Source: Flexivirga meconopsidis | GTDB taxonomy: Bacteria; Actinomycetota; Actinomycetes; Actinomycetales; Dermatophilaceae | Reading direction: 5' to 3' | DNA: 64,000 nucleotides | Assembly: GCF_026162425.1 (NCBI RefSeq) | Contig: NZ_JAOBQJ010000002.1 | Span: 496,001-560,000 of the forward strand | Shown here: positions 1 through 64,000 of the stretch, in pieces | Layout: every line of letters begins with the position of its first letter | How positions within the stretch are numbered: position 1 is the stretch's first letter | Notes under the pieces: generated by a model | The model's input: the letters and a program-made list of their open reading frames with translations, nothing else | What the model was told of the DNA's origin: nothing | The model's database searches: none | Program-made: the position numbers and the translations under genes

Positions 1-1
1 G

Positions 2-1291
2 CGGGTGGCGGCCGAGATCCGCCGCCGCAAGGACGACTTCGTCCGCGCCGAGACCCTCGACACCGGCAAGCGGCCCTACGAGTCCGAGATCGACATGGAC
101 GACATCGCAAATTGCTTCGACTACTTCGGCAAGCTCGCCGGGCAGGACGCCGGACGCATCGTCGACGCGGGCAACGCTGACGTGCTGTCCCGGATCGTCT
201 ACGAACCGGTCGGGGTGTGCGCGCTCATCACCCCGTGGAACTACCCGCTGCTGCAGGCCGCCTGGAAGGTTGCGCCGGCGCTGGCCGCGGGAAACACCTT
301 CGTGCTCAAGCCTGCCGAGCTGACGCCGCACACTTCCATGCTGCTGATGGAGGTGCTGGAGACGGCCGGTGTGCCGGCGGGCGTCGCCAACCTGATCACC
401 GGCGCGGGCGCCACCGCCGGCGCCCCGCTGTCGACCCACCCGGACGTCGACCTGGTGTCGTTCACCGGAGGACTGATCACCGGCCGCAAGCTCGGCGCCG
501 CCGCGATGGGCTCAGTGAAGAAGGTCGCCCTGGAGCTGGGCGGCAAGAACCCCAACGTGATCTTCGCCGACGCAGTACAGACCGACGAGGACCTGGCGAC
601 CGCCGTCGATAACGCCCTCAACGGTGCCTTCCTGCACTCCGGACAGGTCTGCTCGGCGGGTGCCCGGCTGGTCGTCGAGGAGTCGGTGCACGACCGTTTC
701 GTCGACGCGCTGGTGCAGCGGGCGGAACAGATCGTGCTCGGCCTTCCCTTCGAAAAGGCAACCGAGACAGGGCCACTCATCTCCGGCGAGCACCGCGACA
801 AGGTCGACGCCTACGTGCAGAAGGCGAAGGAACAGGGCGCCACGATCCGCACCGGCGGCGCCAACGCGACCGGCGACATGGGTGCCGGATCCCTGGACGA
901 CGGCTACTTCTACCTGCCCACGGTGATCGACAACGTGACCCGCGAGATGGACTGCGCGCACGACGAGGCGTTCGGCCCGACGGTCACCGTCGAGACCTTC
1001 CGCACCGAGGACGAGGCGGTGCAGATCGCCAACGACACCGAATACGGTCTGGCCGGCGCCGTGTGGAGCAACGACGCCGGTAAGGCTGACCGGGTCGCGT
1101 CTCGGCTGCGGCACGGCACCGTCTGGATCAACGAGTTCGGTCCCTACCTGCCGCAGGCGGAGTGGGGCGGCTACGGGCAGTCCGGCTTCGGCCGGGAGCT
1201 CGGTCCGACCGGCCTGGCCGAATACCAGGAGGCCAAGCACATCTACCGCAACCTCCGGCCCGGCGTGACCGGCTGGTTCGAGCAGCGCTGA
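2..1291 (+). CDS. betB: Betaine-aldehyde dehydrogenase, 5' end outside window
   Basis: NAD(P)-dependent aldehyde dehydrogenase, probably oxidising betaine aldehyde to the osmoprotectant glycine betaine in the cytosol. Numbering from the GTG at position 5, the general-base Glu lies in LELGGKNP (about residue 177) and the nucleophilic Cys in HSGQVCS (about residue 216). The cofactor loop VSFTGG precedes them. About 428 residues are visible while the family has about 490, so the true start lies upstream and the GTG at 5 is probably internal. The choline dehydrogenase gene follows 31 bp after the stop, which is what suggests betaine aldehyde as substrate. The ALDH fold is certain; substrate identity is inferred from the neighbour. 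Confidence 0.85.
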   Translation, partial: RVAAEIRRRKDDFVRAETLDTGKRPYESEIDMDDIANCFDYFGKLAGQDAGRIVDAGNADVLSRIVYEPVGVCALITPWNYPLLQAAWKVAPALAAGNTFVLKPAELTPHTSMLLMEVLETAGVPAGVANLITGAGATAGAPLSTHPDVDLVSFTGGLITGRKLGAAAMGSVKKVALELGGKNPNVIFADAVQTDEDLATAVDNALNGAFLHSGQVCSAGARLVVEESVHDRFVDALVQRAEQIVLGLPFEKATETGPLISGEHRDKVDAYVQKAKEQGATIRTGGANATGDMGAGSLDDGYFYLPTVIDNVTREMDCAHDEAFGPTVTVETFRTEDEAVQIANDTEYGLAGAVWSNDAGKADRVASRLRHGTVWINEFGPYLPQAEWGGYGQSGFGRELGPTGLAEYQEAKHIYRNLRPGVTGWFEQR

Positions 1292-1322
1292 CGATCTACA
1301 CCACGTGGAAGGACCAAACATC

Positions 1323-2912
1323 TTGACCGACAACACTTTCGACTACGTCATCGTCGGCGGCGGGTCGGCCGGAGCGGCGGTCGCGGCCCGCCTCTCGGAG
1401 AACCCCGAGGTCAGCGTCGCGCTGCTGGAGGCGGGCCCGACCGACCTCGACCAGGACGTCATCCTGCAGCTGGACCGGTGGATGGAGCTGCTGGAGTCCG
1501 GCTTCGACTGGGACTACCCGATCGAGCCGCAGGAACAGGGCAACTCGCATCTGCGGCACGCTCGCGCCAAGGTGCTCGGCGGCTGCTCGTCGCACAACTC
1601 GTGCATTGCGTTCTGGCCGCCCCGGGAGGACCTCGACGGCTGGGCGGCCGAGTTCGGTTGCGACGGTTGGGGTTCGGCGCAGACCTATCCCCTGCTGACC
1701 AAGCTGGAGACCAACGAGGACGACGGGCCGCTGCACGGCAAGGACGGCCCGGTGCACCTGATGAACATCCCGCCGAACGACCCCTGCGGGGTCGCGCTGC
1801 TCGACGCCTGCGAGCAGGCCGGCATTCCGCGGGCGACGTTCAACACCGGCAACACCGTCGTGAGCGGCGCGAACTTCTTCCAGGTCAACCGGATGGAGGA
1901 TGGACGCCGTTCCTCCTCCTCGGTGAGCTACCTGCACCCGATTCTGGACCGGGAGAACCTCACGATCCTCACCGACACCTGGGCGCGTGAGCTCGTCTTC
2001 GACGACGGCGAGGAGCGACCGCGCTGCGTCGGAGTTTCGGTGGTGGACAACGCTTTCGGCCGGGCGCGCACCATCACCGCCGACCGCGAGGTCGTCGTCT
2101 CCTGCGGCGCGATCGACAGCCCCAAGCTGCTGATGCTGTCCGGCATCGGGCCCGCCGACCACCTGCGGGAGGTCGGCATCGACGTGCGCGTCGACTCCCC
2201 CGGCGTCGGCGAGCACCTGCAGGACCACCCCGAGGGCGTGATCCAGTGGGAGGCCAAACAGCCGATGGTCACCGAGTCCTACCAGTGGTGGGAGATCGGC
2301 GTCTTCGACACCACGCAGGACGGCCTGGACCGACCGGACCTGATGATGCACTACGGCTCGGTGCCGTTCGACATGCACACGCTCCGCCAGGGCTACCCCA
2401 CCAGCGACAACGCATTCTGCTTGACCCCCAACGTGACTCACGCCAAGTCACGCGGCACGGTGCGGCTGCGGTCGCGCGACTTCCGGGACAAGCCGAAGGT
2501 CGACCCGCGCTACTTCACCGACGCCGACGGCCACGACATGCGGGTGATGATCGCCGGCATCCGGCGGGCGCGCGACATCGTCGCGCAGCCGGCGATGCAG
2601 GAGTGGGCCGGTCGCGAGCTCTACCCAGGCGCCGACGCGCAGACTGACGAGGAGCTCGCCGACTACATCCGCCGCACCCACAACACCGTCTACCACCCGG
2701 CCGGCACGGTGCGAATGGGTGCCGCCGACGACGCGGACTCACCGCTGGACCCGCAGCTGCGGGTGAAGGGCGTGCAGGGCCTGCGCGTTGCGGACGCCTC
2801 GGTCTTCCCCGAGCACACCACGGTCAACCCCAACATCACCACGATGATGGTCGGCGAGCGCTGCGCGCAGCTGATCGCGGGCGACCCAGCCGAAGCAGCG
2901 CCGCAGCAGTAG
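1323..2912 (+). CDS. betA: Choline dehydrogenase, GMC flavoprotein
   Basis: GMC-family FAD oxidoreductase of 529 residues, likely oxidising choline to betaine aldehyde for the upstream aldehyde dehydrogenase. The N terminus has the FAD dinucleotide-binding motif VGGGSAGAAVAARL. The C terminus has the catalytic-histidine segment YHPAGTVRMG and the closing NPNITTMMVGERCA. I chose the TTG at 1323: GGAAGGA lies about 9 bases upstream, and the protein then begins just before the FAD motif. An in-frame GTG at 1305 would add six residues and bury that ribosome site. Other GMC alcohol oxidases are possible, but pairing with an adjacent ALDH favours the choline-betaine pathway. Confidence 0.85.
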   Translation: MTDNTFDYVIVGGGSAGAAVAARLSENPEVSVALLEAGPTDLDQDVILQLDRWMELLESGFDWDYPIEPQEQGNSHLRHARAKVLGGCSSHNSCIAFWPPREDLDGWAAEFGCDGWGSAQTYPLLTKLETNEDDGPLHGKDGPVHLMNIPPNDPCGVALLDACEQAGIPRATFNTGNTVVSGANFFQVNRMEDGRRSSSSVSYLHPILDRENLTILTDTWARELVFDDGEERPRCVGVSVVDNAFGRARTITADREVVVSCGAIDSPKLLMLSGIGPADHLREVGIDVRVDSPGVGEHLQDHPEGVIQWEAKQPMVTESYQWWEIGVFDTTQDGLDRPDLMMHYGSVPFDMHTLRQGYPTSDNAFCLTPNVTHAKSRGTVRLRSRDFRDKPKVDPRYFTDADGHDMRVMIAGIRRARDIVAQPAMQEWAGRELYPGADAQTDEELADYIRRTHNTVYHPAGTVRMGAADDADSPLDPQLRVKGVQGLRVADASVFPEHTTVNPNITTMMVGERCAQLIAGDPAEAAPQQ

Positions 2913-2921
2913 CGAAAACCG

Positions 2922-4454
2922 TTACGAACACGCGCAACCCGGGCCGGCGGCAACAGCTGCCGGCTCGGGTTTTCCGATGGCGGGCATGCCGAGCGACACC
3001 GCGGGCTTGCGCACTGCGCCGTCACCGCCGTCAGCGGCACCGGCCTGCAGCGCCTCCCACGCGTCACCGCCGGGCGTGCGGCGCACCGCCCAGGTGCCGC
3101 CCTGCACCGGGGAGTCGGCCACCAGGTGGTGCGGCGCGCCATAGGTGACGTCGACGGAGACGACGTCACCGGGACGTGGCCGCTCGGTGCCCTCGGGCAC
3201 CGCGAAGTGCACCAACCGGTTGTCCCGGGCGCGACCCGACATGCGCTGGGTCTCGGCGTCCTTGCGACCCTCGGACGGTGCGACCAGCACCTCCAGGGTC
3301 CGGCCCTCGAGAGCCCGGTTGCCGGCCCAGGAGACTTCCTCCTGCAATTCGATCAGCCGGTCGAACCGTTGCTGCACAACGGCTTTCGGCAATTGGTCCG
3401 GCAGGTCGGCCGCCGGGGTGCCGGGCCGGATGGAGTATTGGAAGGTGAACGCCGAGGAGAAGCGCGCCTCGCGCACCACCCGCATGGTCTCCTCGAAATC
3501 GGCCTCGGTCTCCCCCGGGAAGCCGACGATGATGTCGGTGGTGATCGCGGCGTCCGGCATCCGGTCGCGCACCCGGTCGAGGATGCCGAGGAACTTGTCC
3601 GACCGGTAGGACCGGCGCATCGCCTTGAGCACCCGGTCGGAGCCGGACTGCAGCGGCATGTGCAGTGACGGCATGACGTTGGGCGTCTGCGCCATCGCGT
3701 CGATCACGTCGTCGGTGAAGGCCGCCGGGTGCGGTGAGGTGAAGCGCACCCGCTCCAGGCCCTCGATCTCGCCGCACGCGCGCAGCAGTTTGCCGAAGGC
3801 GAGGCGGTCACCGAATTCCACGCCATACGTGTTGACGTTCTGGCCGAGCAGCGTCACCTCGACGACGCCCTGCTCGACCAGTGCCCGCACCTCGGCGAGC
3901 ACGTCGCCCGGGCGGCGGTCCTTCTCCTTGCCGCGCAGCGACGGCACGATGCAGAACGTGCAGGTGTTGTTGCAGCCGACCGAGATCGACACCCACCCGC
4001 TGTATGCCGAATCGCGTCGGGTCGGCAGCGTGGACGGGAAGGTCTCCAGCGACTCGAGGATCTCGACCTGCGCCTCGGCGTTGTGCCGCGCGCGCTCGAG
4101 CAGCACCGGCAGCGAGCCGACGTTGTGCGTGCCGAAGACCACGTCGACCCACGGCGCGCGACGGACAATCTCCTGCCGGTCCTTCTGGGCGAGGCAGCCG
4201 CCGACCGCGATCTGCAGGTCCGGGTTGTCGGTCTTGGCCGGGCGCAGCTGGCCGAGCTGGCCGTAGAGCTTGCCGGCGGCGTTCTCGCGCACCGCGCAGG
4301 TGTTGAAGACCACGACGTCCGGGCTCTCGGGACGGGCGTCATCGGTCAGCGCGGCCCGGTCGACATACCCGGCCGACTCCAGCAGACCGGCGATCCGCTC
4401 GGAGTCGTGGACGTTCATCTGGCAGCCGTGGGTGCGCACTTCATAGGTCTTCAT
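2922..4454 (-). CDS. miaB: tRNA-2-methylthio-N6-dimethylallyladenosine synthase
   Basis: Radical-SAM methylthiotransferase that adds a methylthio group to i6A37 of tRNAs. The N-terminal UPF0004 domain carries the auxiliary cluster cysteines at about 11, 53 (NTCAVREN) and 87 (GGCLAQ). The radical-SAM cluster is CNNTCTFC at residues 161-168, and a TRAM RNA-binding domain follows near the C terminus. At 510 residues it is slightly long because of a Gly/Ala/Pro-rich tail ending CACS. In many actinobacteria miaB follows recA-recX; here about 5 kb of other genes separate them. Its last codons contain the betA terminator hairpin. Identification is firm. Confidence 0.95.
2936..2975 (+). terminator. 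Hairpin after betA, inside the 3' end of miaB
   Basis: A 13-base inverted repeat with one mismatch (2936-2948 and 2959-2971) has a 10-base loop and is followed by four T residues on the plus strand. It begins 23 bases after the betA stop, so it fits an intrinsic terminator for betBA. It is also coding sequence for the Pro/Ala-rich C-terminal tail of the convergent miaB. Confidence 0.6.
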
Positions 4455-4520
4455 GACCGATCCAGGGTACGGCGTGGCTCACCGCTCTCCCGAATCGCGC
4501 GGGCCGGGTACGCCGCTTCG

Positions 4521-4946
4521 CTAGCGCACCGGGCGCGCGAGCGCGCCAAGCGCGGCGACGAACACCGCCAGTGCGGGAAGCGCGATCACCACACAGAGCC
4601 AGGCACCCAGGACCATGAGGTATCCGGCGCCGGTGGCCAGCACGATCCCCATCACGAGCGCCAACACCGCGCCGACCTGGGCACCTCGCAGCGACAAGAC
4701 GCCCGCCAGCACGCCGACCACAGCGACCACAACGGCAGCGACGAGCAGGACGACCACCGGCCCCCAGATGCCGCGGGCGTAGTCGTGGGCACCGTGCTCC
4801 GAAGCCGCCCAGAGCCCGAACAGCCCGATGAGTCCGAGCAGCACGAGGATCGCCAGCAGGGTGATCGCCGATGTCACGAACATCAGGACGGCCGTAGTGA
4901 TCCACCACCCACGATCGGGCGATGGCTGTGCTCGCGCATCCGTCAT
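4521..4946 (-). CDS. Small polytopic membrane protein, unknown function
   Basis: Hypothetical protein of 141 residues with four predicted membrane helices and a short soluble N terminus rich in Asp, Arg, Pro and Gln. I recognise no catalytic motif. I chose the ATG at 4946 (MTDARAQ) because the upstream codons in the same frame do not resemble coding sequence. It lies between miaB and the GlcD-like gene on the same strand, with 66 bp to miaB, so it could be co-transcribed with miaB. The Gly/Ala/Val-rich helices resemble DUF-type actinobacterial membrane proteins in general, but I cannot assign a family. Confidence 0.65.
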   Translation of the reverse strand: MTDARAQPSPDRGWWITTAVLMFVTSAITLLAILVLLGLIGLFGLWAASEHGAHDYARGIWGPVVVLLVAAVVVAVVGVLAGVLSLRGAQVGAVLALVMGIVLATGAGYLMVLGAWLCVVIALPALAVFVAALGALARPVR

Positions 4947-5005
4947 ACCGGCCGACAGTAGGACACCCGGACTGGCGAAAACCACTGTCCACAGGACGCT
5001 TCCGC

Positions 5006-6382
5006 TCAGAAGACCTTTCCCGGATTGAAGGTGCCCTCGGGATCGAGCGCCTGCTTGACCGCCCGCTCCATCGCCAGCACCTCGGGTCCGAGCTCCCGCG
5101 CCACACCGGGCATCTTGAGCAGCCCGACGCCGTGCTCGCCGGTCACCGTGCCGCCCAGGTCGAGCGCCTCCTCGATGATCCGGTCGAACGCCGCCTGCGC
5201 CCGCGCCTTCGCCTCGTCATCACCCCGGCCGGTGATCATCAGCGGGTGCAGGTTGCCGTCGCCGGCGTGCGCGACCGTGGCGATCGTGATGTCGCTGTCG
5301 GCGGCGATCCGCTCCACCCGCCGCAGCATCTCCGGCACGTGCTCCTTGGGCACGCAGACGTCCTCGGTGAGCAGCGGCCCGAGCCGCTCCATCGCCGGGT
5401 AGGCGAGACGCCGGGCGGCCATCATCGCGTCGGCTTCCTCCGGGTCGGCGGTCTCGGCGACGAACGTCGCATTGCCCGCCTCGAACGCCGCGACCATCTC
5501 CTCTGCTGCCCGCTTCCCTGCCTCGCCCGGTTCGTCGACCTTGCCAATCAGCACCACGTTCGCCTCGGACGCAATGCCCATGTGGGTCATCTCGTCGACG
5601 GCGAGCAGGCAGGTGCGGTCGACGAGTTCGAGTGCGGACGGGGTGAGCCCGCGCGCCGCGACATCGCGCACCGCGACACCCGCGTCCACGATGCCGTCGA
5701 AGTAGCCGAGCACGGTGCGACCCGGGTCGGGCAGCGGGCGCAGCTTGACGGTGATCTCGGTGACGATGCCCAGGGTGCCCTCGGAGCCGACGAACAGGCC
5801 GACCAGGTCGAGCCCGGCCACCCCCTTCGCCGTACGCCGGCCGAGGCGCACGACCTCGCCGGTGCCGGTCACCACCTCGAGGCCGATGACGTAGTCGCGG
5901 GTCACGCCGTACTTCACGCAGCACACGCCGCCGGCGTTGGTGGCGACGTTGCCGCCGATCGTGGACCAGGGCGAGCTCGCGGGGTCCGGCGGATACCAAA
6001 GTCCTTGCGTGGCAACGGTTTTGCGTAGGTCATCGTTGACGACACCGGGCTGTACGACGGCGAGGCGTTCGAGCGGATTGACCTCGAGCACCTGGTTGAG
6101 CTTCTCCAGAGAGATCACCACACAGCCCTCGAGGGCGTTCGCGCCACCGGACAGGCCGGTGCCCGCGCCCCGGGGCACCACCGGCACGCGGTGCTCGAGC
6201 GCCCAGCGCACGGTTTCCTGCACGTCGGCGGTGCTGCCGGCGCGCACCACCGCCACGGGTTTGCCGTATGCCGCCCACTCGGCCTCGTCGTGCAGGTAGG
6301 ACTCCAGCAGGGCCGGATCGGTCACGACGGCCCTGTCACTCAGCCGGCCCTCCAGTTGCCCGATCTGGTCGCGATCGCTCAT
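5006..6382 (-). CDS. FAD-linked oxidase, glycolate/D-lactate dehydrogenase type
   Basis: VAO/PCMH-type flavoenzyme of 458 residues, similar to GlcD and D-lactate dehydrogenases that oxidise 2-hydroxy acids. The FAD-binding N-terminal half has RGAGTGLSGG (about residues 71-80) and SPWSTIGGNVATNAGG. The C-terminal FAD-oxidase domain has AHAGDGNLHP and TGEHGVGLLK, typical of GlcD-like enzymes. No iron-sulfur partner (GlcE or GlcF) is nearby, so it probably acts alone, as single-subunit D-lactate or 2-hydroxyglutarate dehydrogenases do. The family call is secure; the substrate is not determined by sequence. Confidence 0.85.
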   Translation of the reverse strand: MSDRDQIGQLEGRLSDRAVVTDPALLESYLHDEAEWAAYGKPVAVVRAGSTADVQETVRWALEHRVPVVPRGAGTGLSGGANALEGCVVISLEKLNQVLEVNPLERLAVVQPGVVNDDLRKTVATQGLWYPPDPASSPWSTIGGNVATNAGGVCCVKYGVTRDYVIGLEVVTGTGEVVRLGRRTAKGVAGLDLVGLFVGSEGTLGIVTEITVKLRPLPDPGRTVLGYFDGIVDAGVAVRDVAARGLTPSALELVDRTCLLAVDEMTHMGIASEANVVLIGKVDEPGEAGKRAAEEMVAAFEAGNATFVAETADPEEADAMMAARRLAYPAMERLGPLLTEDVCVPKEHVPEMLRRVERIAADSDITIATVAHAGDGNLHPLMITGRGDDEAKARAQAAFDRIIEEALDLGGTVTGEHGVGLLKMPGVARELGPEVLAMERAVKQALDPEGTFNPGKVF

Positions 6383-6432
6383 CCGCCGACGCTATCGCGC
6401 CGCCGCACAATTCCGGCGGACAGCCCGACTGC

Positions 6433-7059
6433 TCAGCGCGGGATCAGGGTCAGCCCGATCGCCGCGAACACGCCGCCGGCCACCCGGTCGATGACCTTCT
6501 GCAGGCGCTTGTATGCCGCGACGACCGGCTGGGCGCCGGCGCACCAGCTGACGGCCGCAAACCAGCCGGCACCCATCGCGAGCATGATCGCGAGCAGCGC
6601 CACCCGCATCGCGGGCGACGCGCCGTGCGGCATCAGCGTCGCGAACAGCGCACCGAAGAAGACCAACGCCTTCGGGTTGGACAGATTGGTGAAGAGGCCG
6701 AGGCGCCAATGGTGCCGATGTGACTGTGGTTGCTTGCCATTCGGCATCCCCGGCGTCTCTGCACCGGACGACGCGGCGTTGCGGGTCGACCACAGCACGT
6801 GCAGGCCGTAGCCGATCAGCAGGACCGCGCCGACCGCCCGGATCACCAGATAGAGGTGCTCGTAGCGGGCCATCAGAGCGCTCAGTCCGACCAGGGCGAG
6901 CGTGGCCCAGCACGCCATACCGCACACGACGCCGAGGCCGACGCGCAGGCCGGCGGCCCGACCGCGCGCCGCGGCGGTGCGCAGGACGGCGAGGAAGTCC
7001 GGCCCGGGCGTCACCACGCAGACGGCCCAGGCGAGCAACAGCGGAGCGATCGCGAGCAT
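6433..7059 (-). CDS. LysE/RhtB-family amino-acid exporter
   Basis: Inner-membrane exporter of 208 residues with about six hydrophobic segments and the family N-terminal signature TPGPDFL near residues 17-23. LysE/RhtB proteins export amino acids such as lysine, homoserine or threonine by proton antiport. The gene starts 5 bp after the XRE-cupin gene on the same strand, so the two form an operon in which the regulator probably senses the exported compound. Length and motif match the family. The substrate is unknown. Confidence 0.88.
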   Translation of the reverse strand: MLAIAPLLLAWAVCVVTPGPDFLAVLRTAAARGRAAGLRVGLGVVCGMACWATLALVGLSALMARYEHLYLVIRAVGAVLLIGYGLHVLWSTRNAASSGAETPGMPNGKQPQSHRHHWRLGLFTNLSNPKALVFFGALFATLMPHGASPAMRVALLAIMLAMGAGWFAAVSWCAGAQPVVAAYKRLQKVIDRVAGGVFAAIGLTLIPR

Positions 7060-7064
7060 GTCTT

Positions 7065-7622
7065 CTATCCGATCATCGGTGAGGCGATGAGCACGGTCAC
7101 GTCGGCCGGCTCGTGGTCGGTGCGGTAAGTGTGGGACGCGTCGCCGGCGAAGGCGAGCAGATCTCCCATGCTGAGCACCGTCAGGTCGTCGGTGGGCCCA
7201 GCGCGCAGCGATCCGGACGCGACGACCAGGTGCTCGACGGTGCCCGGGGCGTGCGGCACACCCTCGAACTCGGTGGCCGGTGGCATCCGCAGCCGCCAGA
7301 TCTCGACCTGGTGGCCGCCGGTGACGCGGCGCAGCAGCTCCCGGTCGATCTCACCCTCGGTGCCGGGAGTGCCGCGGATCAGCTGCGGCCCGGTGTCCTC
7401 GCCGCGAACGAGCAGGTCGGACAACGGGATCCCGAGTGCGACGGCAACCGCGTCGAGGGTGTCGATCGTCGGGTTGGCGCCGCCCGACTCAAGGCTGGAC
7501 AGTGTCGCCTTGGACACACCCGAGCGCCTCGCAAGCTCGGCGGCGGACATCCCCCGCTGCCCGCGGCGCGCGCGGATCTGGGCGCCGACGGCAGCGGCGA
7601 GGTCGGACGATCCGGTGGGCAT
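7065..7622 (-). CDS. XRE-family regulator with C-terminal cupin
   Basis: DNA-binding protein of 185 residues. An HTH_3 domain occupies about residues 9-63 (MSAAELARRSGVSKATLSSLE), and a small cupin domain lies at about residues 105-180. Regulators of this architecture usually control a neighbouring transport or catabolic gene in response to a ligand bound by the cupin barrel. Here the LysE exporter is 5 bp downstream. A sigma-70-like promoter and a dyad overlapping its -10 lie directly before the ATG, consistent with autoregulation. The ligand cannot be told from sequence. Confidence 0.88.
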   Translation of the reverse strand: MPTGSSDLAAAVGAQIRARRGQRGMSAAELARRSGVSKATLSSLESGGANPTIDTLDAVAVALGIPLSDLLVRGEDTGPQLIRGTPGTEGEIDRELLRRVTGGHQVEIWRLRMPPATEFEGVPHAPGTVEHLVVASGSLRAGPTDDLTVLSMGDLLAFAGDASHTYRTDHEPADVTVLIASPMIG

Positions 7623-7624
7623 GC

Positions 7625-7656
7625 GTTCACTATAGCGAACGTTTCGACTGTTTCAA
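7625..7656 (-). promoter_or_regulatory. Promoter and probable operator of the XRE-lysE operon
   Basis: Read on the minus strand: -35 TTGAAA (7651-7656), a 16-bp spacer, and -10 TATAGT (7629-7634), only a few bases before the ATG at 7622. A 16-bp near-palindrome, GTTCGCTATAGTGAAC (7625-7640), covers the -10, where a repressor would block transcription. The XRE protein encoded just downstream is the obvious candidate ligand. Confidence 0.65.
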
Positions 7657-7678
7657 TAGCTTTCGGGAGTGGGCCGGC

Positions 7679-7741
7679 CGCCGAGGTAGCACTCGATGTC
7701 GCCAAGAGCGCCGGGATACGACGTCCAGTGCTACCTCGGCG
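7679..7741. repeat. Perfect 15-bp inverted repeat with 33-base loop
   Basis: Two arms, 7679-7693 and 7727-7741, are exact reverse complements (outer core GCCGAGGTAGCACT). The repeat lies between the 3' end of the methyltransferase gene and the promoter of the XRE gene, both on the minus strand. As RNA it could end methyltransferase transcription, although no T-run follows and the loop is long for a classical terminator. Confidence 0.6.
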
Positions 7742-7767
7742 CTCACCCGCCGGCACCGCCGGGCCGC

Positions 7768-8577
7768 TCAGCGCACGCCGACCATGACGTAGTCGTCGCC
7801 GTGCTGCCACACCGCGCCCGCCTCGGCGCAACCCGCGGCGCGCAGCGCCGCCGCCAGCCCCTGCCGGGTGGCCGGCGGACGATCGTCGTCGGCGCGGGCC
7901 GCGAAGGCCAGGCGCTCCCGCCGGGCCGACAGCTCGGCCAGCTCCGGCGCGGCATGCGCCGCCGCCCACCACGCAGACCAGTCCTCGCCGTCGACGCGGC
8001 CGGTGCGGCGCACGCCTGCTGCGGCGACCTGGCGCCGCACGTCGTCGAGCCGCGGCTCGGAGTCCGGCTCGTAGAAGTGGTCCCCGTCGACGAAGACACC
8101 GCCCGGCGCGAGCGCTTCGACCGCCTCATGGACAACGGTCGCCAACGCGGCCCCGGGCAACCAGTGCAGCGCGGTGGTGCTGACGAATGCGTCGGGCGCG
8201 CGGTCGAGGCCGAGCCGGCGGAGCCAGCCAGTCTCGCTGAGATCCGCGGCCACGACGCGGAATCTCTCACTGCCGTATGCCGATGCGGCCAGCCCGAGCA
8301 GCAGCGGATCGAGGTCGACGCCGACGACGGTCGCACCCGGCAGCTGTCGCAGGAGACGCGACGCCAAGGATCCGGGACCGACACCGAGATCCACGATCAG
8401 TGGGTCGTCGCGTCGCACGCACGCCTGCACGACGTCGGCGATCACTGCGAACCGTTGCTCACGATCGACGAAGTAGGTGCCTTGTTGGTCGTCCCATCGC
8501 CGCAGCCATCGCAGTGCCACGTCCCGGTCGAGTTTCGTTGCGGCGCAGGTCTGCTGAGTCACGTAGTCATCTGCCAT
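7768..8577 (-). CDS. SAM-dependent class I methyltransferase
   Basis: Cytosolic methyltransferase of 269 residues with a Rossmann fold. Motif I is VDLGVGPGS (residues 62-70) and the acidic SAM-ribose contact is GVDLD (about 86-90). A later STTALHWLP stretch is typical of trans-aconitate/TAM-like methyltransferases, which act on small carboxylic acids, but the substrate is uncertain. It is divergent from the LysR gene at 8650, with 72 bp between the starts, so LysR may control it. Confidence 0.82.
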   Translation of the reverse strand: MADDYVTQQTCAATKLDRDVALRWLRRWDDQQGTYFVDREQRFAVIADVVQACVRRDDPLIVDLGVGPGSLASRLLRQLPGATVVGVDLDPLLLGLAASAYGSERFRVVAADLSETGWLRRLGLDRAPDAFVSTTALHWLPGAALATVVHEAVEALAPGGVFVDGDHFYEPDSEPRLDDVRRQVAAAGVRRTGRVDGEDWSAWWAAAHAAPELAELSARRERLAFAARADDDRPPATRQGLAAALRAAGCAEAGAVWQHGDDYVMVGVR

Positions 8578-8649
8578 GGATCCAGACTCTCGGGAGCAGC
8601 CATCGCACGGTAGCCGCCAGGTTGCGTGCAGCTTCCATAGTCTGTGCCT

Positions 8650-9513
8650 ATGGACTCATTGCCCGAGGTCGACGACCTGCGTCTTGTCGTCGCTGTCGCA
8701 CGGACCGGATCGGTGGGAAGCGCCGCCCGGTCGTTGCGCATCTCGCAGCCGTCGGCGAGTGCACGGCTCTCCCGGCTCGAACGCCGCGTGGGTGCAACGC
8801 TTTTCGACCGTGACACAACTGGCGCACGACCCACGCCCGCCGGTTCGGAGCTGGTGCGGCAGGCGCGGCACATCCTCGGCCATCTGGAGGGGGCGTTCGC
8901 CGCGAGTCGGGCGGCAATGCTGGAACGACGCCTGGTCGTTGGGACCTTTGCGAGCCTCACCTCACTGCTGTTTCCGGCGCTCGACGCGCTGCTGCCGGAG
9001 GTTGCGATCGACCAGCGGCAGGATCACGGTCCGGTGCTGCTGCAATGGGTCGCGGAGGGTTCGATGGACGCAGCGTTCGTGGCCGTGGCCGACCAGGTCG
9101 AGGTGCCGTCGTCGGTGGTCATCCACCAGGTGGGCACCGATCCGCTCGTGCTGTTTCGTGCGGTCGGGGTCGAGCCGATGAGTCGGGGCCGACTGCCGTT
9201 GCGCGACCGGCAGGTGGTCGCGTCGACCTACGACCTGAGCACCGAGGAGGTGCTGGAGGGGCTGCACCGCCTGGGCGCCGATGCTCGGCCGGGCGTGACC
9301 TTGGCGGCGGCGATCGCGATGGCCCGCAAGCGGGGCCACCTCGCGGTCCTCCCCCGGAGCGCGGTCGCCTTCGACCTGCGCGAGGGCGAGGTGGTCGAGC
9401 GGCTGCCGTTCCGGAGGTCAATGCGTCTCGCCATGGCGACACCCCGCACCGCCGATCCGCGCCTGCTCGGCGTGCTCCGCGGGCTGCGCCGCGAACTCGA
9501 TCTCGCCCGCTAG
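8650..9513 (+). CDS. LysR-family transcriptional regulator
   Basis: LysR regulator of 287 residues. An N-terminal winged helix-turn-helix occupies about residues 8-65 (SAARSLRISQPSASARLSRL), followed by a substrate-binding domain. I chose the ATG at 8650 over a GTG two codons upstream. No clear Shine-Dalgarno precedes it. The divergent methyltransferase gene 72 bp away is the probable target, as LysR proteins usually act on divergent neighbours. The downstream region holds a structured element and convergent recX. Confidence 0.88.
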   Translation: MDSLPEVDDLRLVVAVARTGSVGSAARSLRISQPSASARLSRLERRVGATLFDRDTTGARPTPAGSELVRQARHILGHLEGAFAASRAAMLERRLVVGTFASLTSLLFPALDALLPEVAIDQRQDHGPVLLQWVAEGSMDAAFVAVADQVEVPSSVVIHQVGTDPLVLFRAVGVEPMSRGRLPLRDRQVVASTYDLSTEEVLEGLHRLGADARPGVTLAAAIAMARKRGHLAVLPRSAVAFDLREGEVVERLPFRRSMRLAMATPRTADPRLLGVLRGLRRELDLAR

Positions 9514-9606
9514 CCCGCAGCCACCGCTGCCCTGTACCGACAGGCCGACGCACGCATTGGCCAGTCGGTGCATGACCGGCGAATGATGCGCCCGTATGAC
9601 ACGCAC

Positions 9607-9692
9607 GAGTGACGACGCTCGCAATGAGTGACGTCGATGCAGCGCCGTCGTTCGTTGCGGCGGACGTCACTCGACGTGGGCGGCCGTCACTC
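9607..9692. repeat. Four GAGTGACG half-sites, two direct and two inverted
   Basis: GAGTGACG occurs at 9607 and 9626. Its complement CGTCACTC occurs at 9665 and 9685. The inner pair extends to a 10-bp stem (9626-9635 with 9663-9672) that encloses a second possible stem, CGCCG with CGGCG. The element fills the gap between convergent lysR and recX. It could be a bidirectional terminator or a protein-binding array. No T-run follows. Confidence 0.5.
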
Positions 9693-9745
9693 GATCACCG
9701 GGCCGCCCTTTGAAGAAGTGACCGGTCGGCATCGACCGCGAGCGC

Positions 9746-10468
9746 TCAGTCCGGTTGGTGCTCCGGGGCGTCCGCGATCGCCTCGCGGATGACCGACCAG
9801 GCAATCGATGACGAATAGCCTTTGCGGGCAAGCATTCCGGCGAGCCGCCGGGTCTGCACGGTGGCGTCGAGTCCGTGCATCGAGCGCAGCTTCTTGTCGA
9901 CGAGCGCACGGGCGCGGTCGCGCTCGCTCTCCTCGTCGATCTCGTCCAGCTGCTCCCGGGCGATCTCCTCGTCGACGCCCTTGCGACGCAACTCCTGTTG
10001 CAGCGCCCGGCGGGCCAGGCCCCGGCTCGCCTGCTGGGAGCGGACCAGCATGCCGGCGTATGCCGCGTCGTCGATCAGCCCGACCTCTTCCATCCGGTCG
10101 AGCACTTCGGTGGCGACCTCGTCGGTGCAGCCGCGTTGGCGCAGCTTGTCGGCAAGCTGTTTGCGGCTGCGCGGCGCCATCGTCAGCTGCCGCAACACGA
10201 TCGTGCGAGCGACTTCGTGCGGATCGGGCTCGGCGTCGGGGTTGTCGGCCGGTGGCTCGCGGTCCCGGCGGCGCTGACCCGAACGACTCCCGCGGCCGCC
10301 GCGACCACGCTTGGCCGGCGACCGCTCCCCCGACCACTCGACCCGCCGTCGTGAATTGGCGCCGGTCGCCGGCCCGGACGACGCCGCGGCCGAGGTCGGG
10401 CGCTCCGGCACGTCCGCCGGGTCGACGAAGTCCGGCAGCGAATCCGACTCGGTGTCAAAGGGTTTCAA
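9746..10468 (-). CDS. recX: RecA regulatory protein RecX
   Basis: RecX of 240 residues, which binds RecA filaments and inhibits their extension. The C-terminal two thirds hold the helical RecX repeats (LADKLRQRGC, LIDDAAYAGML, RRKGVDEEIA, GYSSSIAWSVI). The first 80 or so residues are a charged, Arg/Ser/Pro-rich extension common in actinobacterial RecX and probably disordered. It lies 225 bp downstream of recA, separated by a hairpin and three 29-bp repeats, which should keep its level below that of RecA. Confidence 0.93.
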   Translation of the reverse strand: MKPFDTESDSLPDFVDPADVPERPTSAAASSGPATGANSRRRVEWSGERSPAKRGRGGRGSRSGQRRRDREPPADNPDAEPDPHEVARTIVLRQLTMAPRSRKQLADKLRQRGCTDEVATEVLDRMEEVGLIDDAAYAGMLVRSQQASRGLARRALQQELRRKGVDEEIAREQLDEIDEESERDRARALVDKKLRSMHGLDATVQTRRLAGMLARKGYSSSIAWSVIREAIADAPEHQPD

Positions 10469-10521
10469 AGGTGCGCTCTCCTTCGCAGCCGAACGGTGGT
10501 CTCGATGCGGGCCTCGCCTAG

Positions 10522-10605
10522 CGGCTCGGCCCTACTCGACCACCGCGTGGCGGCTCGGCCCTACTCGACCACCGACATGACGGCTCGGCCCTACTCGACC
10601 ACCAG
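10522..10605. repeat. Three tandem 29-bp repeats between recA and recX
   Basis: The segment CGGCTCGGCCCTACTCGACC recurs at 10523, 10552 and 10581, an exact 29-bp period, joined by short varied linkers. Before it stands GGTCTCGATGCGGGCCTCGC, so the block resembles the dispersed GC-rich intergenic repeats that I recall from Nocardioides- and Intrasporangium-like genomes. It lies just upstream of the recX start and would be transcribed in any recA-recX read-through message. Confidence 0.7.
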
Positions 10606-10640
10606 CCGTGCGCCCGGGTCTCGCGACCGTCGATCGAGCA

Positions 10641-10679
10641 CTCCTCGGCCGCGAACCGCCCGATCCAGCGGCCGAGGAG
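10641..10679 (-). terminator. Hairpin after recA
   Basis: Perfect 11-bp inverted repeat (10641-10651 and 10669-10679, arm CTCCTCGGCCG) with a 17-base loop, beginning about 15 bases after the recA stop on the minus strand. It is probably a partial terminator that limits read-through into recX, as known for the recA-recX junction in other bacteria. No T-run follows, so efficiency is uncertain. Confidence 0.55.
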
Positions 10680-10693
10680 GGGTCTTGTCTCGA

Positions 10694-11761
10694 TCAGAAG
10701 TCGACCGGGGTGACCACGCCGTCCTCGGCGGGCTTGTCGACCTGCGGCCCGACGCCGAGCTTCTCCTTAATCTTCTTTTCCAGCTCGTCGGCCAGGTCGG
10801 GGTTGTCCCGCAGGAAGCCGCGGGCGTTCTCCTTGCCCTGCCCCAGCTGGTCGCCCTCGTAGGTGTACCAGGCGCCCGACTTGCGGACGAAGCCCTGCTC
10901 CACGCCCATGTCGATCAGGCCGCCCTCCCGGGAGATGCCCTGGCCGTAGAGGATGTCGAACTCCGCCTGCTTGAACGGCGGGGACACCTTGTTCTTGACC
11001 ACCTTGACGCGGGTGCGGTTGCCGACCGGGTCGGTGCCGTCCTTGAGGGTCTCGATGCGACGCACGTCGAGGCGGACCGAGGCGTAGAACTTCAGTGCCT
11101 TACCACCGGTGGTGGTCTCCGGCGAGCCGAACATCACGCCGATCTTCTCGCGCAGCTGGTTGATGAAGATCGCGGTGGTGCCGGTGCTGTTGAGCGCACC
11201 GGTGATCTTGCGCAGCGCCTGTGACATCAGGCGCGCCTGCAGGCCCACGTGGCTGTCACCCATCTCGCCCTCGATCTCGGCGCGCGGCACGAGTGCGGCC
11301 ACCGAGTCGATCACGATGATGTCGAGTGAACCGGAGCGGATCAGCATGTCGGCGATTTCGAGCGCCTGCTCACCGGTGTCGGGTTGGCTGACCAGCAGCG
11401 AGTCGACGTCGACGCCGAGCTTCTTGGCGTATTCGGGGTCGAGCGCGTGCTCGGCGTCGATGAACGCCGCGATACCGCCGTTGCGCTGGGCACTGGCCAC
11501 CGCGTGCAGCGCGACCGTGGTCTTACCGGACGACTCCGGACCGTAGATCTCCACGACCCGCCCGCGCGGCAGACCACCGATGCCGAGTGCCACGTCCAGG
11601 GCGATGGCGCCGGTCGGGATCACGTCGATCGGTGGGCGGACGTCGTCACCGAGCCGCATGACCGCGCCCTTGCCGTGGGCCTTCTCGATCTGGGCCATCA
11701 CGGTGTCGAGTGATTTGAGCTTGTTGTCGGCGTTGCCGGCGTTTGCTGCCATGGTGGGCAC
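10694..11761 (-). CDS. recA: Recombinase RecA
   Basis: RecA of 355 residues: ATP-dependent strand exchange in homologous recombination and co-protease for LexA. Walker A is GPESSGKT (74-81), and Walker B lies in [12 protein letters not shown]. The L1/L2 region includes [21 protein letters not shown] good ribosome site (AAGGAG) precedes the ATG. No intein is present. The C-terminal acidic tail is short. Upstream, a possible LexA box lies about 190 bp away. The downstream partner is recX. Confidence 0.98.
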
Positions 11762-11951
11762 TCCTTAGCTGTTGCGAGGGTGGGTCGCGCCTACCTGCGA
11801 CCGTCCGCCGCCCTCGTGCAGGCTCGGGTGAGCCGGGCTTTGGAACTGGTCAGACGCTAGGCCTCCGCACCGACAACCCACCGTGCAAGATCCACGCACT
11901 GTGGATAGCGGGCCGTCCGTCGGAGACATGTGGATGAGCCTATCCCGACCC

Positions 11952-11965
11952 CGAACATTCGTACG
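11952..11965 (-). promoter_or_regulatory. Possible LexA (SOS) box upstream of recA
   Basis: CGAACATTCGTACG differs by one base in its right half from the CGAAC-N4-GTTCG box of Gram-positive LexA. It lies about 190 bp upstream of the recA start and about 30 bp before the divergent thioesterase start, so either gene could be the target. The position is far but seen in other actinobacterial recA promoters. Confidence 0.35.
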
Positions 11966-11996
11966 AAAAGCGGGTCGCTCGGCGTGTCGGTTCGGC

Positions 11997-12959
11997 ATGA
12001 TGTCCTGTGTGACCACCACACCTGCTCCGACCGATCACGACCGCTCCGGTCTCACCCTGCGCTTTCTCGCCGCGCCGACCGACGAGGGGTATGCCGGTCG
12101 GGTCAGCGGCGGACGCGTGCTGGAGTGGATCGACAAGGCGGCGTATGCCGCAGCGGTCGCCTGGAGCAGGCACTACTGCGTCACGGCATACGTCGGGGAC
12201 GTGCACTTCGGCACGCCGATCCGGGTCGGCGACCTCGTGGAGGTCGAGGCACGCATCGTGCACACCGGCCGGTCCAGCATGGACGTGCGTGTGCAGGTGC
12301 GCACCGGCAGCCCGCGCACCGGCGAGTTGAGCGTCGCCACCGAGTGCCTGACCGTCTTCGTCGCGATGCAAGACGGCAGGTCGGTGGCGATCCCGTCATA
12401 CACACCGACCACCGCCGATCAGCGGGAGGCCGAGGCAGATGCGCTGCGGCACAAGGAGATCCGGGCTGTCATCGAGCGCGAACTGACCAACATGCCACCC
12501 GAGTCGGAGCTGCACGCACCCGGACGGACGATGCGCTTCCTCGCCCGCCCGACCGATGTCAACTGGGGTGGCAACGTGCACGGCGGCAATGTCATGGATT
12601 GGATCGACGAGGCCGCGCACGTGCTCGCCACGCAGTGGACGCGCAGCACCTGCAACGTCGCGGTCTATGTCGGCGGAGTCCGCTTCCTGCAACCGATGCA
12701 CATCGGCGACCTCGTCGAGATCCAGGCTCGGCTGATGCGCACCGGACGGACCAGCATGCACATGACGGTCGATGTCCGCTCCGGTGATCCGGCGGGTGAC
12801 GCGCCCTCGCTGACGACGCGGTGTCACCTGGTCTTCGTCGCCATCGGCGATGCCGACCAGCCGCAAGAGGTGCCCGCCTGGACACCGACGACCGCTGGCG
12901 ACCGTGCTCTCGAACGGCACGCGGCGGCGCTCCTCGCCGCGAGCGGCAACACCTTCTGA
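11997..12959 (+). CDS. Acyl-CoA thioesterase, tandem hotdog domains
   Basis: About 320 residues made of two hotdog domains of the acyl-CoA thioesterase (YciA/BACH) type. Each repeats the order RFLA-PTD, GG.V..WID.AA, YVG.V.F..P, GDLVE and TGR.SM. The family hydrolyses acyl-CoA to free acid and CoA in the cytosol. The internal duplication gives a two-domain chain that may fold as a pseudo-dimer. The start is uncertain: ATG at 11997 or 12000, or GTG at 12009, all just before the first domain. It is divergent from recA, with the possible SOS box between. Confidence 0.85.
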   Translation: MMSCVTTTPAPTDHDRSGLTLRFLAAPTDEGYAGRVSGGRVLEWIDKAAYAAAVAWSRHYCVTAYVGDVHFGTPIRVGDLVEVEARIVHTGRSSMDVRVQVRTGSPRTGELSVATECLTVFVAMQDGRSVAIPSYTPTTADQREAEADALRHKEIRAVIERELTNMPPESELHAPGRTMRFLARPTDVNWGGNVHGGNVMDWIDEAAHVLATQWTRSTCNVAVYVGGVRFLQPMHIGDLVEIQARLMRTGRTSMHMTVDVRSGDPAGDAPSLTTRCHLVFVAIGDADQPQEVPAWTPTTAGDRALERHAAALLAASGNTF

Positions 12960-13025
12960 CCTGCGCCCGACCCCGCCCCGACCTCGCGCAGCTGCGTGGT
13001 CTGCGGCGGCCCGGGTGTCCGGGTC

Positions 13026-13463
13026 TCACCGGTGCAGGTAAGCGCCCTTGAGGATCTTGTCGATCGCGTTCTTCGGGCCGTGCACCGCGATGCCGACCAG
13101 GTCGAGGTCATCGGTCGGAACCGCAGCGGTGGCAGCGCGATTCGCGGCATCGTGACCGGTTTCGAACATTTCCTTGGTGAAGATCGCTGCGCGTATGCCG
13201 CGCCCGGCTGCTCGGGCACGAGCGTTGGTCAGAGTGTGCGCGCCCCCTTCGAAGACCAGCACCGGCATACCGAGCAGTGGCAGGTAGCTGCCGCCGTCAC
13301 CGTCGGTGTATGGCGCGCCGACCAGTTCCGGATACGCCGCCGCGATGCCGGCTGCGAGGAACGCGGTCACGTTGAGCCGTTGCCAGGTGGCGAGGTCGTC
13401 GCGCACCAGAACGGCGACCTTGGTCGCGAAGGGCGGGGTCAGCTGATCGGCGGATTGATCCAT
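13026..13463 (-). CDS. DUF2000-family protein
   Basis: 145-residue protein matching the DUF2000 family, which resembles peptidyl-tRNA hydrolase in fold but has no established function. Visible traits are a KVAVLVRDDL N-terminal strand-helix, NVTAFLAAG, and a conserved GPKNAIDKILKGA end. It starts 24 bp after the AraC-type regulator gene on the same strand, so the two are probably one transcript. The AraC-DUF2000 pairing suggests it is the regulator's target or accessory. Confidence 0.8.
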   Translation of the reverse strand: MDQSADQLTPPFATKVAVLVRDDLATWQRLNVTAFLAAGIAAAYPELVGAPYTDGDGGSYLPLLGMPVLVFEGGAHTLTNARARAAGRGIRAAIFTKEMFETGHDAANRAATAAVPTDDLDLVGIAVHGPKNAIDKILKGAYLHR

Positions 13464-13487
13464 GCGGCCATGGTCTTTCGGCCCCGC

Positions 13488-14315
13488 TCACCGGTCTTGT
13501 ACGAAATTGACCTCGCCTGTCCGGGCACGGAAGCGGCCGGGTGAGGTCCGCAACAATCTCCGGAAGTGCCGGTGCAGGTGGGCCTGGTCGTAGAAGCCGG
13601 TCGCGACGGCGACCTCGGCCGCAGGCCGGCCGTCGAGGAGCAGCCGGCGTGCAGCATCGAGGCGGCGCCCGACGACATACTGGTGCGGAGGTATGGCGAA
13701 TTCCCTTGTGAACGCACGGATCAGGTATGCCGCGCTCACCTCCAATCCCCGCGCGATCTCGGTGATGGTCGGCGGGTCGATCGGGTCGGCGTCGAGCAGG
13801 TCGCGGGCTCGACGGGCGAGCCGAGCACGCTCGATCGGTGCCGCACGGTTCGGCGCCGGATGCCCGGACAAGTGCCATTCGAGGCGTTCGAGGAGTATGG
13901 CGAGTGCGTCGCGCGCGGCGGGCCGCTCCCCCGCCGCAAGCGCGCCGTCCAGCAACGACGCCTGCGCACGCAACCGGTCGTCGAGCAGCAGCGGTGCGTC
14001 GACGCAACGACCGATCAGCCGCTCCGGCAGCGCGGCGGTCTCCAGGTAGACGACCCGCTTGCGAAAACCACTCGCGGTCAACGGATGCCCGTCGTGCGGC
14101 ACGTGCGGCGGCAGCAGGGTGACACCGGCTCCGGCGGTGGCTGCGTCACGGTGCCGGTCGACGTCATACCCGATGCGGCCGTCGTCGACGATCAGCACAG
14201 TCCAGGCGTCGTGCGTGTGCGCCGGGTAATGGTGGTCGGCCCACCGCGCGTGCAGCACTTCGCGAACGCCCGGCACGCCCGGGTCCCACGCGCGCACCTG
14301 GTCCGGAACCGACAT
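13488..14315 (-). CDS. AraC-family transcriptional regulator
   Basis: 275-residue regulator. An N-terminal cupin-type sensing domain (HYPAHTHDAWTVL) is followed by a C-terminal double helix-turn-helix (ITEIARGLEVSAAYLIRAF and AAEVAVATGFYDQAHLHRHF). I chose the ATG at 14315; the in-frame codons upstream are not AraC-like. It is transcribed toward the DUF2000 gene and divergent from the DJ-1/hydrolase gene, 149 bp apart. Ligand unknown. Confidence 0.88.
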   Translation of the reverse strand: MSVPDQVRAWDPGVPGVREVLHARWADHHYPAHTHDAWTVLIVDDGRIGYDVDRHRDAATAGAGVTLLPPHVPHDGHPLTASGFRKRVVYLETAALPERLIGRCVDAPLLLDDRLRAQASLLDGALAAGERPAARDALAILLERLEWHLSGHPAPNRAAPIERARLARRARDLLDADPIDPPTITEIARGLEVSAAYLIRAFTREFAIPPHQYVVGRRLDAARRLLLDGRPAAEVAVATGFYDQAHLHRHFRRLLRTSPGRFRARTGEVNFVQDR

Positions 14316-14374
14316 ATCCCGACGGTACCCAGCGCGAGACGACAGGCCACGAGGCGCCAACCTACGGTGCGGTG

Positions 14375-14403
14375 TTGACGATGCTCACATCCTTGCCTAG
14401 CGT
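14375..14403 (+). promoter_or_regulatory. Sigma-70-like promoter of the DJ-1/hydrolase gene
   Basis: TTGACG (14375-14380), a 17-bp spacer and TAGCGT (14398-14403). The start codon is 61 bases downstream. A TetR-type operator begins two bases after the -10. Confidence 0.65.
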
Positions 14404-14404
14404 G

Positions 14405-14423
14405 ATGTAAGCACCGCACACAG
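14405..14423 (+). promoter_or_regulatory. Degenerate copy of the TetR operator
   Basis: ATGTAAGCACCGCACACAG matches the operator at the tetR promoter (20443-20465, minus strand) at 16 of 19 positions: the left half-site is perfect and the right half weaker. It sits over the expected transcription start of the DJ-1/hydrolase gene, so the TetR protein at 19842-20426 would repress it. Confidence 0.6.
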
Positions 14424-14464
14424 TGGCCGTCGTCGCTGTCGTCCCACCTCCCCGAGGAGCCCGC

Positions 14465-16177
14465 ATGACGTCCGTCCTCATGGTCCTTTCCGCTGCACAC
14501 GTGTGGACGCTGCGGGACGGCACGCTGCACCCGACCGGAGTGTGGGCCGAGGAGTTCGTGGTGCCCTACGAGCTCTTCACCGCGGCCGGCTTCGACGTCA
14601 CGGTCGCGACGCCGGGCGGCAAGGAGCCGGTGATCGACAAGCTCAGCCTCGGCATCTCCGGCGGCCTGCCCGCCAAGACCAGGAAGATCGGCGCCGAGGC
14701 GAAGCGCCTGGCACCGGTGCTGGAGCACCCGGCCAATCTCTCCGACGTCGACCAGGTCGACTACGACCTGGTCTTCTACTCCGGCGGTCACGGGCCGATG
14801 GAGGATCTCGCGGTCGACGAGACGTCCGGGGCGCTGCTCAGCGCGCGGCTCGCGTCGGGCCGACCGCTCGCACTGCTCTGCCACGCGCCCGCGGCGTCGC
14901 TCGCCGCCCGCAGCCCCGACGGCTCCTGGCCGTTCGCGGGCTACCGGATGACCGGACTGTCCAACCGCGAAGAACGGCTGAATCCCTTTGCCTGGAAAGC
15001 AAAGTGGCTGCTCGAGGACCGCCTGAAGGAGTCCGGCGCCGACTACTCCAAGGGCTTCCCGCTGCGGCCGCACATCGTGGTCGACCGCAACCTCTACACC
15101 GGCCAGAACCCCCAATCCTCGGAGCAGCTGGCGAAGCAACTCATCGCCGTGCTGGCCGAGACGCAGCACCCATTCCGTCCGAGCAGTCCGACCCCACAAG
15201 GAGTGACGATGTCCGAGCTTCCCCCGCCCATCACCCCCTACCTCGAGCCCGAGGCCAAGGAACTGGCCGACGCGACCGATCCGCACCCGCGCATCTACGA
15301 GGTGCCGCCGGAGGAGGGGCGCAAGATCCTCTCCGACCTGCAAAGCGGCGAGGGTGTCGAGCGCCCCGACGTCGACGAGCAGTGGGTCGACGTCGACGCC
15401 GGCGAGTGGGGCACCGTCCGCACCCGCATCATCCGAGCCAAGGGCGTCACCGGTGATCTGCCGGGCCTGTTCTACATCCACGGCGCGGGCTGGGTGTTCG
15501 GCGACGAGCACACCCACGACCGCCTCTTCCGCGAGCTCACCGTCGGCGCCGGCGCGGTCGGCATCTTCCCGGTCTACGACCGCGCCCCGGAGAAGGGCTA
15601 CCCGACCCAGGTCGAGCAGAACTACGCGGTCGGCCAGTGGGTCGCGCAGCACGGTGCGGAGTACGGCATCGACACCTCACGCCTCGCGGTCACCGGCGAG
15701 TCGGTCGGCGGATGTATGTCGGCAGTCTTCGCCCTGATGAACAAGGACCGCGGCGGCCTCGCCCTCACGGCAGAGGCGCTGCTCTACCCGGTCACCAACG
15801 CCGATTTCGACACCCCGTCATACCTGCAGTTCGCCGAGGGCTACTACCTCACCCGCGACGGCATGAAGTGGTTCTGGGACGCCTACACCACCGATCCCGA
15901 GAAGCGCAAGGAGAAGTACGCAGCTCCCCTGCAGGCATCGCTCGACGAATTGCGTGGCCTGCCAAGGACTCTCGTGATCACCGACGAAGCCGACGTGCTG
16001 CGCGACGAGGGCGAGCAGTATGCCAACAAGCTGCGCGAAGCGGGCGTCGACGTCACCTCGATGCGCGTAGCCGGCATGGTGCACGACTTCCTGCTGCTGG
16101 ACAGCCTGCGCGACACCAAGGCCGCCAACCTGGCCCGTCAGGTCGCGATCGACTTCCTGCACGACGCTCTCAACTGA
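14465..16177 (+). CDS. DJ-1/PfpI domain fused to alpha/beta hydrolase
   Basis: A 570-residue fusion. Residues 1-240 are a DJ-1/PfpI class-I glutaminase-like domain of the Hsp31 type, with the nucleophile elbow ALLCHAPAA (Cys139). Residues 249-570 are a hormone-sensitive-lipase-like alpha/beta hydrolase: oxyanion HGAGW (339-343), nucleophile GESVGG (Ser413), and a late Asp and His (MVHDF). At the joint (15191-15211) there is AAGGAG followed by ATG in the same frame, so the hydrolase may also be made alone. GAGGAG precedes the ATG at 14465. Possible roles are glyoxal/aldehyde repair plus ester hydrolysis; neither substrate is known. A TetR operator controls it with the operon at 16.3-19.8 kb. 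Confidence 0.85.
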   Translation: MTSVLMVLSAAHVWTLRDGTLHPTGVWAEEFVVPYELFTAAGFDVTVATPGGKEPVIDKLSLGISGGLPAKTRKIGAEAKRLAPVLEHPANLSDVDQVDYDLVFYSGGHGPMEDLAVDETSGALLSARLASGRPLALLCHAPAASLAARSPDGSWPFAGYRMTGLSNREERLNPFAWKAKWLLEDRLKESGADYSKGFPLRPHIVVDRNLYTGQNPQSSEQLAKQLIAVLAETQHPFRPSSPTPQGVTMSELPPPITPYLEPEAKELADATDPHPRIYEVPPEEGRKILSDLQSGEGVERPDVDEQWVDVDAGEWGTVRTRIIRAKGVTGDLPGLFYIHGAGWVFGDEHTHDRLFRELTVGAGAVGIFPVYDRAPEKGYPTQVEQNYAVGQWVAQHGAEYGIDTSRLAVTGESVGGCMSAVFALMNKDRGGLALTAEALLYPVTNADFDTPSYLQFAEGYYLTRDGMKWFWDAYTTDPEKRKEKYAAPLQASLDELRGLPRTLVITDEADVLRDEGEQYANKLREAGVDVTSMRVAGMVHDFLLLDSLRDTKAANLARQVAIDFLHDALN

Positions 16178-16206
16178 CCAGCTAGCTGACCGGCACGGCG
16201 GATGAC

Positions 16207-16247
16207 CGAGCCCGGGCCCTCCCCCATCGAACGAGGACCCGGGCTCG
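16207..16247 (+). terminator. Hairpin between the hydrolase gene and the next operon
   Basis: Perfect 10-bp inverted repeat, CGAGCCCGGG (16207-16216) with CCCGGGCTCG (16238-16247), starting 30 bases after the stop of the fusion gene. There is no T-run, but its stability and position fit a factor-assisted terminator. Confidence 0.55.
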
Positions 16248-16254
16248 ACTCATG

Positions 16255-16303
16255 TTGACACTGATTACACCAGGAGTATGCTCGATGTAATCAGTGCATA
16301 CAT
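16255..16303 (+). promoter_or_regulatory. Promoter with two overlapping operators
   Basis: -35 TTGACA (16255-16260), a 16-bp spacer and -10 TATGCT (16277-16282). Two dyads overlap it. The first is ACTGATTACA (16260-16269) with TGTAATCAGT (16286-16295), a perfect 10-bp inverted repeat around the -10. The second is ATGTAATCAGTGCATACAT (16285-16303), which has the ATGTA-N9-TACAT form of the operator at the tetR gene. Repression by the TetR protein at 19842-20426 is likely. The first dyad may serve another regulator. Confidence 0.7.
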
Positions 16304-16320
16304 TCGAGGAGATGAGCAGG

Positions 16321-17223
16321 ATGGACACCGTCGACGTCACGCTCGGCACGCACACCGTTCCGGTGCCGAAGGGCGGGTACTACGACCGCTTCCGGATGAA
16401 TCCCGACCTCGACGAGGTCGCGCGTGATCCGCGCGTCAGCGACGTGAGCTTCTTCCGGAGCATCCCCAAGACCGTGGTGGAGTCGCCGATCGGCACCACG
16501 CTCACGCCCAACTTCTACTACCGCAACTCCACCGCGCGCCTCACCTACCTGGCCAAGACCGGCGCGATCCGCTCGCGCCTCCCCCGCGAGCTGGACCCGC
16601 TCGAGGTGGCGCCCGGCATCGGCCTCGCCTTCGTGATGTTCTTCCGTTACGACGTCGCCGACATCGACTTCTACACCGAAGCGGCCGTCGGTGCCGCGGT
16701 GCGGCCGGCGCGCCACGGTCACGTCGGATTTGCCGACCTGGCAACGGCTTTGGGCAACAACCACCTCTACGCGTATGTGATGTCGCTACCGGTAAACACT
16801 CAGATCGCGCAGGTGCGCGGCCACGACGGATACGGCTTCCCCAAGTGGGTCACCGAGCTCGACGTCGACATCGACGACGCGCACACGTCCGCGCGGGTGG
16901 CGAACGACACCGGTGGCACCGACATCGCGCTGACGGCGCGCACCCCGAAGCAGAAGCACTACCCCAGCGGCAGCAAGGTCGGATCGCTCACGTCATACAC
17001 CCAGATCGGCGACGACTGGTTCTCGACACTGAGCCAGACCAACGTGCTCGCCTCCGGCGTGCAACTCCTTCCGCGGAAGGTCGACGTCGAGCTCGGCAAC
17101 GGCCGCGTGTCGGACGACCTGCGGTCGCTGGAGACCATCCGGCCCCTGCAGTTCGAGGTGGCGACCGAGGTGCAGATCGCGCTCCACCTGCCCGCACCGA
17201 TCTCGGTGGCGAAGCGCGCATGA
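16321..17223 (+). CDS. Acetoacetate decarboxylase-family protein
   Basis: 300-residue member of the acetoacetate decarboxylase (ADC) superfamily. The Schiff-base lysine is probably Lys175 in GYGFPKWVTELDVD, where the family has GFP(K/R). ADC-like proteins decarboxylate beta-keto acids, but actinobacterial members often have other or unknown activities, so acetone formation should not be assumed. The ATG at 16321 is preferred because GAGGAG lies nine bases before it. Earlier in-frame starts (16294, 16312) overlap the operator or the ribosome site. Its stop overlaps the aldehyde dehydrogenase start (ATGA), so it is the first gene of a three-gene operon under TetR control. Confidence 0.85.
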   Translation: MDTVDVTLGTHTVPVPKGGYYDRFRMNPDLDEVARDPRVSDVSFFRSIPKTVVESPIGTTLTPNFYYRNSTARLTYLAKTGAIRSRLPRELDPLEVAPGIGLAFVMFFRYDVADIDFYTEAAVGAAVRPARHGHVGFADLATALGNNHLYAYVMSLPVNTQIAQVRGHDGYGFPKWVTELDVDIDDAHTSARVANDTGGTDIALTARTPKQKHYPSGSKVGSLTSYTQIGDDWFSTLSQTNVLASGVQLLPRKVDVELGNGRVSDDLRSLETIRPLQFEVATEVQIALHLPAPISVAKRA

Positions 17224-18800
17224 GTGCGACCGTCGCGACGAAAACGGCTCTCGGATCAGTGAATCCGGCGCGTCTGGACTCCCTGGCAGCACGGGTGCAG
17301 ACCGTCGGCGAACGGCCCGCACTCGTCGTCAGCAACGCCATGACCGGCGATGACCTCGGGCAGGTGCCGCGGTGCACCCCCGACGACGTCGCAGCGGCGG
17401 CCGCGCGAGCGCGCGCCGTCCAACCCGCCTGGGTCGCAACGTCGTTCGAGCATCGCGCCGCCATCATGCTGCGCTTCCACGACCTGGTGCTGAAGCGGCA
17501 GGACGAGGTGCTCGACCTGATCCAGCTGGAGAACGGCAAGGCTCGCCGGCACGCGTTCGAAGAGATCATGGACGTCTGCCTCAACGCGCGCTACTACGCG
17601 CACACCGCCGCCGACTACCTGCAGCCGAAGCGCCGCCAGGGTGTGCAGCTCGCCCTGACCAAGGTCACCGAGCTGCGCCACCCGAAGGGTCTGGTCGGGG
17701 TGATCTCGCCCTGGAACTACCCGCTCACCCTCGGCATCAGCGACGCTCTCCCGGCAATCATGGCCGGCAACGCCGTGCTCACCAAGCCCGACCAGCAAAC
17801 GCCCTTCGCCGCACTCTGGGCGGTCGAATTGCTCGAGGAGGCAGGGCTTCCCGCAAGTCTGGTGCAGGTGGTCACCGGGTCGGGGGCCGAGCTCGGCGGC
17901 GCGATCATCGAGCAGTCGGACTTTCTGATGTTCACCGGCTCGACCGCCGTCGGCCGCACCGTCGCGGCCCAGGCCGGCGAGCGGCTCATCGACTGCTCGA
18001 TGGAGCTGGGCGGCAAGAACGCCCTGCTCGTGCTGGACGACGCCGATGTCGACAAGGCGGTGGCCGGTGCGGTGCGCGCATGCTTCTCCAACACCGGTCA
18101 GCTGTGCATCTCGATCGAGCGCATCTATCTGCCGGCGACGCTGTGGGAGGAGTTCAGTGCGAAGTTCGCGCAGGCCGCCCGCGCGCTGACGCTCTCCCCG
18201 GCGCTCGACTACTCGGGCGACATCGGCTCGCTCATCTCCGCCAAGCAGTTCGGCACCGTGACCGACCATGTCCAGGACGCCAAGGACAAGGGCGCGACCG
18301 TGCTCGCCGGTGGCCGGCCAAGGCCCGACCTCGGCCCGCATTTCTACGAGCCGACCATCCTCACCGACGTCGCCGACGACATGACGGTGTTCGCGCACGA
18401 GACCTTCGGACCGGTCGTCTCGCTCTACCGGGTCGCGACCGAGGAGGAAGCGATCGCCCGGGCCAACGACAGCGAATACGGGCTGAATTTCAGTGTCTGG
18501 ACGTCGGATCCGGAGCACGGACGGTCGGTGGCCGCCCGGCTGCAGGCCGGCACGGTCAACGTCAACGACGCGTATGCCGCGACGTGGGGCTCGATCGACG
18601 CGCCCATGGGCGGGATGAAGGCCTCCGGCATCGGTAGTCGCCACGGCGAGCACGGCATCACCAAATACACCGACGCCCAGACGATCGCCGTCGAACGCGT
18701 CCTGCCCGTCGGCGCACCCGACGGAGTCAGTCCGGCGCTCTACGCGCGGGCCGTCACGGCGGCCTTCCGCCTGCTGCGACGCGTGCCCGGCGTCAAGTGA
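17220..18800 (+). CDS. Succinate-semialdehyde dehydrogenase, GabD2 type
   Basis: NAD(P)-dependent aldehyde dehydrogenase of 526 residues, close in sequence pattern to mycobacterial GabD2 (FSNTGQLCISIERIY, DIGSLIS, AWGS-DAPMGGM, GITKYT). The catalytic Glu is in MELGGKN (about 262) and the Cys in GQLCIS (296). The start overlaps the preceding stop by four bases, indicating translational coupling. In this operon it probably oxidises an aldehyde or semialdehyde made by the partner enzymes. Succinate semialdehyde is the family default, not proven here. Confidence 0.87.
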   Translation: MSATVATKTALGSVNPARLDSLAARVQTVGERPALVVSNAMTGDDLGQVPRCTPDDVAAAAARARAVQPAWVATSFEHRAAIMLRFHDLVLKRQDEVLDLIQLENGKARRHAFEEIMDVCLNARYYAHTAADYLQPKRRQGVQLALTKVTELRHPKGLVGVISPWNYPLTLGISDALPAIMAGNAVLTKPDQQTPFAALWAVELLEEAGLPASLVQVVTGSGAELGGAIIEQSDFLMFTGSTAVGRTVAAQAGERLIDCSMELGGKNALLVLDDADVDKAVAGAVRACFSNTGQLCISIERIYLPATLWEEFSAKFAQAARALTLSPALDYSGDIGSLISAKQFGTVTDHVQDAKDKGATVLAGGRPRPDLGPHFYEPTILTDVADDMTVFAHETFGPVVSLYRVATEEEAIARANDSEYGLNFSVWTSDPEHGRSVAARLQAGTVNVNDAYAATWGSIDAPMGGMKASGIGSRHGEHGITKYTDAQTIAVERVLPVGAPDGVSPALYARAVTAAFRLLRRVPGVK

Positions 18801-18844
18801 GCGCCGACCCGATCCACCAAATCTCAAGCCCACGAAGGAAACTC

Positions 18845-19819
18845 ATGCAAGCGATTACTGTCGAGGACAAGACCCAGGACCTGCGGCTGACCGAGGTGCC
18901 CACTCCTGAGCCCGGCCCGGACGAGGTGCTGGTCAAGGTGCAGGCCGCCGGCATCAACCGGGCCGACCTGATGCAACGGCTGGGCCTCTACCCGCCGCCT
19001 GCGGGCATCACCGACATCATGGGCCTGGAGATCTCCGGCACCATCGCGCAGGTCGGCGCCAACGTGACCGGCTGGTCGGTGGGCGACCCGGTCTGCGCAC
19101 TCCTCGCCGGTGGCGGATATGCCCAGTTTGCAGTCGTTCCCGTCGGCCAGCTCCTCCCGATCCCCGACGGCGTCTCGGTCGTCGACGCGGCCGCGCTGCC
19201 GGAGGTCGCGAGCACCGTGTGGTCCAACCTCGTGGTCGAGGCCGGCCTGCGCGCGGGTGAGGCGCTGCTCGTGCACGGCGGTGGCGGCGGCATCGGGACC
19301 CACGCCATACAGGTGGCGAAGGCGTTGGGTGCGAAGGTCGCGGTGACCGTCGGCTCGGAGGACAAGGCGCAGCGCTGTCGCGAGCTCGGCGCGGACATCG
19401 TGATCAACTACCGCGAGCAGGACTTCGCCGAGGAACTCGCCGGACAGGTCGACGTCATCCTGGACATCATGGCGGCGAGCTACCTCGGCCCCAATGTGAA
19501 GGCTCTCGCGCCGGGCGGCCGACTGGTGATCATCGGCATGCAGGGCGGCCTGGTCGGCGAGCTCAATATCGCCGAACTCATCGGCAAGCGCGCCCGGGTC
19601 ATCGGCACCAACGTGCGCAACCGGCCGATCACCGGTCCCGGTTCGAAAGCGGAGATCGTCGAGGCAGTCTGCGAGGGCGAATGGCCTTTGATCGCAGACG
19701 GATCCGTGCGTCCGGTCATCTCGGCGAAGCTGCCGTTGCGCGACGCCGCAGAGGGTCAGGCGTTGCTCGACTCGGCGGGTTCGGTCGGCAAGGTGCTGCT
19801 GCTGCCGGACCACGACTGA
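18845..19819 (+). CDS. NAD(P)H quinone oxidoreductase, PIG3-like MDR family
   Basis: Medium-chain dehydrogenase/reductase of 324 residues of the zinc-free quinone oxidoreductase (TP53I3/PIG3-like) group. It has AAGINRADLMQRLG near the N terminus and the NADPH-binding glycine-rich segment GGGGGIGTHAIQVAKALGA at about 143-161. GAAGGAAA precedes the ATG at 18845, 44 bp after the aldehyde dehydrogenase stop, so it is the third gene of the operon. It probably reduces quinones or enones in the cytosol. It converges with the tetR gene that likely controls it. Confidence 0.87.
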   Translation: MQAITVEDKTQDLRLTEVPTPEPGPDEVLVKVQAAGINRADLMQRLGLYPPPAGITDIMGLEISGTIAQVGANVTGWSVGDPVCALLAGGGYAQFAVVPVGQLLPIPDGVSVVDAAALPEVASTVWSNLVVEAGLRAGEALLVHGGGGGIGTHAIQVAKALGAKVAVTVGSEDKAQRCRELGADIVINYREQDFAEELAGQVDVILDIMAASYLGPNVKALAPGGRLVIIGMQGGLVGELNIAELIGKRARVIGTNVRNRPITGPGSKAEIVEAVCEGEWPLIADGSVRPVISAKLPLRDAAEGQALLDSAGSVGKVLLLPDHD

Positions 19820-19841
19820 CCGGACTGACTGGCCGGGCCGG

Positions 19842-20426
19842 TCACCTCGACCGGGCCTCCTGCATGGCGACCACGGTCTGCCGGATGCGCGCGGCGACCT
19901 CCTTGCGCGACGACGCATCGAGCTTGCCGTCGAGGTAGAGGAAGGCCAGCCCGTGCACCAGCGCCCACATGCCGGTGGCGGTGGCGGCCGGGTCGTCGGT
20001 CTCGATCACCCGGCCGACCGCCTCCCGCAGGTAGGCGTGGATCGCGTCGACCGCGGCCACCCGATCGGGGCTGGTGCGATCACAGCCCTCGGCGAACATC
20101 ACCCGGAACAGCCCCGGCCGGTCGAGCGCGAATTCGACATACGCGACGGCGAGATCGGCCAGGTCGGTGGTCGAGGCCGGCTCGGGGTGCCGGGCGGCGA
20201 GCCCGGCCATCAACTCCTGGTAGCCCACGGCCGCAACCGCCGACAGCAGTGAGATGCGGTCGGGGAAATGCCGGTATGGCGCAGCACTCGACACCCCCGC
20301 CTTGCGTGCCACCGCACGCAGCGAAAGTTCGACCTCGCCGTCCTCGTCGAGCATCTCCACGGCCGTCCGCACCAGCGTCGCGGGCAGGTCGCCGTGATGG
20401 TAGCTCGCCTGCTGCTTGTCCACCAT
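19842..20426 (-). CDS. TetR/AcrR-family repressor of the adjacent regulon
   Basis: 194-residue TetR protein with an N-terminal helix-turn-helix (LSLRAVARKAGVSSAAPYRHF, about residues 33-53) and a TetR_C ligand domain that includes FALDRPGLFRVMF. I chose ATG 20426 (MVDKQQASYHHGDLP), since this N terminus is typical of the group. Its operator lies 17 bases upstream, and similar sites stand at the promoters of the operon at 16321 and the fusion gene at 14465. It is therefore most likely a local repressor relieved by a substrate of that pathway. The effector is unknown. Confidence 0.88.
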   Translation of the reverse strand: MVDKQQASYHHGDLPATLVRTAVEMLDEDGEVELSLRAVARKAGVSSAAPYRHFPDRISLLSAVAAVGYQELMAGLAARHPEPASTTDLADLAVAYVEFALDRPGLFRVMFAEGCDRTSPDRVAAVDAIHAYLREAVGRVIETDDPAATATGMWALVHGLAFLYLDGKLDASSRKEVAARIRQTVVAMQEARSR

Positions 20427-20433
20427 TCCTCCA

Positions 20434-20465
20434 GCATACAGCCTATGTATGCGCTGCTTACATAG
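20434..20465 (-). promoter_or_regulatory. TetR operator at the tetR promoter
   Basis: CTATGTA (20443-20449) and TACATAG (20459-20465) form a perfect inverted repeat with a 9-base spacer. A second dyad, GCATACA (20434-20440) with TGTATGC (20446-20452), overlaps it. Read on the minus strand the core is ATGTAAGCAGCGCATACAT, the best copy of the operator shared by three promoters in this window. Confidence 0.75.
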
Positions 20466-20471
20466 CACGTG

Positions 20472-21074
20472 TCACAGGCGCGCCTCGACGGTGCGCCCCG
20501 GGTCGCGGCCGAGGAAGCGCAACAGCCGCGCCGCGGGGTCGTCGCCGTCCTGCCCGGCGAGGGCTGGCGCGTAGGCGCCCCATTGGCGCAACGGCTCGAC
20601 GAGAGCTCGCGCCGCGGGGTCGAGCTGGGCGGCGAGCCCGTCGGTCAGCGGGCTCGGGGCACCGAGCGACGAGGTGATGTCCCAGGCGTGGACCGCCGCA
20701 TCCAACGCGGCCATCGCCGCCGCGACATCGGCGGCCTGCGGCCCCTGCGGCAACGGCGTCGACACCTGCGCCGCGCCGCCGTCAACCGTCGCCCAAGCGT
20801 CGCGGGCGCGGACGAGGGCAGCATCGACATACGCCGAGAGCCCGGTCGCCGGCGCACCGGTCGGCGCGAAGGGATCGCCCTCCGGCCCGGGACCGCCGTC
20901 GATGCCCGCGGCCCAGATGACCTGGTCGAGCACGGCGTGCTCCAGCACTTGCCCGACGCTCCAGTCCGCGCAGGCCGAAGGACGGGCCAGGTCGGCCGGC
21001 CCGAGCCTGCGAGCGGCCGATCGCAGGGCGTCGTGAGCTTCGTCGATGATCGAGATGACATTGGTGGTGTTCAT
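20472..21074 (-). CDS. TIGR03086-family (DinB-like) metal-binding protein
   Basis: 200-residue protein of the TIGR03086 / maleylpyruvate-isomerase N-terminal-domain type: a four-helix DinB-like bundle with the conserved CADWSVGQVLEHAV and VHAWDIT segments, whose histidines bind a metal ion. Some relatives are thiol-dependent transferases using mycothiol, but most are uncharacterised. CAAGGAGA precedes the ATG at 21074. It starts 32 bp after the EamA exporter on the same strand and is probably co-transcribed with it. Confidence 0.82.
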   Translation of the reverse strand: MNTTNVISIIDEAHDALRSAARRLGPADLARPSACADWSVGQVLEHAVLDQVIWAAGIDGGPGPEGDPFAPTGAPATGLSAYVDAALVRARDAWATVDGGAAQVSTPLPQGPQAADVAAAMAALDAAVHAWDITSSLGAPSPLTDGLAAQLDPAARALVEPLRQWGAYAPALAGQDGDDPAARLLRFLGRDPGRTVEARL

Positions 21075-21106
21075 GGCGGATCTCCTTGTGGTTACTTGTT
21101 TTTCGT

Positions 21107-22930
21107 TCAGGACAGGACGGGAGCACAGGTGGTCTCTGCGGGCCGCGCGCGACGCCTGGCGATACGCTGCAGTTGCCCTTCTCCGACTCCGAGGCCGGCC
21201 AGGATGAGCGCGACGCCGACAACGACCGGGACTCCGACGGACTCGCCGGCGGTAATGGCGCCAACCGCGATCGCGAAGACCGGCACCAGGTAGTCGACGG
21301 ATGCCGCGCGCGCGGCGCCGATGTCGCGCACCAGCCGGAAGTAGAGCAACGACGCGTAGCCGGTCGCACCGACCCCCAGGATGACCACCGCGCCGAGCGC
21401 GGTGGGTGTGATCGCGCCGACCCGCAGGCCGAGCGCAGGCGTCAGCCCGGCCTGTATGACGGTGGCCGCGGCCAGCTGCGAGGCCGCCACACCGAGTGCG
21501 CTCCCGGTGCCGGCCTGGAACCGGCGCGCCCACACATACCCTGCGGCATAACTCGTCGCCGCGCCGAGACAAAGCAGCGCACCGATCACCCTCGATTCGC
21601 CGGCGAAGGGATTGACGACGATGACAATCCCCGCGAATGCGATCACGAATCCCACGACGACCCGGCGCGTGCTGGCCTCGCCGCGCAGGGCCACGGCGGC
21701 GACGAGCACGGTGAGCAGCGGCGTCAGACCGATCAGCGCACCGGCGGCCCCAGCGGTGGTGCCGCGTTCGCCATACGTGAGCAGGAGGTAGGGCACGACG
21801 TTGGCGAGCAGTGCGCCGACTGCGGTGATCGCCCAGCCGCGGCGGCCGCGCACGAGTCGGTCCCCGCGCCAGCGCACGACCGCGACCAGCACCAGCGTCG
21901 CAAGCGCGAGCCGCGAAAGCACCAGTGCGCCAGGCGAGAACGCCTCCCCTGCGAGCCGGATCAGGCTGAAACTCGACCCCCAGATCGCAGCCTGCGCGAC
22001 AAACCGCAGCATGGTGCCGGGGCGCTTCGCCCGCGCGCTCGGCACCGCGGGGCGCCTCACCCGTCGGCCGGGCCGTCCCGTGCGCTGACTCGCCACCAGT
22101 GCAGTCAGGGCCGCGACCATCCCGACGACCTGCACGCCGGTGAGGTGCTCGCCGAGCGCGACCACACCGATCACCGCCGCGGTCAGCGGGGAGAGCAGGC
22201 CGAGCATCGCGGTCGGCGCCGCGGGCAGCGCCCGCACACCTCGAAACCACAGCGTGTAGGCGAGCAGTCCGCCGACCAGCCCGAGCCAGACGTACCCACC
22301 GAATCCCTTGGCCGTCACGTCGGTCGGGACACCCTCGACCAGCAGGGCAGGTGCCGCGAGCACCAGTCCTCCGCCGGTGAGCAGCCATCCTGCGTACGCC
22401 GTGGGCGACACCTGCGGAGGGCGACCCCACCTCTTCGAGAGCACGACGCCGAGCGCCATACACAAGGCGCCGCAGAGACCGGCGGACACGCCCGCTACGT
22501 CGAGCCGCGCGGTCGGGCCGAGCACGACCAGCCCGACTCCGATCACACCGAGCACGCCCGCCCCGAGACGCCAAGGCGTCGGCCGCTCGCCGAGGATCCC
22601 GGCGGCAAGAGCGGCCACGACGAGCGGTTGGATTGCGCCGAGGGTGGCGGCGACCCCGCCGGGCAGCCGCTCCGCGGCGAGGAAGAGCAGCGGGAAGAAC
22701 ATCCCGATGTTGAGGGCGCCGAGCACGAGCGCACGCCACCACCAGGAGCCACGCGGAAGCGAGCGGGTGACCGCGAGTGCGAGCAGGCCGGCGGGCAATG
22801 CCCGGGCGAGCCCGGCGAAGAGCGGATGACCCGGCGGCAGCGCTTGGGTGGTCACCGCGTAGGTCGTGCCCCACACGGTCGGTGCGACGGCCGTCGCGAG
22901 CAGGATGCGTAGGTCCGAGATTGCGGTCAT
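21107..22930 (-). CDS. Double-length EamA (DMT) exporter, two transporters fused
   Basis: 607-residue membrane protein, about twice the usual 300 residues of EamA drug/metabolite exporters. The first copy (about residues 1-290) begins WGTTYAVTTQALPPGHP. The second (about 310-595) begins again with WGSSFSLIRLAGEAFSPG. Each contains the two five-helix EamA repeats, so about 20 helices are expected. An Arg-rich linker (GRPGRRVRRP) joins them with no stop or frame break. ATG 22930 was chosen because it directly precedes the first helix. The divergent LysR gene 79 bp away and the palindrome between them suggest LysR control. Substrate unknown. Confidence 0.85.
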   Translation of the reverse strand: MTAISDLRILLATAVAPTVWGTTYAVTTQALPPGHPLFAGLARALPAGLLALAVTRSLPRGSWWWRALVLGALNIGMFFPLLFLAAERLPGGVAATLGAIQPLVVAALAAGILGERPTPWRLGAGVLGVIGVGLVVLGPTARLDVAGVSAGLCGALCMALGVVLSKRWGRPPQVSPTAYAGWLLTGGGLVLAAPALLVEGVPTDVTAKGFGGYVWLGLVGGLLAYTLWFRGVRALPAAPTAMLGLLSPLTAAVIGVVALGEHLTGVQVVGMVAALTALVASQRTGRPGRRVRRPAVPSARAKRPGTMLRFVAQAAIWGSSFSLIRLAGEAFSPGALVLSRLALATLVLVAVVRWRGDRLVRGRRGWAITAVGALLANVVPYLLLTYGERGTTAGAAGALIGLTPLLTVLVAAVALRGEASTRRVVVGFVIAFAGIVIVVNPFAGESRVIGALLCLGAATSYAAGYVWARRFQAGTGSALGVAASQLAAATVIQAGLTPALGLRVGAITPTALGAVVILGVGATGYASLLYFRLVRDIGAARAASVDYLVPVFAIAVGAITAGESVGVPVVVGVALILAGLGVGEGQLQRIARRRARPAETTCAPVLS

Positions 22931-22947
22931 GACTCCAGACTCGGCGC

Positions 22948-23003
22948 GCACGATCAATCTGTCCAAGACATGGATGACATGACAACAATCGTGCTGCACG
23001 ATT
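22948..23003 (+). promoter_or_regulatory. LysR-type binding site between eamA and lysR
   Basis: AATCGTGCTGCACGATT (22987-23003) is a perfect 17-bp palindrome that fits the LysR T-N11-A rule (ATCGTGCTGCACGAT). It ends six bases before the lysR start codon. A further half-site, GCACGATCAAT, lies at 22948-22958 nearer the exporter. The arrangement fits autorepression of lysR and activation of the divergent EamA gene. Confidence 0.7.
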
Positions 23004-23009
23004 GATCTC

Positions 23010-23870
23010 ATGGAGTTGCAACAGCTGCGTTACGTCCTCGCCGTGGCCGAGCAGCGGAATTTCACCCGTGCGGCCGCGCAATGCTTCGTCGCGCAATCGG
23101 CACTGAGTCACCAGGTCAAGGCACTCGAGCACGAGCTCGGTGTGCCGCTCTTTGCCCGGACCAGCCGCCGGGTCGAGGTGACCGCTGCAGGGGAGGCGTT
23201 CCTGCCCGCTGCGCGCGCCTGCCTGGAAGCGGCGGACCGCGCGGCAACCGACGCGGCCGGAGCCGCCGGCCTGCTGCGGGGATCGCTGCGCATCGGGGCG
23301 ATTCCCACCGTGACCGCGGTGGACCTCCCTCGCCTGATCGAACGCTTCAACCGGGCCCACCCCGAAGTCGGGGTGTCGCTCGTGGTGGGCGCGAGCGGGG
23401 AGCTGCAGGAGGCGATCGAAGCAGGAAAGCTCGACGTCTGCTTCTTGGGCCTGCCGGCGAATTCGGTTCCACGCGTGGCACATCGGGCGCTCGACCGCCA
23501 TCGCCTGGTCGCCGTGGTCGCGGCCGATCACCGGTTGGCCGGACGCCGCCGGGTGAGGCTGGCAGACCTTGCGGACGACGCCTTTGCCGACTTCCCGGCC
23601 GGCACCAGCGGTCGCCAGCAGTCGGACGAGGCGTTCGACGCTGCGGGCCTGGTGCGATCGGTGCCGTTCGAGTCGACCACCGCGGAGCTGCTGGTCGACC
23701 TGGTCGAGCGCCATCTCGCGATCACGCTCCTCGCCCCCGGCGTCATCCCACGCCGGCGCTCCATCGCCCGCGTCGCAGTCTCTGACGGGCCGGAACGGGT
23801 GGAATACCTGGGGTGGAGGGCGCTCAACCCGAGCCCGGCCGCGCGCGCGTTCACCGAGCTCGTCGCCTGA
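23010..23870 (+). CDS. LysR-family regulator of the EamA operon
   Basis: 286-residue LysR protein. The N-terminal wHTH (FTRAAAQCFVAQSALSHQVKALEHELG, roughly residues 18-44, here listed in two runs: FTRAAAQCFVAQSALS and HQVKALEHELG) is followed by a periplasmic-binding-like effector domain. It is divergent from the fused EamA exporter, with a palindromic LysR site in the gap. The ligand is probably the exported compound. The gene ends next to the promoter of the FadR-type regulator, with a 9-bp inverted repeat across its stop codon. Confidence 0.88.
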   Translation: MELQQLRYVLAVAEQRNFTRAAAQCFVAQSALSHQVKALEHELGVPLFARTSRRVEVTAAGEAFLPAARACLEAADRAATDAAGAAGLLRGSLRIGAIPTVTAVDLPRLIERFNRAHPEVGVSLVVGASGELQEAIEAGKLDVCFLGLPANSVPRVAHRALDRHRLVAVVAADHRLAGRRRVRLADLADDAFADFPAGTSGRQQSDEAFDAAGLVRSVPFESTTAELLVDLVERHLAITLLAPGVIPRRRSIARVAVSDGPERVEYLGWRALNPSPAARAFTELVA

Positions 23871-23891
23871 TGTGACCCTTGACACATCAGG
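23866..23891. terminator. Inverted repeat across the lysR stop codon
   Basis: CCTGATGTG (23866-23874) and CACATCAGG (23883-23891), an exact 9-bp repeat with an 8-base loop. It may end lysR transcription. Because it also contains the -35 of the next promoter, it could instead be an operator. Confidence 0.45.
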
Positions 23892-23913
23892 TCATCAAGT
23901 GATCTAGTCACTT
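23879..23913 (+). promoter_or_regulatory. Promoter and operator of the FadR-creatininase operon
   Basis: -35 TTGACA (23879-23884), an 18-bp spacer and -10 TCTAGT (23903-23908). The perfect dyad AAGTGATCTAGTCACTT (23897-23913) covers the -10 and ends two bases before the GTG start codon. This is typical of autorepression by a GntR/FadR protein, and such a gene begins at 23916. The message would be nearly leaderless. Confidence 0.7.
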
Positions 23914-23915
23914 TC

Positions 23916-24596
23916 GTGACCGCACAGACTTCGCTGACCAGTCGCCTCGCCGACGAGATCGTCGAGCTCATCGTCACGGGCGGACTGCGCCCCGGCGATG
24001 CACTCGAGTCCAGTCGGGCACTCGCGCAGCGCTTCGAGGTGACCACGCCCACCGTGCGCGAAGCGCTGCGCCGGCTGGAGGCCACCGACATCGTCCGCTT
24101 CCGGCACGGCTCCGGCACGTATGTCGGGGACGGGCTCGATCGGCGAATGGTCGTCAACCAGCATGCCGATGCGCCTGCCGATGCGATCGCCGAACTCATC
24201 GGCACCCGACTGCTGCTCGAGCCGGCGATCGCCGCCGAGGCCGCCCGGCGGCGGACCGATGCCGACCTGGCGACCCTTGACACCGCGGTGTCCAACGCCC
24301 TCTCGCCCCAACGCGGCGACGAACGCCCGGCCGTGCATTTCCACGTCGCGGTGGCCGCCGCGACCGGCAACCGGCTGGTCGCCGAAACCATCGAGGCGCT
24401 GCTGCACATCCGTTCACGCGAGCAGGTCGAGATCCGGCATCGCTACGACGACCGGGAGCGCGACCACGCCGAGCACGTGCAGATCGTCGAGGCGATCCGG
24501 GCCGGGGACGCCGAGCGCGCGGAGGAGCTGACCCGCGGGCACCTCGAAGCGATCCGGAGCACGCTCTCCGCGCCGAAGGGACGTGTCGCAAAATGA
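23916..24596 (+). CDS. GntR/FadR-family transcriptional regulator
   Basis: 226-residue FadR-subfamily regulator starting at GTG. An N-terminal winged HTH (LRPGDALESSRALAQRF, TPTVREALRRLEA, about residues 20-70) is followed by an all-helical FCD ligand domain whose histidines (HFHVAVAAATGNR, EHVQIVEAI) usually bind a metal and a carboxylate effector. It overlaps the creatininase gene by four bases and is the first gene of a four-gene operon, so it probably represses the operon until the substrate appears. Confidence 0.88.
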   Translation: MTAQTSLTSRLADEIVELIVTGGLRPGDALESSRALAQRFEVTTPTVREALRRLEATDIVRFRHGSGTYVGDGLDRRMVVNQHADAPADAIAELIGTRLLLEPAIAAEAARRRTDADLATLDTAVSNALSPQRGDERPAVHFHVAVAAATGNRLVAETIEALLHIRSREQVEIRHRYDDRERDHAEHVQIVEAIRAGDAERAEELTRGHLEAIRSTLSAPKGRVAK

Positions 24597-25360
24597 CCGA
24601 ATCGCCATACCTGCTGGGCAATTTCACCACGGCGGAGGCGGCGGCTTCGGTCGCGCGCGGCGATATCGTGATCCTCCCTGCCGGAGCGTTCGAGCAACAC
24701 GGTCCCGCTATGCCGCTCGCCACCGACCTGATCCGCGCCGAAGCCGTCGCGGACCGCGCCGCCGGTGCGATGGATGGCCGCGCGGTGATCGGCCCGAGCC
24801 TGCCGGTCGGTGTGTCACCGCACCACCTCTCCTTCGCCGGCACGGTCAGCCTGCGCCCGGCGACCTTCCTCGCAGTCGCCCGGGAGTATGTCGACAGTCT
24901 CGCCGGGCACGGCTGGCGCCGGATCCTCATCCTCACCGGCCACGCCGGCAACAACGCAACCCTTGCTGCGCTCGCCCAGGACCTGCTGCACGACCTGCCG
25001 GACGTCGAGTTCGCCTGGTCGGCCGTGCCCGCTCTGGCGACCGAGGCGATCGCTACCATGAACCGCACCGAGGTCACCGGTCACTGCGGTGAGTCCGAGA
25101 CCGCCCAAATGCTTTACCTCGCACCGCATTTGGTGCGCACCGAGCTGCTCGCGCCGGGAGCGACCAGCCTCGATGATCTGGACCCGTTGTCCCGGCTGTC
25201 CCGTCGCGCCGCGCCCTCCCTGGCCCGCCGTTACGACCAGCTCAGCACCAACGGCGTGCTGGGTGATCCCACCACCGTCACGGCCGACCAGGGCCGGGCA
25301 ATCGTCGACGCCGCAACTCGCACCCTCGTCGACTACCTCCGGGAGTGGCTCACCGCCTGA
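24593..25360 (+). CDS. Creatininase-family amidohydrolase
   Basis: 255-residue creatininase (creatinine amidohydrolase) family enzyme. Metal ligands are visible: Glu34 and His36 in FEQHGPAMPLATD, Asp45, the His of LTGHAGNNA, and the Glu of GHCGESETA. Members hydrolyse cyclic amides such as creatinine, or act in cofactor maturation (MftE-like). There are no mycofactocin genes here, so small-molecule amide hydrolysis is more likely. It is coupled to the FadR-type regulator by ATGA overlap and lies before a secreted esterase and an AbgT transporter. Confidence 0.87.
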   Translation: MTESPYLLGNFTTAEAAASVARGDIVILPAGAFEQHGPAMPLATDLIRAEAVADRAAGAMDGRAVIGPSLPVGVSPHHLSFAGTVSLRPATFLAVAREYVDSLAGHGWRRILILTGHAGNNATLAALAQDLLHDLPDVEFAWSAVPALATEAIATMNRTEVTGHCGESETAQMLYLAPHLVRTELLAPGATSLDDLDPLSRLSRRAAPSLARRYDQLSTNGVLGDPTTVTADQGRAIVDAATRTLVDYLREWLTA

Positions 25361-25444
25361 TTTCCTCCCGTCCCCTCGACCGAGCACCACCAGGTGTCTT
25401 CGGTGGGTCGACCACACCCTCGATCCGGCCGAAAGGAACTGCCC

Positions 25445-26416
25445 ATGAAGAAGATCCGCGCCCTCGGAGTCCTCGCCGGAAGCCTCGGGTTCGTCACTGC
25501 ACTGACCGGCCCCGCGGTCGCGGCGCCACCCGTCCGCTCGGTGGCGACTGCCGCCTCGACTACCTGCGATCGGCCGACAGACCAGCAGACGGGGGCGAGC
25601 GCGAAGTACGAGATCACCAGCGGCGGACGCACTCGCAGCTACATCCTGCACCTGCCCAAGGACTACGAGAAGCGCTCGGACTGGCCGCTGATCGTCGCCT
25701 ATCACGGGCGCGGCAGCACCGGCACCGAGATCGAGGGATTCTCCGGTCTGTCGAATCTACCTGCGGTCGTTGCCTATCCGAACGGTGAGATCGGCACCGG
25801 CAGTGGCTACCGGCAGGCATTCCAGGGCGCGCCCTACTCCCCACCCGGTGTGGACGACGTGCGCTTCACCAGTGACCTGCTGGGCCGGCTGCAGTCGGAA
25901 TACTGCGTCGACCCGACCCGCACCTACGCCACCGGGAAGTCCAACGGCGCCGGATTCGTCGGTTTGCTCGCCTGCCGGATGTCCGACCGGTTCGCTGCCT
26001 TCGCGCCCGTCGCCGGCGCGTTCTACCCGCAGGCGACGGAAGGCTGCAACACCGCAAAACCCGCTTCGGTGCTGGAAATTCACGGAACCGGTGACGCCAC
26101 GATCCCCTATGCCGGCGACCCGGATCGGGGCCTGCCGCCGATTCGCAGTTACGTGGACGGATGGGCCGCACGGGACAGGTGCGCGGCCACCCCCAAGGTG
26201 CGCACCATCGGTCGTGACGTGCAGATCGTCGACTGGTCCGGCTGCACCGCCGGCACCAGCGTGCGGCACGTGGCGGTGAGCGGCGGCGGTCACGTCTGGC
26301 CGGGCACCAGCACCTACTCCGGCGGCGGCTACGTCACCTCGACCATCCACGCCGAGGACGTCATGTGGAAGTTCTTCGGCCAGCACCGACTCACCACCGC
26401 GGAGGTATCGCGATGA
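25445..26416 (+). CDS. Secreted PHB-depolymerase/feruloyl-esterase-like hydrolase
   Basis: 323-residue exported alpha/beta hydrolase of the LpqC / PHB-depolymerase esterase family. The signal peptide ends near residue 28 (GPAVAAPP, no lipobox Cys). The catalytic Ser166 is in GKSNGAG, the Asp in HGTGDATIPYAG, and the His in GGGHVWPG. It probably releases acids or amides from esters outside the cell. GAAAGGA precedes the ATG. The last bases overlap the AbgT start, so the hydrolase and uptake system appear coupled: hydrolysis outside, import, then cleavage by the creatininase-like enzyme. That order is inference. Confidence 0.83.
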   Translation: MKKIRALGVLAGSLGFVTALTGPAVAAPPVRSVATAASTTCDRPTDQQTGASAKYEITSGGRTRSYILHLPKDYEKRSDWPLIVAYHGRGSTGTEIEGFSGLSNLPAVVAYPNGEIGTGSGYRQAFQGAPYSPPGVDDVRFTSDLLGRLQSEYCVDPTRTYATGKSNGAGFVGLLACRMSDRFAAFAPVAGAFYPQATEGCNTAKPASVLEIHGTGDATIPYAGDPDRGLPPIRSYVDGWAARDRCAATPKVRTIGRDVQIVDWSGCTAGTSVRHVAVSGGGHVWPGTSTYSGGGYVTSTIHAEDVMWKFFGQHRLTTAEVSR

Positions 26417-27966
26417 GCACCCCCACCACTTCTCCCACGGAGGAGCGCAGCGAGGACCGGCTGCCGTTCGTCATCCGCGCCATGGGCGTCGTCGAACGCG
26501 TGGGCAACGCTCTGCCGTCACCGTTTTGGCTGTTCTGGATCCTCGCACTCATCCTCGGCGCGATCAGCGCCGTGCTGGCCGCAAACGGGGTCAGCGTGGT
26601 GTCGCCGAGCGACCACAAGACCGTCGCGGTGCGCAACCTCTTCAGCGGCGACGGCCTGGCGATGGCAATGTCCACCGCCGTCGAGAACTTCGCGACCTTT
26701 CCGCCGATGGCCACCATCGTGGTGGTGATCATGGGAGTCGCGGTCGCCGAGCGCACCGGCTTCCTCGCTGCCGTCATGAAGCTCGGGGTGTCCCGCGTGC
26801 CGGCGTCAGCGGTGGTCTTCGCGGTCGCGTTTCTCGGCACGGTGTCCCACGTGGCGTCGGCTGCGGCATACATCATCCTGGTGCCGCTCGGCGGCCTCGC
26901 CTTCCGCGCCGTGGGCCGATCACCGATCCTCGGCATCGTCGTTGCCTACACCTCCATCGCCTCGGGGTATGACGCGAGCCCCGTGCCGACGCCGAATGAC
27001 ACGATCTTCGCCGGAATCACCACGGCCGCAGCGCAATTGGTCGACAAGGACGTCACGGTTTCGCCGGTCAGCAACTGGTATTTCAACATCGCCTCGTCGC
27101 TGCTGCTCGCCACGGTCATCACCCTGGTGACCCGCTGGGTGCTGGCCAAACGACCCGATCTCGACCCGGACCCGGACCTCGACCTGGAGGACCTCGGCTC
27201 GCTGCACCTCAGCCATCGCGAGCGCACCGCGGTGCGGGCCGCCTGCTTCACGCTGCTCGGCATGCTGGTCGTGCTCGCAGCCCTCGTCATACCGACCGGA
27301 TCACCGCTGCGCGGCAAGGGCGGCAGCATCGCCGAGTCGCCGTTCCTGGACGGCATCGCGTTCGTGATCGCCGTGCTGTTCGGGGTCACCGGCATTGTCT
27401 ACGGGCTGCGCACCGGCGCACTCAAGGGGCTCGGCGACACTCCGCGGCTGATGGCCGACGGCATCAAGCAGATGGCGCCGGTGCTGGTGCTGTTCTTCGC
27501 GATCGCTCAGTTCCTGGCGTATTTCGACTGGACGCACATCGGTGACGTGCTGTCGGTCAAGTCGGCAGACCTGCTCGACCAGGCCAACGTGCCGGCGCCG
27601 ATCATCTTCCTGATGGTGCTCGCGCTGCTCAGCGTGGTGAACGTGCTGGTGACCAGCGGGTCGGCGATGTGGTCGATCGCCGCGCCGGTGCTGGTGCCGA
27701 CGCTGATGCTGCTGTCGGTGCCGCCGGAGACCACGCAGGCGCTCTTCCGGATCGCCGACTCGGGGTCGACCGCGATCACCCCGATGAGTCCGTATTTCGT
27801 GATGGCACTCGGCTTCCTCCAGCGTTATCGCAAGAGTGCCGGCATCGGGACGCTCGCGTCATACACCCTGCCGCTGGCGATCGCGATGACGATCACCTGG
27901 ACCGCGCTGTTCTTCCTCTGGTGGGCGATCGGCCTGCCGCTCGGCCCCGGTGCACCGGTGCGATGA
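26413..27966 (+). CDS. AbgT-family transporter
   Basis: 517-residue AbgT (p-aminobenzoyl-glutamate transporter) family membrane protein with about 11-13 hydrophobic segments. Family-like stretches include SHVASAAAYIILVPLGGLAF, ASPVPTPNDTIFAGIT and DSGSTAITPMSPYFVMALG. Known members import aminobenzoyl-glutamate or export sulfonamides. ATG 26413 overlaps the preceding stop (ATGA). As the last gene of the FadR-type operon it may import the substrate of the creatininase-family enzyme. The stop is six bases from the convergent DUF3046 gene. Confidence 0.87.
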   Translation: MSTPTTSPTEERSEDRLPFVIRAMGVVERVGNALPSPFWLFWILALILGAISAVLAANGVSVVSPSDHKTVAVRNLFSGDGLAMAMSTAVENFATFPPMATIVVVIMGVAVAERTGFLAAVMKLGVSRVPASAVVFAVAFLGTVSHVASAAAYIILVPLGGLAFRAVGRSPILGIVVAYTSIASGYDASPVPTPNDTIFAGITTAAAQLVDKDVTVSPVSNWYFNIASSLLLATVITLVTRWVLAKRPDLDPDPDLDLEDLGSLHLSHRERTAVRAACFTLLGMLVVLAALVIPTGSPLRGKGGSIAESPFLDGIAFVIAVLFGVTGIVYGLRTGALKGLGDTPRLMADGIKQMAPVLVLFFAIAQFLAYFDWTHIGDVLSVKSADLLDQANVPAPIIFLMVLALLSVVNVLVTSGSAMWSIAAPVLVPTLMLLSVPPETTQALFRIADSGSTAITPMSPYFVMALGFLQRYRKSAGIGTLASYTLPLAIAMTITWTALFFLWWAIGLPLGPGAPVR

Positions 27967-27972
27967 CGGCGC

Positions 27973-28206
27973 TCAGTTGTCCCGGCGTTCGCGGATCGGC
28001 AGATCCTTACCGAGCCGGCGCTCGGGCGGCACCTGGAGGTCATCGCAGATCGCCTCCCAGACCTGGCGCGGCTTGACCCCGTCGGCGAGGGCCTCGTCCG
28101 GCGTGCGATCGCTGAGCGCCTGCAGCACGTGCGTGCTGCCGAGCACGCCGGCGTATGCCGAGCCGAACTCGTCCGACATCAGGCGTCGGTATTCGGAATG
28201 CTTCAC
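27973..28206 (-). CDS. DUF3046 protein, recA-neighbourhood marker
   Basis: 77-residue protein starting at GTG, matching the actinobacterial DUF3046 family (FGSAYAGVLGSTHVLQALSD, RTPDEALADGVKPRQVWEAI). Function is unknown. In many actinobacteria the gene lies beside recA-recX. Here it is 16 kb from recA, between the AbgT operon and the nitrilase gene, which marks later insertions into a once compact block. A longer upstream reading frame exists but is not conserved-looking. Confidence 0.85.
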   Translation of the reverse strand: MKHSEYRRLMSDEFGSAYAGVLGSTHVLQALSDRTPDEALADGVKPRQVWEAICDDLQVPPERRLGKDLPIRERRDN

Positions 28207-28258
28207 GCAGCCCAGGGTAGGCGGCGCAGCATGGTCGTCTGTGTGCCAGTCTGGCGCC

Positions 28259-29215
28259 ATGGAGCTCATCGTCGCGCCCGAGATCCCGCCGTCCCTCGCC
28301 CGGGTGGAACAGCCCGGCCGTCCGCCGTTGCGGGTCGCGCTGGTGCAACACGAATGGGCGGACGATCCCGCGGCGCTGGTCGAGACGCTGCGCGGCGGCA
28401 TCCAGCAGGCCGCCGAGGCAGGCGCCCAGGTGGTCTTCCTGCCCGAGCTGACGCTCTCGCGCTACCCGGCGGACACGCTGCCGACCGGCACGCCGTCGGA
28501 CATCGCCGAGGACCTGGAGAACGGCCCGACCGTCACCTTCGCGCGCGCGGCCGCGCGCGACTTCGGGGTGCACGTGCATGCCTCGCTCTACGAGCGCAAC
28601 GATGGTGGCGACGGACTCGGCTTCAACACCGCCATCCTGGTGGCGCCGTCGGGCGAGCTCGTCGGCCGCACCCGCAAGACGCACATCCCGGTCACCGCGG
28701 GCTACTACGAGGACAAGTACTTCCGCCCCGGCCCACCCGATGACGCGTATCCCGTTGTGCCGCTTGCGGATCCGCAGGTGAACCTCGGCCTACCGACCTG
28801 CTGGGACGAGTGGTTTCCCGAGGTTGCCCGCTCCTACGCGCTGGGCGGCGCCGATCTGCTCGCCTACCCGACCGCGATCGGCTCGGAGCCGGACCATCCG
28901 GAGTTCGACACCGAGCCGCTGTGGCAGGCGACGATCACCGGCCACGCGATCGCCAACGGGCTCTTCATCGTGGTGCCCAACCGGTTCGGCACCGAGGGGC
29001 TCATCACCTTCTACGGGTCGAGCTTCATCGTCGACCCCTATGGGCGGGTGCTGGTGCAGGCGCCGCGTGACAAGGCCGCGGTGCTGGTCGCCGACCTCGA
29101 CCTCGCGCAGCGCAAGGACTGGCTCGACCTCTTCCCGTTCCTCGCCACCCGCCGTCCCGACACCTACGCCGGGCTGGCCGAGCCGGTGAAGCCGGAGCAT
29201 CGCCGGGAGGTCTGA
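28259..29215 (+). CDS. Carbon-nitrogen hydrolase, N-carbamoylputrescine amidase-like
   Basis: 318-residue nitrilase-superfamily enzyme. The catalytic triad is clear: Glu63 in LPELTLSRYP, Lys140 in RTRKTHIP, Cys181 in PTCWDEWFPE. Spacing and the segment YYEDKYFRPG resemble N-carbamoylputrescine amidase (AguB), which makes putrescine, CO2 and ammonia. No agmatine deiminase gene lies nearby, so beta-ureidopropionase-like use is also possible. It is divergent from DUF3046. Its stop directly precedes the first 51-bp repeat array. Confidence 0.85.
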   Translation: MELIVAPEIPPSLARVEQPGRPPLRVALVQHEWADDPAALVETLRGGIQQAAEAGAQVVFLPELTLSRYPADTLPTGTPSDIAEDLENGPTVTFARAAARDFGVHVHASLYERNDGGDGLGFNTAILVAPSGELVGRTRKTHIPVTAGYYEDKYFRPGPPDDAYPVVPLADPQVNLGLPTCWDEWFPEVARSYALGGADLLAYPTAIGSEPDHPEFDTEPLWQATITGHAIANGLFIVVPNRFGTEGLITFYGSSFIVDPYGRVLVQAPRDKAAVLVADLDLAQRKDWLDLFPFLATRRPDTYAGLAEPVKPEHRREV

Positions 29216-29243
29216 CGGGTGCGCGCGGCCGCCGACCCCGCGT

Positions 29244-29585
29244 ACAAGGCGCAACCGTTTCGACTTATGCACACCCCAAGCCCGCGTGGCGTGCACAGGG
29301 CGCAACCGTTTCGAGTTGTGCACGCCCCAGCCGCCGATGCCGCGCACAAGGCGCAACCGTTTCGACTTATGCACGCCCCAGCCACCCGCAGCGTGCACAG
29401 GGCGCAACCGTTTCGACTTATGCACGCCCCAACCGCCGATGCCGCGCACAAGGCGCAACCGTTTCGACTTATGCACGCCCCAGCCACCCGCAGCGTGCAC
29501 AGGGCGCAACCGTTTCGACTTATGCACGCCCCAACCGCCGATGCCGCGCACAACCCGCAACCGTTTCGACTTACGCACGCGCTGA
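29244..29585. repeat. Array A: seven 51-bp tandem repeats
   Basis: The 392-bp gap between the nitrilase and SDR genes is filled by seven units of exactly 51 bp. Cores start at 29249, 29300, 29351, 29402, 29453, 29504 and 29555, each carrying ACCGTTTCGACTTATGCAC (copies 2 and 7 vary). The linkers alternate between two types (CAGCCGCCGATGCCGCGCAC and CAGCCACCCGCAGCGTGCAC), giving a 102-bp super-period. Around type-B linkers GCGTGCA and TGCACGC form a 7-bp inverted repeat enclosing the core. Because 51 is a multiple of three, several frames stay open, but I see no good ribosome site for a protein. Confidence 0.9.
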
Positions 29586-29607
29586 CGGCCGCGTAGGTTG
29601 GGCGACC

Positions 29608-30474
29608 ATGAGCAACGATCGGCTGTCCGGCAAGCGAGTCCTGATCACCGGCGGCGCCCGTGGCATCGGTGCCGCGCTGGCGCAGCGACTGAGCGAGCGC
29701 GGTGCGCGGGTGGCGCTGGCCGGTCTCGAGCCAGAGCTGCTGGAGCAGACGGCTGCCGGCATACGGGCGCCGTGGCGTGAGCTCGACGTTGCCGACCGCG
29801 AACAGGTCGACGGCGTCATACCCGAACTCGCCGACGCACTCGGCGGGCTCGACATCGTCGTCGCAAACGCCGGCATCGCCAAGCAGGTGCCGATGGTCGG
29901 TGGCGACCCGGAGGTGATGGAGCGCACGCTGGCGGTGAACGCGCTCGGCACCTACTACACGCTGCGCGCTGCGGCTCCGCTGATCGCCCACCGCGGCGGT
30001 TACGCGCTGGCGACCGCGTCGCTCGCAGCCGCGGTGCACGCGCCGCTGATGGGTGCCTATTCGGCGTCCAAGGCGGCCGTCGAAGCGATCGGCAACACCT
30101 TGCGCTGGGAGCTGCACGGCACCGGCGCCCGCGTCGGTGTCGCCTACTACGCCGAACTCGACACCGACATGACCAGCCGCGGGTTCAGCACGCAGGCCGG
30201 GTCGACGCTGCTCGGCGGTCGCAAGTCGGTCACGGTCGTCACTCCGCTGAGCGCCGCGATCAACGCCTTGGAGCGCGGCATCAACCGCCGCGCGCGGCTG
30301 ATCTGGGCGCCGTGGTGGATCGCGCCGCTGCTTCCCGGCCGGATGATCGCGCAGCGCGTCGCCGAGCTGAAGCCGATGCCCGACCTCAAACGCGCCCTGG
30401 AGATCGCGCGCGACGAGCGCGCGGAATTCACCACGGCACAACCGGATTCGCCCGTATGGCGGGAGCCGCGCTGA
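29608..30474 (+). CDS. Short-chain dehydrogenase/reductase
   Basis: 288-residue SDR of the classical type. NAD(P) binds at TGGARGIG (about 14-21), NAG is at 87-89, the catalytic Ser is near 138, and Tyr151 and Lys155 are in AYSASKAAVEA. The C terminus is extended by a hydrophobic stretch (RLIWAPWWIAPLLPG) like that of membrane-associated SDRs acting on lipids or retinoid-like substrates. It overlaps the AhpD-like gene by one base (TGATG). Its coding sequence contains two ATA isoleucine codons, both inside the CGNCATAC motif (29758 and 29817). Confidence 0.87.
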   Translation: MSNDRLSGKRVLITGGARGIGAALAQRLSERGARVALAGLEPELLEQTAAGIRAPWRELDVADREQVDGVIPELADALGGLDIVVANAGIAKQVPMVGGDPEVMERTLAVNALGTYYTLRAAAPLIAHRGGYALATASLAAAVHAPLMGAYSASKAAVEAIGNTLRWELHGTGARVGVAYYAELDTDMTSRGFSTQAGSTLLGGRKSVTVVTPLSAAINALERGINRRARLIWAPWWIAPLLPGRMIAQRVAELKPMPDLKRALEIARDERAEFTTAQPDSPVWREPR

Positions 30475-31019
30475 TGCCGGCCCGTGTCTCCCCCGGCACG
30501 TGGCGCACCAACGGGCCGCTGGCCGCGGCCTTCGCGCGGGCGGCCGGCCGCGCGACGGGCACCGTGCCGCCCGCGGTGTTCACCGTGCTCGGCCGGGGGC
30601 GCCGCACCTTCTGGGGCTGGCTCGGCTTCGCGGCAACCCTGATGCCCTTCGGGTCGCTGCCCCGACGCGACAGCGAGCTGGTGATCCTGCGGGTCGCGCA
30701 GCGGCGCGGGAGCGCCTACGAGGCGGCTCATCACCGCCGGATCGGCCGACGAGCGGGACTGACCGGCGAACAGGTGGACGCGATCCTCCGCGCGGCGCCG
30801 GACCCGACGGTGTTCAGCGCACGACAGCAGGTCCTGCTCGCCGCGACCGACGAACTGCTCGCCACCGATGACCTGTCCGACGCCACCTGGGCGTCCCTGG
30901 GCGAGCAGCTGGACGAGCGCGGGTGCGTGGAGTTCCTGCTGTTGGTGGGGCACTACCGGATGCTCGCGACCGCGTTCACCGCGTTGCGGGTCGAGCCGGA
31001 CGCGGCCCGGGGCCGCTAA
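30474..31019 (+). CDS. Carboxymuconolactone decarboxylase/AhpD-like protein
   Basis: 181-residue CMD/AhpD-like protein with the family segment SELVILRVAQRRGS-AYEAAHH and the following helix RRIGRRAGLTGEQVDAI. The AhpD peroxidase CxxC pair is absent from this region, so it is not a canonical AhpD. CMD-like enzymes of this size often act on small lactones or have unknown roles. Translation is coupled to the preceding SDR (TGATG), so the two probably share substrate metabolism. Confidence 0.8.
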   Translation: MPARVSPGTWRTNGPLAAAFARAAGRATGTVPPAVFTVLGRGRRTFWGWLGFAATLMPFGSLPRRDSELVILRVAQRRGSAYEAAHHRRIGRRAGLTGEQVDAILRAAPDPTVFSARQQVLLAATDELLATDDLSDATWASLGEQLDERGCVEFLLLVGHYRMLATAFTALRVEPDAARGR

Positions 31020-31083
31020 GCTGCCCGGCTCCCGTCACCCGGGCCGGAGCGGGTGTCAGTGCTCGGTGCGAAGCTAGCCCCAC

Positions 31084-34000
31084 ATGCCCGATGACGTCTT
31101 GCAGCGCTTCTCCCCTGCCACCCGCGCGTGGTTCGAGGGTTCCTTCAGCGCGCCCACGGCCGCCCAGGACGGCGCCTGGCGCGCGATCAGCAGCGGCGAG
31201 CACACCCTCGTCGTCGCGCCGACCGGCTCCGGCAAGACGCTGTCGGCCTTCCTCTGGGCGATCGACGAGATGGCGCGCGAGGCGGTGCCCGACGACCCGA
31301 TGAAGCGCTGCCGGGTGCTCTACATCTCCCCGATGAAGGCGCTCGCGGTCGACGTCGAACGCAACCTACGCTCGCCGCTGGTTGGGATCGGGCACGCCGC
31401 CGAGCGACTCGACCTGCCCGCGCCCGACGTCAGCGTCGCGGTCCGCTCCGGCGACACCCCGGCCGCCGACCGGCGCAGCTTCGCCCGGCGTCCGAGCGAT
31501 GTGCTGATCACCACCCCGGAGTCGCTCTTCCTGCTGCTCACCTCGGCCGGCCGCGAGGCGCTCGCCGGGGTGGAGACCGTCATCGTCGACGAGGTGCACG
31601 CGGTCGCCGGCACCAAACGCGGCGCGCACCTGGCCCTCTCCTTGGAGCGGCTCGACGCGATCCTGCCCAAGCCGGCGCAACGCATCGGTCTGTCCGCCAC
31701 CGTTCGCCCGGTCGAGGAAGTCGCCCGGTTCCTCGCCGGTGGCCGCCCCGTCACCACCGTGCAGCCACACGCCGACAAGTCGTGGCAGCTCGACGTCGTG
31801 GTCCCGGTGCCGGACCTCACCGCACTCGGACAGGTCACCGACGATCTCACCGGTCCAGCCGCCGGCCCCGTCGAGCGTTCGTCGATCTGGCCGCACGTTG
31901 AGGAACGCATCGTCGATCTGATCACGCAGCACCGGTCGACGATCGTCTTCGCCAACTCACGCCGGCTCGCCGAGCGCCTGACTGCCCGGCTCAACGAGAT
32001 CTGGGCCGACCGGCAACCGGCCGAGCCGGCCACAGCGGGCGACGCACCACCCGCACACGTGATGGGACAAGCAGGCCAATCCGCCGGAGCACCAGGCGTT
32101 TTGGCCCGGGCACACCACGGGTCGGTCAGCAAGGATCAACGCGCCGACATCGAGGACTCGCTGAAGTCCGGTCGGCTGCCGGCGGTCGTCGCGACAAGCT
32201 CCTTGGAGCTCGGCATCGACATGGGCGCGGTCGACCTCGTCATCCAAGTCGAGTCGCCGCCGAGCGTGGCGAGTGGTCTGCAGCGGGTCGGTCGAGCAGG
32301 TCACCAGGTCGGCGCGGTGTCGCACGGCGTGCTGTTCCCGAAGTTCCGCGGCGACCTGGTGCAGACCTCCGTCGTCGTGGACCGCATGCGGTCGGGTCTG
32401 ATCGAATCCCTTGCGGTGCCGAGCAATCCGGTCGATGTGCTGGCCCAACACATCGTCGCGATGTGCGCCATGGACGACTGGACCGTCGACGAGCTGCAGC
32501 AGCTCGTGCAGCGCACCGCGTCGTTCGCGAGCCTGCCCCGGACGGTGCTGGAGTCGGTGCTCGACATGCTCGCCGGCCGATACCCGTCCGACGAATTCGC
32601 CGAGCTGCGGCCGCGCATCGTCTGGGACCGCATCACCGACACCCTCACCGGCCGGCGCGGCGCGCAACGGCTCGCGGTGACCAGCAGCGGCACCATCCCC
32701 GACCGTGGGCTGTATGGCGTGTTCCTCGCATCCGGGGAGGGTCCTGGCCGCCGCGTCGGCGAACTCGACGAGGAGATGGTCTACGAGTCGCGGGTCGGCG
32801 ACATCTTCACGCTGGGCACGAGCAGCTGGCGCATCGAGGACATCACCCACGACCAGGTGCTGGTCTCGCCGGCTCCCGGGCAGCCGGGCAGGTTGCCGTT
32901 CTGGCGCGGTGACTCCCCCGGCCGACCGGTCGAATTGGGCGCTGCCGTAGGCGCTTTCGTGCGCGAAGTGGTTGCCGCCGAGGAGTCGGTGGCCCGCGCT
33001 CGGGTGCAGGCGACCGGTCTCGACGAGTGGGCGGCGGACAACCTGCTCGCCTATCTGCGCGAGCAGCGCGAGGCGACCGGCCAGGTGCCGCACGACCAGG
33101 CGATCGTCGTCGAACGCTTCCGCGATGAGCTCGGCGACTGGCGGGTCGTCGTCCATTCGCCGTATGGCGCGCCGGTGCACGCACCCTGGGCCCTCGCCAT
33201 CGCGGCCCGGATGCGCGAGAAGTTCGGCGTCGACGTGCAAGCGATGCATGGTGACGACGGCATCGTGTTGCGGCTGCCCGACCTCGGCGACGAGACCCTC
33301 GCGCAGTCGCCAGACCTGCTGGACCAGGTGCTGGTCGACGCCGACGAGGTCACCGAGATCGTCACCGAACAGATCGGCGGATCAGCGTTGTTCGCATCGC
33401 GATTCCGCGAGTGCGCGGCTCGCGCTCTGCTGCTGCCGCGCCGCAACCCGGGGCGCCGGCAGGCGCTCTGGCAGCAGCGCCAGCGGTCCGCGCAACTGCT
33501 CGAAGTCGCCTCGCGCTACCCGTCGTTCCCGATCGTGCTCGAAGCCGTGCGCGAGTGCCTGCAGGACGTCTTCGACGTGCCCGGGCTGACCCAGCTGATG
33601 CGGGACGTCGCGGCGCGTCGCATCCGGGTGGTGCAGGTCGACACCGCCTGCCCGTCACCGTTCGCGACCAGCCTGCTCTTCGGGTATGTCGCGCAGTTCC
33701 TCTACGAGGGCGACTCGCCATTGGCCGAGCGACGTGCCGCCGCGCTATCCCTCGACCCCTCGCTGCTGGCCGATCTGCTCGGCACCGGCGAGGGCGCCTC
33801 CCTGCGCGAACTCCTTGACCCGCAAGTAATTTCGCAGACCGAGGCCGGGCTGCAGCGACTCACCGAAGAGCGGCAGGCGCGCGACGCCGAGGATGTCGCC
33901 GATCTGGTGCGGGTGCTCGGCGCGTTGACCGCCGAGGAGGTCCGCGTCCGCACCCGCGAGGATCTCCGTGATCAGGTCGCCGGTTGGCTGACCGGGCTGG

Positions 34001-35754
34001 TCGAGGCGCGTCGACTGATCGAATTCCGGTCGGCCGAGGCCACCCGTTACGCCGCGGTCGAGGATGCCGCCCGGCTGCGCGACGCGCTCGGTGTGGCGCT
34101 ACCACCGGGAGTGCCGGCAGCCTTCCTCGAGCCGGCCGAGGATCCGCTCGGTGACCTGGTTGCGCGCTACGCCCGCACCCACGGCCCGTTCCCGGACGTC
34201 GCTGCCGCCCGCGCGCTCGGTGTCGGCCGGGCGGTCGCGCACGACGCCTTGCGCCGCCTCGTGAGTGCCGGCCGACTCATCGAGGGCGAGTTCCTGCCCG
34301 CCGAGCTCGGCGGCGGCGTGCACGGCATCGACTACTGCGACCCCGAAGTGCTACGCACCATCAAACGGCGGTCGCTGGCGTCGTTGCGCGCCGAGGTCGA
34401 GCCGGTGCCGCCGCGCGACCTCGTGACGTTCCTGCCGCAGTGGCAGGGCGTCGGCGGGAAGCTGCGCGGAGTGGACGGATTACTGCGTGCCATCGAGCAA
34501 TTGGCCGGTGCGCGCGTGCCGGCCAGCGCCCTGGAGACGCTGGTGCTGCCGACGCGAGTCACGTCATACGGCCCCGGGATGCTGGATGAGTTGATGGCAA
34601 GTGGCGAGGTGGTCTGGCAAGGTCACGCGGCGCTGCCCGGAGATGACGGCTGGGTGTCGCTGCACGTCGCCGACACCGCGCCGCTGACACTCTCCCCTCC
34701 GGACGAGACCGTCGACCTGACGCCGCTGCACCGCGACCTGCTGACGGCCCTCGACGGCGGTGGCGCCTACTTCTTCCGTGCCCTCAGCGACGCCGTACAC
34801 GCTGGTGGCGAGCGCGTCGCCGACGACGAACTGCTCTCTGCGCTCTGGGGCCTCGTCTGGTCCGGTCGAGTCAGCGGCGACACCTTCGGGCCGGTGCGGG
34901 CCCTGCTGGCCGGTGGCCGCACCGCCCACAAGACCCGATCAGCCGGTCCGCGGCAGTCTCGACACGGGCGCGCCGGGATCGGTGGCCTGCGTCGATCCGC
35001 CCGGCCGGCCATGCCGTCCCGCACCGGACCCCCGACGTCGACCGGGCGCTGGGCCGCCCTCCCGGAGGTCGAAACCGACCCGACAGCAAGGGCATTCGCG
35101 CAAGCAGAGGTCCTGCTGGACCGGCACGGCATCGTCACCCGGGGCGCAGCGCAGGCCGAAGGGGTTCCGGGCGGTTTCGCCGGCGTCTACCGGGTGCTCG
35201 CCGCTGCGGAGGAGTCCGGCCGCGTGCGCCGCGGCTACTTCGTAGAGGGGCTTGGCGCAGCGCAGTTCGGCGGCGCCGGCGCAGTGGACCGGTTGCGGGC
35301 GAGCGGCAAAACCATTGCCACCCCTCGTAATCCATGGGACGTCCCGCCTCCGGAGTCACTGGACGCGATCGTGCTCGCCGCCGCGGATCCGGCCAACCCG
35401 TTCGGTGCGGCGCTGCCGTGGCCGGACCGCTCGGAAGACAGACAGCACCGACCTGGTCGACGGGCGGGTGCACTCGTCGTACTCGTCGAAGGCGCGCTGG
35501 TCCTCTACGTCGAACGAGGCGGCAAGACCGTGCTGACGTTCTCCGACGATCCTGCCGTCTTCGACGCGGCCGCCCGTGCGCTGGCCGAGGCCGTCACCGG
35601 CCGGCCGAGCGGACCGAGTGGCCCCGCGCTGCGCGGGCTCACCGTCGAGACCGTGGACGGTGAGCCGGCGCTGCGCTCGGAGCACCCGTTGCTGCAGGCG
35701 TTGTCGTCGGCCGGTTTTCACCGCACGACCCGTGGCTTACGACTACGCCGCTGA
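31084..35754 (+). CDS. lhr: ATP-dependent helicase Lhr
   Basis: 1556-residue Lhr, the long superfamily-2 3'-5' helicase found in many actinobacteria and DNA-repair islands. Walker A is APTGSGKT (45-52) and motif II is DEVH (169-172). Motif VI-like residues sit in LQRVGRAGHQ. A winged-helix domain and the long Lhr C-terminal region follow. It unwinds RNA-DNA or DNA duplexes in mitomycin-damage repair. Its length agrees with family members of about 1500-1560 residues. In related genomes it sits near nei and recA; here nei is 7 kb downstream. No upstream Shine-Dalgarno is obvious. Confidence 0.95.
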   Translation: MPDDVLQRFSPATRAWFEGSFSAPTAAQDGAWRAISSGEHTLVVAPTGSGKTLSAFLWAIDEMAREAVPDDPMKRCRVLYISPMKALAVDVERNLRSPLVGIGHAAERLDLPAPDVSVAVRSGDTPAADRRSFARRPSDVLITTPESLFLLLTSAGREALAGVETVIVDEVHAVAGTKRGAHLALSLERLDAILPKPAQRIGLSATVRPVEEVARFLAGGRPVTTVQPHADKSWQLDVVVPVPDLTALGQVTDDLTGPAAGPVERSSIWPHVEERIVDLITQHRSTIVFANSRRLAERLTARLNEIWADRQPAEPATAGDAPPAHVMGQAGQSAGAPGVLARAHHGSVSKDQRADIEDSLKSGRLPAVVATSSLELGIDMGAVDLVIQVESPPSVASGLQRVGRAGHQVGAVSHGVLFPKFRGDLVQTSVVVDRMRSGLIESLAVPSNPVDVLAQHIVAMCAMDDWTVDELQQLVQRTASFASLPRTVLESVLDMLAGRYPSDEFAELRPRIVWDRITDTLTGRRGAQRLAVTSSGTIPDRGLYGVFLASGEGPGRRVGELDEEMVYESRVGDIFTLGTSSWRIEDITHDQVLVSPAPGQPGRLPFWRGDSPGRPVELGAAVGAFVREVVAAEESVARARVQATGLDEWAADNLLAYLREQREATGQVPHDQAIVVERFRDELGDWRVVVHSPYGAPVHAPWALAIAARMREKFGVDVQAMHGDDGIVLRLPDLGDETLAQSPDLLDQVLVDADEVTEIVTEQIGGSALFASRFRECAARALLLPRRNPGRRQALWQQRQRSAQLLEVASRYPSFPIVLEAVRECLQDVFDVPGLTQLMRDVAARRIRVVQVDTACPSPFATSLLFGYVAQFLYEGDSPLAERRAAALSLDPSLLADLLGTGEGASLRELLDPQVISQTEAGLQRLTEERQARDAEDVADLVRVLGALTAEEVRVRTREDLRDQVAGWLTGLVEARRLIEFRSAEATRYAAVEDAARLRDALGVALPPGVPAAFLEPAEDPLGDLVARYARTHGPFPDVAAARALGVGRAVAHDALRRLVSAGRLIEGEFLPAELGGGVHGIDYCDPEVLRTIKRRSLASLRAEVEPVPPRDLVTFLPQWQGVGGKLRGVDGLLRAIEQLAGARVPASALETLVLPTRVTSYGPGMLDELMASGEVVWQGHAALPGDDGWVSLHVADTAPLTLSPPDETVDLTPLHRDLLTALDGGGAYFFRALSDAVHAGGERVADDELLSALWGLVWSGRVSGDTFGPVRALLAGGRTAHKTRSAGPRQSRHGRAGIGGLRRSARPAMPSRTGPPTSTGRWAALPEVETDPTARAFAQAEVLLDRHGIVTRGAAQAEGVPGGFAGVYRVLAAAEESGRVRRGYFVEGLGAAQFGGAGAVDRLRASGKTIATPRNPWDVPPPESLDAIVLAAADPANPFGAALPWPDRSEDRQHRPGRRAGALVVLVEGALVLYVERGGKTVLTFSDDPAVFDAAARALAEAVTGRPSGPSGPALRGLTVETVDGEPALRSEHPLLQALSSAGFHRTTRGLRLRR

Positions 35755-35758
35755 CCGG

Positions 35759-36248
35759 TCAGTCGGCGAGCCGCCGACGCGAGCTGATCACACCGGTATC
35801 GAACCCAGCCAGGTGCAGTCCACCGTGGAAGCGGGCGTGCTCGATCTTCAGACAGCGGTTCATCACCACGTCCAGCCCGGCATCGGTCCCGTCCTGCGCG
35901 ACCTGCTGGTCCCAGAGGCCAAGCTGCAACCAGAGAGTCCCGCGTCCCGGCCTCGGTCGCCTCGGTGAGCACCTGCGGGAGATCCGCCGGCTTGCGGAAG
36001 ACATCGACCAGATCGGGTTTTCCCGGCAGCTCCGCCAGGGACGGGTAGACCGGCTGGCCCAGGATCTCGTCGGCGCGCGGATTGACCAACCACACTTGGT
36101 AATTGGACGTCGACAGCAAGTAGGTGGCCACGAAGAAGCTGGCCCGTGCCGGGTTCGCGGAGGCGCCGACGATGGCGACGGTCTTGGTGCGCTGCAGGAT
36201 GCGCTGCCGGGTGCGCGCCGACGGAGCAACCCACGTGTCATCCGGCAT
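35759..36248 (-). pseudogene. CoA-binding protein gene with one-base frameshift
   Basis: The first part (36248 to about 35942) encodes a CoA-binding Rossmann domain (TVAIVGASANPARASFF, VNPRADEILGQPVYPSL). Homologous continuation (GTLWLQLGLWDQQVAQDG, MNRCLKIEHARFHGGLH) lies in the next frame and ends at 35759. One extra base at the CCC run at 35939-35941 accounts for the shift. Left uncorrected, the protein loses its last 60 residues and runs to a stop at 35718, inside the convergent lhr. A sequencing error is possible. Its start overlaps the metY stop by one base, so it is the last gene of the sulfur operon. CoA-binding proteins often accompany metY. Confidence 0.8.
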
Positions 36249-37561
36249 CAGAGATCCTTCGTCGCGCGAGTGAGCGCCTGGTCAAGGTCCCAGAGGATGT
36301 CGTCGACGTCCTCGATACCGACACTGATCCGCACCAGGTCCGGCGGCACTCCGCCTGCGGCCAGCTGCTCGTCATTGAGCTGCTGGTGCGTGGTGCTCGC
36401 CGGATGTATGACGAGGGTCTTCGCGTCGCCGATGTTGGCGACGTGGCTACACAGCTCCACCGACTCGATGAACCGCTGCCCCGCCTCGCGACCGCCGACG
36501 ACGCCGAAGGAGAAGACCGATCCGGCCCCGCGGGGCAGGTAGCGACGCACCCGGTCGCGGTGCGGGTTGTCGGGCAAGCCGGCGTAGCGCACCCATTCCA
36601 CCCGCGGATCCTTGTGCAGCCACTCCGCGACCCGCTGGGCCCCGGCGACATGGGCACTCATCCGGTAAGGCAGCGTCTCCAGGCCGAGCAGCAGTTGGAA
36701 GGCGGCGGTCGCGGACAGGCAGGATCCGATGTCCCGCAGCTGCTCGCTACGCAGCTTGGTCAGGAAGCCGTACTCGCCGAAGTTGTCCCACCACGAGATG
36801 CCGTTGTAGGAGTCGGACGGCTCGGTCATCGTCGGGAATTTGCCGTTGCCCCAGTCGAATCGACCAGATTCGACCACGACGCCACCCATCGTGGTGCCGT
36901 GTCCGCCGATGAACTTGGTCGCCGAATGCACCACGATGTCCGCGCCATGCTCGATCGGTCGCGCCAGGTAGGGAGTCGCGCTCGTCGCGTCCACCACCAG
37001 TGGGACGCCCGCAGCGTGCGCGACGTCGGCGAGGGCCGCGATGTCGGCCACCTCGGACGACGGGTTGGAGAGCAACTCAACGAAAACCAGCTTGGTGTCG
37101 TCGGTGATCGCCGCCGCGAAATCGTCCGGCTCACCGCTGGACACGAAGGTCGTCGAGACTCCGAACCGGCGCAGCGAAACGTTCAGCTGGTTGACCGTCC
37201 CGCCATACAGCTGCGATCCGGCGACGATGTGGTCACCGGCGCCGGTCAGCGCGGCGAAGACCAGGAACGCGGCCGCCTGCCCGCTGCTCGCCGCCACTGC
37301 GCCGAGACCGCCGTCGAGACTCGCCATGCGTTCCTCGAACGCGGCCACCGTCGGGTTGGCGATCCGGCTGTAGATCGTGCCGTACTTCTGCAGCGCGAAC
37401 AGGTTGGCCGCGTCATCGGCATTCTCGAAGACGAACGCGGTGCTCTCGTGGATCGGCACTGCCCGTGATCCGGTCACCGGGTCCGGGCGCGCTCCCGCGT
37501 GCACGGCGCGAGTCGCGAATCCCCACGTGCGGTCCTGGTCCTCGTCGGATTGCTGCGTCAT
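36248..37561 (-). CDS. metY: O-acetylhomoserine sulfhydrylase
   Basis: 437-residue PLP enzyme of the Cys/Met metabolism family that makes homocysteine from O-acetylhomoserine and sulfide. The PLP lysine is Lys216 in HSATKFIGGHGT, and the N-terminal GFATRAVHAG and YGTIYSRIANPT are typical of MetY. One unusual trait: the usual DNTFATPYL is DATSATPYL here (residues 191-199). The gene starts 10 bp after sfnG and so lies in an operon that releases sulfur from organosulfur compounds and captures it in methionine. Confidence 0.92.
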   Translation of the reverse strand: MTQQSDEDQDRTWGFATRAVHAGARPDPVTGSRAVPIHESTAFVFENADDAANLFALQKYGTIYSRIANPTVAAFEERMASLDGGLGAVAASSGQAAAFLVFAALTGAGDHIVAGSQLYGGTVNQLNVSLRRFGVSTTFVSSGEPDDFAAAITDDTKLVFVELLSNPSSEVADIAALADVAHAAGVPLVVDATSATPYLARPIEHGADIVVHSATKFIGGHGTTMGGVVVESGRFDWGNGKFPTMTEPSDSYNGISWWDNFGEYGFLTKLRSEQLRDIGSCLSATAAFQLLLGLETLPYRMSAHVAGAQRVAEWLHKDPRVEWVRYAGLPDNPHRDRVRRYLPRGAGSVFSFGVVGGREAGQRFIESVELCSHVANIGDAKTLVIHPASTTHQQLNDEQLAAGGVPPDLVRISVGIEDVDDILWDLDQALTRATKDL

Positions 37562-37571
37562 ACGGCCGGCC

Positions 37572-38648
37572 TCAGGCGGTCTTGCGGTCGGCAGCAGACT
37601 CCAGCTCGCGCACCAATGGGATGACCTGCTTGCCGAAACGCTCGACCTCCTCGCGCACGTGCAGGAAACCCAGCAGGAGAAGGTCCACGCCGACCCGCTT
37701 GTAGTCGACGATGCGCTGGGCGACCTGCTCCGGGGTGCCGACCAGGCCGGTCTTGAAACCGTCGTTGTACTGCACCAGGTCGTTGAAATCGGAGCCGGCC
37801 CACATGCCCTTGCCGTCGGATGTCGCGCTGCCGGCCGCCTTCACCGCCTCGCCGAAGTCACGCACCTTGTCCGCATCAGCGTTGTCGATGATCTCCTGCA
37901 CCACCTGACGGGCCTCCTCCTCGGTGTCGCGCACCACGGCGAAGCCGTTCAGCCCGAAGTTCGGCCGGCGGCCGAACTCGCGGCCGTAGCCCTCGACCTC
38001 CTCGACCTGCTCGGCGATCGCGTCGACCGTGCCACCGTTCATGAAGTACCAGTCGGAAAGGCGCCCGCCCATGCGCCGGGCCGAGGTGGAATTGCCGCCC
38101 TGGAAGACCTCGGGCGCGACCTCCGGCTGCGGACGGAAGGTCAGGTCGCGTGTCCGGTAGAAGTCGCCCCGGAAGCTGAAGTCATCCGTGCTCCAGGCAC
38201 CCTTGAGCACCTCGATGAATTCCTCCGAGCGCCGGTAGCGCTCCTCGTGGTCCAGCCATGGCTCACCGAGGTTGGTGAATTCCTTTTTGAACCAACCGGA
38301 TACGACGTTGAGCGCGAACCGGTTACCGCTCCACTCCTGCGCGGTGGCCGCGAGCTTGGCCAGCACCGCCGGCTGCCAGAAGCCCGGATGCACGGCCGCG
38401 ATGACCTTCAGCCGCTCGGTGTGCGCGAGCAGCAGTTGGGAGAACGACGTCGACTCGTGCTGCGCGTCCGCGCCGTATGACGCGAGGTAGCGCACCTGCG
38501 TGAGGGCGTACTCGAAGCCGTACTGTTCGGCGGTCCTGGCGACGTCGATGTTATAGCCGGGGCTGTGACTGGTGCGCTGCGGCAGCTTGCTGATCACCAG
38601 TCCACCGGAGACATTCGGCACCCAGTAGGCGAATTTCAGGTCACTCAT
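37572..38648 (-). CDS. sfnG: Dimethylsulfone monooxygenase, FMNH2-dependent
   Basis: 358-residue LLM-class flavin-dependent monooxygenase closely matching SfnG: N-terminal KFAYWVPNVSGGLVISKLPQ and internal NRFALNVVSGWFKKEF, GNSTSARRMGG. SfnG oxidises dimethylsulfone to methanesulfinate using reduced FMN, a route used under sulfur limitation. The start overlaps the flavin reductase stop by four bases, which supplies FMNH2, and metY follows 10 bp later. This context supports a sulfur-scavenging role. Confidence 0.9.
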   Translation of the reverse strand: MSDLKFAYWVPNVSGGLVISKLPQRTSHSPGYNIDVARTAEQYGFEYALTQVRYLASYGADAQHESTSFSQLLLAHTERLKVIAAVHPGFWQPAVLAKLAATAQEWSGNRFALNVVSGWFKKEFTNLGEPWLDHEERYRRSEEFIEVLKGAWSTDDFSFRGDFYRTRDLTFRPQPEVAPEVFQGGNSTSARRMGGRLSDWYFMNGGTVDAIAEQVEEVEGYGREFGRRPNFGLNGFAVVRDTEEEARQVVQEIIDNADADKVRDFGEAVKAAGSATSDGKGMWAGSDFNDLVQYNDGFKTGLVGTPEQVAQRIVDYKRVGVDLLLLGFLHVREEVERFGKQVIPLVRELESAADRKTA

Positions 38649-39154
38649 CGGTAGGCCTCCTCGGCCAATCGGTCGGTCGGGCTTGCGTGGTAACTACCGT
38701 GGTGGTGCATCAGCGGGCGTCCGCCCGAGGTCTCCTGCGCCTCGACCTGGGCGATCACCACGAAGCTGTCCCCGGCGTCGGTGAGCGCCACAACGCGGGA
38801 GTCGAGTCGGCATACCGCATCGCGCAGCGCAGGCAATCCGTCCGGATGCCAATGCCATTCGCCGTCCGGCTCAAAGCGCCGGTTGCGGTCGCCGGCAAAC
38901 CGGTGCGCGAGATGCTCCTGGTGATCGGCCAGCAGGTGCAGGGCAACGCGCCCGCTGCGTTCGATGGTGGTCCGGCTGGAGGAGGTCTTGCTCAGGTTGA
39001 ACGAGACCAGCGGCGGCGAGACCGAAACCGACACCACCGAGATCGCGGTGAAACCGACCGGCACCTCGTCGTAGGCGCTGGTCACCACCCAGGCGCTGGA
39101 CACCGCATGCCGGAATGTGCCGCGTAGGTCGGGGGTGTGCTGAACCACGCTCAC
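38645..39154 (-). CDS. Flavin reductase (FMN supply for SfnG)
   Basis: 169-residue flavin-reductase-like domain protein (LRGTFRHAVSSAWVVTS, VGFTAISVVSVSVSPPLVSF, GDRNRRFEP). Enzymes of this fold reduce FMN with NAD(P)H and pass it to a partner monooxygenase. GTG 39154 was chosen because GAGGAGG lies six bases upstream; a longer reading frame to 39220 runs through the ribosome site. It is coupled to sfnG by an ATGA overlap and is the first gene of the sulfur operon. Confidence 0.86.
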   Translation of the reverse strand: MSVVQHTPDLRGTFRHAVSSAWVVTSAYDEVPVGFTAISVVSVSVSPPLVSFNLSKTSSSRTTIERSGRVALHLLADHQEHLAHRFAGDRNRRFEPDGEWHWHPDGLPALRDAVCRLDSRVVALTDAGDSFVVIAQVEAQETSGGRPLMHHHGSYHASPTDRLAEEAYR

Positions 39155-39189
39155 CGGGCACCTCCTCGATATCGAACAGAATGCGGTGA

Positions 39190-39218
39190 GGTTATCAATC
39201 ACATAATGTCTTGTAACC
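39190..39218 (-). promoter_or_regulatory. AT-rich dyad upstream of the sulfur operon
   Basis: GGTTA (39190-39194) and TAACC (39214-39218) flank an unusually AT-rich 19-bp stretch containing ACATAATGT. It lies 36-64 bases before the flavin reductase start, within the only gap between this operon and the ABC permease gene. A promoter with a regulator site is likely, but I see no convincing -35/-10 pair. Confidence 0.4.
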
Positions 39219-39258
39219 ATCGTCCGGATTGCAAGATCAGCCCACCCCGACCGACCGG

Positions 39259-40038
39259 TCAGCTCGAAACGTCGCGCCGGCTGAGCAACAGCGCACAGGC
39301 CCCGGCTGCGACCACGCCGTACGCCGCCAGCCGGAGCGTGAGCGCGCCACCGGTGACCGCGGCGTTGTCGCTAGTCACGACGTACCGCAGCAGCAGACCG
39401 GGGAAGAAGTCGCGGCCGAACTGGAGGTTGTCGCCGAGCACGTTCTCGATCGGGCCGGCCCAGAGGATCGCCGCGCCGAGTCCGATCGGCACCGACCGGG
39501 TCGCAATGCCGACCAGCGTGCCGATGAGGCCCCAACCGGTCACGAAGACCAGCACGCGCAGCATGTCCTCGCCGGCGGTGCGCAGCGACTGTGCATCCAG
39601 CCAGTTGGTGGTGTCGACGCCCTGGCCCGGTCCGACGATGTATGCCGTGGCCAGTCCCGCCACGAACAGCACCACGATGATGACCGCACTGATCGCTATC
39701 CGGGCGACGAATGTCCCGGTCGCGAGCGACATCCGGCCGGGATGGTGCAGTAGGGACGCTCGCCAGGTGCCCCGGGAGAAGGCGCCCGCGCTCATCCCGA
39801 CGAAGACCGCCAGCAGCAGCACGGAGGTGAAGGCCACCGCCGCGGTGACGGCGAGGGTGCCTCCGCCGGACTGCGACAACGCGTCGATGCTCACGCCCCC
39901 GCTGAACGACCGCTGTGGGGCCGTCACGATCATCACGACCGTGAGCACCGCGGAGTAGAGAATGGTGAAAGGTATTGCGATCAGCCAGGTTCGGGGCCGG
40001 GCAAGCCTGGTCCACTCGGCGATGAATGCGCGTTTCAT
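39259..40038 (-). CDS. ABC-2-type transporter permease
   Basis: 259-residue membrane protein with about six hydrophobic helices (WLIAIPFTILYSAVLTVVMI, IAISAVIIVVLFVAGLATAY), of the ABC-2 permease type with N-terminal KRAFIAEWTRL. It pairs with the ATPase gene that overlaps it by four bases. Such pairs export antibiotics, lipids or peptides, or act as detoxification pumps. Control is probably through the two-component system encoded just upstream on the same strand. Confidence 0.85.
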   Translation of the reverse strand: MKRAFIAEWTRLARPRTWLIAIPFTILYSAVLTVVMIVTAPQRSFSGGVSIDALSQSGGGTLAVTAAVAFTSVLLLAVFVGMSAGAFSRGTWRASLLHHPGRMSLATGTFVARIAISAVIIVVLFVAGLATAYIVGPGQGVDTTNWLDAQSLRTAGEDMLRVLVFVTGWGLIGTLVGIATRSVPIGLGAAILWAGPIENVLGDNLQFGRDFFPGLLLRYVVTSDNAAVTGGALTLRLAAYGVVAAGACALLLSRRDVSS

Positions 40039-40973
40039 GATCGACTTCCTGTTCCGACCAGGCCCAGGACCCGGTCCTCGAGTGATTCGGTGCGGTGGTG
40101 CAGCTCGACGAGGTTCACGCCGCCGTCGGCTGCTGTGCGGTTGAGGTCGCCGGCCAGGGTCGCCGGGTCCAGGTCGCCGACGCTGACGGCGAGGCCGGTC
40201 GCGGTGTGCTCGACGACGTGCCCGCCGGTGCGCAGCAGCTGCACGAGGCGTTCCTCGTCCGCCGCCATCCGCCCGCGCAGCAGGATGACCTCGTCGCGGG
40301 TGGCGGGCAGTCCGGCGAGCGTTCCCTGATAACGCAGGCCACCCTGATCCAGCACGATCAGGTGATCGCAGACGTGTTCCAACTCGGCGAGCAGATGAGA
40401 TGAGACCAGGACGGTGCGGCCGCTGTCGGCGATGCGCCGCACCATTGCGCGGATGTCGCGCATGCCGGCCGGGTCGACACCGTTGGTCGGCTCATCCAGG
40501 ATGACCAGGCGGGGGTCGCCGAGCAACGCCGCGCCGATGCCCAGCCGCTGCTTCATGCCGAGTGAGTAGGACCCGTACGAATCCCCTTCTCGGCCCAACA
40601 AACCCACCAGGTCGAGGATGCCGTCGATCTCCGAAGGGTCATGTCCGCCGAGCCGGCACAGGTGCACGAGGTTCTCCCGGCCGGGCAGGTTTGGATAGAA
40701 CGCCGGCGCTTCGATCAGCGCGCCGACCTGCGACATGTATGCCTTGGGCTCCCGCAGGTCATGCTCCAGCACCGTGCCGCGCCCGTCGGTCGGCCGCACC
40801 AGCCCGAGGAGCATCGACATCACGGTGGTCTTGCCTGCACCGTTGGGCCCGATCAGCCCGGTTACCGAACCTGCCGGGATGTGCAGGTCCACATGATCCA
40901 CGACGGTGCGTCGGCCATACCTCTTGGTCAGGCCGATGACTGCGACCGCGTCAAACTGCTGTGTCGTATCCAT
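40035..40973 (-). CDS. ABC transporter ATP-binding protein
   Basis: 312-residue ATPase. Walker A is GPNGAGKTT (42-50), the Q-loop follows, the signature is YSLGMKQRLG, and Walker B is LVILDEPTNGVDPAGM, followed by the D-loop and the switch His (SSHLLAELEHV). The DrrA/BcrA-like C-terminal extension is present. It energises the overlapping permease. The response regulator gene ends 79 bp upstream, so one operon of kinase, regulator, ATPase and permease is likely, as in peptide-antibiotic sensing systems. Substrate unknown. Confidence 0.93.
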   Translation of the reverse strand: MDTTQQFDAVAVIGLTKRYGRRTVVDHVDLHIPAGSVTGLIGPNGAGKTTVMSMLLGLVRPTDGRGTVLEHDLREPKAYMSQVGALIEAPAFYPNLPGRENLVHLCRLGGHDPSEIDGILDLVGLLGREGDSYGSYSLGMKQRLGIGAALLGDPRLVILDEPTNGVDPAGMRDIRAMVRRIADSGRTVLVSSHLLAELEHVCDHLIVLDQGGLRYQGTLAGLPATRDEVILLRGRMAADEERLVQLLRTGGHVVEHTATGLAVSVGDLDPATLAGDLNRTAADGGVNLVELHHRTESLEDRVLGLVGTGSRS

Positions 40974-41052
40974 GACGGCAACGATTCCGCCGGCGCGGGG
41001 TCGCGCACGTCGCCCGGGCGCAGAGATCGGTGTACGTCAGATGTTGAGCGGA

Positions 41053-41745
41053 TCAGTCCACCGCGGGCGGTTCCGCGAGTCCGTGCTGGTAGGCGATCAC
41101 CACGAGCTGCGCCCGGTCACGGGCATGCAGTTTGGTCATCGCCCGGCTCACGTGGGTGCGCACCGTTGCCTGACTGACGAACCATTGCGCGGCGATCTCG
41201 TCGTTGGACAAGCCCTGCCCGACCAGCGCCACCACGTCGCGCTCGCGCTCGGTCAGGTGTTTGGCCAGCTCCGGTTCTTGGGTTGCCGGGGTCGCCGAAT
41301 GCGCTGTGCCGCTTGCAAATCGGTGGATCAGCCGCCGAGTGACGTTGGGGGACAGCAGCGCATCGCCAGCTGCGATCACCCGCACCGCCCGGATCAGCTC
41401 GTCGGGCTCGGTGTGTTTGACCAGAAATCCGCTCGCCCCGAATCGCAAAGCCTGGAAGACGTATTCGTCCAGGTCGAAGGTGGTGAGTATCACGACCCGC
41501 ACGCCCTCCAGTGAGGGGTCGCCGGTGATCTGCCGAGTCGCCTCCAGACCGTCACTGCCGGGCATCCGGATGTCCATCAGCAGCACATCGGGCAACTGCT
41601 CCCGGGCTGCGGCGACCGCCTCATCGCCGGTCGTCGCCTCTGCGACGACCTCGATGTCCGACTCGAGCGCCAGAAGCGCAGCGAACCCGCGACGCACCAA
41701 CGCCTGGTCGTCGGCGACCACTACCCGAATCACACGCTCTCCCAA
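41053..41745 (-). CDS. NarL/LuxR-type response regulator
   Basis: 230-residue response regulator. The receiver domain has the acidic pair at 12-13, phosphoacceptor Asp58 in VLLMDIRMPGSDG, and a conserved Lys in GFLVKHTEPD. A LuxR-type helix-turn-helix lies near residues 165-220 (LTERERDVVALVGQGLSNDE, FVSQATVRTHVSRAMTKL). Its start overlaps the end of the kinase gene by 16 bases. It probably activates the downstream ABC genes. Confidence 0.93.
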   Translation of the reverse strand: MGERVIRVVVADDQALVRRGFAALLALESDIEVVAEATTGDEAVAAAREQLPDVLLMDIRMPGSDGLEATRQITGDPSLEGVRVVILTTFDLDEYVFQALRFGASGFLVKHTEPDELIRAVRVIAAGDALLSPNVTRRLIHRFASGTAHSATPATQEPELAKHLTERERDVVALVGQGLSNDEIAAQWFVSQATVRTHVSRAMTKLHARDRAQLVVIAYQHGLAEPPAVD

Positions 41746-42866
41746 CGTGCTTCAACCACGAAACCCGGGCCGGACGGCCCATGCCGCAGTGTGCCACCGG
41801 TCGCGCGGACCCGCTCCGCCATACCGATCAGACCGTGACCGCCACCGGGAGGATGCACCGTCTCCCCCGGTGCGGCACCGTCGTCGGCCGCACTGACCTG
41901 CAGTCCGCCATCCACGCCGCGCACGCGCAGACGCACGTGCGAACCGGGTGCGTAACGCACCGCATTGGTCAGGCTCTCCTGCACCACCCGGTATGACGCA
42001 GCCTGCACATCGTCGGACAGTTCGGCGGGCAGCGACAGCTCCACCTCGACGGTCAGCCCGGCCTCCCGTGCGCGCTCGATGAGCACGTCGATGGCCGAGA
42101 GGCAGTGCTGGGGCCGGGTCGGCGCGGCGCCCGGCTCACGCAGCGACCGCACGATCGCATTGAGTTCGGCGAGCGCGTCGCGGCTGCTCATCCGGATCGC
42201 GCGGGCCGCCTCGACGGCCTCATCAGGGGCGCTGTGCACCACGCGTTCGGCAAGCGCGGCCTGCACGTTGATCGCGGTGAGGGCGTGCGCGACGCTGTCG
42301 TGCAGGTCCCGCGCAAGCTCCAGCTGCTGCTCGGCCTCAGCCCGCTTTCGCTGTTGTTGCAGGGCGATTCGCCGCTCGACGGAGCGTTCGAAGCGAGTGC
42401 GGATCAGGTCGGCGAGCAGGATCGCGACAACACTCCAGCCGACCACCATGGCCGCACGTGGCCAGTCGTCGGTGTCGGTGAGCAGCGCGCAGGTCGCGAC
42501 GACCGCCATCACGACGGGGCTCAGCCACCGGCTTAGCTGGCGTGGCCCGGAGAAGCCGAAGACGAACAATCCGAGCGGCCCCAGCACGAAGATCGGCCCG
42601 TTCGGATAGTGCAGCAGCAGGTAGGCGACAATCGCGCTCGCGGGCACCAGCAGCGCAGCGACCGGCCGCCAGTGGTGCGCGAGCACCCCTGCAACCGCGA
42701 CCAGTCCGAGCACGATGCCCAACGCGTCCAGCGGGCGCTGGCCGGGCTGGGTCCGCTGGTGCCACTCCGTGCCGATGATCGCGACCCCGAAGAAGAGGGC
42801 GACCACGTCGACGGCGTGCCGCTGCCACCACGGACGCCGCATCGGCTCGGCCGGAACGGATGTCAT
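41730..42866 (-). CDS. Sensor histidine kinase (HisKA_3 type)
   Basis: 378-residue kinase with about four or five N-terminal membrane helices and no large extracellular domain. The phosphoacceptor His189 is in ARDLHDSVAHAL, and a HATPase_c domain follows. The group, with short extracellular loops, often senses membrane-active antibiotics or the state of its partner ABC transporter, as in LiaS/BceS-like systems. The ABC pair lies directly downstream of the response regulator. Identification of the stimulus is not possible from sequence. Confidence 0.92.
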   Translation of the reverse strand: MTSVPAEPMRRPWWQRHAVDVVALFFGVAIIGTEWHQRTQPGQRPLDALGIVLGLVAVAGVLAHHWRPVAALLVPASAIVAYLLLHYPNGPIFVLGPLGLFVFGFSGPRQLSRWLSPVVMAVVATCALLTDTDDWPRAAMVVGWSVVAILLADLIRTRFERSVERRIALQQQRKRAEAEQQLELARDLHDSVAHALTAINVQAALAERVVHSAPDEAVEAARAIRMSSRDALAELNAIVRSLREPGAAPTRPQHCLSAIDVLIERAREAGLTVEVELSLPAELSDDVQAASYRVVQESLTNAVRYAPGSHVRLRVRGVDGGLQVSAADDGAAPGETVHPPGGGHGLIGMAERVRATGGTLRHGPSGPGFVVEARWESV

Positions 42867-42929
42867 GCACGTCAGGGTACGAAGCGGCCGGCTAGGGGCG
42901 CGTCATACGAGTGTTGAGATGATCGGGCC

Positions 42930-43703
42930 ATGCCGGAGGGTGATGTCGTCTGGCGCACCGCTCGCCGCCTCGACCAGGCGTTTCGTGGTGCGCCGCTGGT
43001 CGGTGCCGAGTTGCGCTGGCCGAGCCTCGGCGACCGCAGCCTGCACGGACGCACCACGATCGAGGTCGCATCCCGTGGCAAGCACCTGCTGCACCGACTC
43101 TCCGGCGGCCTCACCCTGCACAGCCACCTGCGGATGGAGGGCAGCTGGCGGTTGCGCCGCACCAGCACGATGACGCGCGCCGCGGTCGGACCGCGCAGCA
43201 TCCGGGCGCTGCTCGCGACCGCCGACTGGACCGCGATCGGCACCAGCCTGGGCATGCTCGACCTGGTGGCGACCCGCGACGAGGACCGGCTGGTCGGGCA
43301 CCTCGGCCCGGACCTGCTCGGCGACGACTGGGATGCGCAACGCGCCATACAGAACCTGCGGGCGGCGCCGGACCGTGCCCTCGGCGCCGCACTGCTCGAT
43401 CAGCGCAACCTGGCCGGACTCGGCACCATCTGGACCGCGGAGCCGCTCTTCGCGCAGCGACTCGACCCGTGGACACCGGTCGGCGAGCTGCCGATCGAGA
43501 CGCTGCAGGACCTGCTGGACACCGCCCGGCGCATGCTGACGCACGCCGCGCATCGAGAGCGTTTCGACGAAGAAGCCGCGGTGCACGGTCGAGGCGGTCG
43601 CGCCTGCCGACGCTGCGGCGGGACCGTGCAGGTGGCACCGATCGGCGAACCACCGAACGATCGGGTGATGTTTCATTGCCCGACCTGCCAGGGCGTGCGC
43701 TGA
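42930..43703 (+). CDS. nei: Endonuclease VIII-like DNA glycosylase
   Basis: 257-residue Fpg/Nei-family glycosylase. The N terminus is MPEGDVVW, with catalytic Pro2 and Glu3 after Met removal. The H2TH region and the helix with LDQRNLAGLGTIW are present. The C-terminal zinc finger is CRRCGG...CPTCQG. The enzyme removes oxidised pyrimidines. MPEGD rather than MPELPE indicates Nei, not Fpg. In relatives it lies next to lhr and the recA block. It converges with clgR, 16 bp apart. Confidence 0.92.
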   Translation: MPEGDVVWRTARRLDQAFRGAPLVGAELRWPSLGDRSLHGRTTIEVASRGKHLLHRLSGGLTLHSHLRMEGSWRLRRTSTMTRAAVGPRSIRALLATADWTAIGTSLGMLDLVATRDEDRLVGHLGPDLLGDDWDAQRAIQNLRAAPDRALGAALLDQRNLAGLGTIWTAEPLFAQRLDPWTPVGELPIETLQDLLDTARRMLTHAAHRERFDEEAAVHGRGGRACRRCGGTVQVAPIGEPPNDRVMFHCPTCQGVR

Positions 43704-43719
43704 CGCAGCACGCCCAAGA

Positions 43720-44016
43720 TCAGGCTGCGGAGACGACCGGCTCGGCTGCCGGCACCGGCAGCGGCACGGGCGCGGTCATCGCCTCGGCGAGGACCAGTCG
43801 CTCGGAGACCTGGTGCATGGCTTCGGACAGTCGCACCCCGAGGGCCTCGCACACCGCGGCCAGCAACTCCGACGAGGCTTCCTTCTCGCCGCGCTCCAAC
43901 TCCGACAGGTAGCCCAGCGAAACCTGGGCGCTCGCGGCGACATCACGCAGAGTGCGCCCCTGGGCTTGGCGCGCCTGACGCAGCACGTCACCGAGCTCTC
44001 GACGAAGCAGAATCAT
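43720..44016 (-). CDS. clgR: XRE-type regulator ClgR
   Basis: 98-residue XRE regulator with one HTH ([20 protein letters not shown], about residues 21-40) and a C-terminal Ala/Pro/Val tail, matching actinobacterial ClgR, which activates clp protease and stress genes. ClgR is usually itself a ClpP substrate recognised by its hydrophobic C terminus; here the last residues are VVSAA, which fits. The gene follows pncC in the conserved order. A promoter precedes it. Confidence 0.9.
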
Positions 44017-44060
44017 GGCGCCTCCTCCACTCGCGTGCCGTTGATTCGTCCGATGCGACC

Positions 44061-44091
44061 ACTCTAAACCCCGGACCTGACGGTCCGTCGA
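44061..44091 (-). promoter_or_regulatory. Promoter of clgR with dyad in its spacer
   Basis: On the minus strand: -35 TCGACG (44086-44091), a 17-bp spacer and -10 TTTAGA (44063-44068). CGGACC (44072-44077) and GGTCCG (44082-44087) form a dyad within the spacer. The start codon is 45 bases downstream. Confidence 0.5.
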
Positions 44092-44150
44092 GCGACATGG
44101 CCGCAGTCACCACCGGCGACAACCGGGACCGCCGGCTGATTCATTCCCGG

Positions 44151-44636
44151 TCATTTGCCCTCGACCGCGCACTGCGCGAGCAGGGCGAGCACAGCGCGCA
44201 CCGTCGCTGTGCGGATCTGCTCCCGGTCACCGGTCAGCTCCAGCATGCGCACCTCGTCGACCGGCACCCCGGGCGCGTCCTCCCAGGCCACCGCGATGAA
44301 GACCCGGCCGACGGCGACGCCGTCCTGTGGCTCCGGGCCGGCCACGCCGGTCGTGGCCACGCCGTGGGTTGCGCCCATCCGCCGCCGCACACCCTGCGCC
44401 ATCTGCCGGGCGACCTCGGCCTGCACCGCACGACCGGCACGCAGCAGGAACTCGTCGACACCCAGCATGCTCGCCTTCACGTCCGTCGCGTATGACGTGA
44501 CTCCCCCACGCACCACCGCGCTCGCACCGGGCACGGACGTCAGCGCCGCGGTCACCAGACCACCGGTGAGCGACTCCGCTGCCGCAATCGTGGCGCCACG
44601 GCGGGTGAGTTCGGCGATCAGAGCAACGTCGTCCAT
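44151..44636 (-). CDS. pncC: Nicotinamide-nucleotide amidohydrolase, CinA C-domain only
   Basis: 161-residue protein consisting only of the CinA C-terminal domain, which hydrolyses nicotinamide mononucleotide to nicotinic acid mononucleotide. Conserved features are IAAAESLTGGLVTAALTS and TTGVAGPEPQDGVAVG. The N-terminal ADP-ribose pyrophosphatase (CinA N) half is absent and not encoded nearby, so this is the short PncC form, common in Micrococcales. It lies between pgsA and clgR in the usual actinobacterial order, 18 bp from pgsA. Confidence 0.92.
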   Translation of the reverse strand: MDDVALIAELTRRGATIAAAESLTGGLVTAALTSVPGASAVVRGGVTSYATDVKASMLGVDEFLLRAGRAVQAEVARQMAQGVRRRMGATHGVATTGVAGPEPQDGVAVGRVFIAVAWEDAPGVPVDEVRMLELTGDREQIRTATVRAVLALLAQCAVEGK

Positions 44637-44654
44637 GGCGAGTTTCCTTACGTC

Positions 44655-45464
44655 TCAGTCCTTGCGGGCGGCCCTGCGGGCACGGCGCGCGCGCGAGCGT
44701 TCGCTGTCCCGCCGCAGGCGCAACGCCCGGAAGACGTAGTCGACACCGGTCGCCACGGTGATCGCGAGCGCGGCGAGCATGACCACCCACGCCACCACGT
44801 CGAACCACCCGGTGATCGGCAACAGGAACAGGCCGATGGCGATCGCCTGCAGGAAGGTCTTCAGCTTGCCGCCGCGACTGGCGGGCAGCACGCCGTGCTT
44901 GATGACCGACAGTCGCAGCAGGGTGATGCCGACCTCGCGGACCAGAATCACCACGGTGACCCACCACGGGAGGCGGTCGATCACCGACAGGCCGATGAGC
45001 GCCATGCCCATCAGCGCCTTGTCGGCGATCGGGTCCATCATCTTGCCGAAGTCGGTGACCAGGTTGCGCGACCGCGCGAGGTCGCCGTCGATCCGGTCGG
45101 TGATCGAGGCGATCGCGAAGACCGCGACCGCGCCGAGTCGGTAGCCGGTGTCGTGGCCGCCCTGCGCGAGCAGCAACCAGCCGAAGACCGGCACGAGCAA
45201 CACCCGGAACATCGTCAGCGCGTTCGCGATGTTCCAGTTGCTGACCCCGGTGCTCTGCACCGACGCCGGGTCGGGCATCGGCGGGGCGATGATCGGCTCC
45301 CCGGCGGCACGCCGCCGCTCGAACTCCGCCCGGCGCCGCTCGAACTCCGCCCGTCGGCGCTCGATCTCGCGGCCGGCCTCCGCACGCCGACGGTCCAACT
45401 CTTCCCGGGCGGTCGGCCGCTCGTCGCGCCGCGCCCGGCCGTCCCGGCGTTCGGCCGCACTCAT
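44655..45464 (-). CDS. pgsA: CDP-diacylglycerol-glycerol-3-phosphate phosphatidyltransferase
   Basis: 269-residue CDP-alcohol phosphatidyltransferase that makes phosphatidylglycerol phosphate in the membrane. The signature DRIDGDLAR...G...D...D (from [18 protein letters not shown] through MMDPIADK) is intact. There are about five helices. A 60-residue N-terminal extension is highly charged with an imperfect heptad repeat (EFERRRA three times), encoded by short DNA repeats, and precedes the catalytic domain; the C terminus is Arg-rich. ATGA overlap with rimO. Confidence 0.92.
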
Positions 45465-46918
45465 GCGGTCGGCTCAGGCGCCGCGATCAGGTCGATGCCG
45501 AGCGTGTCGGTCACGCGCGCGGAGACCACGTCGCCGATCGCGACCGACCCGGCCGGCACCGTGAGGATCGTCTCGCCGTCGACGTCCGGCCCCTGCTGCG
45601 CAGCGCGTCCACGAACTTCACCATCGTCCTCCGCGCCGGTGCCGTCGGACTCGATCAGCACCTCGACGGTCTGTCCGATGCGTTCGGCGGCGCGCTGCTC
45701 GTTCAGCTGCTCGGCCAGCGTGCGGAAGTGTTCTAGCCGGGCCGCAACCTCGGCGTCGGGCAACTTCCCGTCATACGTCTCGGCCTCGGTGCCGTCCTCA
45801 TCGGAGTAGCCGAAGACACCGACCACGTCGAGCCGCGCCTCGGTGAGGAAGTCCTCCAGCTCGGCCAGGTCGTCGTCGGTCTCGCCGGGAAAGCCGACGA
45901 TCACGTTGCTGCGAATGCCGGCGTCCGGGGTACGACGGCGCACCTCGCCCAGCAGGTGCAGGAACGACTCGCGGTCGCCGAAACGCCGCATCCGGCGCAG
46001 CAGCGGTCCGCTCGCGTGCTGGAAGGAGATGTCGTAGTAGGGCACCACGCCCGGTGTCTGCGCCATCACGTCGAGCAGCTCCGGACGGATCTCGGCAGGC
46101 TGCAGGTAGGACACCCGCACCCGCGAAATGCCTTCCACCGCAGTCAATTCCGGCAGCATCGTGTCGAGCAGGCGCAGGTCGCCCAGATCCTTGCCGTATG
46201 ACGTGGAGTTCTCCGACACGAGGAACACCTCACGCACGCCGCGCTGCCCCAGCCAGCGCGCCTCGGCGAGCACGTCGGACGGGCGACGGGAGACGAACGC
46301 CCCGCGGAAGGACGGGATCGCGCAGAACGCGCACCGCCGGTCACAGCCGGAGGCGATCTTCAGCGGCGCCCACGGCCGTCCGTCGAGTCGCGCGCGGATC
46401 ACCCGCGGCGACGACACCGGCGAGGCGACCTCGACATCGTCCGGCCGGCGCACGTCGCCGTGCCCGGGTGCGGCCACCCCGGCGTCCTGACGGGCGACCG
46501 GGCTGATCGGCAGCAGCTTGCGACGGTCACCAGGGGTGTGCGAGGCGGGCGCATGCCCGGCGAGTACCGCGCTGAGGTGCCCGGACATGTCGGCATAGGA
46601 GTCGAAACCGAGCACCGCATCGGCCTCGGGCAGTTGCGCGGCCAGCTGCTCGCCATACCGCTCGGCCAGGCAGCCCACGGCGACGACCGCCTGGGTGCGC
46701 CCGTGGTCCTTCAGGTCGCGCGCCTCGAGCAGCGCGTCGATCGAGTCCTTCTTGGCCTGTTCGACGAACCCGCAGGTGTTGATCACCGCGACGTCGGCGT
46801 CGGCCGCGTCGTCGACGAGGGTCCAGCCCTCCCCCGCGAGCCGGCCGGCGAGCTCCTCGGAGTCGACCTCGTTGCGAGCGCACCCAAGAGTGACCAGGGC
46901 GACGCTGCGGGATTCCAT
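45461..46918 (-). CDS. rimO: Ribosomal protein S12 methylthiotransferase
   Basis: 485-residue radical-SAM enzyme that methylthiolates an Asp of ribosomal protein S12. The UPF0004 cysteines are in [10 protein letters not shown] (Cys13), [10 protein letters not shown] and VGCLAERYG. The radical-SAM cluster is in [16 protein letters not shown], and a TRAM domain ends the protein. MESRSVALV at 46918 is the best start; an upstream in-frame Met adds eight non-conserved residues. An insertion of about 45 residues ([20 protein letters not shown] onward) precedes the radical-SAM core, as in other actinobacterial RimO. Distinguished from MiaB by CARNEVD and DRRCAFC. Confidence 0.94.
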
Positions 46919-46974
46919 GCCGTCAACTCTATGGGACGGCAAGTGGCCCCATCGAATCGTGATGTGATGACGGT

Positions 46975-48171
46975 ATGGCGACCACCGACACCACCAGCCT
47001 CGACCGTGTCATCACGCTGCTGCGCGAGCACCCGCTCATCGACGGTCACAACGACCTGCCGTATGCCGCGCGCGACCTCGTCGGCTACGACTTCGACAAG
47101 CTGGACCTCGCGGCCGGCACCGCGGGACGCACGCACACCGACATCGAGCGGCTGCGCAAGGGGTGCGTCGGCGGACAGTTCTGGTCGGTGTACGTGCCGT
47201 CCAATCTGCCCGGCAGCCAGGCGGTCACCCAGACGCTCGAACAGATCGACGCGGTGCACCAGATGATCGGCCGCTGGCCGGAGGCGTTCGGCCTGGCCCG
47301 GACCGCCGACGAGGTGGAGTCGGTCTTCCGGTCCGGCCGCATTGCCTCCCTGCTCGGCGCTGAGGGCGGTCAGTCGATCGACAGCTCACTCGCGGCGCTG
47401 CGGATGCTCTACGTGCTGGGTGTGCGCTACATGACGCTGACCCACAACGACAACAACCCGTGGGCGGACTCGGCGACCGATGAGCCGGTGCACGGCGGCC
47501 TCACCCGCTTCGGGGTCGAGGTGGTGCGCGAGATGAACCGCCTCGGCATGCTGGTCGACCTGTCGCACGTGTCCGCGGACACCATGCGCGCTGCGCTCGC
47601 CGCGTCGCAGGCGCCGGTCATTTTCAGCCACTCCTCGGCGCGGGCGGTGTGTGACTATCCGCGCAACGCCCCCGACGACGTGCTGGAGACGCTGCGGAAG
47701 AACAACGGCGTGATCATGTCGACCTTCGTGCCCGGCTTCGTCTCGCCCGCCTCGGCCAAGTGGCGGGCCGATGCGCAGGACGCCGCCCGCGAGGCCGGCA
47801 TCACCCCGACCGATCTGGCCGCGTTCCAGCCGTTCGCCAAGCAGTGGGCGGCCGACCACCCCGAGCCGGTCGCGACCATCGACGACGTGGTCGCCCACTT
47901 CGTGCACATCCGCGAGGTCGCCGGCATCGACCACCTCGGCGTCGGCGGCGACTACGACGGAGTGCCCAGCCTGCCCGCGGGGCTGGAAGACGTCACCGGC
48001 TATCCCAAGGTGTTCGCGGCGCTGGCCGATCTCGGCTGGTCGGACGAGGACCTGGCCAAGGTGGCCGGCGGCAACGTGCTGCGGGTGCTGCGCGACGCCG
48101 AGGCGGTCGCCCGCGACCTGCAGACCACCCGCGGGCCGAGCGTGGCGACCATCGAGCAACTCGACGGCTGA
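46975..48171 (+). CDS. Membrane dipeptidase (renal dipeptidase family M19)
   Basis: 398-residue zinc dipeptidase of family M19. Metal-ligand motifs: His25 and Asp27 in [10 protein letters not shown], the bridging Glu in LGAEGGQSI, His in MLVDLSHVS, and FSHSSAR. No signal peptide is visible, so a cytosolic location is likely despite the family name. It hydrolyses dipeptides and can act on D-residues. It is divergent from rimO and has an immediate convergent neighbour, the 49-codon gene at 48182. Confidence 0.9.
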
Positions 48172-48181
48172 CGACCTGGGC

Positions 48182-48331
48182 TCAGCGGTGCCCGGTCGAC
48201 TGCGTCTCGCTACGCGGCTTCGCGTTCGCAACGCGAACAGCCCACTCCGCACTGCGCCGTCCCAACGCCTCATCGAGTGCGAGACGCAGCTTCGCCGCCG
48301 AGATCTGGCGCCTCGTCACAAAGATCGCCAT
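48182..48331 (-). CDS. Small basic protein, 49 residues, unknown
   Basis: A 49-codon reading frame (MAIFVTRRQISAAKLRLALD...SETQSTGHR) with a strong ribosome site, GGAGGTGA, five bases before its ATG. It begins 14 bases after the stop of the 109-residue membrane protein gene, so the two appear to be a small operon. The predicted protein is Arg/Lys-rich and soluble, mostly helical. I recognise no family. The good ribosome site and tight linkage are the reasons for calling it. Confidence 0.6.
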   Translation of the reverse strand: MAIFVTRRQISAAKLRLALDEALGRRSAEWAVRVANAKPRSETQSTGHR

Positions 48332-48345
48332 AGCTCACCTCCGAA

Positions 48346-48675
48346 TTAGTTCACCCCATCATCGTCTAACCGCGGCTCTGGCGCGAGCACATCCTCATTG
48401 CCTGAACCGGCCGGTGGGTCACCAAGAGCTCTGGCGATCGTGTCATCCACCCACCCGCTGTCTCGTCGCCTGAGCTCGCCACGTCGCACCATGCCGGCCA
48501 ACTGTGCCCGGCCGATTTCCGCCTCCCGATCGTTGTCGGAGAGCGCGCGGGCCAGCGCATCTTCGAATCGCTTCGTCCGCCGGTCCACCGACCAGGTCCA
48601 CCACTGCCGCCACGCACCGACGACGGAGGCGATCGCGGCGACCAGTGCGCTCACCAGCGTCGCCCACGCCAGCAT
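48346..48675 (-). CDS. Small single-pass membrane protein, unknown
   Basis: 109-residue protein: one N-terminal membrane helix (MLAWATLVSALVAAIASVVG, about 1-20), then a charged cytosolic helix (VDRRTKRFEDALARALSDND) and an acidic C terminus. GGAAGGGAGG precedes the ATG at 48675. It is paired with the 49-codon gene 14 bp downstream. The layout (small anchored protein plus small basic protein) could suggest a regulatory or toxin-antitoxin pair, but nothing specific supports this. Divergent from kdpF. Confidence 0.6.
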   Translation of the reverse strand: MLAWATLVSALVAAIASVVGAWRQWWTWSVDRRTKRFEDALARALSDNDREAEIGRAQLAGMVRRGELRRRDSGWVDDTIARALGDPPAGSGNEDVLAPEPRLDDDGVN

Positions 48676-48821
48676 CCGACCTCCCTTCCGCCCCGCTCGC
48701 TGCAGCATCGATCGGCTGGCCCACGCTGCACCACCGGGACGCAGCCAGGCTGTGGACGAGCAACGCCGCGGCGAGGGGATGTGCATCGCGCCACGACCCG
48801 CCCGAGCGGACCCGTAAAGAA

Positions 48822-48866
48822 CGCGTCAACACCCGCAAAAGCAGCGTCAACGAAGGGGTTTGACGC
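48822..48866. promoter_or_regulatory. Direct and inverted GCGTCAA repeats upstream of kdpF
   Basis: GCGTCAAC at 48822-48829 and 48844-48851 are direct repeats 22 bp apart, two helical turns. TTGACGC at 48860-48866 is an inverted partner. OmpR/KdpE-type regulators bind such phased repeats. They lie 25-69 bases before kdpF, so KdpE (gene at 55957) is the natural candidate. TTGACG in these repeats may also serve as a -35. Confidence 0.5.
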
Positions 48867-48890
48867 CATACCGCCGCGTTGGCTGACGGC

Positions 48891-48977
48891 ATGGCCGAAT
48901 ATCTCGTCGCGGGCGTCATCGCGCTCGCCCTCCTGGCGTATCTCGTCTACGCCCTGATCCGCCCGGACAAGTTCTGA
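48891..48977 (+). CDS. kdpF: KdpF, small subunit of the potassium ATPase
   Basis: 28-residue single-helix peptide MAEYLVAGVIALALLAYLVY then ALIRPDKF, matching KdpF, which stabilises the KdpFABC complex in lipid. It overlaps the kdpA start (TGATG). It is too short for standard gene callers. Position and sequence make the call firm. Confidence 0.92.
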   Translation: MAEYLVAGVIALALLAYLVYALIRPDKF

Positions 48978-50623
48978 TGAGCGAGCAAGTCAGCGGACTG
49001 CTGACCATCGGAGTCCTTGTCCTCGCCCTCGCCGCGGTCCACGTGCCGCTCGGCGACTACCTGGCGCGGGTCTTCACCAGTGATCGTGACCTCGCGGTCG
49101 AGCGGGCGTTCTACCGGCTCTGCGGGGTCGACCCGCGCTCGAGCCAGCGCTGGAGCAGGTATGCCGTGTCGGTCGGCGCGTTCACCGTGGTCAGCCTGGT
49201 CTTCCTCGGAGCGCTGCTCATGATGCAGCAGCACCTGCCGCTCGCGCGCGGGGCGTCGATGGACTGGCACACCGCGGTCAACACCTCGATCTCATTTGTC
49301 ACCAACACCAACTGGCAGAGCTACGCCGGCGAGTCCGGGGCGAGCGCGCTCGTCCAGACGCTCGGCCTCGCGGTGCAAAACTTCGTCTCCGCCGCGGTCG
49401 GCATCGCTGTCGCGATTGCGCTGATCCGGGGGCTGGCCGCCCGGCACACCGGCACGATCGGCAACTTCTGGGTGGACCTCACCCGGGCCGTCGTGCGAGT
49501 GCTGCTGCCGATCGCGTTCGTCGGGGCCGTGGTGCTGCTCGCCGGTGGCGTCATACAGGACCTGTCGGCGCCACAGACGATCAGCACGATCACCGGTGGT
49601 CACCAGACGATCGAGAGTGGCCTGGTCGCGAGCCAGGAGGCGATCAAGGAGCTCGGCACCAACGGTGGCGGCTACTTCAACGCCAACTCCGCGCACCCGT
49701 TCGAGAACCCCAACGCGTTCACCAACCTGGTCGAGATCTTCCTGATCCTGGTCATCCCGTTCTCGCTGCCGCGCACCTACGGCCGGCTGGTCGGCGACAA
49801 GCGGCAAGGCCTCGCGGTCGTGGGCTTCATGGCCTTCCTCTGGACCGCGATGCTCGTGGTCATCACCTGGGCCGAGCAGGCGGCATCGACGTCGCCGACC
49901 GGCGCGATGGAAGGCAAGGAGGTGCGACTCGGCGTCTGGGCGTCGGCCCTGTTCGCGAACTCGACCACCGCCACCTCGACCGGTGCCGTCGACTCGATGC
50001 ACGAGTCGTACAGCCCGATCGGCGGCGGCGGCGCGCTCACCAACATGCTGCTCGGTGAGATCACTCCCGGCGGCGTCGGCTCCGGCCTGTATGGCGCCCT
50101 GGTCGTCGCGATCCTGGCGGTCTTCATCGCCGGGCTGATGGTCGGCCGCACCCCGGAGATCCTCGGAAAACAGGTGGGGCGCAAGGAAATAACGTATGCC
50201 GCGCTCTACACGATCGTGACGCCCGCGCTGGTGCTGGTCGGCACCGCCGCCGCGCTCGTGGTGAGCAAGGCGAAGGCCGGGATGCTCGCGACGGGTCCGC
50301 ACGGCCTGAGCGAGATGCTCTACGCCTACGCGTCGGCGTCGAACAACAACGGTTCGGCATTTGCCGGGCTGACCGCCGACCAGCCCTACCTCAACCTGAC
50401 GCTCGGCGCCTGCATGCTGATCGGCCGGTTCCTGCCGATGTTCCTGGTGCTCGCCTTGGCGGGTGCGTTCGCGGCGCAGCACCAGCGGCCGACCACCGAG
50501 GGCACCATGCCCACCCACACACCTCTTTTCTCCGGCCTGATGGTCGGCGTGGCACTGCTGGTCACCGGACTGACCTTCCTGCCCGCGCTGGCGCTCGGTC
50601 CGCTCGCGGAGGCCCTGTCATGA
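48977..50623 (+). CDS. kdpA: K+-transporting ATPase subunit A
   Basis: 548-residue potassium-translocating subunit with about ten helices and four selectivity-filter loops of the SKT superfamily (including [19 protein letters not shown] and [20 protein letters not shown], each with the characteristic N and G residues). It works with KdpB in the high-affinity potassium pump. ATG 48977 overlaps kdpF. Its last codons overlap a short leader before kdpB that carries a 39-bp tandem duplication. Confidence 0.95.
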
Positions 50624-50661
50624 GTGCCGACCGAGACGAGGACACGAGCGAGGAACGAGCG

Positions 50662-50739
50662 AGGCCCGCAGTCGAGGAAAGAGGCACGAGCAACCTCATG
50701 AGGCCCGCAATCGAGAACGAAGGAACGACCAATACCATG
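50662..50739 (+). repeat. 39-bp tandem duplication carrying a ribosome site and ATG
   Basis: Two adjacent 39-bp units (50662-50700, 50701-50739) share 29 of 39 bases. Each begins AGGCCCGCA and ends in ATG, with a purine-rich site before it (GAAAGAGG, then GAAGGAA). The second ATG is the probable kdpB start. The first (50698) is in the same frame. The block resembles GC-rich actinobacterial dispersed repeats and duplicates a start signal in the kdpA-kdpB junction. Confidence 0.75.
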
Positions 50740-52749
50740 AGTTCGCTGACCACTCAAGCCGTCGAGTCGCTGCCCGGCGCACTGCGCAAGGCCGACCCCC
50801 GGCACCTGGTGCGGCAGCCGGTGCTGTTCGTCGTCTGGATCAGCGCCGTGCTGACCACGGTGCTGGCTTGCATCCATCCGTCGTGGTTCTCCTTCCTGGT
50901 CGCGATCTGGCTCTGGGCCACGATCCTGTTCGCCAATCTCGCCGAGTCGGTCGCCGAGGGGCGCGGCAAGGCGCAGGCCGACACCCTGCGCAAGACCCGC
51001 GCGACTGCCACCGCCCGTCGCATCACGTATGGCGGGGGCGAGGAGGAGGTCCCGGCCGCGGAGCTGAAGCTCGACGATCGCGTGGTGGTCGAGGCCGGTC
51101 AGGTGATCCCCGGTGACGGCGACGTCGTCGAGGGCATCGCAACCGTCGATGAGTCCGCGATCACCGGCGAATCCGCCCCGGTGGTAAGGGAAGCCGGCGG
51201 CGACCGGTGCGCCGTCACCGGCGGCACGACGGTGCTGTCCGACCGGATCGTGGTGCGCATCACCGCCAGGCCCGGCGAGACGTTCATCGACCGGATGATC
51301 TCCCTGGTCGAGGGCGCCGAACGCCAGAAGACACCCAACGAGATCGCGCTCGGCATCCTGCTCACGGTGTTGACGATCATCTTCCTGCTGGCCGTCGCGA
51401 CCATCCCGTCGCTCGCCGGCTGGAACGGTCCGAAGCCGAGTGTGCTGGTGCTTGTCGCACTGCTCGTCTGCCTGATCCCGACGACGATCGGCGCGCTGCT
51501 GTCCGCGATCGGCATCGCCGGGATGGACCGGCTCGTGCAGCGCAACGTGCTGGCGATGTCCGGCCGCGCGGTCGAGGCCGCCGGTGACGTGTCCACGCTG
51601 CTGCTGGACAAGACCGGCACGATCACGCTGGGCAACCGGCAGGCCGCCGACATCATCGTGGTCGGGGACGGCGAGGCGAGCGAGGTGCACCGGCTGGCGC
51701 ACCTGTCCTCGCTCGCCGACGAAACACCGGAGGGCCGCTCGATCGTGGACTGGACCGCGGATCGGCTTGGCACCCATCATGATTCGCCTTCCGGGGCAAC
51801 GGTCGTGCCGTTCACCGCACAGACCCGGATGAGCGGGGTCGACCTGCCCGACGGCACGCAGCTGCGCAAGGGCGCGGCCGGGTCGGTGTGCCGTCTGGTG
51901 CGCGAGTCCGGCGGCGCCGGCGCCGACGAGGCGATGGCGATCGCCGACCGGGTGTCCGCCGACGGCGGCACTCCCCTGGTGGTGTCGGTCGGCTGTGAGG
52001 GTGGCGCGACGGACGCGGTCGGCGTCATACATCTGAAGGACGTGATCAAGCCCGGCATGGTGGAACGCTTCGCGCAGCTGCGCCGGATGGGCATCCGCAC
52101 GGTGATGATCACCGGGGACAACCCGTTGACTGCCAAGGCGATTGCCGATGAGGCCGGAGTCGACGACTTCCTCGCCGAGGCGACGCCCGAGGACAAGATG
52201 CGTCTGATCCGGACCGAGCAGGAGGGCGGCCGGCTGGTCGCGATGACCGGTGACGGCACCAACGACGCGCCGGCCCTCGCGCAGGCCGACGTCGGGGTCG
52301 CGATGAACACCGGCACGTCGGCGGCCAAGGAGGCCGGCAATATGGTCGACCTCGACTCCGACCCGACCAAACTGATCGACATCGTCGGCATCGGCAAGCA
52401 GTTGCTGATCACCCGCGGCGCGCTCACCACCTTCTCGATCGCCAACGACCTGGCGAAGTATTTCGCGATCATCCCGGCGATGTTCGTGGCGATCTACCCG
52501 GGTCTCGACAGCCTCAACATCATGCGGCTGCACTCGTCCAACTCGGCGATCCTGTCGGCGGTGATCTTCAACGCCCTGATCATCGTGGCGCTGATCCCCT
52601 TGTCGCTCAAGGGAGTTCGCTACCGTCCGCTGCGCGCCGACCAGATGCTCGCGCGCAACATCCTGATCTACGGATTGGGCGGCGTGATCGCGCCGTTCAT
52701 CGGGATCAAAATCATCGACCTCATCGTCCAGTTCCTCCCGGGGATGTGA
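50737..52749 (+). CDS. kdpB: K+-transporting P-type ATPase subunit B
   Basis: 670-residue catalytic subunit from the ATG at 50737. The phosphorylated Asp291 is in [13 protein letters not shown]. The actuator motif [12 protein letters not shown], the nucleotide domain, and [20 protein letters not shown] are intact. The N terminus ([20 protein letters not shown], then [14 protein letters not shown]) aligns well with E. coli KdpB from this start, which has GAAGGAA upstream. An in-frame ATG at 50620, overlapping the kdpA stop, would add 39 residues of duplicated sequence; coupled translation from there cannot be excluded. Confidence 0.95.
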
Positions 52750-52752
52750 CCC

Positions 52753-53334
52753 ATGACCACTTCATCACTCACCATCGGCCGCCAGACCCTCGCGGCGCTG
52801 CGCATCTTCCTCGTGCTGACCGTGCTGGTCGGCGTGCTCTACCCGGCTGCCGTCTGGGGCGTCGGCCGGGTCGCCTTCCACGACCAGGCGACCGGATCCC
52901 AGGTGTCGGTCGACGGCAAGGTCGTCGGCTCGTCGTTGCTCGGCCAGCAGTGGAAGGGCGCCCAGTGGTTCCACGGCCGCGACTCGGCCTCCGAGTATGC
53001 CGGTGACGTGAGCGGCGGGTCCAACCTGCCGGCCACCGACAAGCGGCAGCAGGACGCCGTCGCGGCCCGTGAGAAGGCGCTCGCACCGCTCGGGGGCAAC
53101 CCGCCGCCCGACGCGCTCACGATGAGCGCGAGCGGCCTCGACCCGCACATCTCACCGGCATACGCGCGTCTGCAGGCACCGGCCGTCGCGAAGGCCCGCG
53201 GTCTGCAGCTCGCGCAGGTGCAGCGGCTGATCGACGATGCCACCAAGGGCCGGGTCGCCGGCTTCCTCGGCGACGAGCGGGTCAACGTGCTGCAGCTGAA
53301 CCTCGCCCTGCAGCAACTGTCCGGGACGAAGTGA
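52753..53334 (+). CDS. kdpC: K+-transporting ATPase subunit C
   Basis: 193-residue KdpC with one N-terminal membrane helix (LAALRIFLVLTVLVGVLYPA) and a large extracytosolic domain (GSSLLGQQWKGAQWFHGRDS, SGGSNLPATDKRQQDAV, LDPHISPAYARLQAPAVA). It helps KdpB bind ATP. It begins three bases after kdpB, so it is strictly co-translated with it. Confidence 0.94.
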   Translation: MTTSSLTIGRQTLAALRIFLVLTVLVGVLYPAAVWGVGRVAFHDQATGSQVSVDGKVVGSSLLGQQWKGAQWFHGRDSASEYAGDVSGGSNLPATDKRQQDAVAAREKALAPLGGNPPPDALTMSASGLDPHISPAYARLQAPAVAKARGLQLAQVQRLIDDATKGRVAGFLGDERVNVLQLNLALQQLSGTK

Positions 53335-53341
53335 CGCGCCC

Positions 53342-55960
53342 ATGACGGGCACGGTCGATGCGCAGCCGCGGACGCGGGACAATCGACGCATGTCCCGTGG
53401 CCGCCTGCGCATCTTCCTGGGTTCCGCGCCCGGCGTCGGCAAGACCGTCAAGATGCTGCAGGAGGCGCAGCGCCGCCGCGACCGCGGCACCGACGTGGTC
53501 GTGGGCCTGGTCGAAACGCACGACCGGCCCTACACCGCAGCGCAACTCAAGGGGCTGGAGGTGCTGCCCCGCCGCGAGGTGGTCCGCAACGGCACCACGC
53601 TCTACGAGCTCGACGTCGACGCGGTGCTGCGTCGCCGCCCCGAGGTGGTGCTGGTCGACGAACTCGCGCACAGCAACGCCGGCGGCATCGGACACGATCG
53701 CCGGTTCGAGGACATCGAGCAGTTGCTCGAGGCGGGGATCGACGTGATCTCCACGGTCAACGTGCAACATCTCGAGTCGCTCAACGACGCGGTCTTGCAG
53801 ATCACCGGTATCCGCCAGCAGGAGACGGTGCCGGACGCCGTCGTGCGGGCCGCCGACCAGATCGAACTGGTCGACATGACGCCGGAGGCGCTCCGCCGTC
53901 GCCTCGCACACGGCAATGTGTATGCCGCCGACCGGGTCGACGCGGCCCTCGCCAACTACTTCCGGGCCGGCAACCTGTCCGCGCTGCGTGAGCTCGCACT
54001 GCTGTGGACCGCCGACCGGGTCGACGAGGCACTCGCCCGTTATCGCGACGACCACGACATCGACTCCACCTGGCCGGTCCGGGAACGCGTGGTCGTCGCC
54101 CTCACCGGCGGCCCGGAGCAGGAGACGCTCCTGCGGCGCGGGGCACGCATCGCCGGCCGTGGCGCAGGCGGTGAGCTGTATGCCGTGCAGGTCGTCCCCG
54201 ACACCGGATTGCGTGATGTGCCACCGGAATCCGCGACCGCGGCCCGGCAATTGGTCTCCGAACTCGGCGGCACGATGCACACGGTCACCGGATCGGACGT
54301 CGGTGAGGCGATCCTGGAGTTCGCCCGCGGGGTGAATGCCTCGCAGATCATCGTCGGCGCCAGCCGCCGCAGCCGGTGGCAGCGGCTGCTCGGCCGCGGT
54401 GTCGGCGACACGGTCGTCGACGGTTCCGGTGACATCGACGTGCTGATGGTCAGTCACGAGCTCGCCCACATCGGCCGGTCCCCTGCCGTCGACTGGGACG
54501 GGCTGGGCCTGCGTCGCGAGGTGGCCGGCTGGCTGCTCGCGACCGTCGGCGTGGCCGTGCTGACATGGGTCATCGACGTCACCTCCCAGGGGCAGGCACT
54601 GCCGCTCGACGTGCTGATCTATCTGGCCTTCACGGTGATCACCGCGATCGTCGGCGGCCTGTGGCCGGCGCTCACCTCCGCGGTGCTGGCGAGCCTCGCG
54701 CTCAACTGGTATTTCACCCCACCCGAAGGCACGCTCACGATCAGTCAGCCGCAGAACGCCTTCGCCCTGCTGGTCTTCGTGGTGGTCGCGGTCGCGGTCG
54801 CCTCGGTGGTGCATCTGACCGCGCGCCGCACCTCGCAGGCCATTGCGGCCGAACGCGATTCGCGGCTGCTCGCCGAACTCACCCACTCCCTGCTCGCGGT
54901 CAAGGACCAGCTGCCGGTGCTGCTGGACCAGGCGCGCGACATCTTCGATGCCGACGGCGCGGCCCTGGTGCGCAGCACCAAGACAGGCGTGCCGGGGCAG
55001 CCGCTGATGATCAGCGGCGAGGTCCCGCTGCAGGAGCTGGACGCCCACCTCACCCGCGCACCGGTCGACGACCAGCACCAGCTGGTGATCGCCGGAGATG
55101 TCGCCGACGCCGGGCAACGGCGACTGGTCGAGGCCTACGCCAGCGTGGCGGCGGCGATCCTGCACCGCAACGAGCTCGCCAAACAGGCTGCGGCAGCGGC
55201 CGGCCTGGCCAAGGACAACCGGTCTCGCGCGGCGCTGCTCGCCGCGGTGTCGCACGACCTGCGCACCCCGCTCGCGGCGATCAAGGCGGGCGTGTCGAGT
55301 CTGCGCAGCACCGACATACAACTGACCGCGGCCGATCAGCGGGAGCTGCTGGAAACCGTTGAGGAGTCGACCGATCGGCTCGACGGGCTGATCGAGAACC
55401 TGCTCGACATGTCGCGCATCCAGTCCGGCAATATCACCGCGCGCACCGACGAGCTGCAGGTCTCCGATCTGATCTCGGCGACCCTGCACACGCTCAGCGA
55501 ACCGCAGCGCGTGCGCACCTGGGCGCCGGACCCGCACCTGACCTGCCTGGCCGACGCCGGGCTGGCCGAGCGGGTCCTTGCGAACCTGCTGGAGAACGCC
55601 CTGCGCTACTCCCCTGGCCGCCAGGAGGTCGTGCTGAGCGCCGAACGCCTCGGCAAAGCAGTCGAATTGCGGGTCATCGACCGCGGGCCGGGAGTGCCGG
55701 AGTCGGAACGCACCGGCATTTTCGCCCCCTTTCAGCGGTATGGCGACAGTCCCCGCGGCAACGGCGTCGGCCTTGGCCTTGCGGTCGCGAAAGGACTCAC
55801 CGAAGCGATGGACGGCACGCTGGACGCCGAGGACACTCCCGGCGGAGGTCTGACGATGTGCGTGCGACTGCCTGTCGTGCAACATGACTCGACCGCCGAC
55901 GAGTCCGCCGCCGGCGCGGCACCGGCCGAACCTGACCTACGAGAAGGAGCCCCATCGTGA
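53342..55960 (+). CDS. kdpD: Potassium sensor histidine kinase KdpD
   Basis: 872-residue KdpD. The N-terminal KdpD domain has Walker A GSAPGVGKT and Walker B VVLVDELAHSN. A Usp-like domain (RVVVALTGGPEQETLLRRGA) follows. About four helices form the DUF4118 segment, then come GAF-like, HisKA (phosphoacceptor His in AAVSHDLRTPL) and HATPase (NLLENALRYSP) domains. The start is ambiguous: ATG 53342, or ATG 53390 (MSRGRLRIFLG) just before the Walker region. It follows kdpC by seven bases. It senses low potassium or turgor and phosphorylates KdpE. Confidence 0.94.
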   Translation: MTGTVDAQPRTRDNRRMSRGRLRIFLGSAPGVGKTVKMLQEAQRRRDRGTDVVVGLVETHDRPYTAAQLKGLEVLPRREVVRNGTTLYELDVDAVLRRRPEVVLVDELAHSNAGGIGHDRRFEDIEQLLEAGIDVISTVNVQHLESLNDAVLQITGIRQQETVPDAVVRAADQIELVDMTPEALRRRLAHGNVYAADRVDAALANYFRAGNLSALRELALLWTADRVDEALARYRDDHDIDSTWPVRERVVVALTGGPEQETLLRRGARIAGRGAGGELYAVQVVPDTGLRDVPPESATAARQLVSELGGTMHTVTGSDVGEAILEFARGVNASQIIVGASRRSRWQRLLGRGVGDTVVDGSGDIDVLMVSHELAHIGRSPAVDWDGLGLRREVAGWLLATVGVAVLTWVIDVTSQGQALPLDVLIYLAFTVITAIVGGLWPALTSAVLASLALNWYFTPPEGTLTISQPQNAFALLVFVVVAVAVASVVHLTARRTSQAIAAERDSRLLAELTHSLLAVKDQLPVLLDQARDIFDADGAALVRSTKTGVPGQPLMISGEVPLQELDAHLTRAPVDDQHQLVIAGDVADAGQRRLVEAYASVAAAILHRNELAKQAAAAAGLAKDNRSRAALLAAVSHDLRTPLAAIKAGVSSLRSTDIQLTAADQRELLETVEESTDRLDGLIENLLDMSRIQSGNITARTDELQVSDLISATLHTLSEPQRVRTWAPDPHLTCLADAGLAERVLANLLENALRYSPGRQEVVLSAERLGKAVELRVIDRGPGVPESERTGIFAPFQRYGDSPRGNGVGLGLAVAKGLTEAMDGTLDAEDTPGGGLTMCVRLPVVQHDSTADESAAGAAPAEPDLREGAPS

Positions 55961-56634
55961 CCAGGGTCCTCGTCGTCGACGACGAACCCAGCCTGGTGCG
56001 CACTCTCAGCATCAACCTGCGTGCCCGCGACTACCAGGTGGAGCACGCCTTCGACGGCCGCAGTGCGCTGCAGAGCGTCGATGAGTCCGCACCCGATGTG
56101 CTCGTGCTCGACCTCGGTCTGCCCGACCTAGACGGCGTCGACGTGATCCGCCGGATCCGTCGCAGCAGCGACGTGCCGATCATCGTGCTATCCGCACGGC
56201 ACGACTCCGACGACAAGGTCGAAGCACTCGACGAAGGCGCCGACGACTATGTCACCAAGCCCTTCGGCATGGACGAACTGTTGGCTCGGGTGCGCGCGGC
56301 GATCCGCCGCCGCTCCACTGCCTCCCCACACGCAAACCCGGTGCGCACCAAGGATTTCGCGCTCGACTTCGCCGAACGCATCGCGCTCCGGGACGACCAG
56401 CCGGTGCGGCTCACCCCGACCGAATGGCACTTCCTGGAGACGCTCGCCGCGCGCCCGGGTCACCTGGTCAGCCAGGCGGACCTGCTGCGCGAGGTGTGGG
56501 GGCCGGGCTATGAGAAGGAGACGCACTACCTGCGGGTGTATGCCGGTGGCCTGCGCCGCAAGCTCGAGCCCGACCCGGCCAACCCGCGCTACCTGATCAC
56601 CGACCCCGGCATCGGCTACCGCCTGCAGCTGTAG
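55957..56634 (+). CDS. kdpE: Response regulator KdpE
   Basis: 225-residue OmpR-family regulator. The receiver domain has phosphoacceptor Asp in DVLVLDLGLPDLDG and Lys in DYVTKPFGMDEL. The C-terminal winged helix (LTPTEWHFLETLAARPGHLV, HYLRVYAGGLRRKLEPD) binds DNA. It starts at GTG, overlapping the kdpD stop. It probably activates kdpFABC through the repeats before kdpF. It is the last gene of the operon. Confidence 0.94.
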   Translation: MTRVLVVDDEPSLVRTLSINLRARDYQVEHAFDGRSALQSVDESAPDVLVLDLGLPDLDGVDVIRRIRRSSDVPIIVLSARHDSDDKVEALDEGADDYVTKPFGMDELLARVRAAIRRRSTASPHANPVRTKDFALDFAERIALRDDQPVRLTPTEWHFLETLAARPGHLVSQADLLREVWGPGYEKETHYLRVYAGGLRRKLEPDPANPRYLITDPGIGYRLQL

Positions 56635-56816
56635 GCCGGCACCGGTCGATATAGCCAGCGAATGCATCGAAGAATGGTGATGCCTTCGCCCGAGGCACGA
56701 ATTCCCTTTGCTGCCAACGTCTTTGAGCGTTCGTACTATACAGTCGTCCAGCGTCTGCGACGGTGGAGATGGCGGCGGCGACCGCCGCGGCCTGCGACAG
56801 CTCAAGGGAGAAGCTT

Positions 56817-57416
56817 ATGGCAGACAACGTGATCCTGATGACCTGGCCGGACCAGAGCAAGGCCTATCAGGCATACAGCGATCTGAACGCGCTCTCCAAC
56901 GACGGCGCGATCGACCTGGTCAGCGCGGCCGTCGTGCAGCGCAACCCGGACGGCACGTTCACCGTGAAGGACGGCGACGACAACGAGATCGGCTCCGGCA
57001 CCCTCGGCGGCAGTGTCATCGGCATGCTGGTCGGCGTGCTCGGCGGACCGCTCGGCATGCTGCTCGGCTGGGCCGGGGGTGCGCTCGTCGGTGGCACGGT
57101 CGACGCCGGACGGGCCGCCGACACCTCCAGCGTCGTGGCCGACCTGAGCCGGGCGATCCCGCCCGGGGTCACCGGCCTGATCGGCGAGGTGAAGGAGGGC
57201 TCGCCCGCGGCCGTCGACCAGCTCGCCCAGCAGAGCGGCGCCACACTGGAACGCCGACCGCTCGACGAGGTGATGGACGAGGTCGCCGAGGCCGAGGACG
57301 CCGCGATCGCGGCAGCCGACGCCGCCGACCGGAAGCTGCACGAGGAGAAGAAGGCCGAGCGCAAGGCCGACCGCAAGGAGCGCCTGGACAAGATCAAGGC
57401 CAAGCTGCACGTCTGA
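56817..57416 (+). CDS. DUF1269-family membrane protein
   Basis: 199-residue protein of the DUF1269 type: an N-terminal ferredoxin-like segment (NVILMTWPDQSKAYQAYSDL), a Gly-rich hydrophobic stretch (GSVIGMLVGVLGGPLGMLLG, about 70-90) and a highly charged, coiled-coil-like C terminus (KKAERKADRKERLDKIKAKL). Such proteins are linked to stress or membrane integrity but have no assigned activity. AAGGGAGAAG precedes the ATG. The 182-bp upstream region contains a TATACAG box but no convincing -35. It is separate from the kdp operon. Confidence 0.75.
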   Translation: MADNVILMTWPDQSKAYQAYSDLNALSNDGAIDLVSAAVVQRNPDGTFTVKDGDDNEIGSGTLGGSVIGMLVGVLGGPLGMLLGWAGGALVGGTVDAGRAADTSSVVADLSRAIPPGVTGLIGEVKEGSPAAVDQLAQQSGATLERRPLDEVMDEVAEAEDAAIAAADAADRKLHEEKKAERKADRKERLDKIKAKLHV

Positions 57417-57434
57417 CCGGCGCCGCCGGCCTGG

Positions 57435-57956
57435 TCAGACCGCGTCGACCTCGCCGTCGCGGTGCGTGGCGGCGAGGTCGAGGTAGACCTGCGCGTTGAG
57501 ACCGATGACCTCGACCTCCTCGTCGCTGAGCTCGCGGCGGACCTTCGCCGGCACACCGGCGACCAGGGACCTCGGCGGCACCTGCATGCCCTCGGGTACG
57601 ACGGCGCCGGCCGCGATCAGCGAACCCGCGCCGATGACAGCCCGGTTGAGCACCCGCGCGCCCATGCCGACCAGCACGTCGTCCTCGATGGTGCAGCCGT
57701 GCAGGGTTGCGTTGTGCCCCACCGAAACTCGCGCACCGACCGTCAGCGGGGCGCCCGGATCGGCGTGCAGCACGCTGTTGTCCTGGATGTTCGTGTCCTC
57801 CCCGAGAGCAACGGTCTCCAGGTCCGCGCGCAGCACCGCGCCGTACCAGATCCCGCACCGCTCCCCCACGGTCACGGCGCCGACAACGGTGGCATTGGGC
57901 GCGACCCAGGCCGAGGCGGCCACCGACGGCACTCGGTCCGGTAGTCGAATCAACAT
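57435..57956 (-). CDS. Gamma-class carbonic anhydrase-like protein
   Basis: 173-residue left-handed beta-helix protein with hexapeptide repeats (IGAGSLIAAGAVVPEG, VSVGHNATLHGCTIEDD, TVALGEDTNIQDNSVLHADP). The zinc ligands are the histidines near SVLHAD and VGHNATLHG, in the usual gamma-CA/YrdA arrangement. Many relatives have weak or no carbonic anhydrase activity. It is the third gene of a minus-strand set with two membrane proteins and an overlapping ion channel. It converges with the DUF1269 gene. Confidence 0.88.
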   Translation of the reverse strand: MLIRLPDRVPSVAASAWVAPNATVVGAVTVGERCGIWYGAVLRADLETVALGEDTNIQDNSVLHADPGAPLTVGARVSVGHNATLHGCTIEDDVLVGMGARVLNRAVIGAGSLIAAGAVVPEGMQVPPRSLVAGVPAKVRRELSDEEVEVIGLNAQVYLDLAATHRDGEVDAV

Positions 57957-57961
57957 GGCGC

Positions 57962-58672
57962 TCAGAAGGTCTGCGGCTTGCGCCGCATGAGATGGACCGC
58001 GACGGTCGCGAGTCCGACGATCCAGCCGGCGACGACGCCCCAGGTCGCTCCGGAGGTCGCATCGGCACGAACGACCTCCACGAAGATGTCGCTCCGGCCG
58101 ATCAGACCGGCCACCACCCGCGCGATCGCGCCGCCGATCACGCAGGTCATCCAGGCTGACAGGAAGACCGCGAAGCTGCCGCCACCCGCGCGCACCGACA
58201 TGGTCGCCGCCATGAGCAGGAGCAGCACCACGAAGACCACGATGACCAGTGCGGCGATGAAAGCCGTTGTCACCTTGGATGATCCGCCGTCGAACGGCCA
58301 CGGCGCGAGCGGGATGGTCTGGGCGAACCAGCCGTCCCAGCTACGGAGGTTGAAGCTGCCGTTGCGCGCCACCTGATAGCCCAGGAAGCTGCTGAGCACC
58401 ATGAGCAGCCCGCCCACCACCGCGCCGACGGTTGCTGCCGGAAAGCCACTGCCGCCCTTGTCCGCTCGCGCGCCCGGCTCGTATCCCGGGCGGGGGCCAC
58501 CGGGTGCGTAGCTGCCGGGGGCCCGGTAGTCGGGCTGCCGGTAGTCGGGCGCGCCCTCGGCGGCAGCTTGCTGCGGGTAGGGCTGGCGGGCGTAGTTGGG
58601 TTCGTCGGCCTCCCCGCGCTCCCAGTCCGGTGCGCGCCGGATCTCCTGGGTGCGGTCGAAATCGTCGGTCAT
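57962..58672 (-). CDS. Membrane protein with Pro/Tyr-rich N terminus, unknown
   Basis: 236-residue protein: about 85 N-terminal cytosolic residues rich in Pro, Tyr, Gly and Gln (YARQPYPQQAAAEGAPDY), then about four membrane helices (AATVGAVVGGLLMVLSSFLG, AFIAALVIVVFVVLLLLMAA). There is no recognisable active site. ATG 58672 overlaps the ion channel stop (ATGA) and the stop is six bases from the carbonic anhydrase gene, so the three are one operon. Possibly ion-linked; function unknown. Confidence 0.7.
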   Translation of the reverse strand: MTDDFDRTQEIRRAPDWERGEADEPNYARQPYPQQAAAEGAPDYRQPDYRAPGSYAPGGPRPGYEPGARADKGGSGFPAATVGAVVGGLLMVLSSFLGYQVARNGSFNLRSWDGWFAQTIPLAPWPFDGGSSKVTTAFIAALVIVVFVVLLLLMAATMSVRAGGGSFAVFLSAWMTCVIGGAIARVVAGLIGRSDIFVEVVRADATSGATWGVVAGWIVGLATVAVHLMRRKPQTF

Positions 58673-59430
58673 TGCTCGCCATCCCCTCGCTCGTGCTGCA
58701 GCTTGGTGCGCTGGAACCGCGCGAGCGTCATGCCGAGCAGTCGCGCCACCACCAACGCAAGATAGTTCACCCCGGCCAGCTGCTCCAGCATGATGACCGA
58801 CCGCGCGTAGGAACCCGCCGGGGAGATGTCGGACAGCCCGGTGCCGGTCATCGTGGTGAAGGACAGGAAGAGCAGCTCCATCCAGCTGAGCTGTCCGCCG
58901 CCTGGTGAGCTGAACTGCCCTGCGCCCCAGACGATCTGCACCGCACCGTACACATACGCGAAGCCCCACGCGACAACCGTGAAACATGCTCCAGTCGCGA
59001 GCATTTCGTCCCGCGACACATGATCGTCGGAGAACATGTAACGGATCAGCGCGTAGGCCGTGTAGAAGTAGAAGACCGCGTGCGTGGCGTCGGACGCCAG
59101 CTCCAGCCCCTCCGGGTCGGGCCAGATCGCGGTCAGCACGGTAAGCACCGCGGCCGGGGCGCCGATGCCCACCGAGATCCAGGTCAGCGCCGGCGTGTGC
59201 CGCACCGCGCCGACCGCCAGCGCGAGCACCAGCAGTTGGAACAGCGAAAACACCGTCCGCCCGGCCGTGCTGCCCTCGGTGAACGGGTAGACCAGGATGC
59301 CGAGCAACTGCACCGCAAGCAGCACGCCGCACGGTACCTCGCGCAGTTGGGCGAGCAACCGCCGCGGGCTGAGCCGCTCGGCGAATCCGCCTGCTGCGGG
59401 GCTCAGTCGCGACGATCCGTCAGCGCCCAC
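58669..59430 (-). CDS. Potassium-channel-like membrane protein
   Basis: 253-residue protein with about six helices, the last pair enclosing a pore loop of Ion_trans_2 type (LLFLSFTTMTGTGLSDISPA). The filter reads T-M-T-G-T-G-L-S-D where classical potassium channels have T-V-G-Y-G-D, so selectivity is uncertain and non-selective conduction is possible. No RCK domain is attached. Its start lies 28 bases inside the end of ftsK, on the same strand; it probably reads from the ftsK transcript. Confidence 0.75.
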   Translation of the reverse strand: MGADGSSRLSPAAGGFAERLSPRRLLAQLREVPCGVLLAVQLLGILVYPFTEGSTAGRTVFSLFQLLVLALAVGAVRHTPALTWISVGIGAPAAVLTVLTAIWPDPEGLELASDATHAVFYFYTAYALIRYMFSDDHVSRDEMLATGACFTVVAWGFAYVYGAVQIVWGAGQFSSPGGGQLSWMELLFLSFTTMTGTGLSDISPAGSYARSVIMLEQLAGVNYLALVVARLLGMTLARFQRTKLQHERGDGEQ

Positions 59431-62252
59431 GCGTCCTCGCCACCGCCGTCGTCGTCGCCGTAACCGGTCGTCTCGCCCTGCTCGGCGGAGGCCCCGTCAT
59501 ACGGCTGCTCGGTGGGGACGTCCTCACCGCGCAGCAGCGCCAGCGTGGTCGGCAGGTCGTCGGGTTTGACCAGCACGTCGCGCGCCTTGGATCCCTCCGA
59601 CGGGCCGACGATGCCGCGGCTCTCCATCAGGTCCATCAGGCGGCCGGCCTTGGCGAAGCCGACGCGCAGCTTGCGCTGCAGCATCGACGTCGACCCGAAC
59701 TGGCTGGTGATCACCAGCTCCGCCGCCTGCAGCAGCAGGTCGAGGTCGTCGCCGATGTCCTCGTCGATCTCCTTCTTGGGCGCGGAGACCTGCACGTCGT
59801 CGCGGTAGGCAACGGTCAGCTGGCCCTTGACGTGCGAAACCACCTCTTGCACTTCGGTTTCGGTGACCCAGGCGCCCTGCACACGCATCGGTTTGGAGGC
59901 ACCCATCGGCAGGAAGAGCGCGTCGCCTTGGCCGATCAGCTTCTCCGCGCCGGGCTGGTCGAGCACGACTCGGGAGTCGGCGAGTGAGGACGTCGCGAAC
60001 GCCATACGGCTCGGCACGTTGGCCTTGATCAGACCGGTGACGACATCGACCGACGGCCGCTGCGTGGCCAGCACCAGGTGGATGCCGGCCGCGCGCGCGA
60101 GCTGAGTGATGCGCACGATCGACTCCTCGACGTCCCGCGGCGCGACCATCATCAGGTCGGCCAGCTCGTCGACGATCACCAGCAGGTAGGGGTAGGGCTG
60201 CATGACCCGCTCGGACCCCGGAGGCGGGGTGACCTTGCCGGACCGGACCGCCTTGTTGAAGTCGTCGATGTGCTTGAAGCCGAACGCGGCCAGGTCGTCA
60301 TACCTGGTGTCCATCTCGCGCACCACCCACTGCAGCGCCTCGGCGGCCTTCTTGGGATTGGTGATGATGGGCGTGATCAGGTGCGGAATGCCTTCGTATG
60401 CCGTCAGTTCCACCCGCTTGGGGTCGACCAGCACCATCCGCACCTCGTCCGGCGTGGCGCGCATCATCACCGAGGTGATCATCGAGTTGACGAACGACGA
60501 CTTACCGGCGCCGGTCGCACCGGCGACGAGCATGTGCGGCATCTTGGCCAGGTTGGCGATGACGTAGCCGCCCTCGACGTCCTTGCCGACGCCCATCACC
60601 ATCGGGTGCTCGTTGCTGCGCGCCGCATTGCTGCGCAGCACGTCGCCGAGGCTGACCTTCTCGCGGTCGGTGTTGGGGATCTCGATGCCGATCGCCTTCT
60701 TGCCCGGGATCGGGCTGAGGATCCGCACGTCGGCGGAGGCCACGGCATACGCGATGTTCTTGGAGAGCGCGGTGACCCGCTCGACCTTGGTGCCGGAGCC
60801 GAGCTCGACCTCGTAGCGCGTCACGGTCGGGCCGCGGGTGAACCCGGTGACCTGCGCGTCGACGCCGAACGACTCAAGGGTCTCGGTCAGCGCCTCGACC
60901 ACCCGGTCGTTGGCCGCCGAGCGGGCCTTGTGCGGCGTGCCCGGCTGCAGGACGTCACCGGACGGCAACGTGTAGGTGACGTCGCCGGCCAGCTGCAACT
61001 GCTCGACCCGCTGCGGCAGCGGCGTGGTCGGCGGCGCTTCGAGGCCAGGCTTGGGACCGGGCGGCGCCGCGGCAGCCGGCGGGGCGCCGGTGGTGCCGGG
61101 CAGCGCCACCGCGCGGGTGTCGCCGGTGGCCGGTTTGCGGTCCACGTCCGTGTCCCCGGTCGGGCGGGCGGCGCCGGACGCGTCCGCGCCGGCGTCGGTC
61201 GCCGCATCCACGTCGTAGACATCGCCCGCGGGAGCCTTCTCCCCCGGGCGCAGCACGCGACCGCCCTTGGTACGCCGCGGCGCGACGGTCGCGGCCTGCT
61301 CGAACGCCTCGTCGCCGTCCAGTCCTTCGCTCTCGGCGTCGGACTTCTTGGCCGACTTGCGGCGGCGCTTCTTGGGGCCGTCGGCCGGCCCGTCGATCTC
61401 CGAGCCGTGCAGGTCGCCGGCGACGGCGTCGACGGGGCCCTCGTCATACTCGTCGGCGGGGTGGTGGTCGAACAGTCGCGCGCGGACCTGCTGAATGCGC
61501 TCGGGGATCATGCTCACCGGCGTGGCGGTCATCACCAGCACGCTGAACACGCCGAGCAGCAACAACAAGATGAGCGCACCCACGTTGTGGATGGCCGCGA
61601 CCACCGGGCTCGAGGCGAGGAAGCCGATGATCCCCCCGGCGTCGCGCAGCGCTTCGCCGCTGCTCGGTTGGGGCACGCCCTTGGCGATGCTGGTCACCCC
61701 GCACACCGAGATCGCGAAGAGCGCCAGGCCGATCAGCACCCGGTTGGTGGCGTGGTGACCGCGCGGCGAACGCATCAGATGGACGCCGATCAGCACCAGC
61801 ACCAACGGAAGCACCAGTGCGCCGAGACCGAAGGTGCCCGCGACGATCGCATGGATGACGTCACCCGCGACTCCGGCCAGGCCCCACCACTCCCGGGCGG
61901 CGATCACGACGGCGGCGGCGATCAGCGCGAAGCCGAGGCCGTCGCGGCGCAGCTCTGGTTCGAGCTCGCGGGCGGAGTGACCGACGCGGCGCGCGGCTCC
62001 GCCGGCAACGTGAGCGACTCCCATCCAGGTCCCGCGGGCGGCCCGCAACGGCAGCGGCAGCCCACCGCCCTGCGCCTTGCCGCCCGCGCGGGCGCTGGCG
62101 CCCGACGCGCGCTTGGCCGGCGGCCGGCTGGAACTGCGCCCGGAGGCAGGCCGCGACTTCGCGCCACCGCTGCTCGCCCGCGACCCGGCGCCGGACTTGG
62201 TACTGCGCGTGGCGCGGGCGGAGGACGTCGTGGTGGACGGACGGGTAGGCAC
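59403..62252 (-). CDS. ftsK: DNA translocase FtsK/SpoIIIE
   Basis: About 949-residue FtsK. It has an N-terminal Ser/Arg/Ala-rich stretch, then four or so membrane helices near residues 90-240, a charged linker (KKRRRKSAKKSDAE), and the motor domain with Walker A VAGATGAGKSS, Walker B LLVIVDELADL, and ATQRPSVDVVTG. The C-terminal gamma winged helix (LQRKLRVGFAKAGRLMDLME) recognises KOPS. It pumps chromosome ends through the closing septum. The GTG at 62252 is the most likely start; earlier in-frame codons run into repeat array B. In actinobacteria it is the outer end of the recA block. Confidence 0.95.
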   Translation of the reverse strand: MPTRPSTTTSSARATRSTKSGAGSRASSGGAKSRPASGRSSSRPPAKRASGASARAGGKAQGGGLPLPLRAARGTWMGVAHVAGGAARRVGHSARELEPELRRDGLGFALIAAAVVIAAREWWGLAGVAGDVIHAIVAGTFGLGALVLPLVLVLIGVHLMRSPRGHHATNRVLIGLALFAISVCGVTSIAKGVPQPSSGEALRDAGGIIGFLASSPVVAAIHNVGALILLLLLGVFSVLVMTATPVSMIPERIQQVRARLFDHHPADEYDEGPVDAVAGDLHGSEIDGPADGPKKRRRKSAKKSDAESEGLDGDEAFEQAATVAPRRTKGGRVLRPGEKAPAGDVYDVDAATDAGADASGAARPTGDTDVDRKPATGDTRAVALPGTTGAPPAAAAPPGPKPGLEAPPTTPLPQRVEQLQLAGDVTYTLPSGDVLQPGTPHKARSAANDRVVEALTETLESFGVDAQVTGFTRGPTVTRYEVELGSGTKVERVTALSKNIAYAVASADVRILSPIPGKKAIGIEIPNTDREKVSLGDVLRSNAARSNEHPMVMGVGKDVEGGYVIANLAKMPHMLVAGATGAGKSSFVNSMITSVMMRATPDEVRMVLVDPKRVELTAYEGIPHLITPIITNPKKAAEALQWVVREMDTRYDDLAAFGFKHIDDFNKAVRSGKVTPPPGSERVMQPYPYLLVIVDELADLMMVAPRDVEESIVRITQLARAAGIHLVLATQRPSVDVVTGLIKANVPSRMAFATSSLADSRVVLDQPGAEKLIGQGDALFLPMGASKPMRVQGAWVTETEVQEVVSHVKGQLTVAYRDDVQVSAPKKEIDEDIGDDLDLLLQAAELVITSQFGSTSMLQRKLRVGFAKAGRLMDLMESRGIVGPSEGSKARDVLVKPDDLPTTLALLRGEDVPTEQPYDGASAEQGETTGYGDDDGGGEDAWALTDRRD

Positions 62253-62321
62253 GAAAACACCGTACGCGACGACCCCACCAGTCACAGCAGTTACACGCCG
62301 GTTGGGGGTGCCGGCCGTTCT

Positions 62322-62729
62322 GCACGACCGTCGGCACAAAAGTGCACCCGGCCCGGCCGCGGGCGCCCCTTACGCACGACCGTCGTCGGAAAAGTGCACC
62401 CGGCCCGGCCGCGGGCGCCCCTTCCGCACGACCGTCGTCGGAAAAGTGCACCCCGCCCGGCCGGGAGCGCCCCTTCCGCGCGACCGTCGGCACAAAAGCG
62501 CACCCGGCGAGCTGCGAGCGCCCCTTCCGCACGACCGTCGGCACAAAAGCGCACCCGGCGAGCCGCGAGCGCCCCTTCCGCACGACCGTCGGCACAAAAG
62601 TGCACCCGCCGAGCCGCGGGCGCCGCTTCCGCACGACCGTCGGCACAAAAATGCACCCGACGAGCTGCGGGCGACCCTTCCGCACGACCGTCGGCACAAA
62701 AGTGCACCCCGCCCGGCCGCGAGCGCGCC
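62322..62729. repeat. Array B: eight tandem repeats of 51-52 bp
   Basis: Part of the 694-bp gap between ftsK and the class-V PLP gene. Units begin with GCACGACCGTC at 62322, 62374, 62426, 62478 (here GCGCGACC), 62529, 62580, 62631 and 62682: periods of 52, 52, 52, 51, 51, 51, 51. Each contains GACCGTCGGCACAAAAGTGC, with GCAC-AAAA-GTGC a small hairpin. Copies 2 and 3 have GTCGTCGGAAAAGTG instead. The skeleton ACCGT-N11-TGCAC recalls ACCGT-N9-TGCAC of array A. Frames stay open through part of it, but I see no ribosome site for a protein. Confidence 0.9.
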
Positions 62730-62785
62730 CGACATACGGACGGCATTTGCGGCGGCCGGTGGCCGATCCTCTATGGTCTTACGCA

Positions 62786-62902
62786 GGTCATGAGTCTCAG
62801 CGTCAAGCCCCGGCTTGCTGAGCGGCAACCCTCCTTCCGCGGTGGGGTGCTCCGGGTGACGACCGGGTCGGCGTGACAACCCACGTCGGCAAGCGCGGAT
62901 CG
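62786..62902 (+). ncRNA. SAM-IV riboswitch
   Basis: The leader matches the actinobacterial SAM-IV (S-adenosylmethionine) riboswitch: GGTCATGAG (62786-62794) pairs at GGTC with GACC (62861-62864). The core contains CAGCGTCAAGCCCCGGCTTG (62799-62818) and CGGCAACCCTCC (62823-62834). The 3' segment CGGCAAGCGCGG (62887-62898) forms the distal pseudoknot element. A CGTCGGT/ACCGACG hairpin (62917-62935) ends exactly at the ribosome site GAGGAG (62935-62940), which suggests translational control. The regulated gene is the class-V PLP enzyme at 62947. The TATGGT box at 62772-62777 is a possible -10. Confidence 0.9.
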
Positions 62903-62916
62903 GCGACGCGAGCGCC

Positions 62917-62940
62917 CGTCGGTCCCTGACCGACGAGGAG
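62917..62940 (+). promoter_or_regulatory. Hairpin touching the ribosome site of the PLP gene
   Basis: CGTCGGT (62917-62923) and ACCGACG (62929-62935) form a 7-bp stem with loop CCCTG; GAGGAG begins at its last base. It is the probable expression platform of the SAM-IV riboswitch. Confidence 0.6.
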
Positions 62941-62946
62941 CAGCTC

Positions 62947-64000
62947 ATGAGCACCGCAAGCATCCAGCAGACCACCACCCCCGCCGAATCCGCGGCCGGT
63001 CCCGGCGCGCCGCGCCGCCTCGACCTGGTCGGCAAGCTGCCCTCGGGCCCCCGCCCGGTCGTGGCCGGTCTGCCCCGCACCGTGTCCGACGATCTCGGCG
63101 TGCCGACGGTGCACCACACCGTCATCGACTACGCCAACTTCGACCACGGCGCGACCACGCCCGCACTGGTCGCGGTCGCCGAGGCGGCGCAGCAGGTGCA
63201 GCGCCGCTACGGCTCGGTCCACCGCGGGGCCGGTTACGCCAGCCGGGTCACCACCGGCTGGTTCGAGGCGGCGCGGGCGCAGGTCGGGCAGTTCGTCGGC
63301 GCGCGGGACGGTGACCAGGTCGTCTTCACCCGCAACACCACCGACGCACTGCGACTGCTCGCGCACTGTCTGCCGCGCCGCACCCGGGTGATCGCCTGGG
63401 AGTCGGCGCACCACGCCGCGCTGCTGCCGTGGCCGGCCCGCACCACCACCCGGCTGCCGGTGCCGGACAGCGCCGACGACGCGGTCGCGTTGCTGCGAGA
63501 GGCCCTACAGGACTCCCCCGCGCGTCACCAGCTGGTCGTCCTCACCGGCGCCTGCAACGTCACCGGCGAGGTCTGGCCGATTGCCGAACTCGTCGCAGTG
63601 GCAAAGGAATTCGGCGCCCGGACCGTGCTCGATGCGGCGCAGTACGCACCGCACCGCGAGCTCGACCTGGAGGAGCTAGGGGTCGATTGGGTCGCGTTCT
63701 CCGGGCACAAGCTCTATGCCCCGTATGGCGCAGGCGTCCTCGCCGGGCGCAGCGACTGGCTGGACGCGGCCGGCCCCTACCTGCCCGCAGGTGGCGCCAC
63801 CGCGGCAGTGACTCCCCGTCATACGCACTGGCAGACGGGGCCCGCCCGGCACGAGGGCGGCACGCCCAACGCGGTCGGTGCGATCGCCATCGCCGCGGCC
63901 TGCGCGACCCTGCGCGCGCACCGGGCGACCATCGAGGCGCACGAGGAGCAACTGCACGGCCGGCTGCGGGCCGGCCTCGCCGCGATCGACGGCGTGCGCG
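62947..64000 (+). CDS. Class-V PLP aminotransferase, cysteine-desulfurase-like, 3' end cut
   Basis: Class-V fold-type I PLP enzyme, 351 codons visible. It begins MSTASIQQTT with GAGGAG six bases before the ATG. Family marks are YANFDHGATTPAL, VVFTRNTTDALRLLAH, and the PLP lysine Lys255 in FSGHKLYAPYGAGVL. Cysteine desulfurases or kynureninase/selenocysteine-lyase relatives have this layout. Which one is not clear, since the C-terminal Cys loop lies beyond the window. A SAM-IV riboswitch controls it, so it probably works in sulfur amino-acid metabolism. The sequence runs off the window end with no stop. Confidence 0.85.
   Translation, partial: MSTASIQQTTTPAESAAGPGAPRRLDLVGKLPSGPRPVVAGLPRTVSDDLGVPTVHHTVIDYANFDHGATTPALVAVAEAAQQVQRRYGSVHRGAGYASRVTTGWFEAARAQVGQFVGARDGDQVVFTRNTTDALRLLAHCLPRRTRVIAWESAHHAALLPWPARTTTRLPVPDSADDAVALLREALQDSPARHQLVVLTGACNVTGEVWPIAELVAVAKEFGARTVLDAAQYAPHRELDLEELGVDWVAFSGHKLYAPYGAGVLAGRSDWLDAAGPYLPAGGATAAVTPRHTHWQTGPARHEGGTPNAVGAIAIAAACATLRAHRATIEAHEEQLHGRLRAGLAAIDGVR

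Follow-up and report, generated by a model that had tools for sequence, protein, structure and literature searches.

Why should one octamer recur so often in a single stretch of actinobacterial DNA? The question was raised by a 64,000-nucleotide window of Flexivirga meconopsidis (GCF_026162425.1, contig NZ_JAOBQJ010000002.1, positions 496,001 to 560,000 of the forward strand), in which a preliminary description had noted heavy use of GTATGNCG, with about 80 copies evenly split between the orientations. We counted 86 exact copies, 43 on each strand, and all eleven of the coordinates that had been named were correct. The chance expectation, put at about a quarter of the count, was too high: 100 dinucleotide shuffles of the window gave a mean of 4.34 copies (sd 2.31, maximum 12). 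The free base, described as fourth from last, is the third from last of the octamer, and the flanking G was not found to be strongly kept, conservation outside the octamer being at most about 0.2 bit in this genome. The copies lie in the window as follows.

3821..63824, both strands: field of 86 GTATGNCG copies, with 58 orientation alternations against 27 repeats along the window.
4002..63730, + strand: GTATGNCG copies of 8 bp each, starting at 4002, 6266, 6511, 8275, 10058, 12089, 12143, 13193, 13308, 13691, 13725, 13895, 15714, 18572, 20274, 21454, 24119, 24886, 26967, 28153, 30454, 32712, 33162, 33684, 36406, 38475, 39640, 41991, 44490, 46196, 46973, 47061, 49159, 50089, 50194, 51027, 52995, 53920, 54178, 55738, 56538, 60396 and 63723.
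3821..63824, - strand: GTATGNCG copies, reading CGNCATAC on the + strand, with low ends at 3821, 4361, 4941, 6913, 12184, 12394, 13263, 13673, 14162, 15816, 16991, 19303, 20135, 20825, 21769, 22454, 24603, 26864, 27285, 27857, 29757, 29814, 34562, 37201, 37556, 38808, 41817, 42901, 43343, 45769, 46651, 48864, 49549, 52023, 53156, 55312, 59495, 60000, 60296, 60743, 61442, 62730 and 63817.

The over-use is real and larger than first noted, since the whole genome holds 5,745 copies (2,913 on the + and 2,832 on the - strand), compared with 477 + 484 of the reversed word. The preliminary description had named counts at the level of a third-order Markov model, or of codon usage alone, as what would speak against it, and the over-use withstood both comparisons. 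In 405 kb of the genome, 535 copies were found, whereas first-, second- and third-order models gave 31, 36 and 76, and sampled genes contained 915 copies against 88±11 after synonymous shuffling. The word had also been placed in gene bodies, but its density between genes, 1.31/kb, is similar to the 1.40/kb found overall, so that the placement is not gene-specific; shuffling and intergenic density together rule out a codon or amino-acid origin. Rare synonymous codons are heavily used to make GTATGNCG: the rare Tyr codon TAT accounts for 343/417 cases in the context NNG-TAY-GNC-G and 568/3,784 elsewhere, and NCA codons for 246/348 in xCG-NCN-TAC and 22/645 elsewhere. The 21 single-mismatch neighbours of the word stand at 0.2-2.3 of second-order expectation, several of these expectations being inflated by GTATGNCG itself, and GTACGNCG stands at 1.4.

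We considered whether the word could arise as a side effect of codon or dipeptide usage, or from biased mutation, for example by deamination of methylated GTACGNCG. Genes do hold most of the copies, over-representation is also seen for other, codon-driven words, and GTACGNCG falls below its own reversed word in many carriers (171 vs 739 in G110, 177 vs 912 in G111); the same shortage would also result if the T spelling were preferred at these codons. Simple conversion of GTACGNCG to GTATGNCG keeps the sum of the two spellings, yet in genes this sum is 1,125 against 353±18 after synonymous shuffling, which excludes such conversion in this genome. This genome shows no overall depletion of GTACGNCG (1,364, against 1,130 for its reversed word), and in other genera GTACGNCG is enriched in its own right. 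Moreover, GTATGNCG alternates in orientation, whereas successive copies of codon-driven words tend to share one. The shuffle, density and spelling-sum counts refute a codon or mutational by-product for this genome, and we find the explanation scarcely credible.

The word is unevenly distributed within the genome and between relatives. A lower-GC 20-kb stretch has 0.35 copies/kb, compared with 1.25-1.85/kb in eight other C1 stretches, and is a probable island from which the word is nearly absent. In other Flexivirga, at about 80% identity, 51-63% of GTATGNCG sites are kept against 27-28% of control words (orthologous sites kept: 28/46 in G032, 39/62 in G031 and 21/41 in G030; permuted control words: 28%, 27% and 28%, respectively). 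In G029, 47/64 sites are kept, against 58% of permuted control words. Among the sampled genomes, and as checked against 229 others from the same order, the word is restricted to one actinobacterial family, where 105 of 186 genomes and 29 of 53 genera carry it. The family has dialects, namely CGTATGCCG, GTATGCCGCG and CGTATGCCGT, with the GTACGNCG spelling in 13 genomes, and T and C spellings co-occur inside one genus. G083 and G084, of one genus and different dialects, have too few aligned sites (30 C, 9 T) for a claim of site respelling: none of the 30 C-sites is kept, 3 of them appearing as GTATGCCG and the remaining 27 differing in some other way, and 3 of the 9 T-sites are C-sites in G083.

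Strand totals over the 110 genomes with 500 or more copies and no fewer than double the count of the reversed word were 136,217 and 136,764 (sd of z 0.85, largest 3.0). Regional strand counts in 35 stretches were more even than chance (chi2 14.7), with no replichore bias in the sampled stretches. KOPS-type skew was assessed as the strand balance of these stretches, and on this balance KOPS and a replichore-biased Chi are both disfavored, as had been argued. The claim of even spacing held for same-orientation copies (CV 0.77) and failed for all copies pooled, which are spaced close to randomly (CV 0.955). Pairs within 750 bp occurred at 0.60 of expected when in the same orientation and at 1.10 when in opposite orientations, with 150 control words at 1.02±0.08. 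This repulsion is limited to same-orientation copies, in GTATG dialects. Because spacing depends on orientation, a nucleoid or structural role, one of the readings offered earlier, is disfavored. Orientation has little or no effect on spacing in the GTACGNCG dialect (same/opposite 0.82/0.98, 0.95/1.14 and 0.96/1.13 in three samples of at least 40 kb each), perhaps because many matches are there by chance or are two-sided; G083 has 693 C-dialect matches against 206 expected, and 186/692 are two-sided. The seven-genome spacing pool excludes G115 (8 sites). In several samples, alternation alone was not significant (G030 44:34, G031 80:58, G164 69:56, G167 53:36, G072 23:14, Leekyejoonella 3:6, MAG TET1 11:13), and convergent close pairs (<250 bp) showed no excess in this genome (1.02).

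Genes for DNA import and end processing are widespread in the family. comEC is present in 180 of 186 genomes, comEA adjoins it in 21 of 21 loci read, and T2SSE was matched in 80 of 80 genomes, 79 of them above cut-off. Competence genes do not track the word, since they are equally present in motif-free genomes, and carriers were not separated from non-carriers by pilus ATPases, comEC or PDDEXK_1 nucleases. PDDEXK_1 domains were found in 79 of 79 genomes, and among the matches listed many lie in ORFs longer than 1,000 aa, as would be expected for AdnAB. Of the genomes examined for RecC, 29 of 47 carriers lack it and 17 of 29 non-carriers have it; its absence from those carriers indicates that RecBCD is not the general reader of the word and rules out RecBCD-Chi as a general explanation.

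Taken together, density, strand balance, dialects, rare codons, near-absence from one probable island, the comEA-comEC locus and Tad-type ATPases make an uptake sequence, also among the readings first offered, the best fit. We put at roughly 0.55 the probability that GTATGNCG is an uptake sequence specific in its orientation and maintained by biased transformation, serving Flexivirga and its relatives as a self tag recognized in a single orientation. Three properties looked for in an uptake sequence were found, namely codon-independent over-representation, balanced strands without replichore bias, and dialects in related species. A fourth, competence machinery, is present in carriers and equally in non-carriers. 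Spacing differs: it is not orientation-specific in two DUS-bearing genomes (same/opposite 0.72/0.71 and 1.12/1.23), unlike that of GTATGNCG, a comparison devised in this analysis and absent from published criteria. Word-bearing DNA would be preferentially imported via the Tad-type pilus with ComEA and ComEC, and the orientation of the word would set which strand (or direction) is imported. A nearby second copy in the same orientation would then be redundant, and one in the opposite orientation would open an additional channel, independent of the first. Recombination after such biased import would raise the copy number to roughly one in every 1.3 kb of each strand, and the dialect would be rewritten when the putative receptor changes. 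More tentatively, the word may form a strand-specific genomic address system, a per-strand regular ladder of one directional word with dialects between sister species, which would be new for actinobacteria and unlike known uptake sequences in its logic; the ladder would then probably reflect recognition of a single strand at a time in DNA import or end processing.

Against the uptake reading, a Chi-like site would be expected to follow just this spacing rule. The reader of such a recombination hotspot would be a directional helicase-nuclease distinct from RecBCD, with AdnAB the likeliest, that would enter at a break, run one way and respond to one orientation of the word. This reading predicts the rule seen in GTATG dialects, same-orientation copies being redundant and opposite ones independent; E. 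coli Chi gives a weak hint of the same spacing (same-orientation pairs <3 kb, 35 vs 50.4 expected; opposite, 26 vs 27.4), and the ubiquitous PDDEXK_1 domains, many of those listed being in long ORFs, also favor it. Chi of RecBCD/AddAB is likewise short, non-palindromic and over-represented. We nevertheless regard a Chi-like site as unlikely. RecC is missing in most carriers examined; E. coli Chi has a strong replichore bias (chi2 35.5, ten 50-kb stretches) that is absent for GTATGNCG; and the density of GTATGNCG, 1.43/kb, is about 6 times that of E. coli Chi (0.22/kb). Dialect turnover is fast here, whereas dialect change and loss within genera are unusual for Chi, and AdnAB reportedly does not respond to Chi.

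Per-strand regularity would also suit the marking of one strand, and the word is not a palindrome and has an adenine on either strand. It could therefore be the self mark of a methyltransferase or defense system acting on single strands (Type III, BREX or Type IIG-like), under selection to keep each strand of any kilobase marked. Methyltransferase or defense sites with about 15-fold over-representation are not known, however, and we consider this reading quite improbable. A role in loading or orienting a DNA translocase, of the FtsK/KOPS or TraB/clt type, seems very improbable: translocase motifs are indeed short, non-palindromic and directionally read, but KOPS-type sites need replichore skew, and region by region the two strands carry more nearly equal counts than chance would give.

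For an uptake sequence, the reading we prefer, the closest comparison is the DUS of Neisseriaceae (GCCGTCTGAA and dialects; receptor ComP), which shares with GTATGNCG about 1 copy per kb, thousands of copies per genome, balanced strands and com genes. DUS dialects occur across the family, as with GTATGNCG (PMC3630211). DUS is a different word, and the host here is Gram-positive with Tad-type, not type IVa, pili. Convergent close pairs (<250 bp) stand at 3.3 and 4.1 in the two DUS-bearing genomes, compared with 1.02 here. Both the dialects and the strand-specific spacing of GTATGNCG, the latter unlike the spacing in those two genomes, go beyond the preliminary description. The USS of Pasteurellaceae is again a different word, and uptake by H. 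influenzae is reported to be independent of USS orientation (PMC1939737). HIP1 of cyanobacteria is likewise a hugely over-represented octamer, but it is palindromic (PMC1939737), whereas GTATGNCG is non-palindromic and its orientation matters. In an actinobacterium, Micrococcus luteus, transformation involves the same kinds of genes, tad clusters and comEA/comEC (PMC4322843); the phrase 'uptake sequence' is absent from the main text of that paper.

GTATGNCG thus looks like a self-recognition tag for DNA uptake or handling. Such signals are best known from two Gram-negative groups, uptake sequences having been described for Pasteurellaceae and Neisseriaceae (PMC1939737). If this is true, import selective for self DNA would have evolved a further time, in cells that have Tad-type pili and lack an outer membrane, and a family with 53 sampled genera offers a test bed for the origin, switching and loss of such words. 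The spacing on each strand gives a quantitative signature for which genome sequence suffices, and it can separate orientation-blind uptake from directional reading.

Another word, TCTACGNC, is raised in most of the sampled genomes and was taken as codon-driven. G090, which is without GTAYGNCG enrichment, may carry an unrelated candidate word, CGAAGGGG, in the same alternating layout.

The preliminary description held that an 8-mer is over-used across the window without strand bias, and both points were confirmed: GTATGNCG (hereafter the word; non-palindromic, with one free base) occurred 86 times in the window versus 4.3 times in shuffles, with 43 copies on each strand. The window spans C3:496001-560000 of the 4.28-Mb Flexivirga meconopsidis genome (G000). 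In 405 kb of this genome the word was the top 8-mer with one free base (535 copies versus 36 expected), and we counted 1,085 copies in 776 kb, a sample of 37 stretches that leaves out an all-N contig and an overlapping stretch. The flanking G thought to be strongly kept was not seen, since no flanking base added much, and the supposed gene-body placement did not hold, the intergenic density being 1.31 copies per kb. Codon usage did not reproduce the counts: 696 genes, predicted by a simple purpose-made ORF caller with no annotation used, contained 915 copies, versus 88±11 when synonymous codons were swapped between genes and 118±7 when they were swapped within genes. TAT was used at 343 of 417 tyrosine positions suited to the word versus 568 of 3,784 other tyrosine positions, and the suited context was itself enriched (417 versus 187 after shuffling). 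Rare codons thus serve to build the word in these genes.

We then aligned four other Flexivirga genomes to the window, of which 28-49 kb of 64 kb was alignable. At 91% identity (G029), 47 of 64 sites were unchanged, versus 58% for permuted control words of the same bases; at about 80% identity, the figures were 28 of 46 versus 28% (G032), 39 of 62 versus 27% (F. endophytica, G031) and 21 of 41 versus 28% (F. caeni, G030). In the same four genomes, TAT codons within the word were retained in 22/26, 13/19, 19/27 and 12/19 cases, versus 18/34, 8/24, 14/29 and 4/17 outside it. The word is maintained across these Flexivirga genomes.

Word-poor stretches were also noted. Positions 1-3820 hold no copy and are the longest word-free stretch of the window. 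Elsewhere in the genome, G000:C1:80001-100000 has a lower GC content (0.643); its seven copies all fall within the initial 3.7 kb and the remaining 16 kb is empty, and it is a probable recent island. GGTACC and ATCGAT are strongly depleted in the window (4 versus 39.7 and 4 versus 50.4 expected, both strands), which may reflect restriction avoidance.

The distribution of the word was searched in its family, which we take to be the Dermatophilaceae of GTDB, and in an order sample. Carriers, defined by a count of 500 or more that was also 2.5 or more times that of the reversed word, numbered 105 of 186 family genomes, in 29 of 53 genera; scanned by eye, the 229 order genomes outside the family showed no standout, the highest count being 502 versus 444 for the reversed word. 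Spelling varied between species. Counts in sampled stretches gave GTATGNCG in F. meconopsidis, G167 and G093, CGTATGCCG in G099, GTATGCCGCG in G164, CGTATGCCGT in G072 and G173, and GGTATGCCGT, resting on only 10 sites, in G115. A C-type spelling, GTACGNCG, reached at least 2,400 copies in 13 of the 186 genomes, four of which (G004, G012, G143 and G146) hold also 556-1,357 copies of T-type (GTATG) spellings; G143 and G146 are counted among the 105 carriers as well. C-type enrichment was confirmed on sequence in G002, G083, G087 (Luteipulveratus) and the Luteipulveratus locus. Genus g32 is split, with 8,164 C-type and 68 T-type copies in G083 versus 3,862 T-type and 698 C-type copies in G084. 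The longer form in G083 is GTACGNCGNC, and in stretches L058-L059, L120 and L222-L237 of this genome 186 of 692 GTACGNCG copies formed a two-sided 12-mer, CGNCGTACGNCG, with both orientations in one. The T word was missing from all 16 genomes of genus g26 and all 12 of g46, and the C word was near expectation there (15 versus 11.4 and 19 versus 16.4, one 40-kb sample each); genome-wide in g46, it was about three times as frequent as its reversed word.

We next analyzed spacing. Neighbouring copies in 756 kb of F. meconopsidis alternated in orientation (671 alternations versus 375 repeats). Same-orientation pairs stood at 0.45, 0.61, 0.70 and 0.83 of expectation in consecutive 250-bp bins and at about 1 thereafter, whereas opposite-orientation pairs stayed at about 1 throughout in both arrangements. 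Between 20 and 750 bp the values were 0.60 and 1.10, versus 1.02±0.08 and 1.00±0.06 for 150 control words of the same form (700-1,600 copies, mostly of higher G+C), none of which was as low. Same-orientation pairs were at 0.38-0.70 in four other Flexivirga genomes, and seven T-dialect genomes of other genera, when pooled, gave 0.65 and 1.17. Little or no same-orientation depletion was found in three C-dialect samples of at least 40 kb (0.82, 0.95 and 0.96); the 22-kb C-dialect Luteipulveratus locus gave 0.62, from few pairs. A rule confined to one orientation, with no dependence on the other strand, implies directional or single-strand reading of the word, something that a protein packing double-stranded DNA would not need.

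As yardsticks we used small samples of the Neisseriaceae uptake sequence (DUS) and of Chi. Two genomes of the order to which a Methylophilus belongs were assigned to Neisseriaceae because they hold 1,863 and 2,499 exact DUS; in 120 kb of each, same/opposite-orientation values were 0.72/0.71 in one and 1.12/1.23 in the other, and convergent pairs below 250 bp were in 3.3- and 4.1-fold excess. E. coli Chi (112 sites, 500 kb) gave 0.70 and 0.95 below 3 kb. With replichores as we assigned them, Chi was clearly biased: clockwise stretches stood at 63 to 18 and the rest at 8 to 23. Regional strand counts of the word were evener than chance (chi2 14.7, 35 stretches), as they were in G083 (chi2 7.0, 19 stretches). 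These comparisons suggest that the spacing logic leans to Chi, and that density, strand balance and dialects lean to uptake sequences.

We favour, at a probability of 0.55, an orientation-specific uptake sequence. Natural transformation brings in one strand. Duffin and Seifert (2012, as cited in PMC12061091) reportedly described a strand preference in gonococcal transformation. The orientation of the word would choose the imported strand, and an extra copy would boost import only where no same-orientation copy is near, which would give two independent ladders. Biased import followed by recombination would let the word accumulate, and would explain its site persistence, the nearly word-free probable island and free dialect change. 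A Chi-like site read by the helicase-nuclease AdnAB would account for the spacing equally well; we consider it unlikely, as the density of the word, its patchiness and the missing replichore bias would be left unexplained. RecC was present and absent in 16 and 18 T carriers, 2 and 11 C carriers, and 17 and 12 other genomes (76 family genomes; by our own assignment G085 and the borderline G040 are T, and G143 and G146 are C), and PDDEXK_1 was present in 79 of 79 genomes.

As for an uptake apparatus, both comEA (SLBB and HHH) and comEC are located some 30 kb to the left of the window. comEC was found in 180 of 186 family genomes, and comEA adjoined it in all 21 loci checked, in carriers and non-carriers alike. 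F. meconopsidis has three T2SSE ATPase loci elsewhere, one clustered with TadE and Tad domains; a Tad-like cluster at G000:C3:8001-28000 comprises TadE, two T2SSF proteins, an ATPase and a 1,090-aa LysM protein, with a resolvase nearby. M. luteus transformation runs through tad clusters with comEA/comEC (PMC4322843). Among the papers listed in searches of the open-licence literature, no title or abstract opening described GTATGNCG or an actinobacterial uptake sequence.

A different word, CGAAGGGG, often GCGAAGGGG(G/T), was seen in G090, the one genome read out of three in genus g35, and is perhaps another signal: G090:C1:11854-40000 (28 kb) holds 34 copies versus 2.9 expected, whose orientations alternate (24 alternations to 9 repeats, or 18 to 7 once close pairs are left out). 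This contig opens with a near-perfect inverted repeat (99.85%) of 23.7 kb (G090:C1:1-23709), either a fold-back in the assembly or the end of a chromosome.
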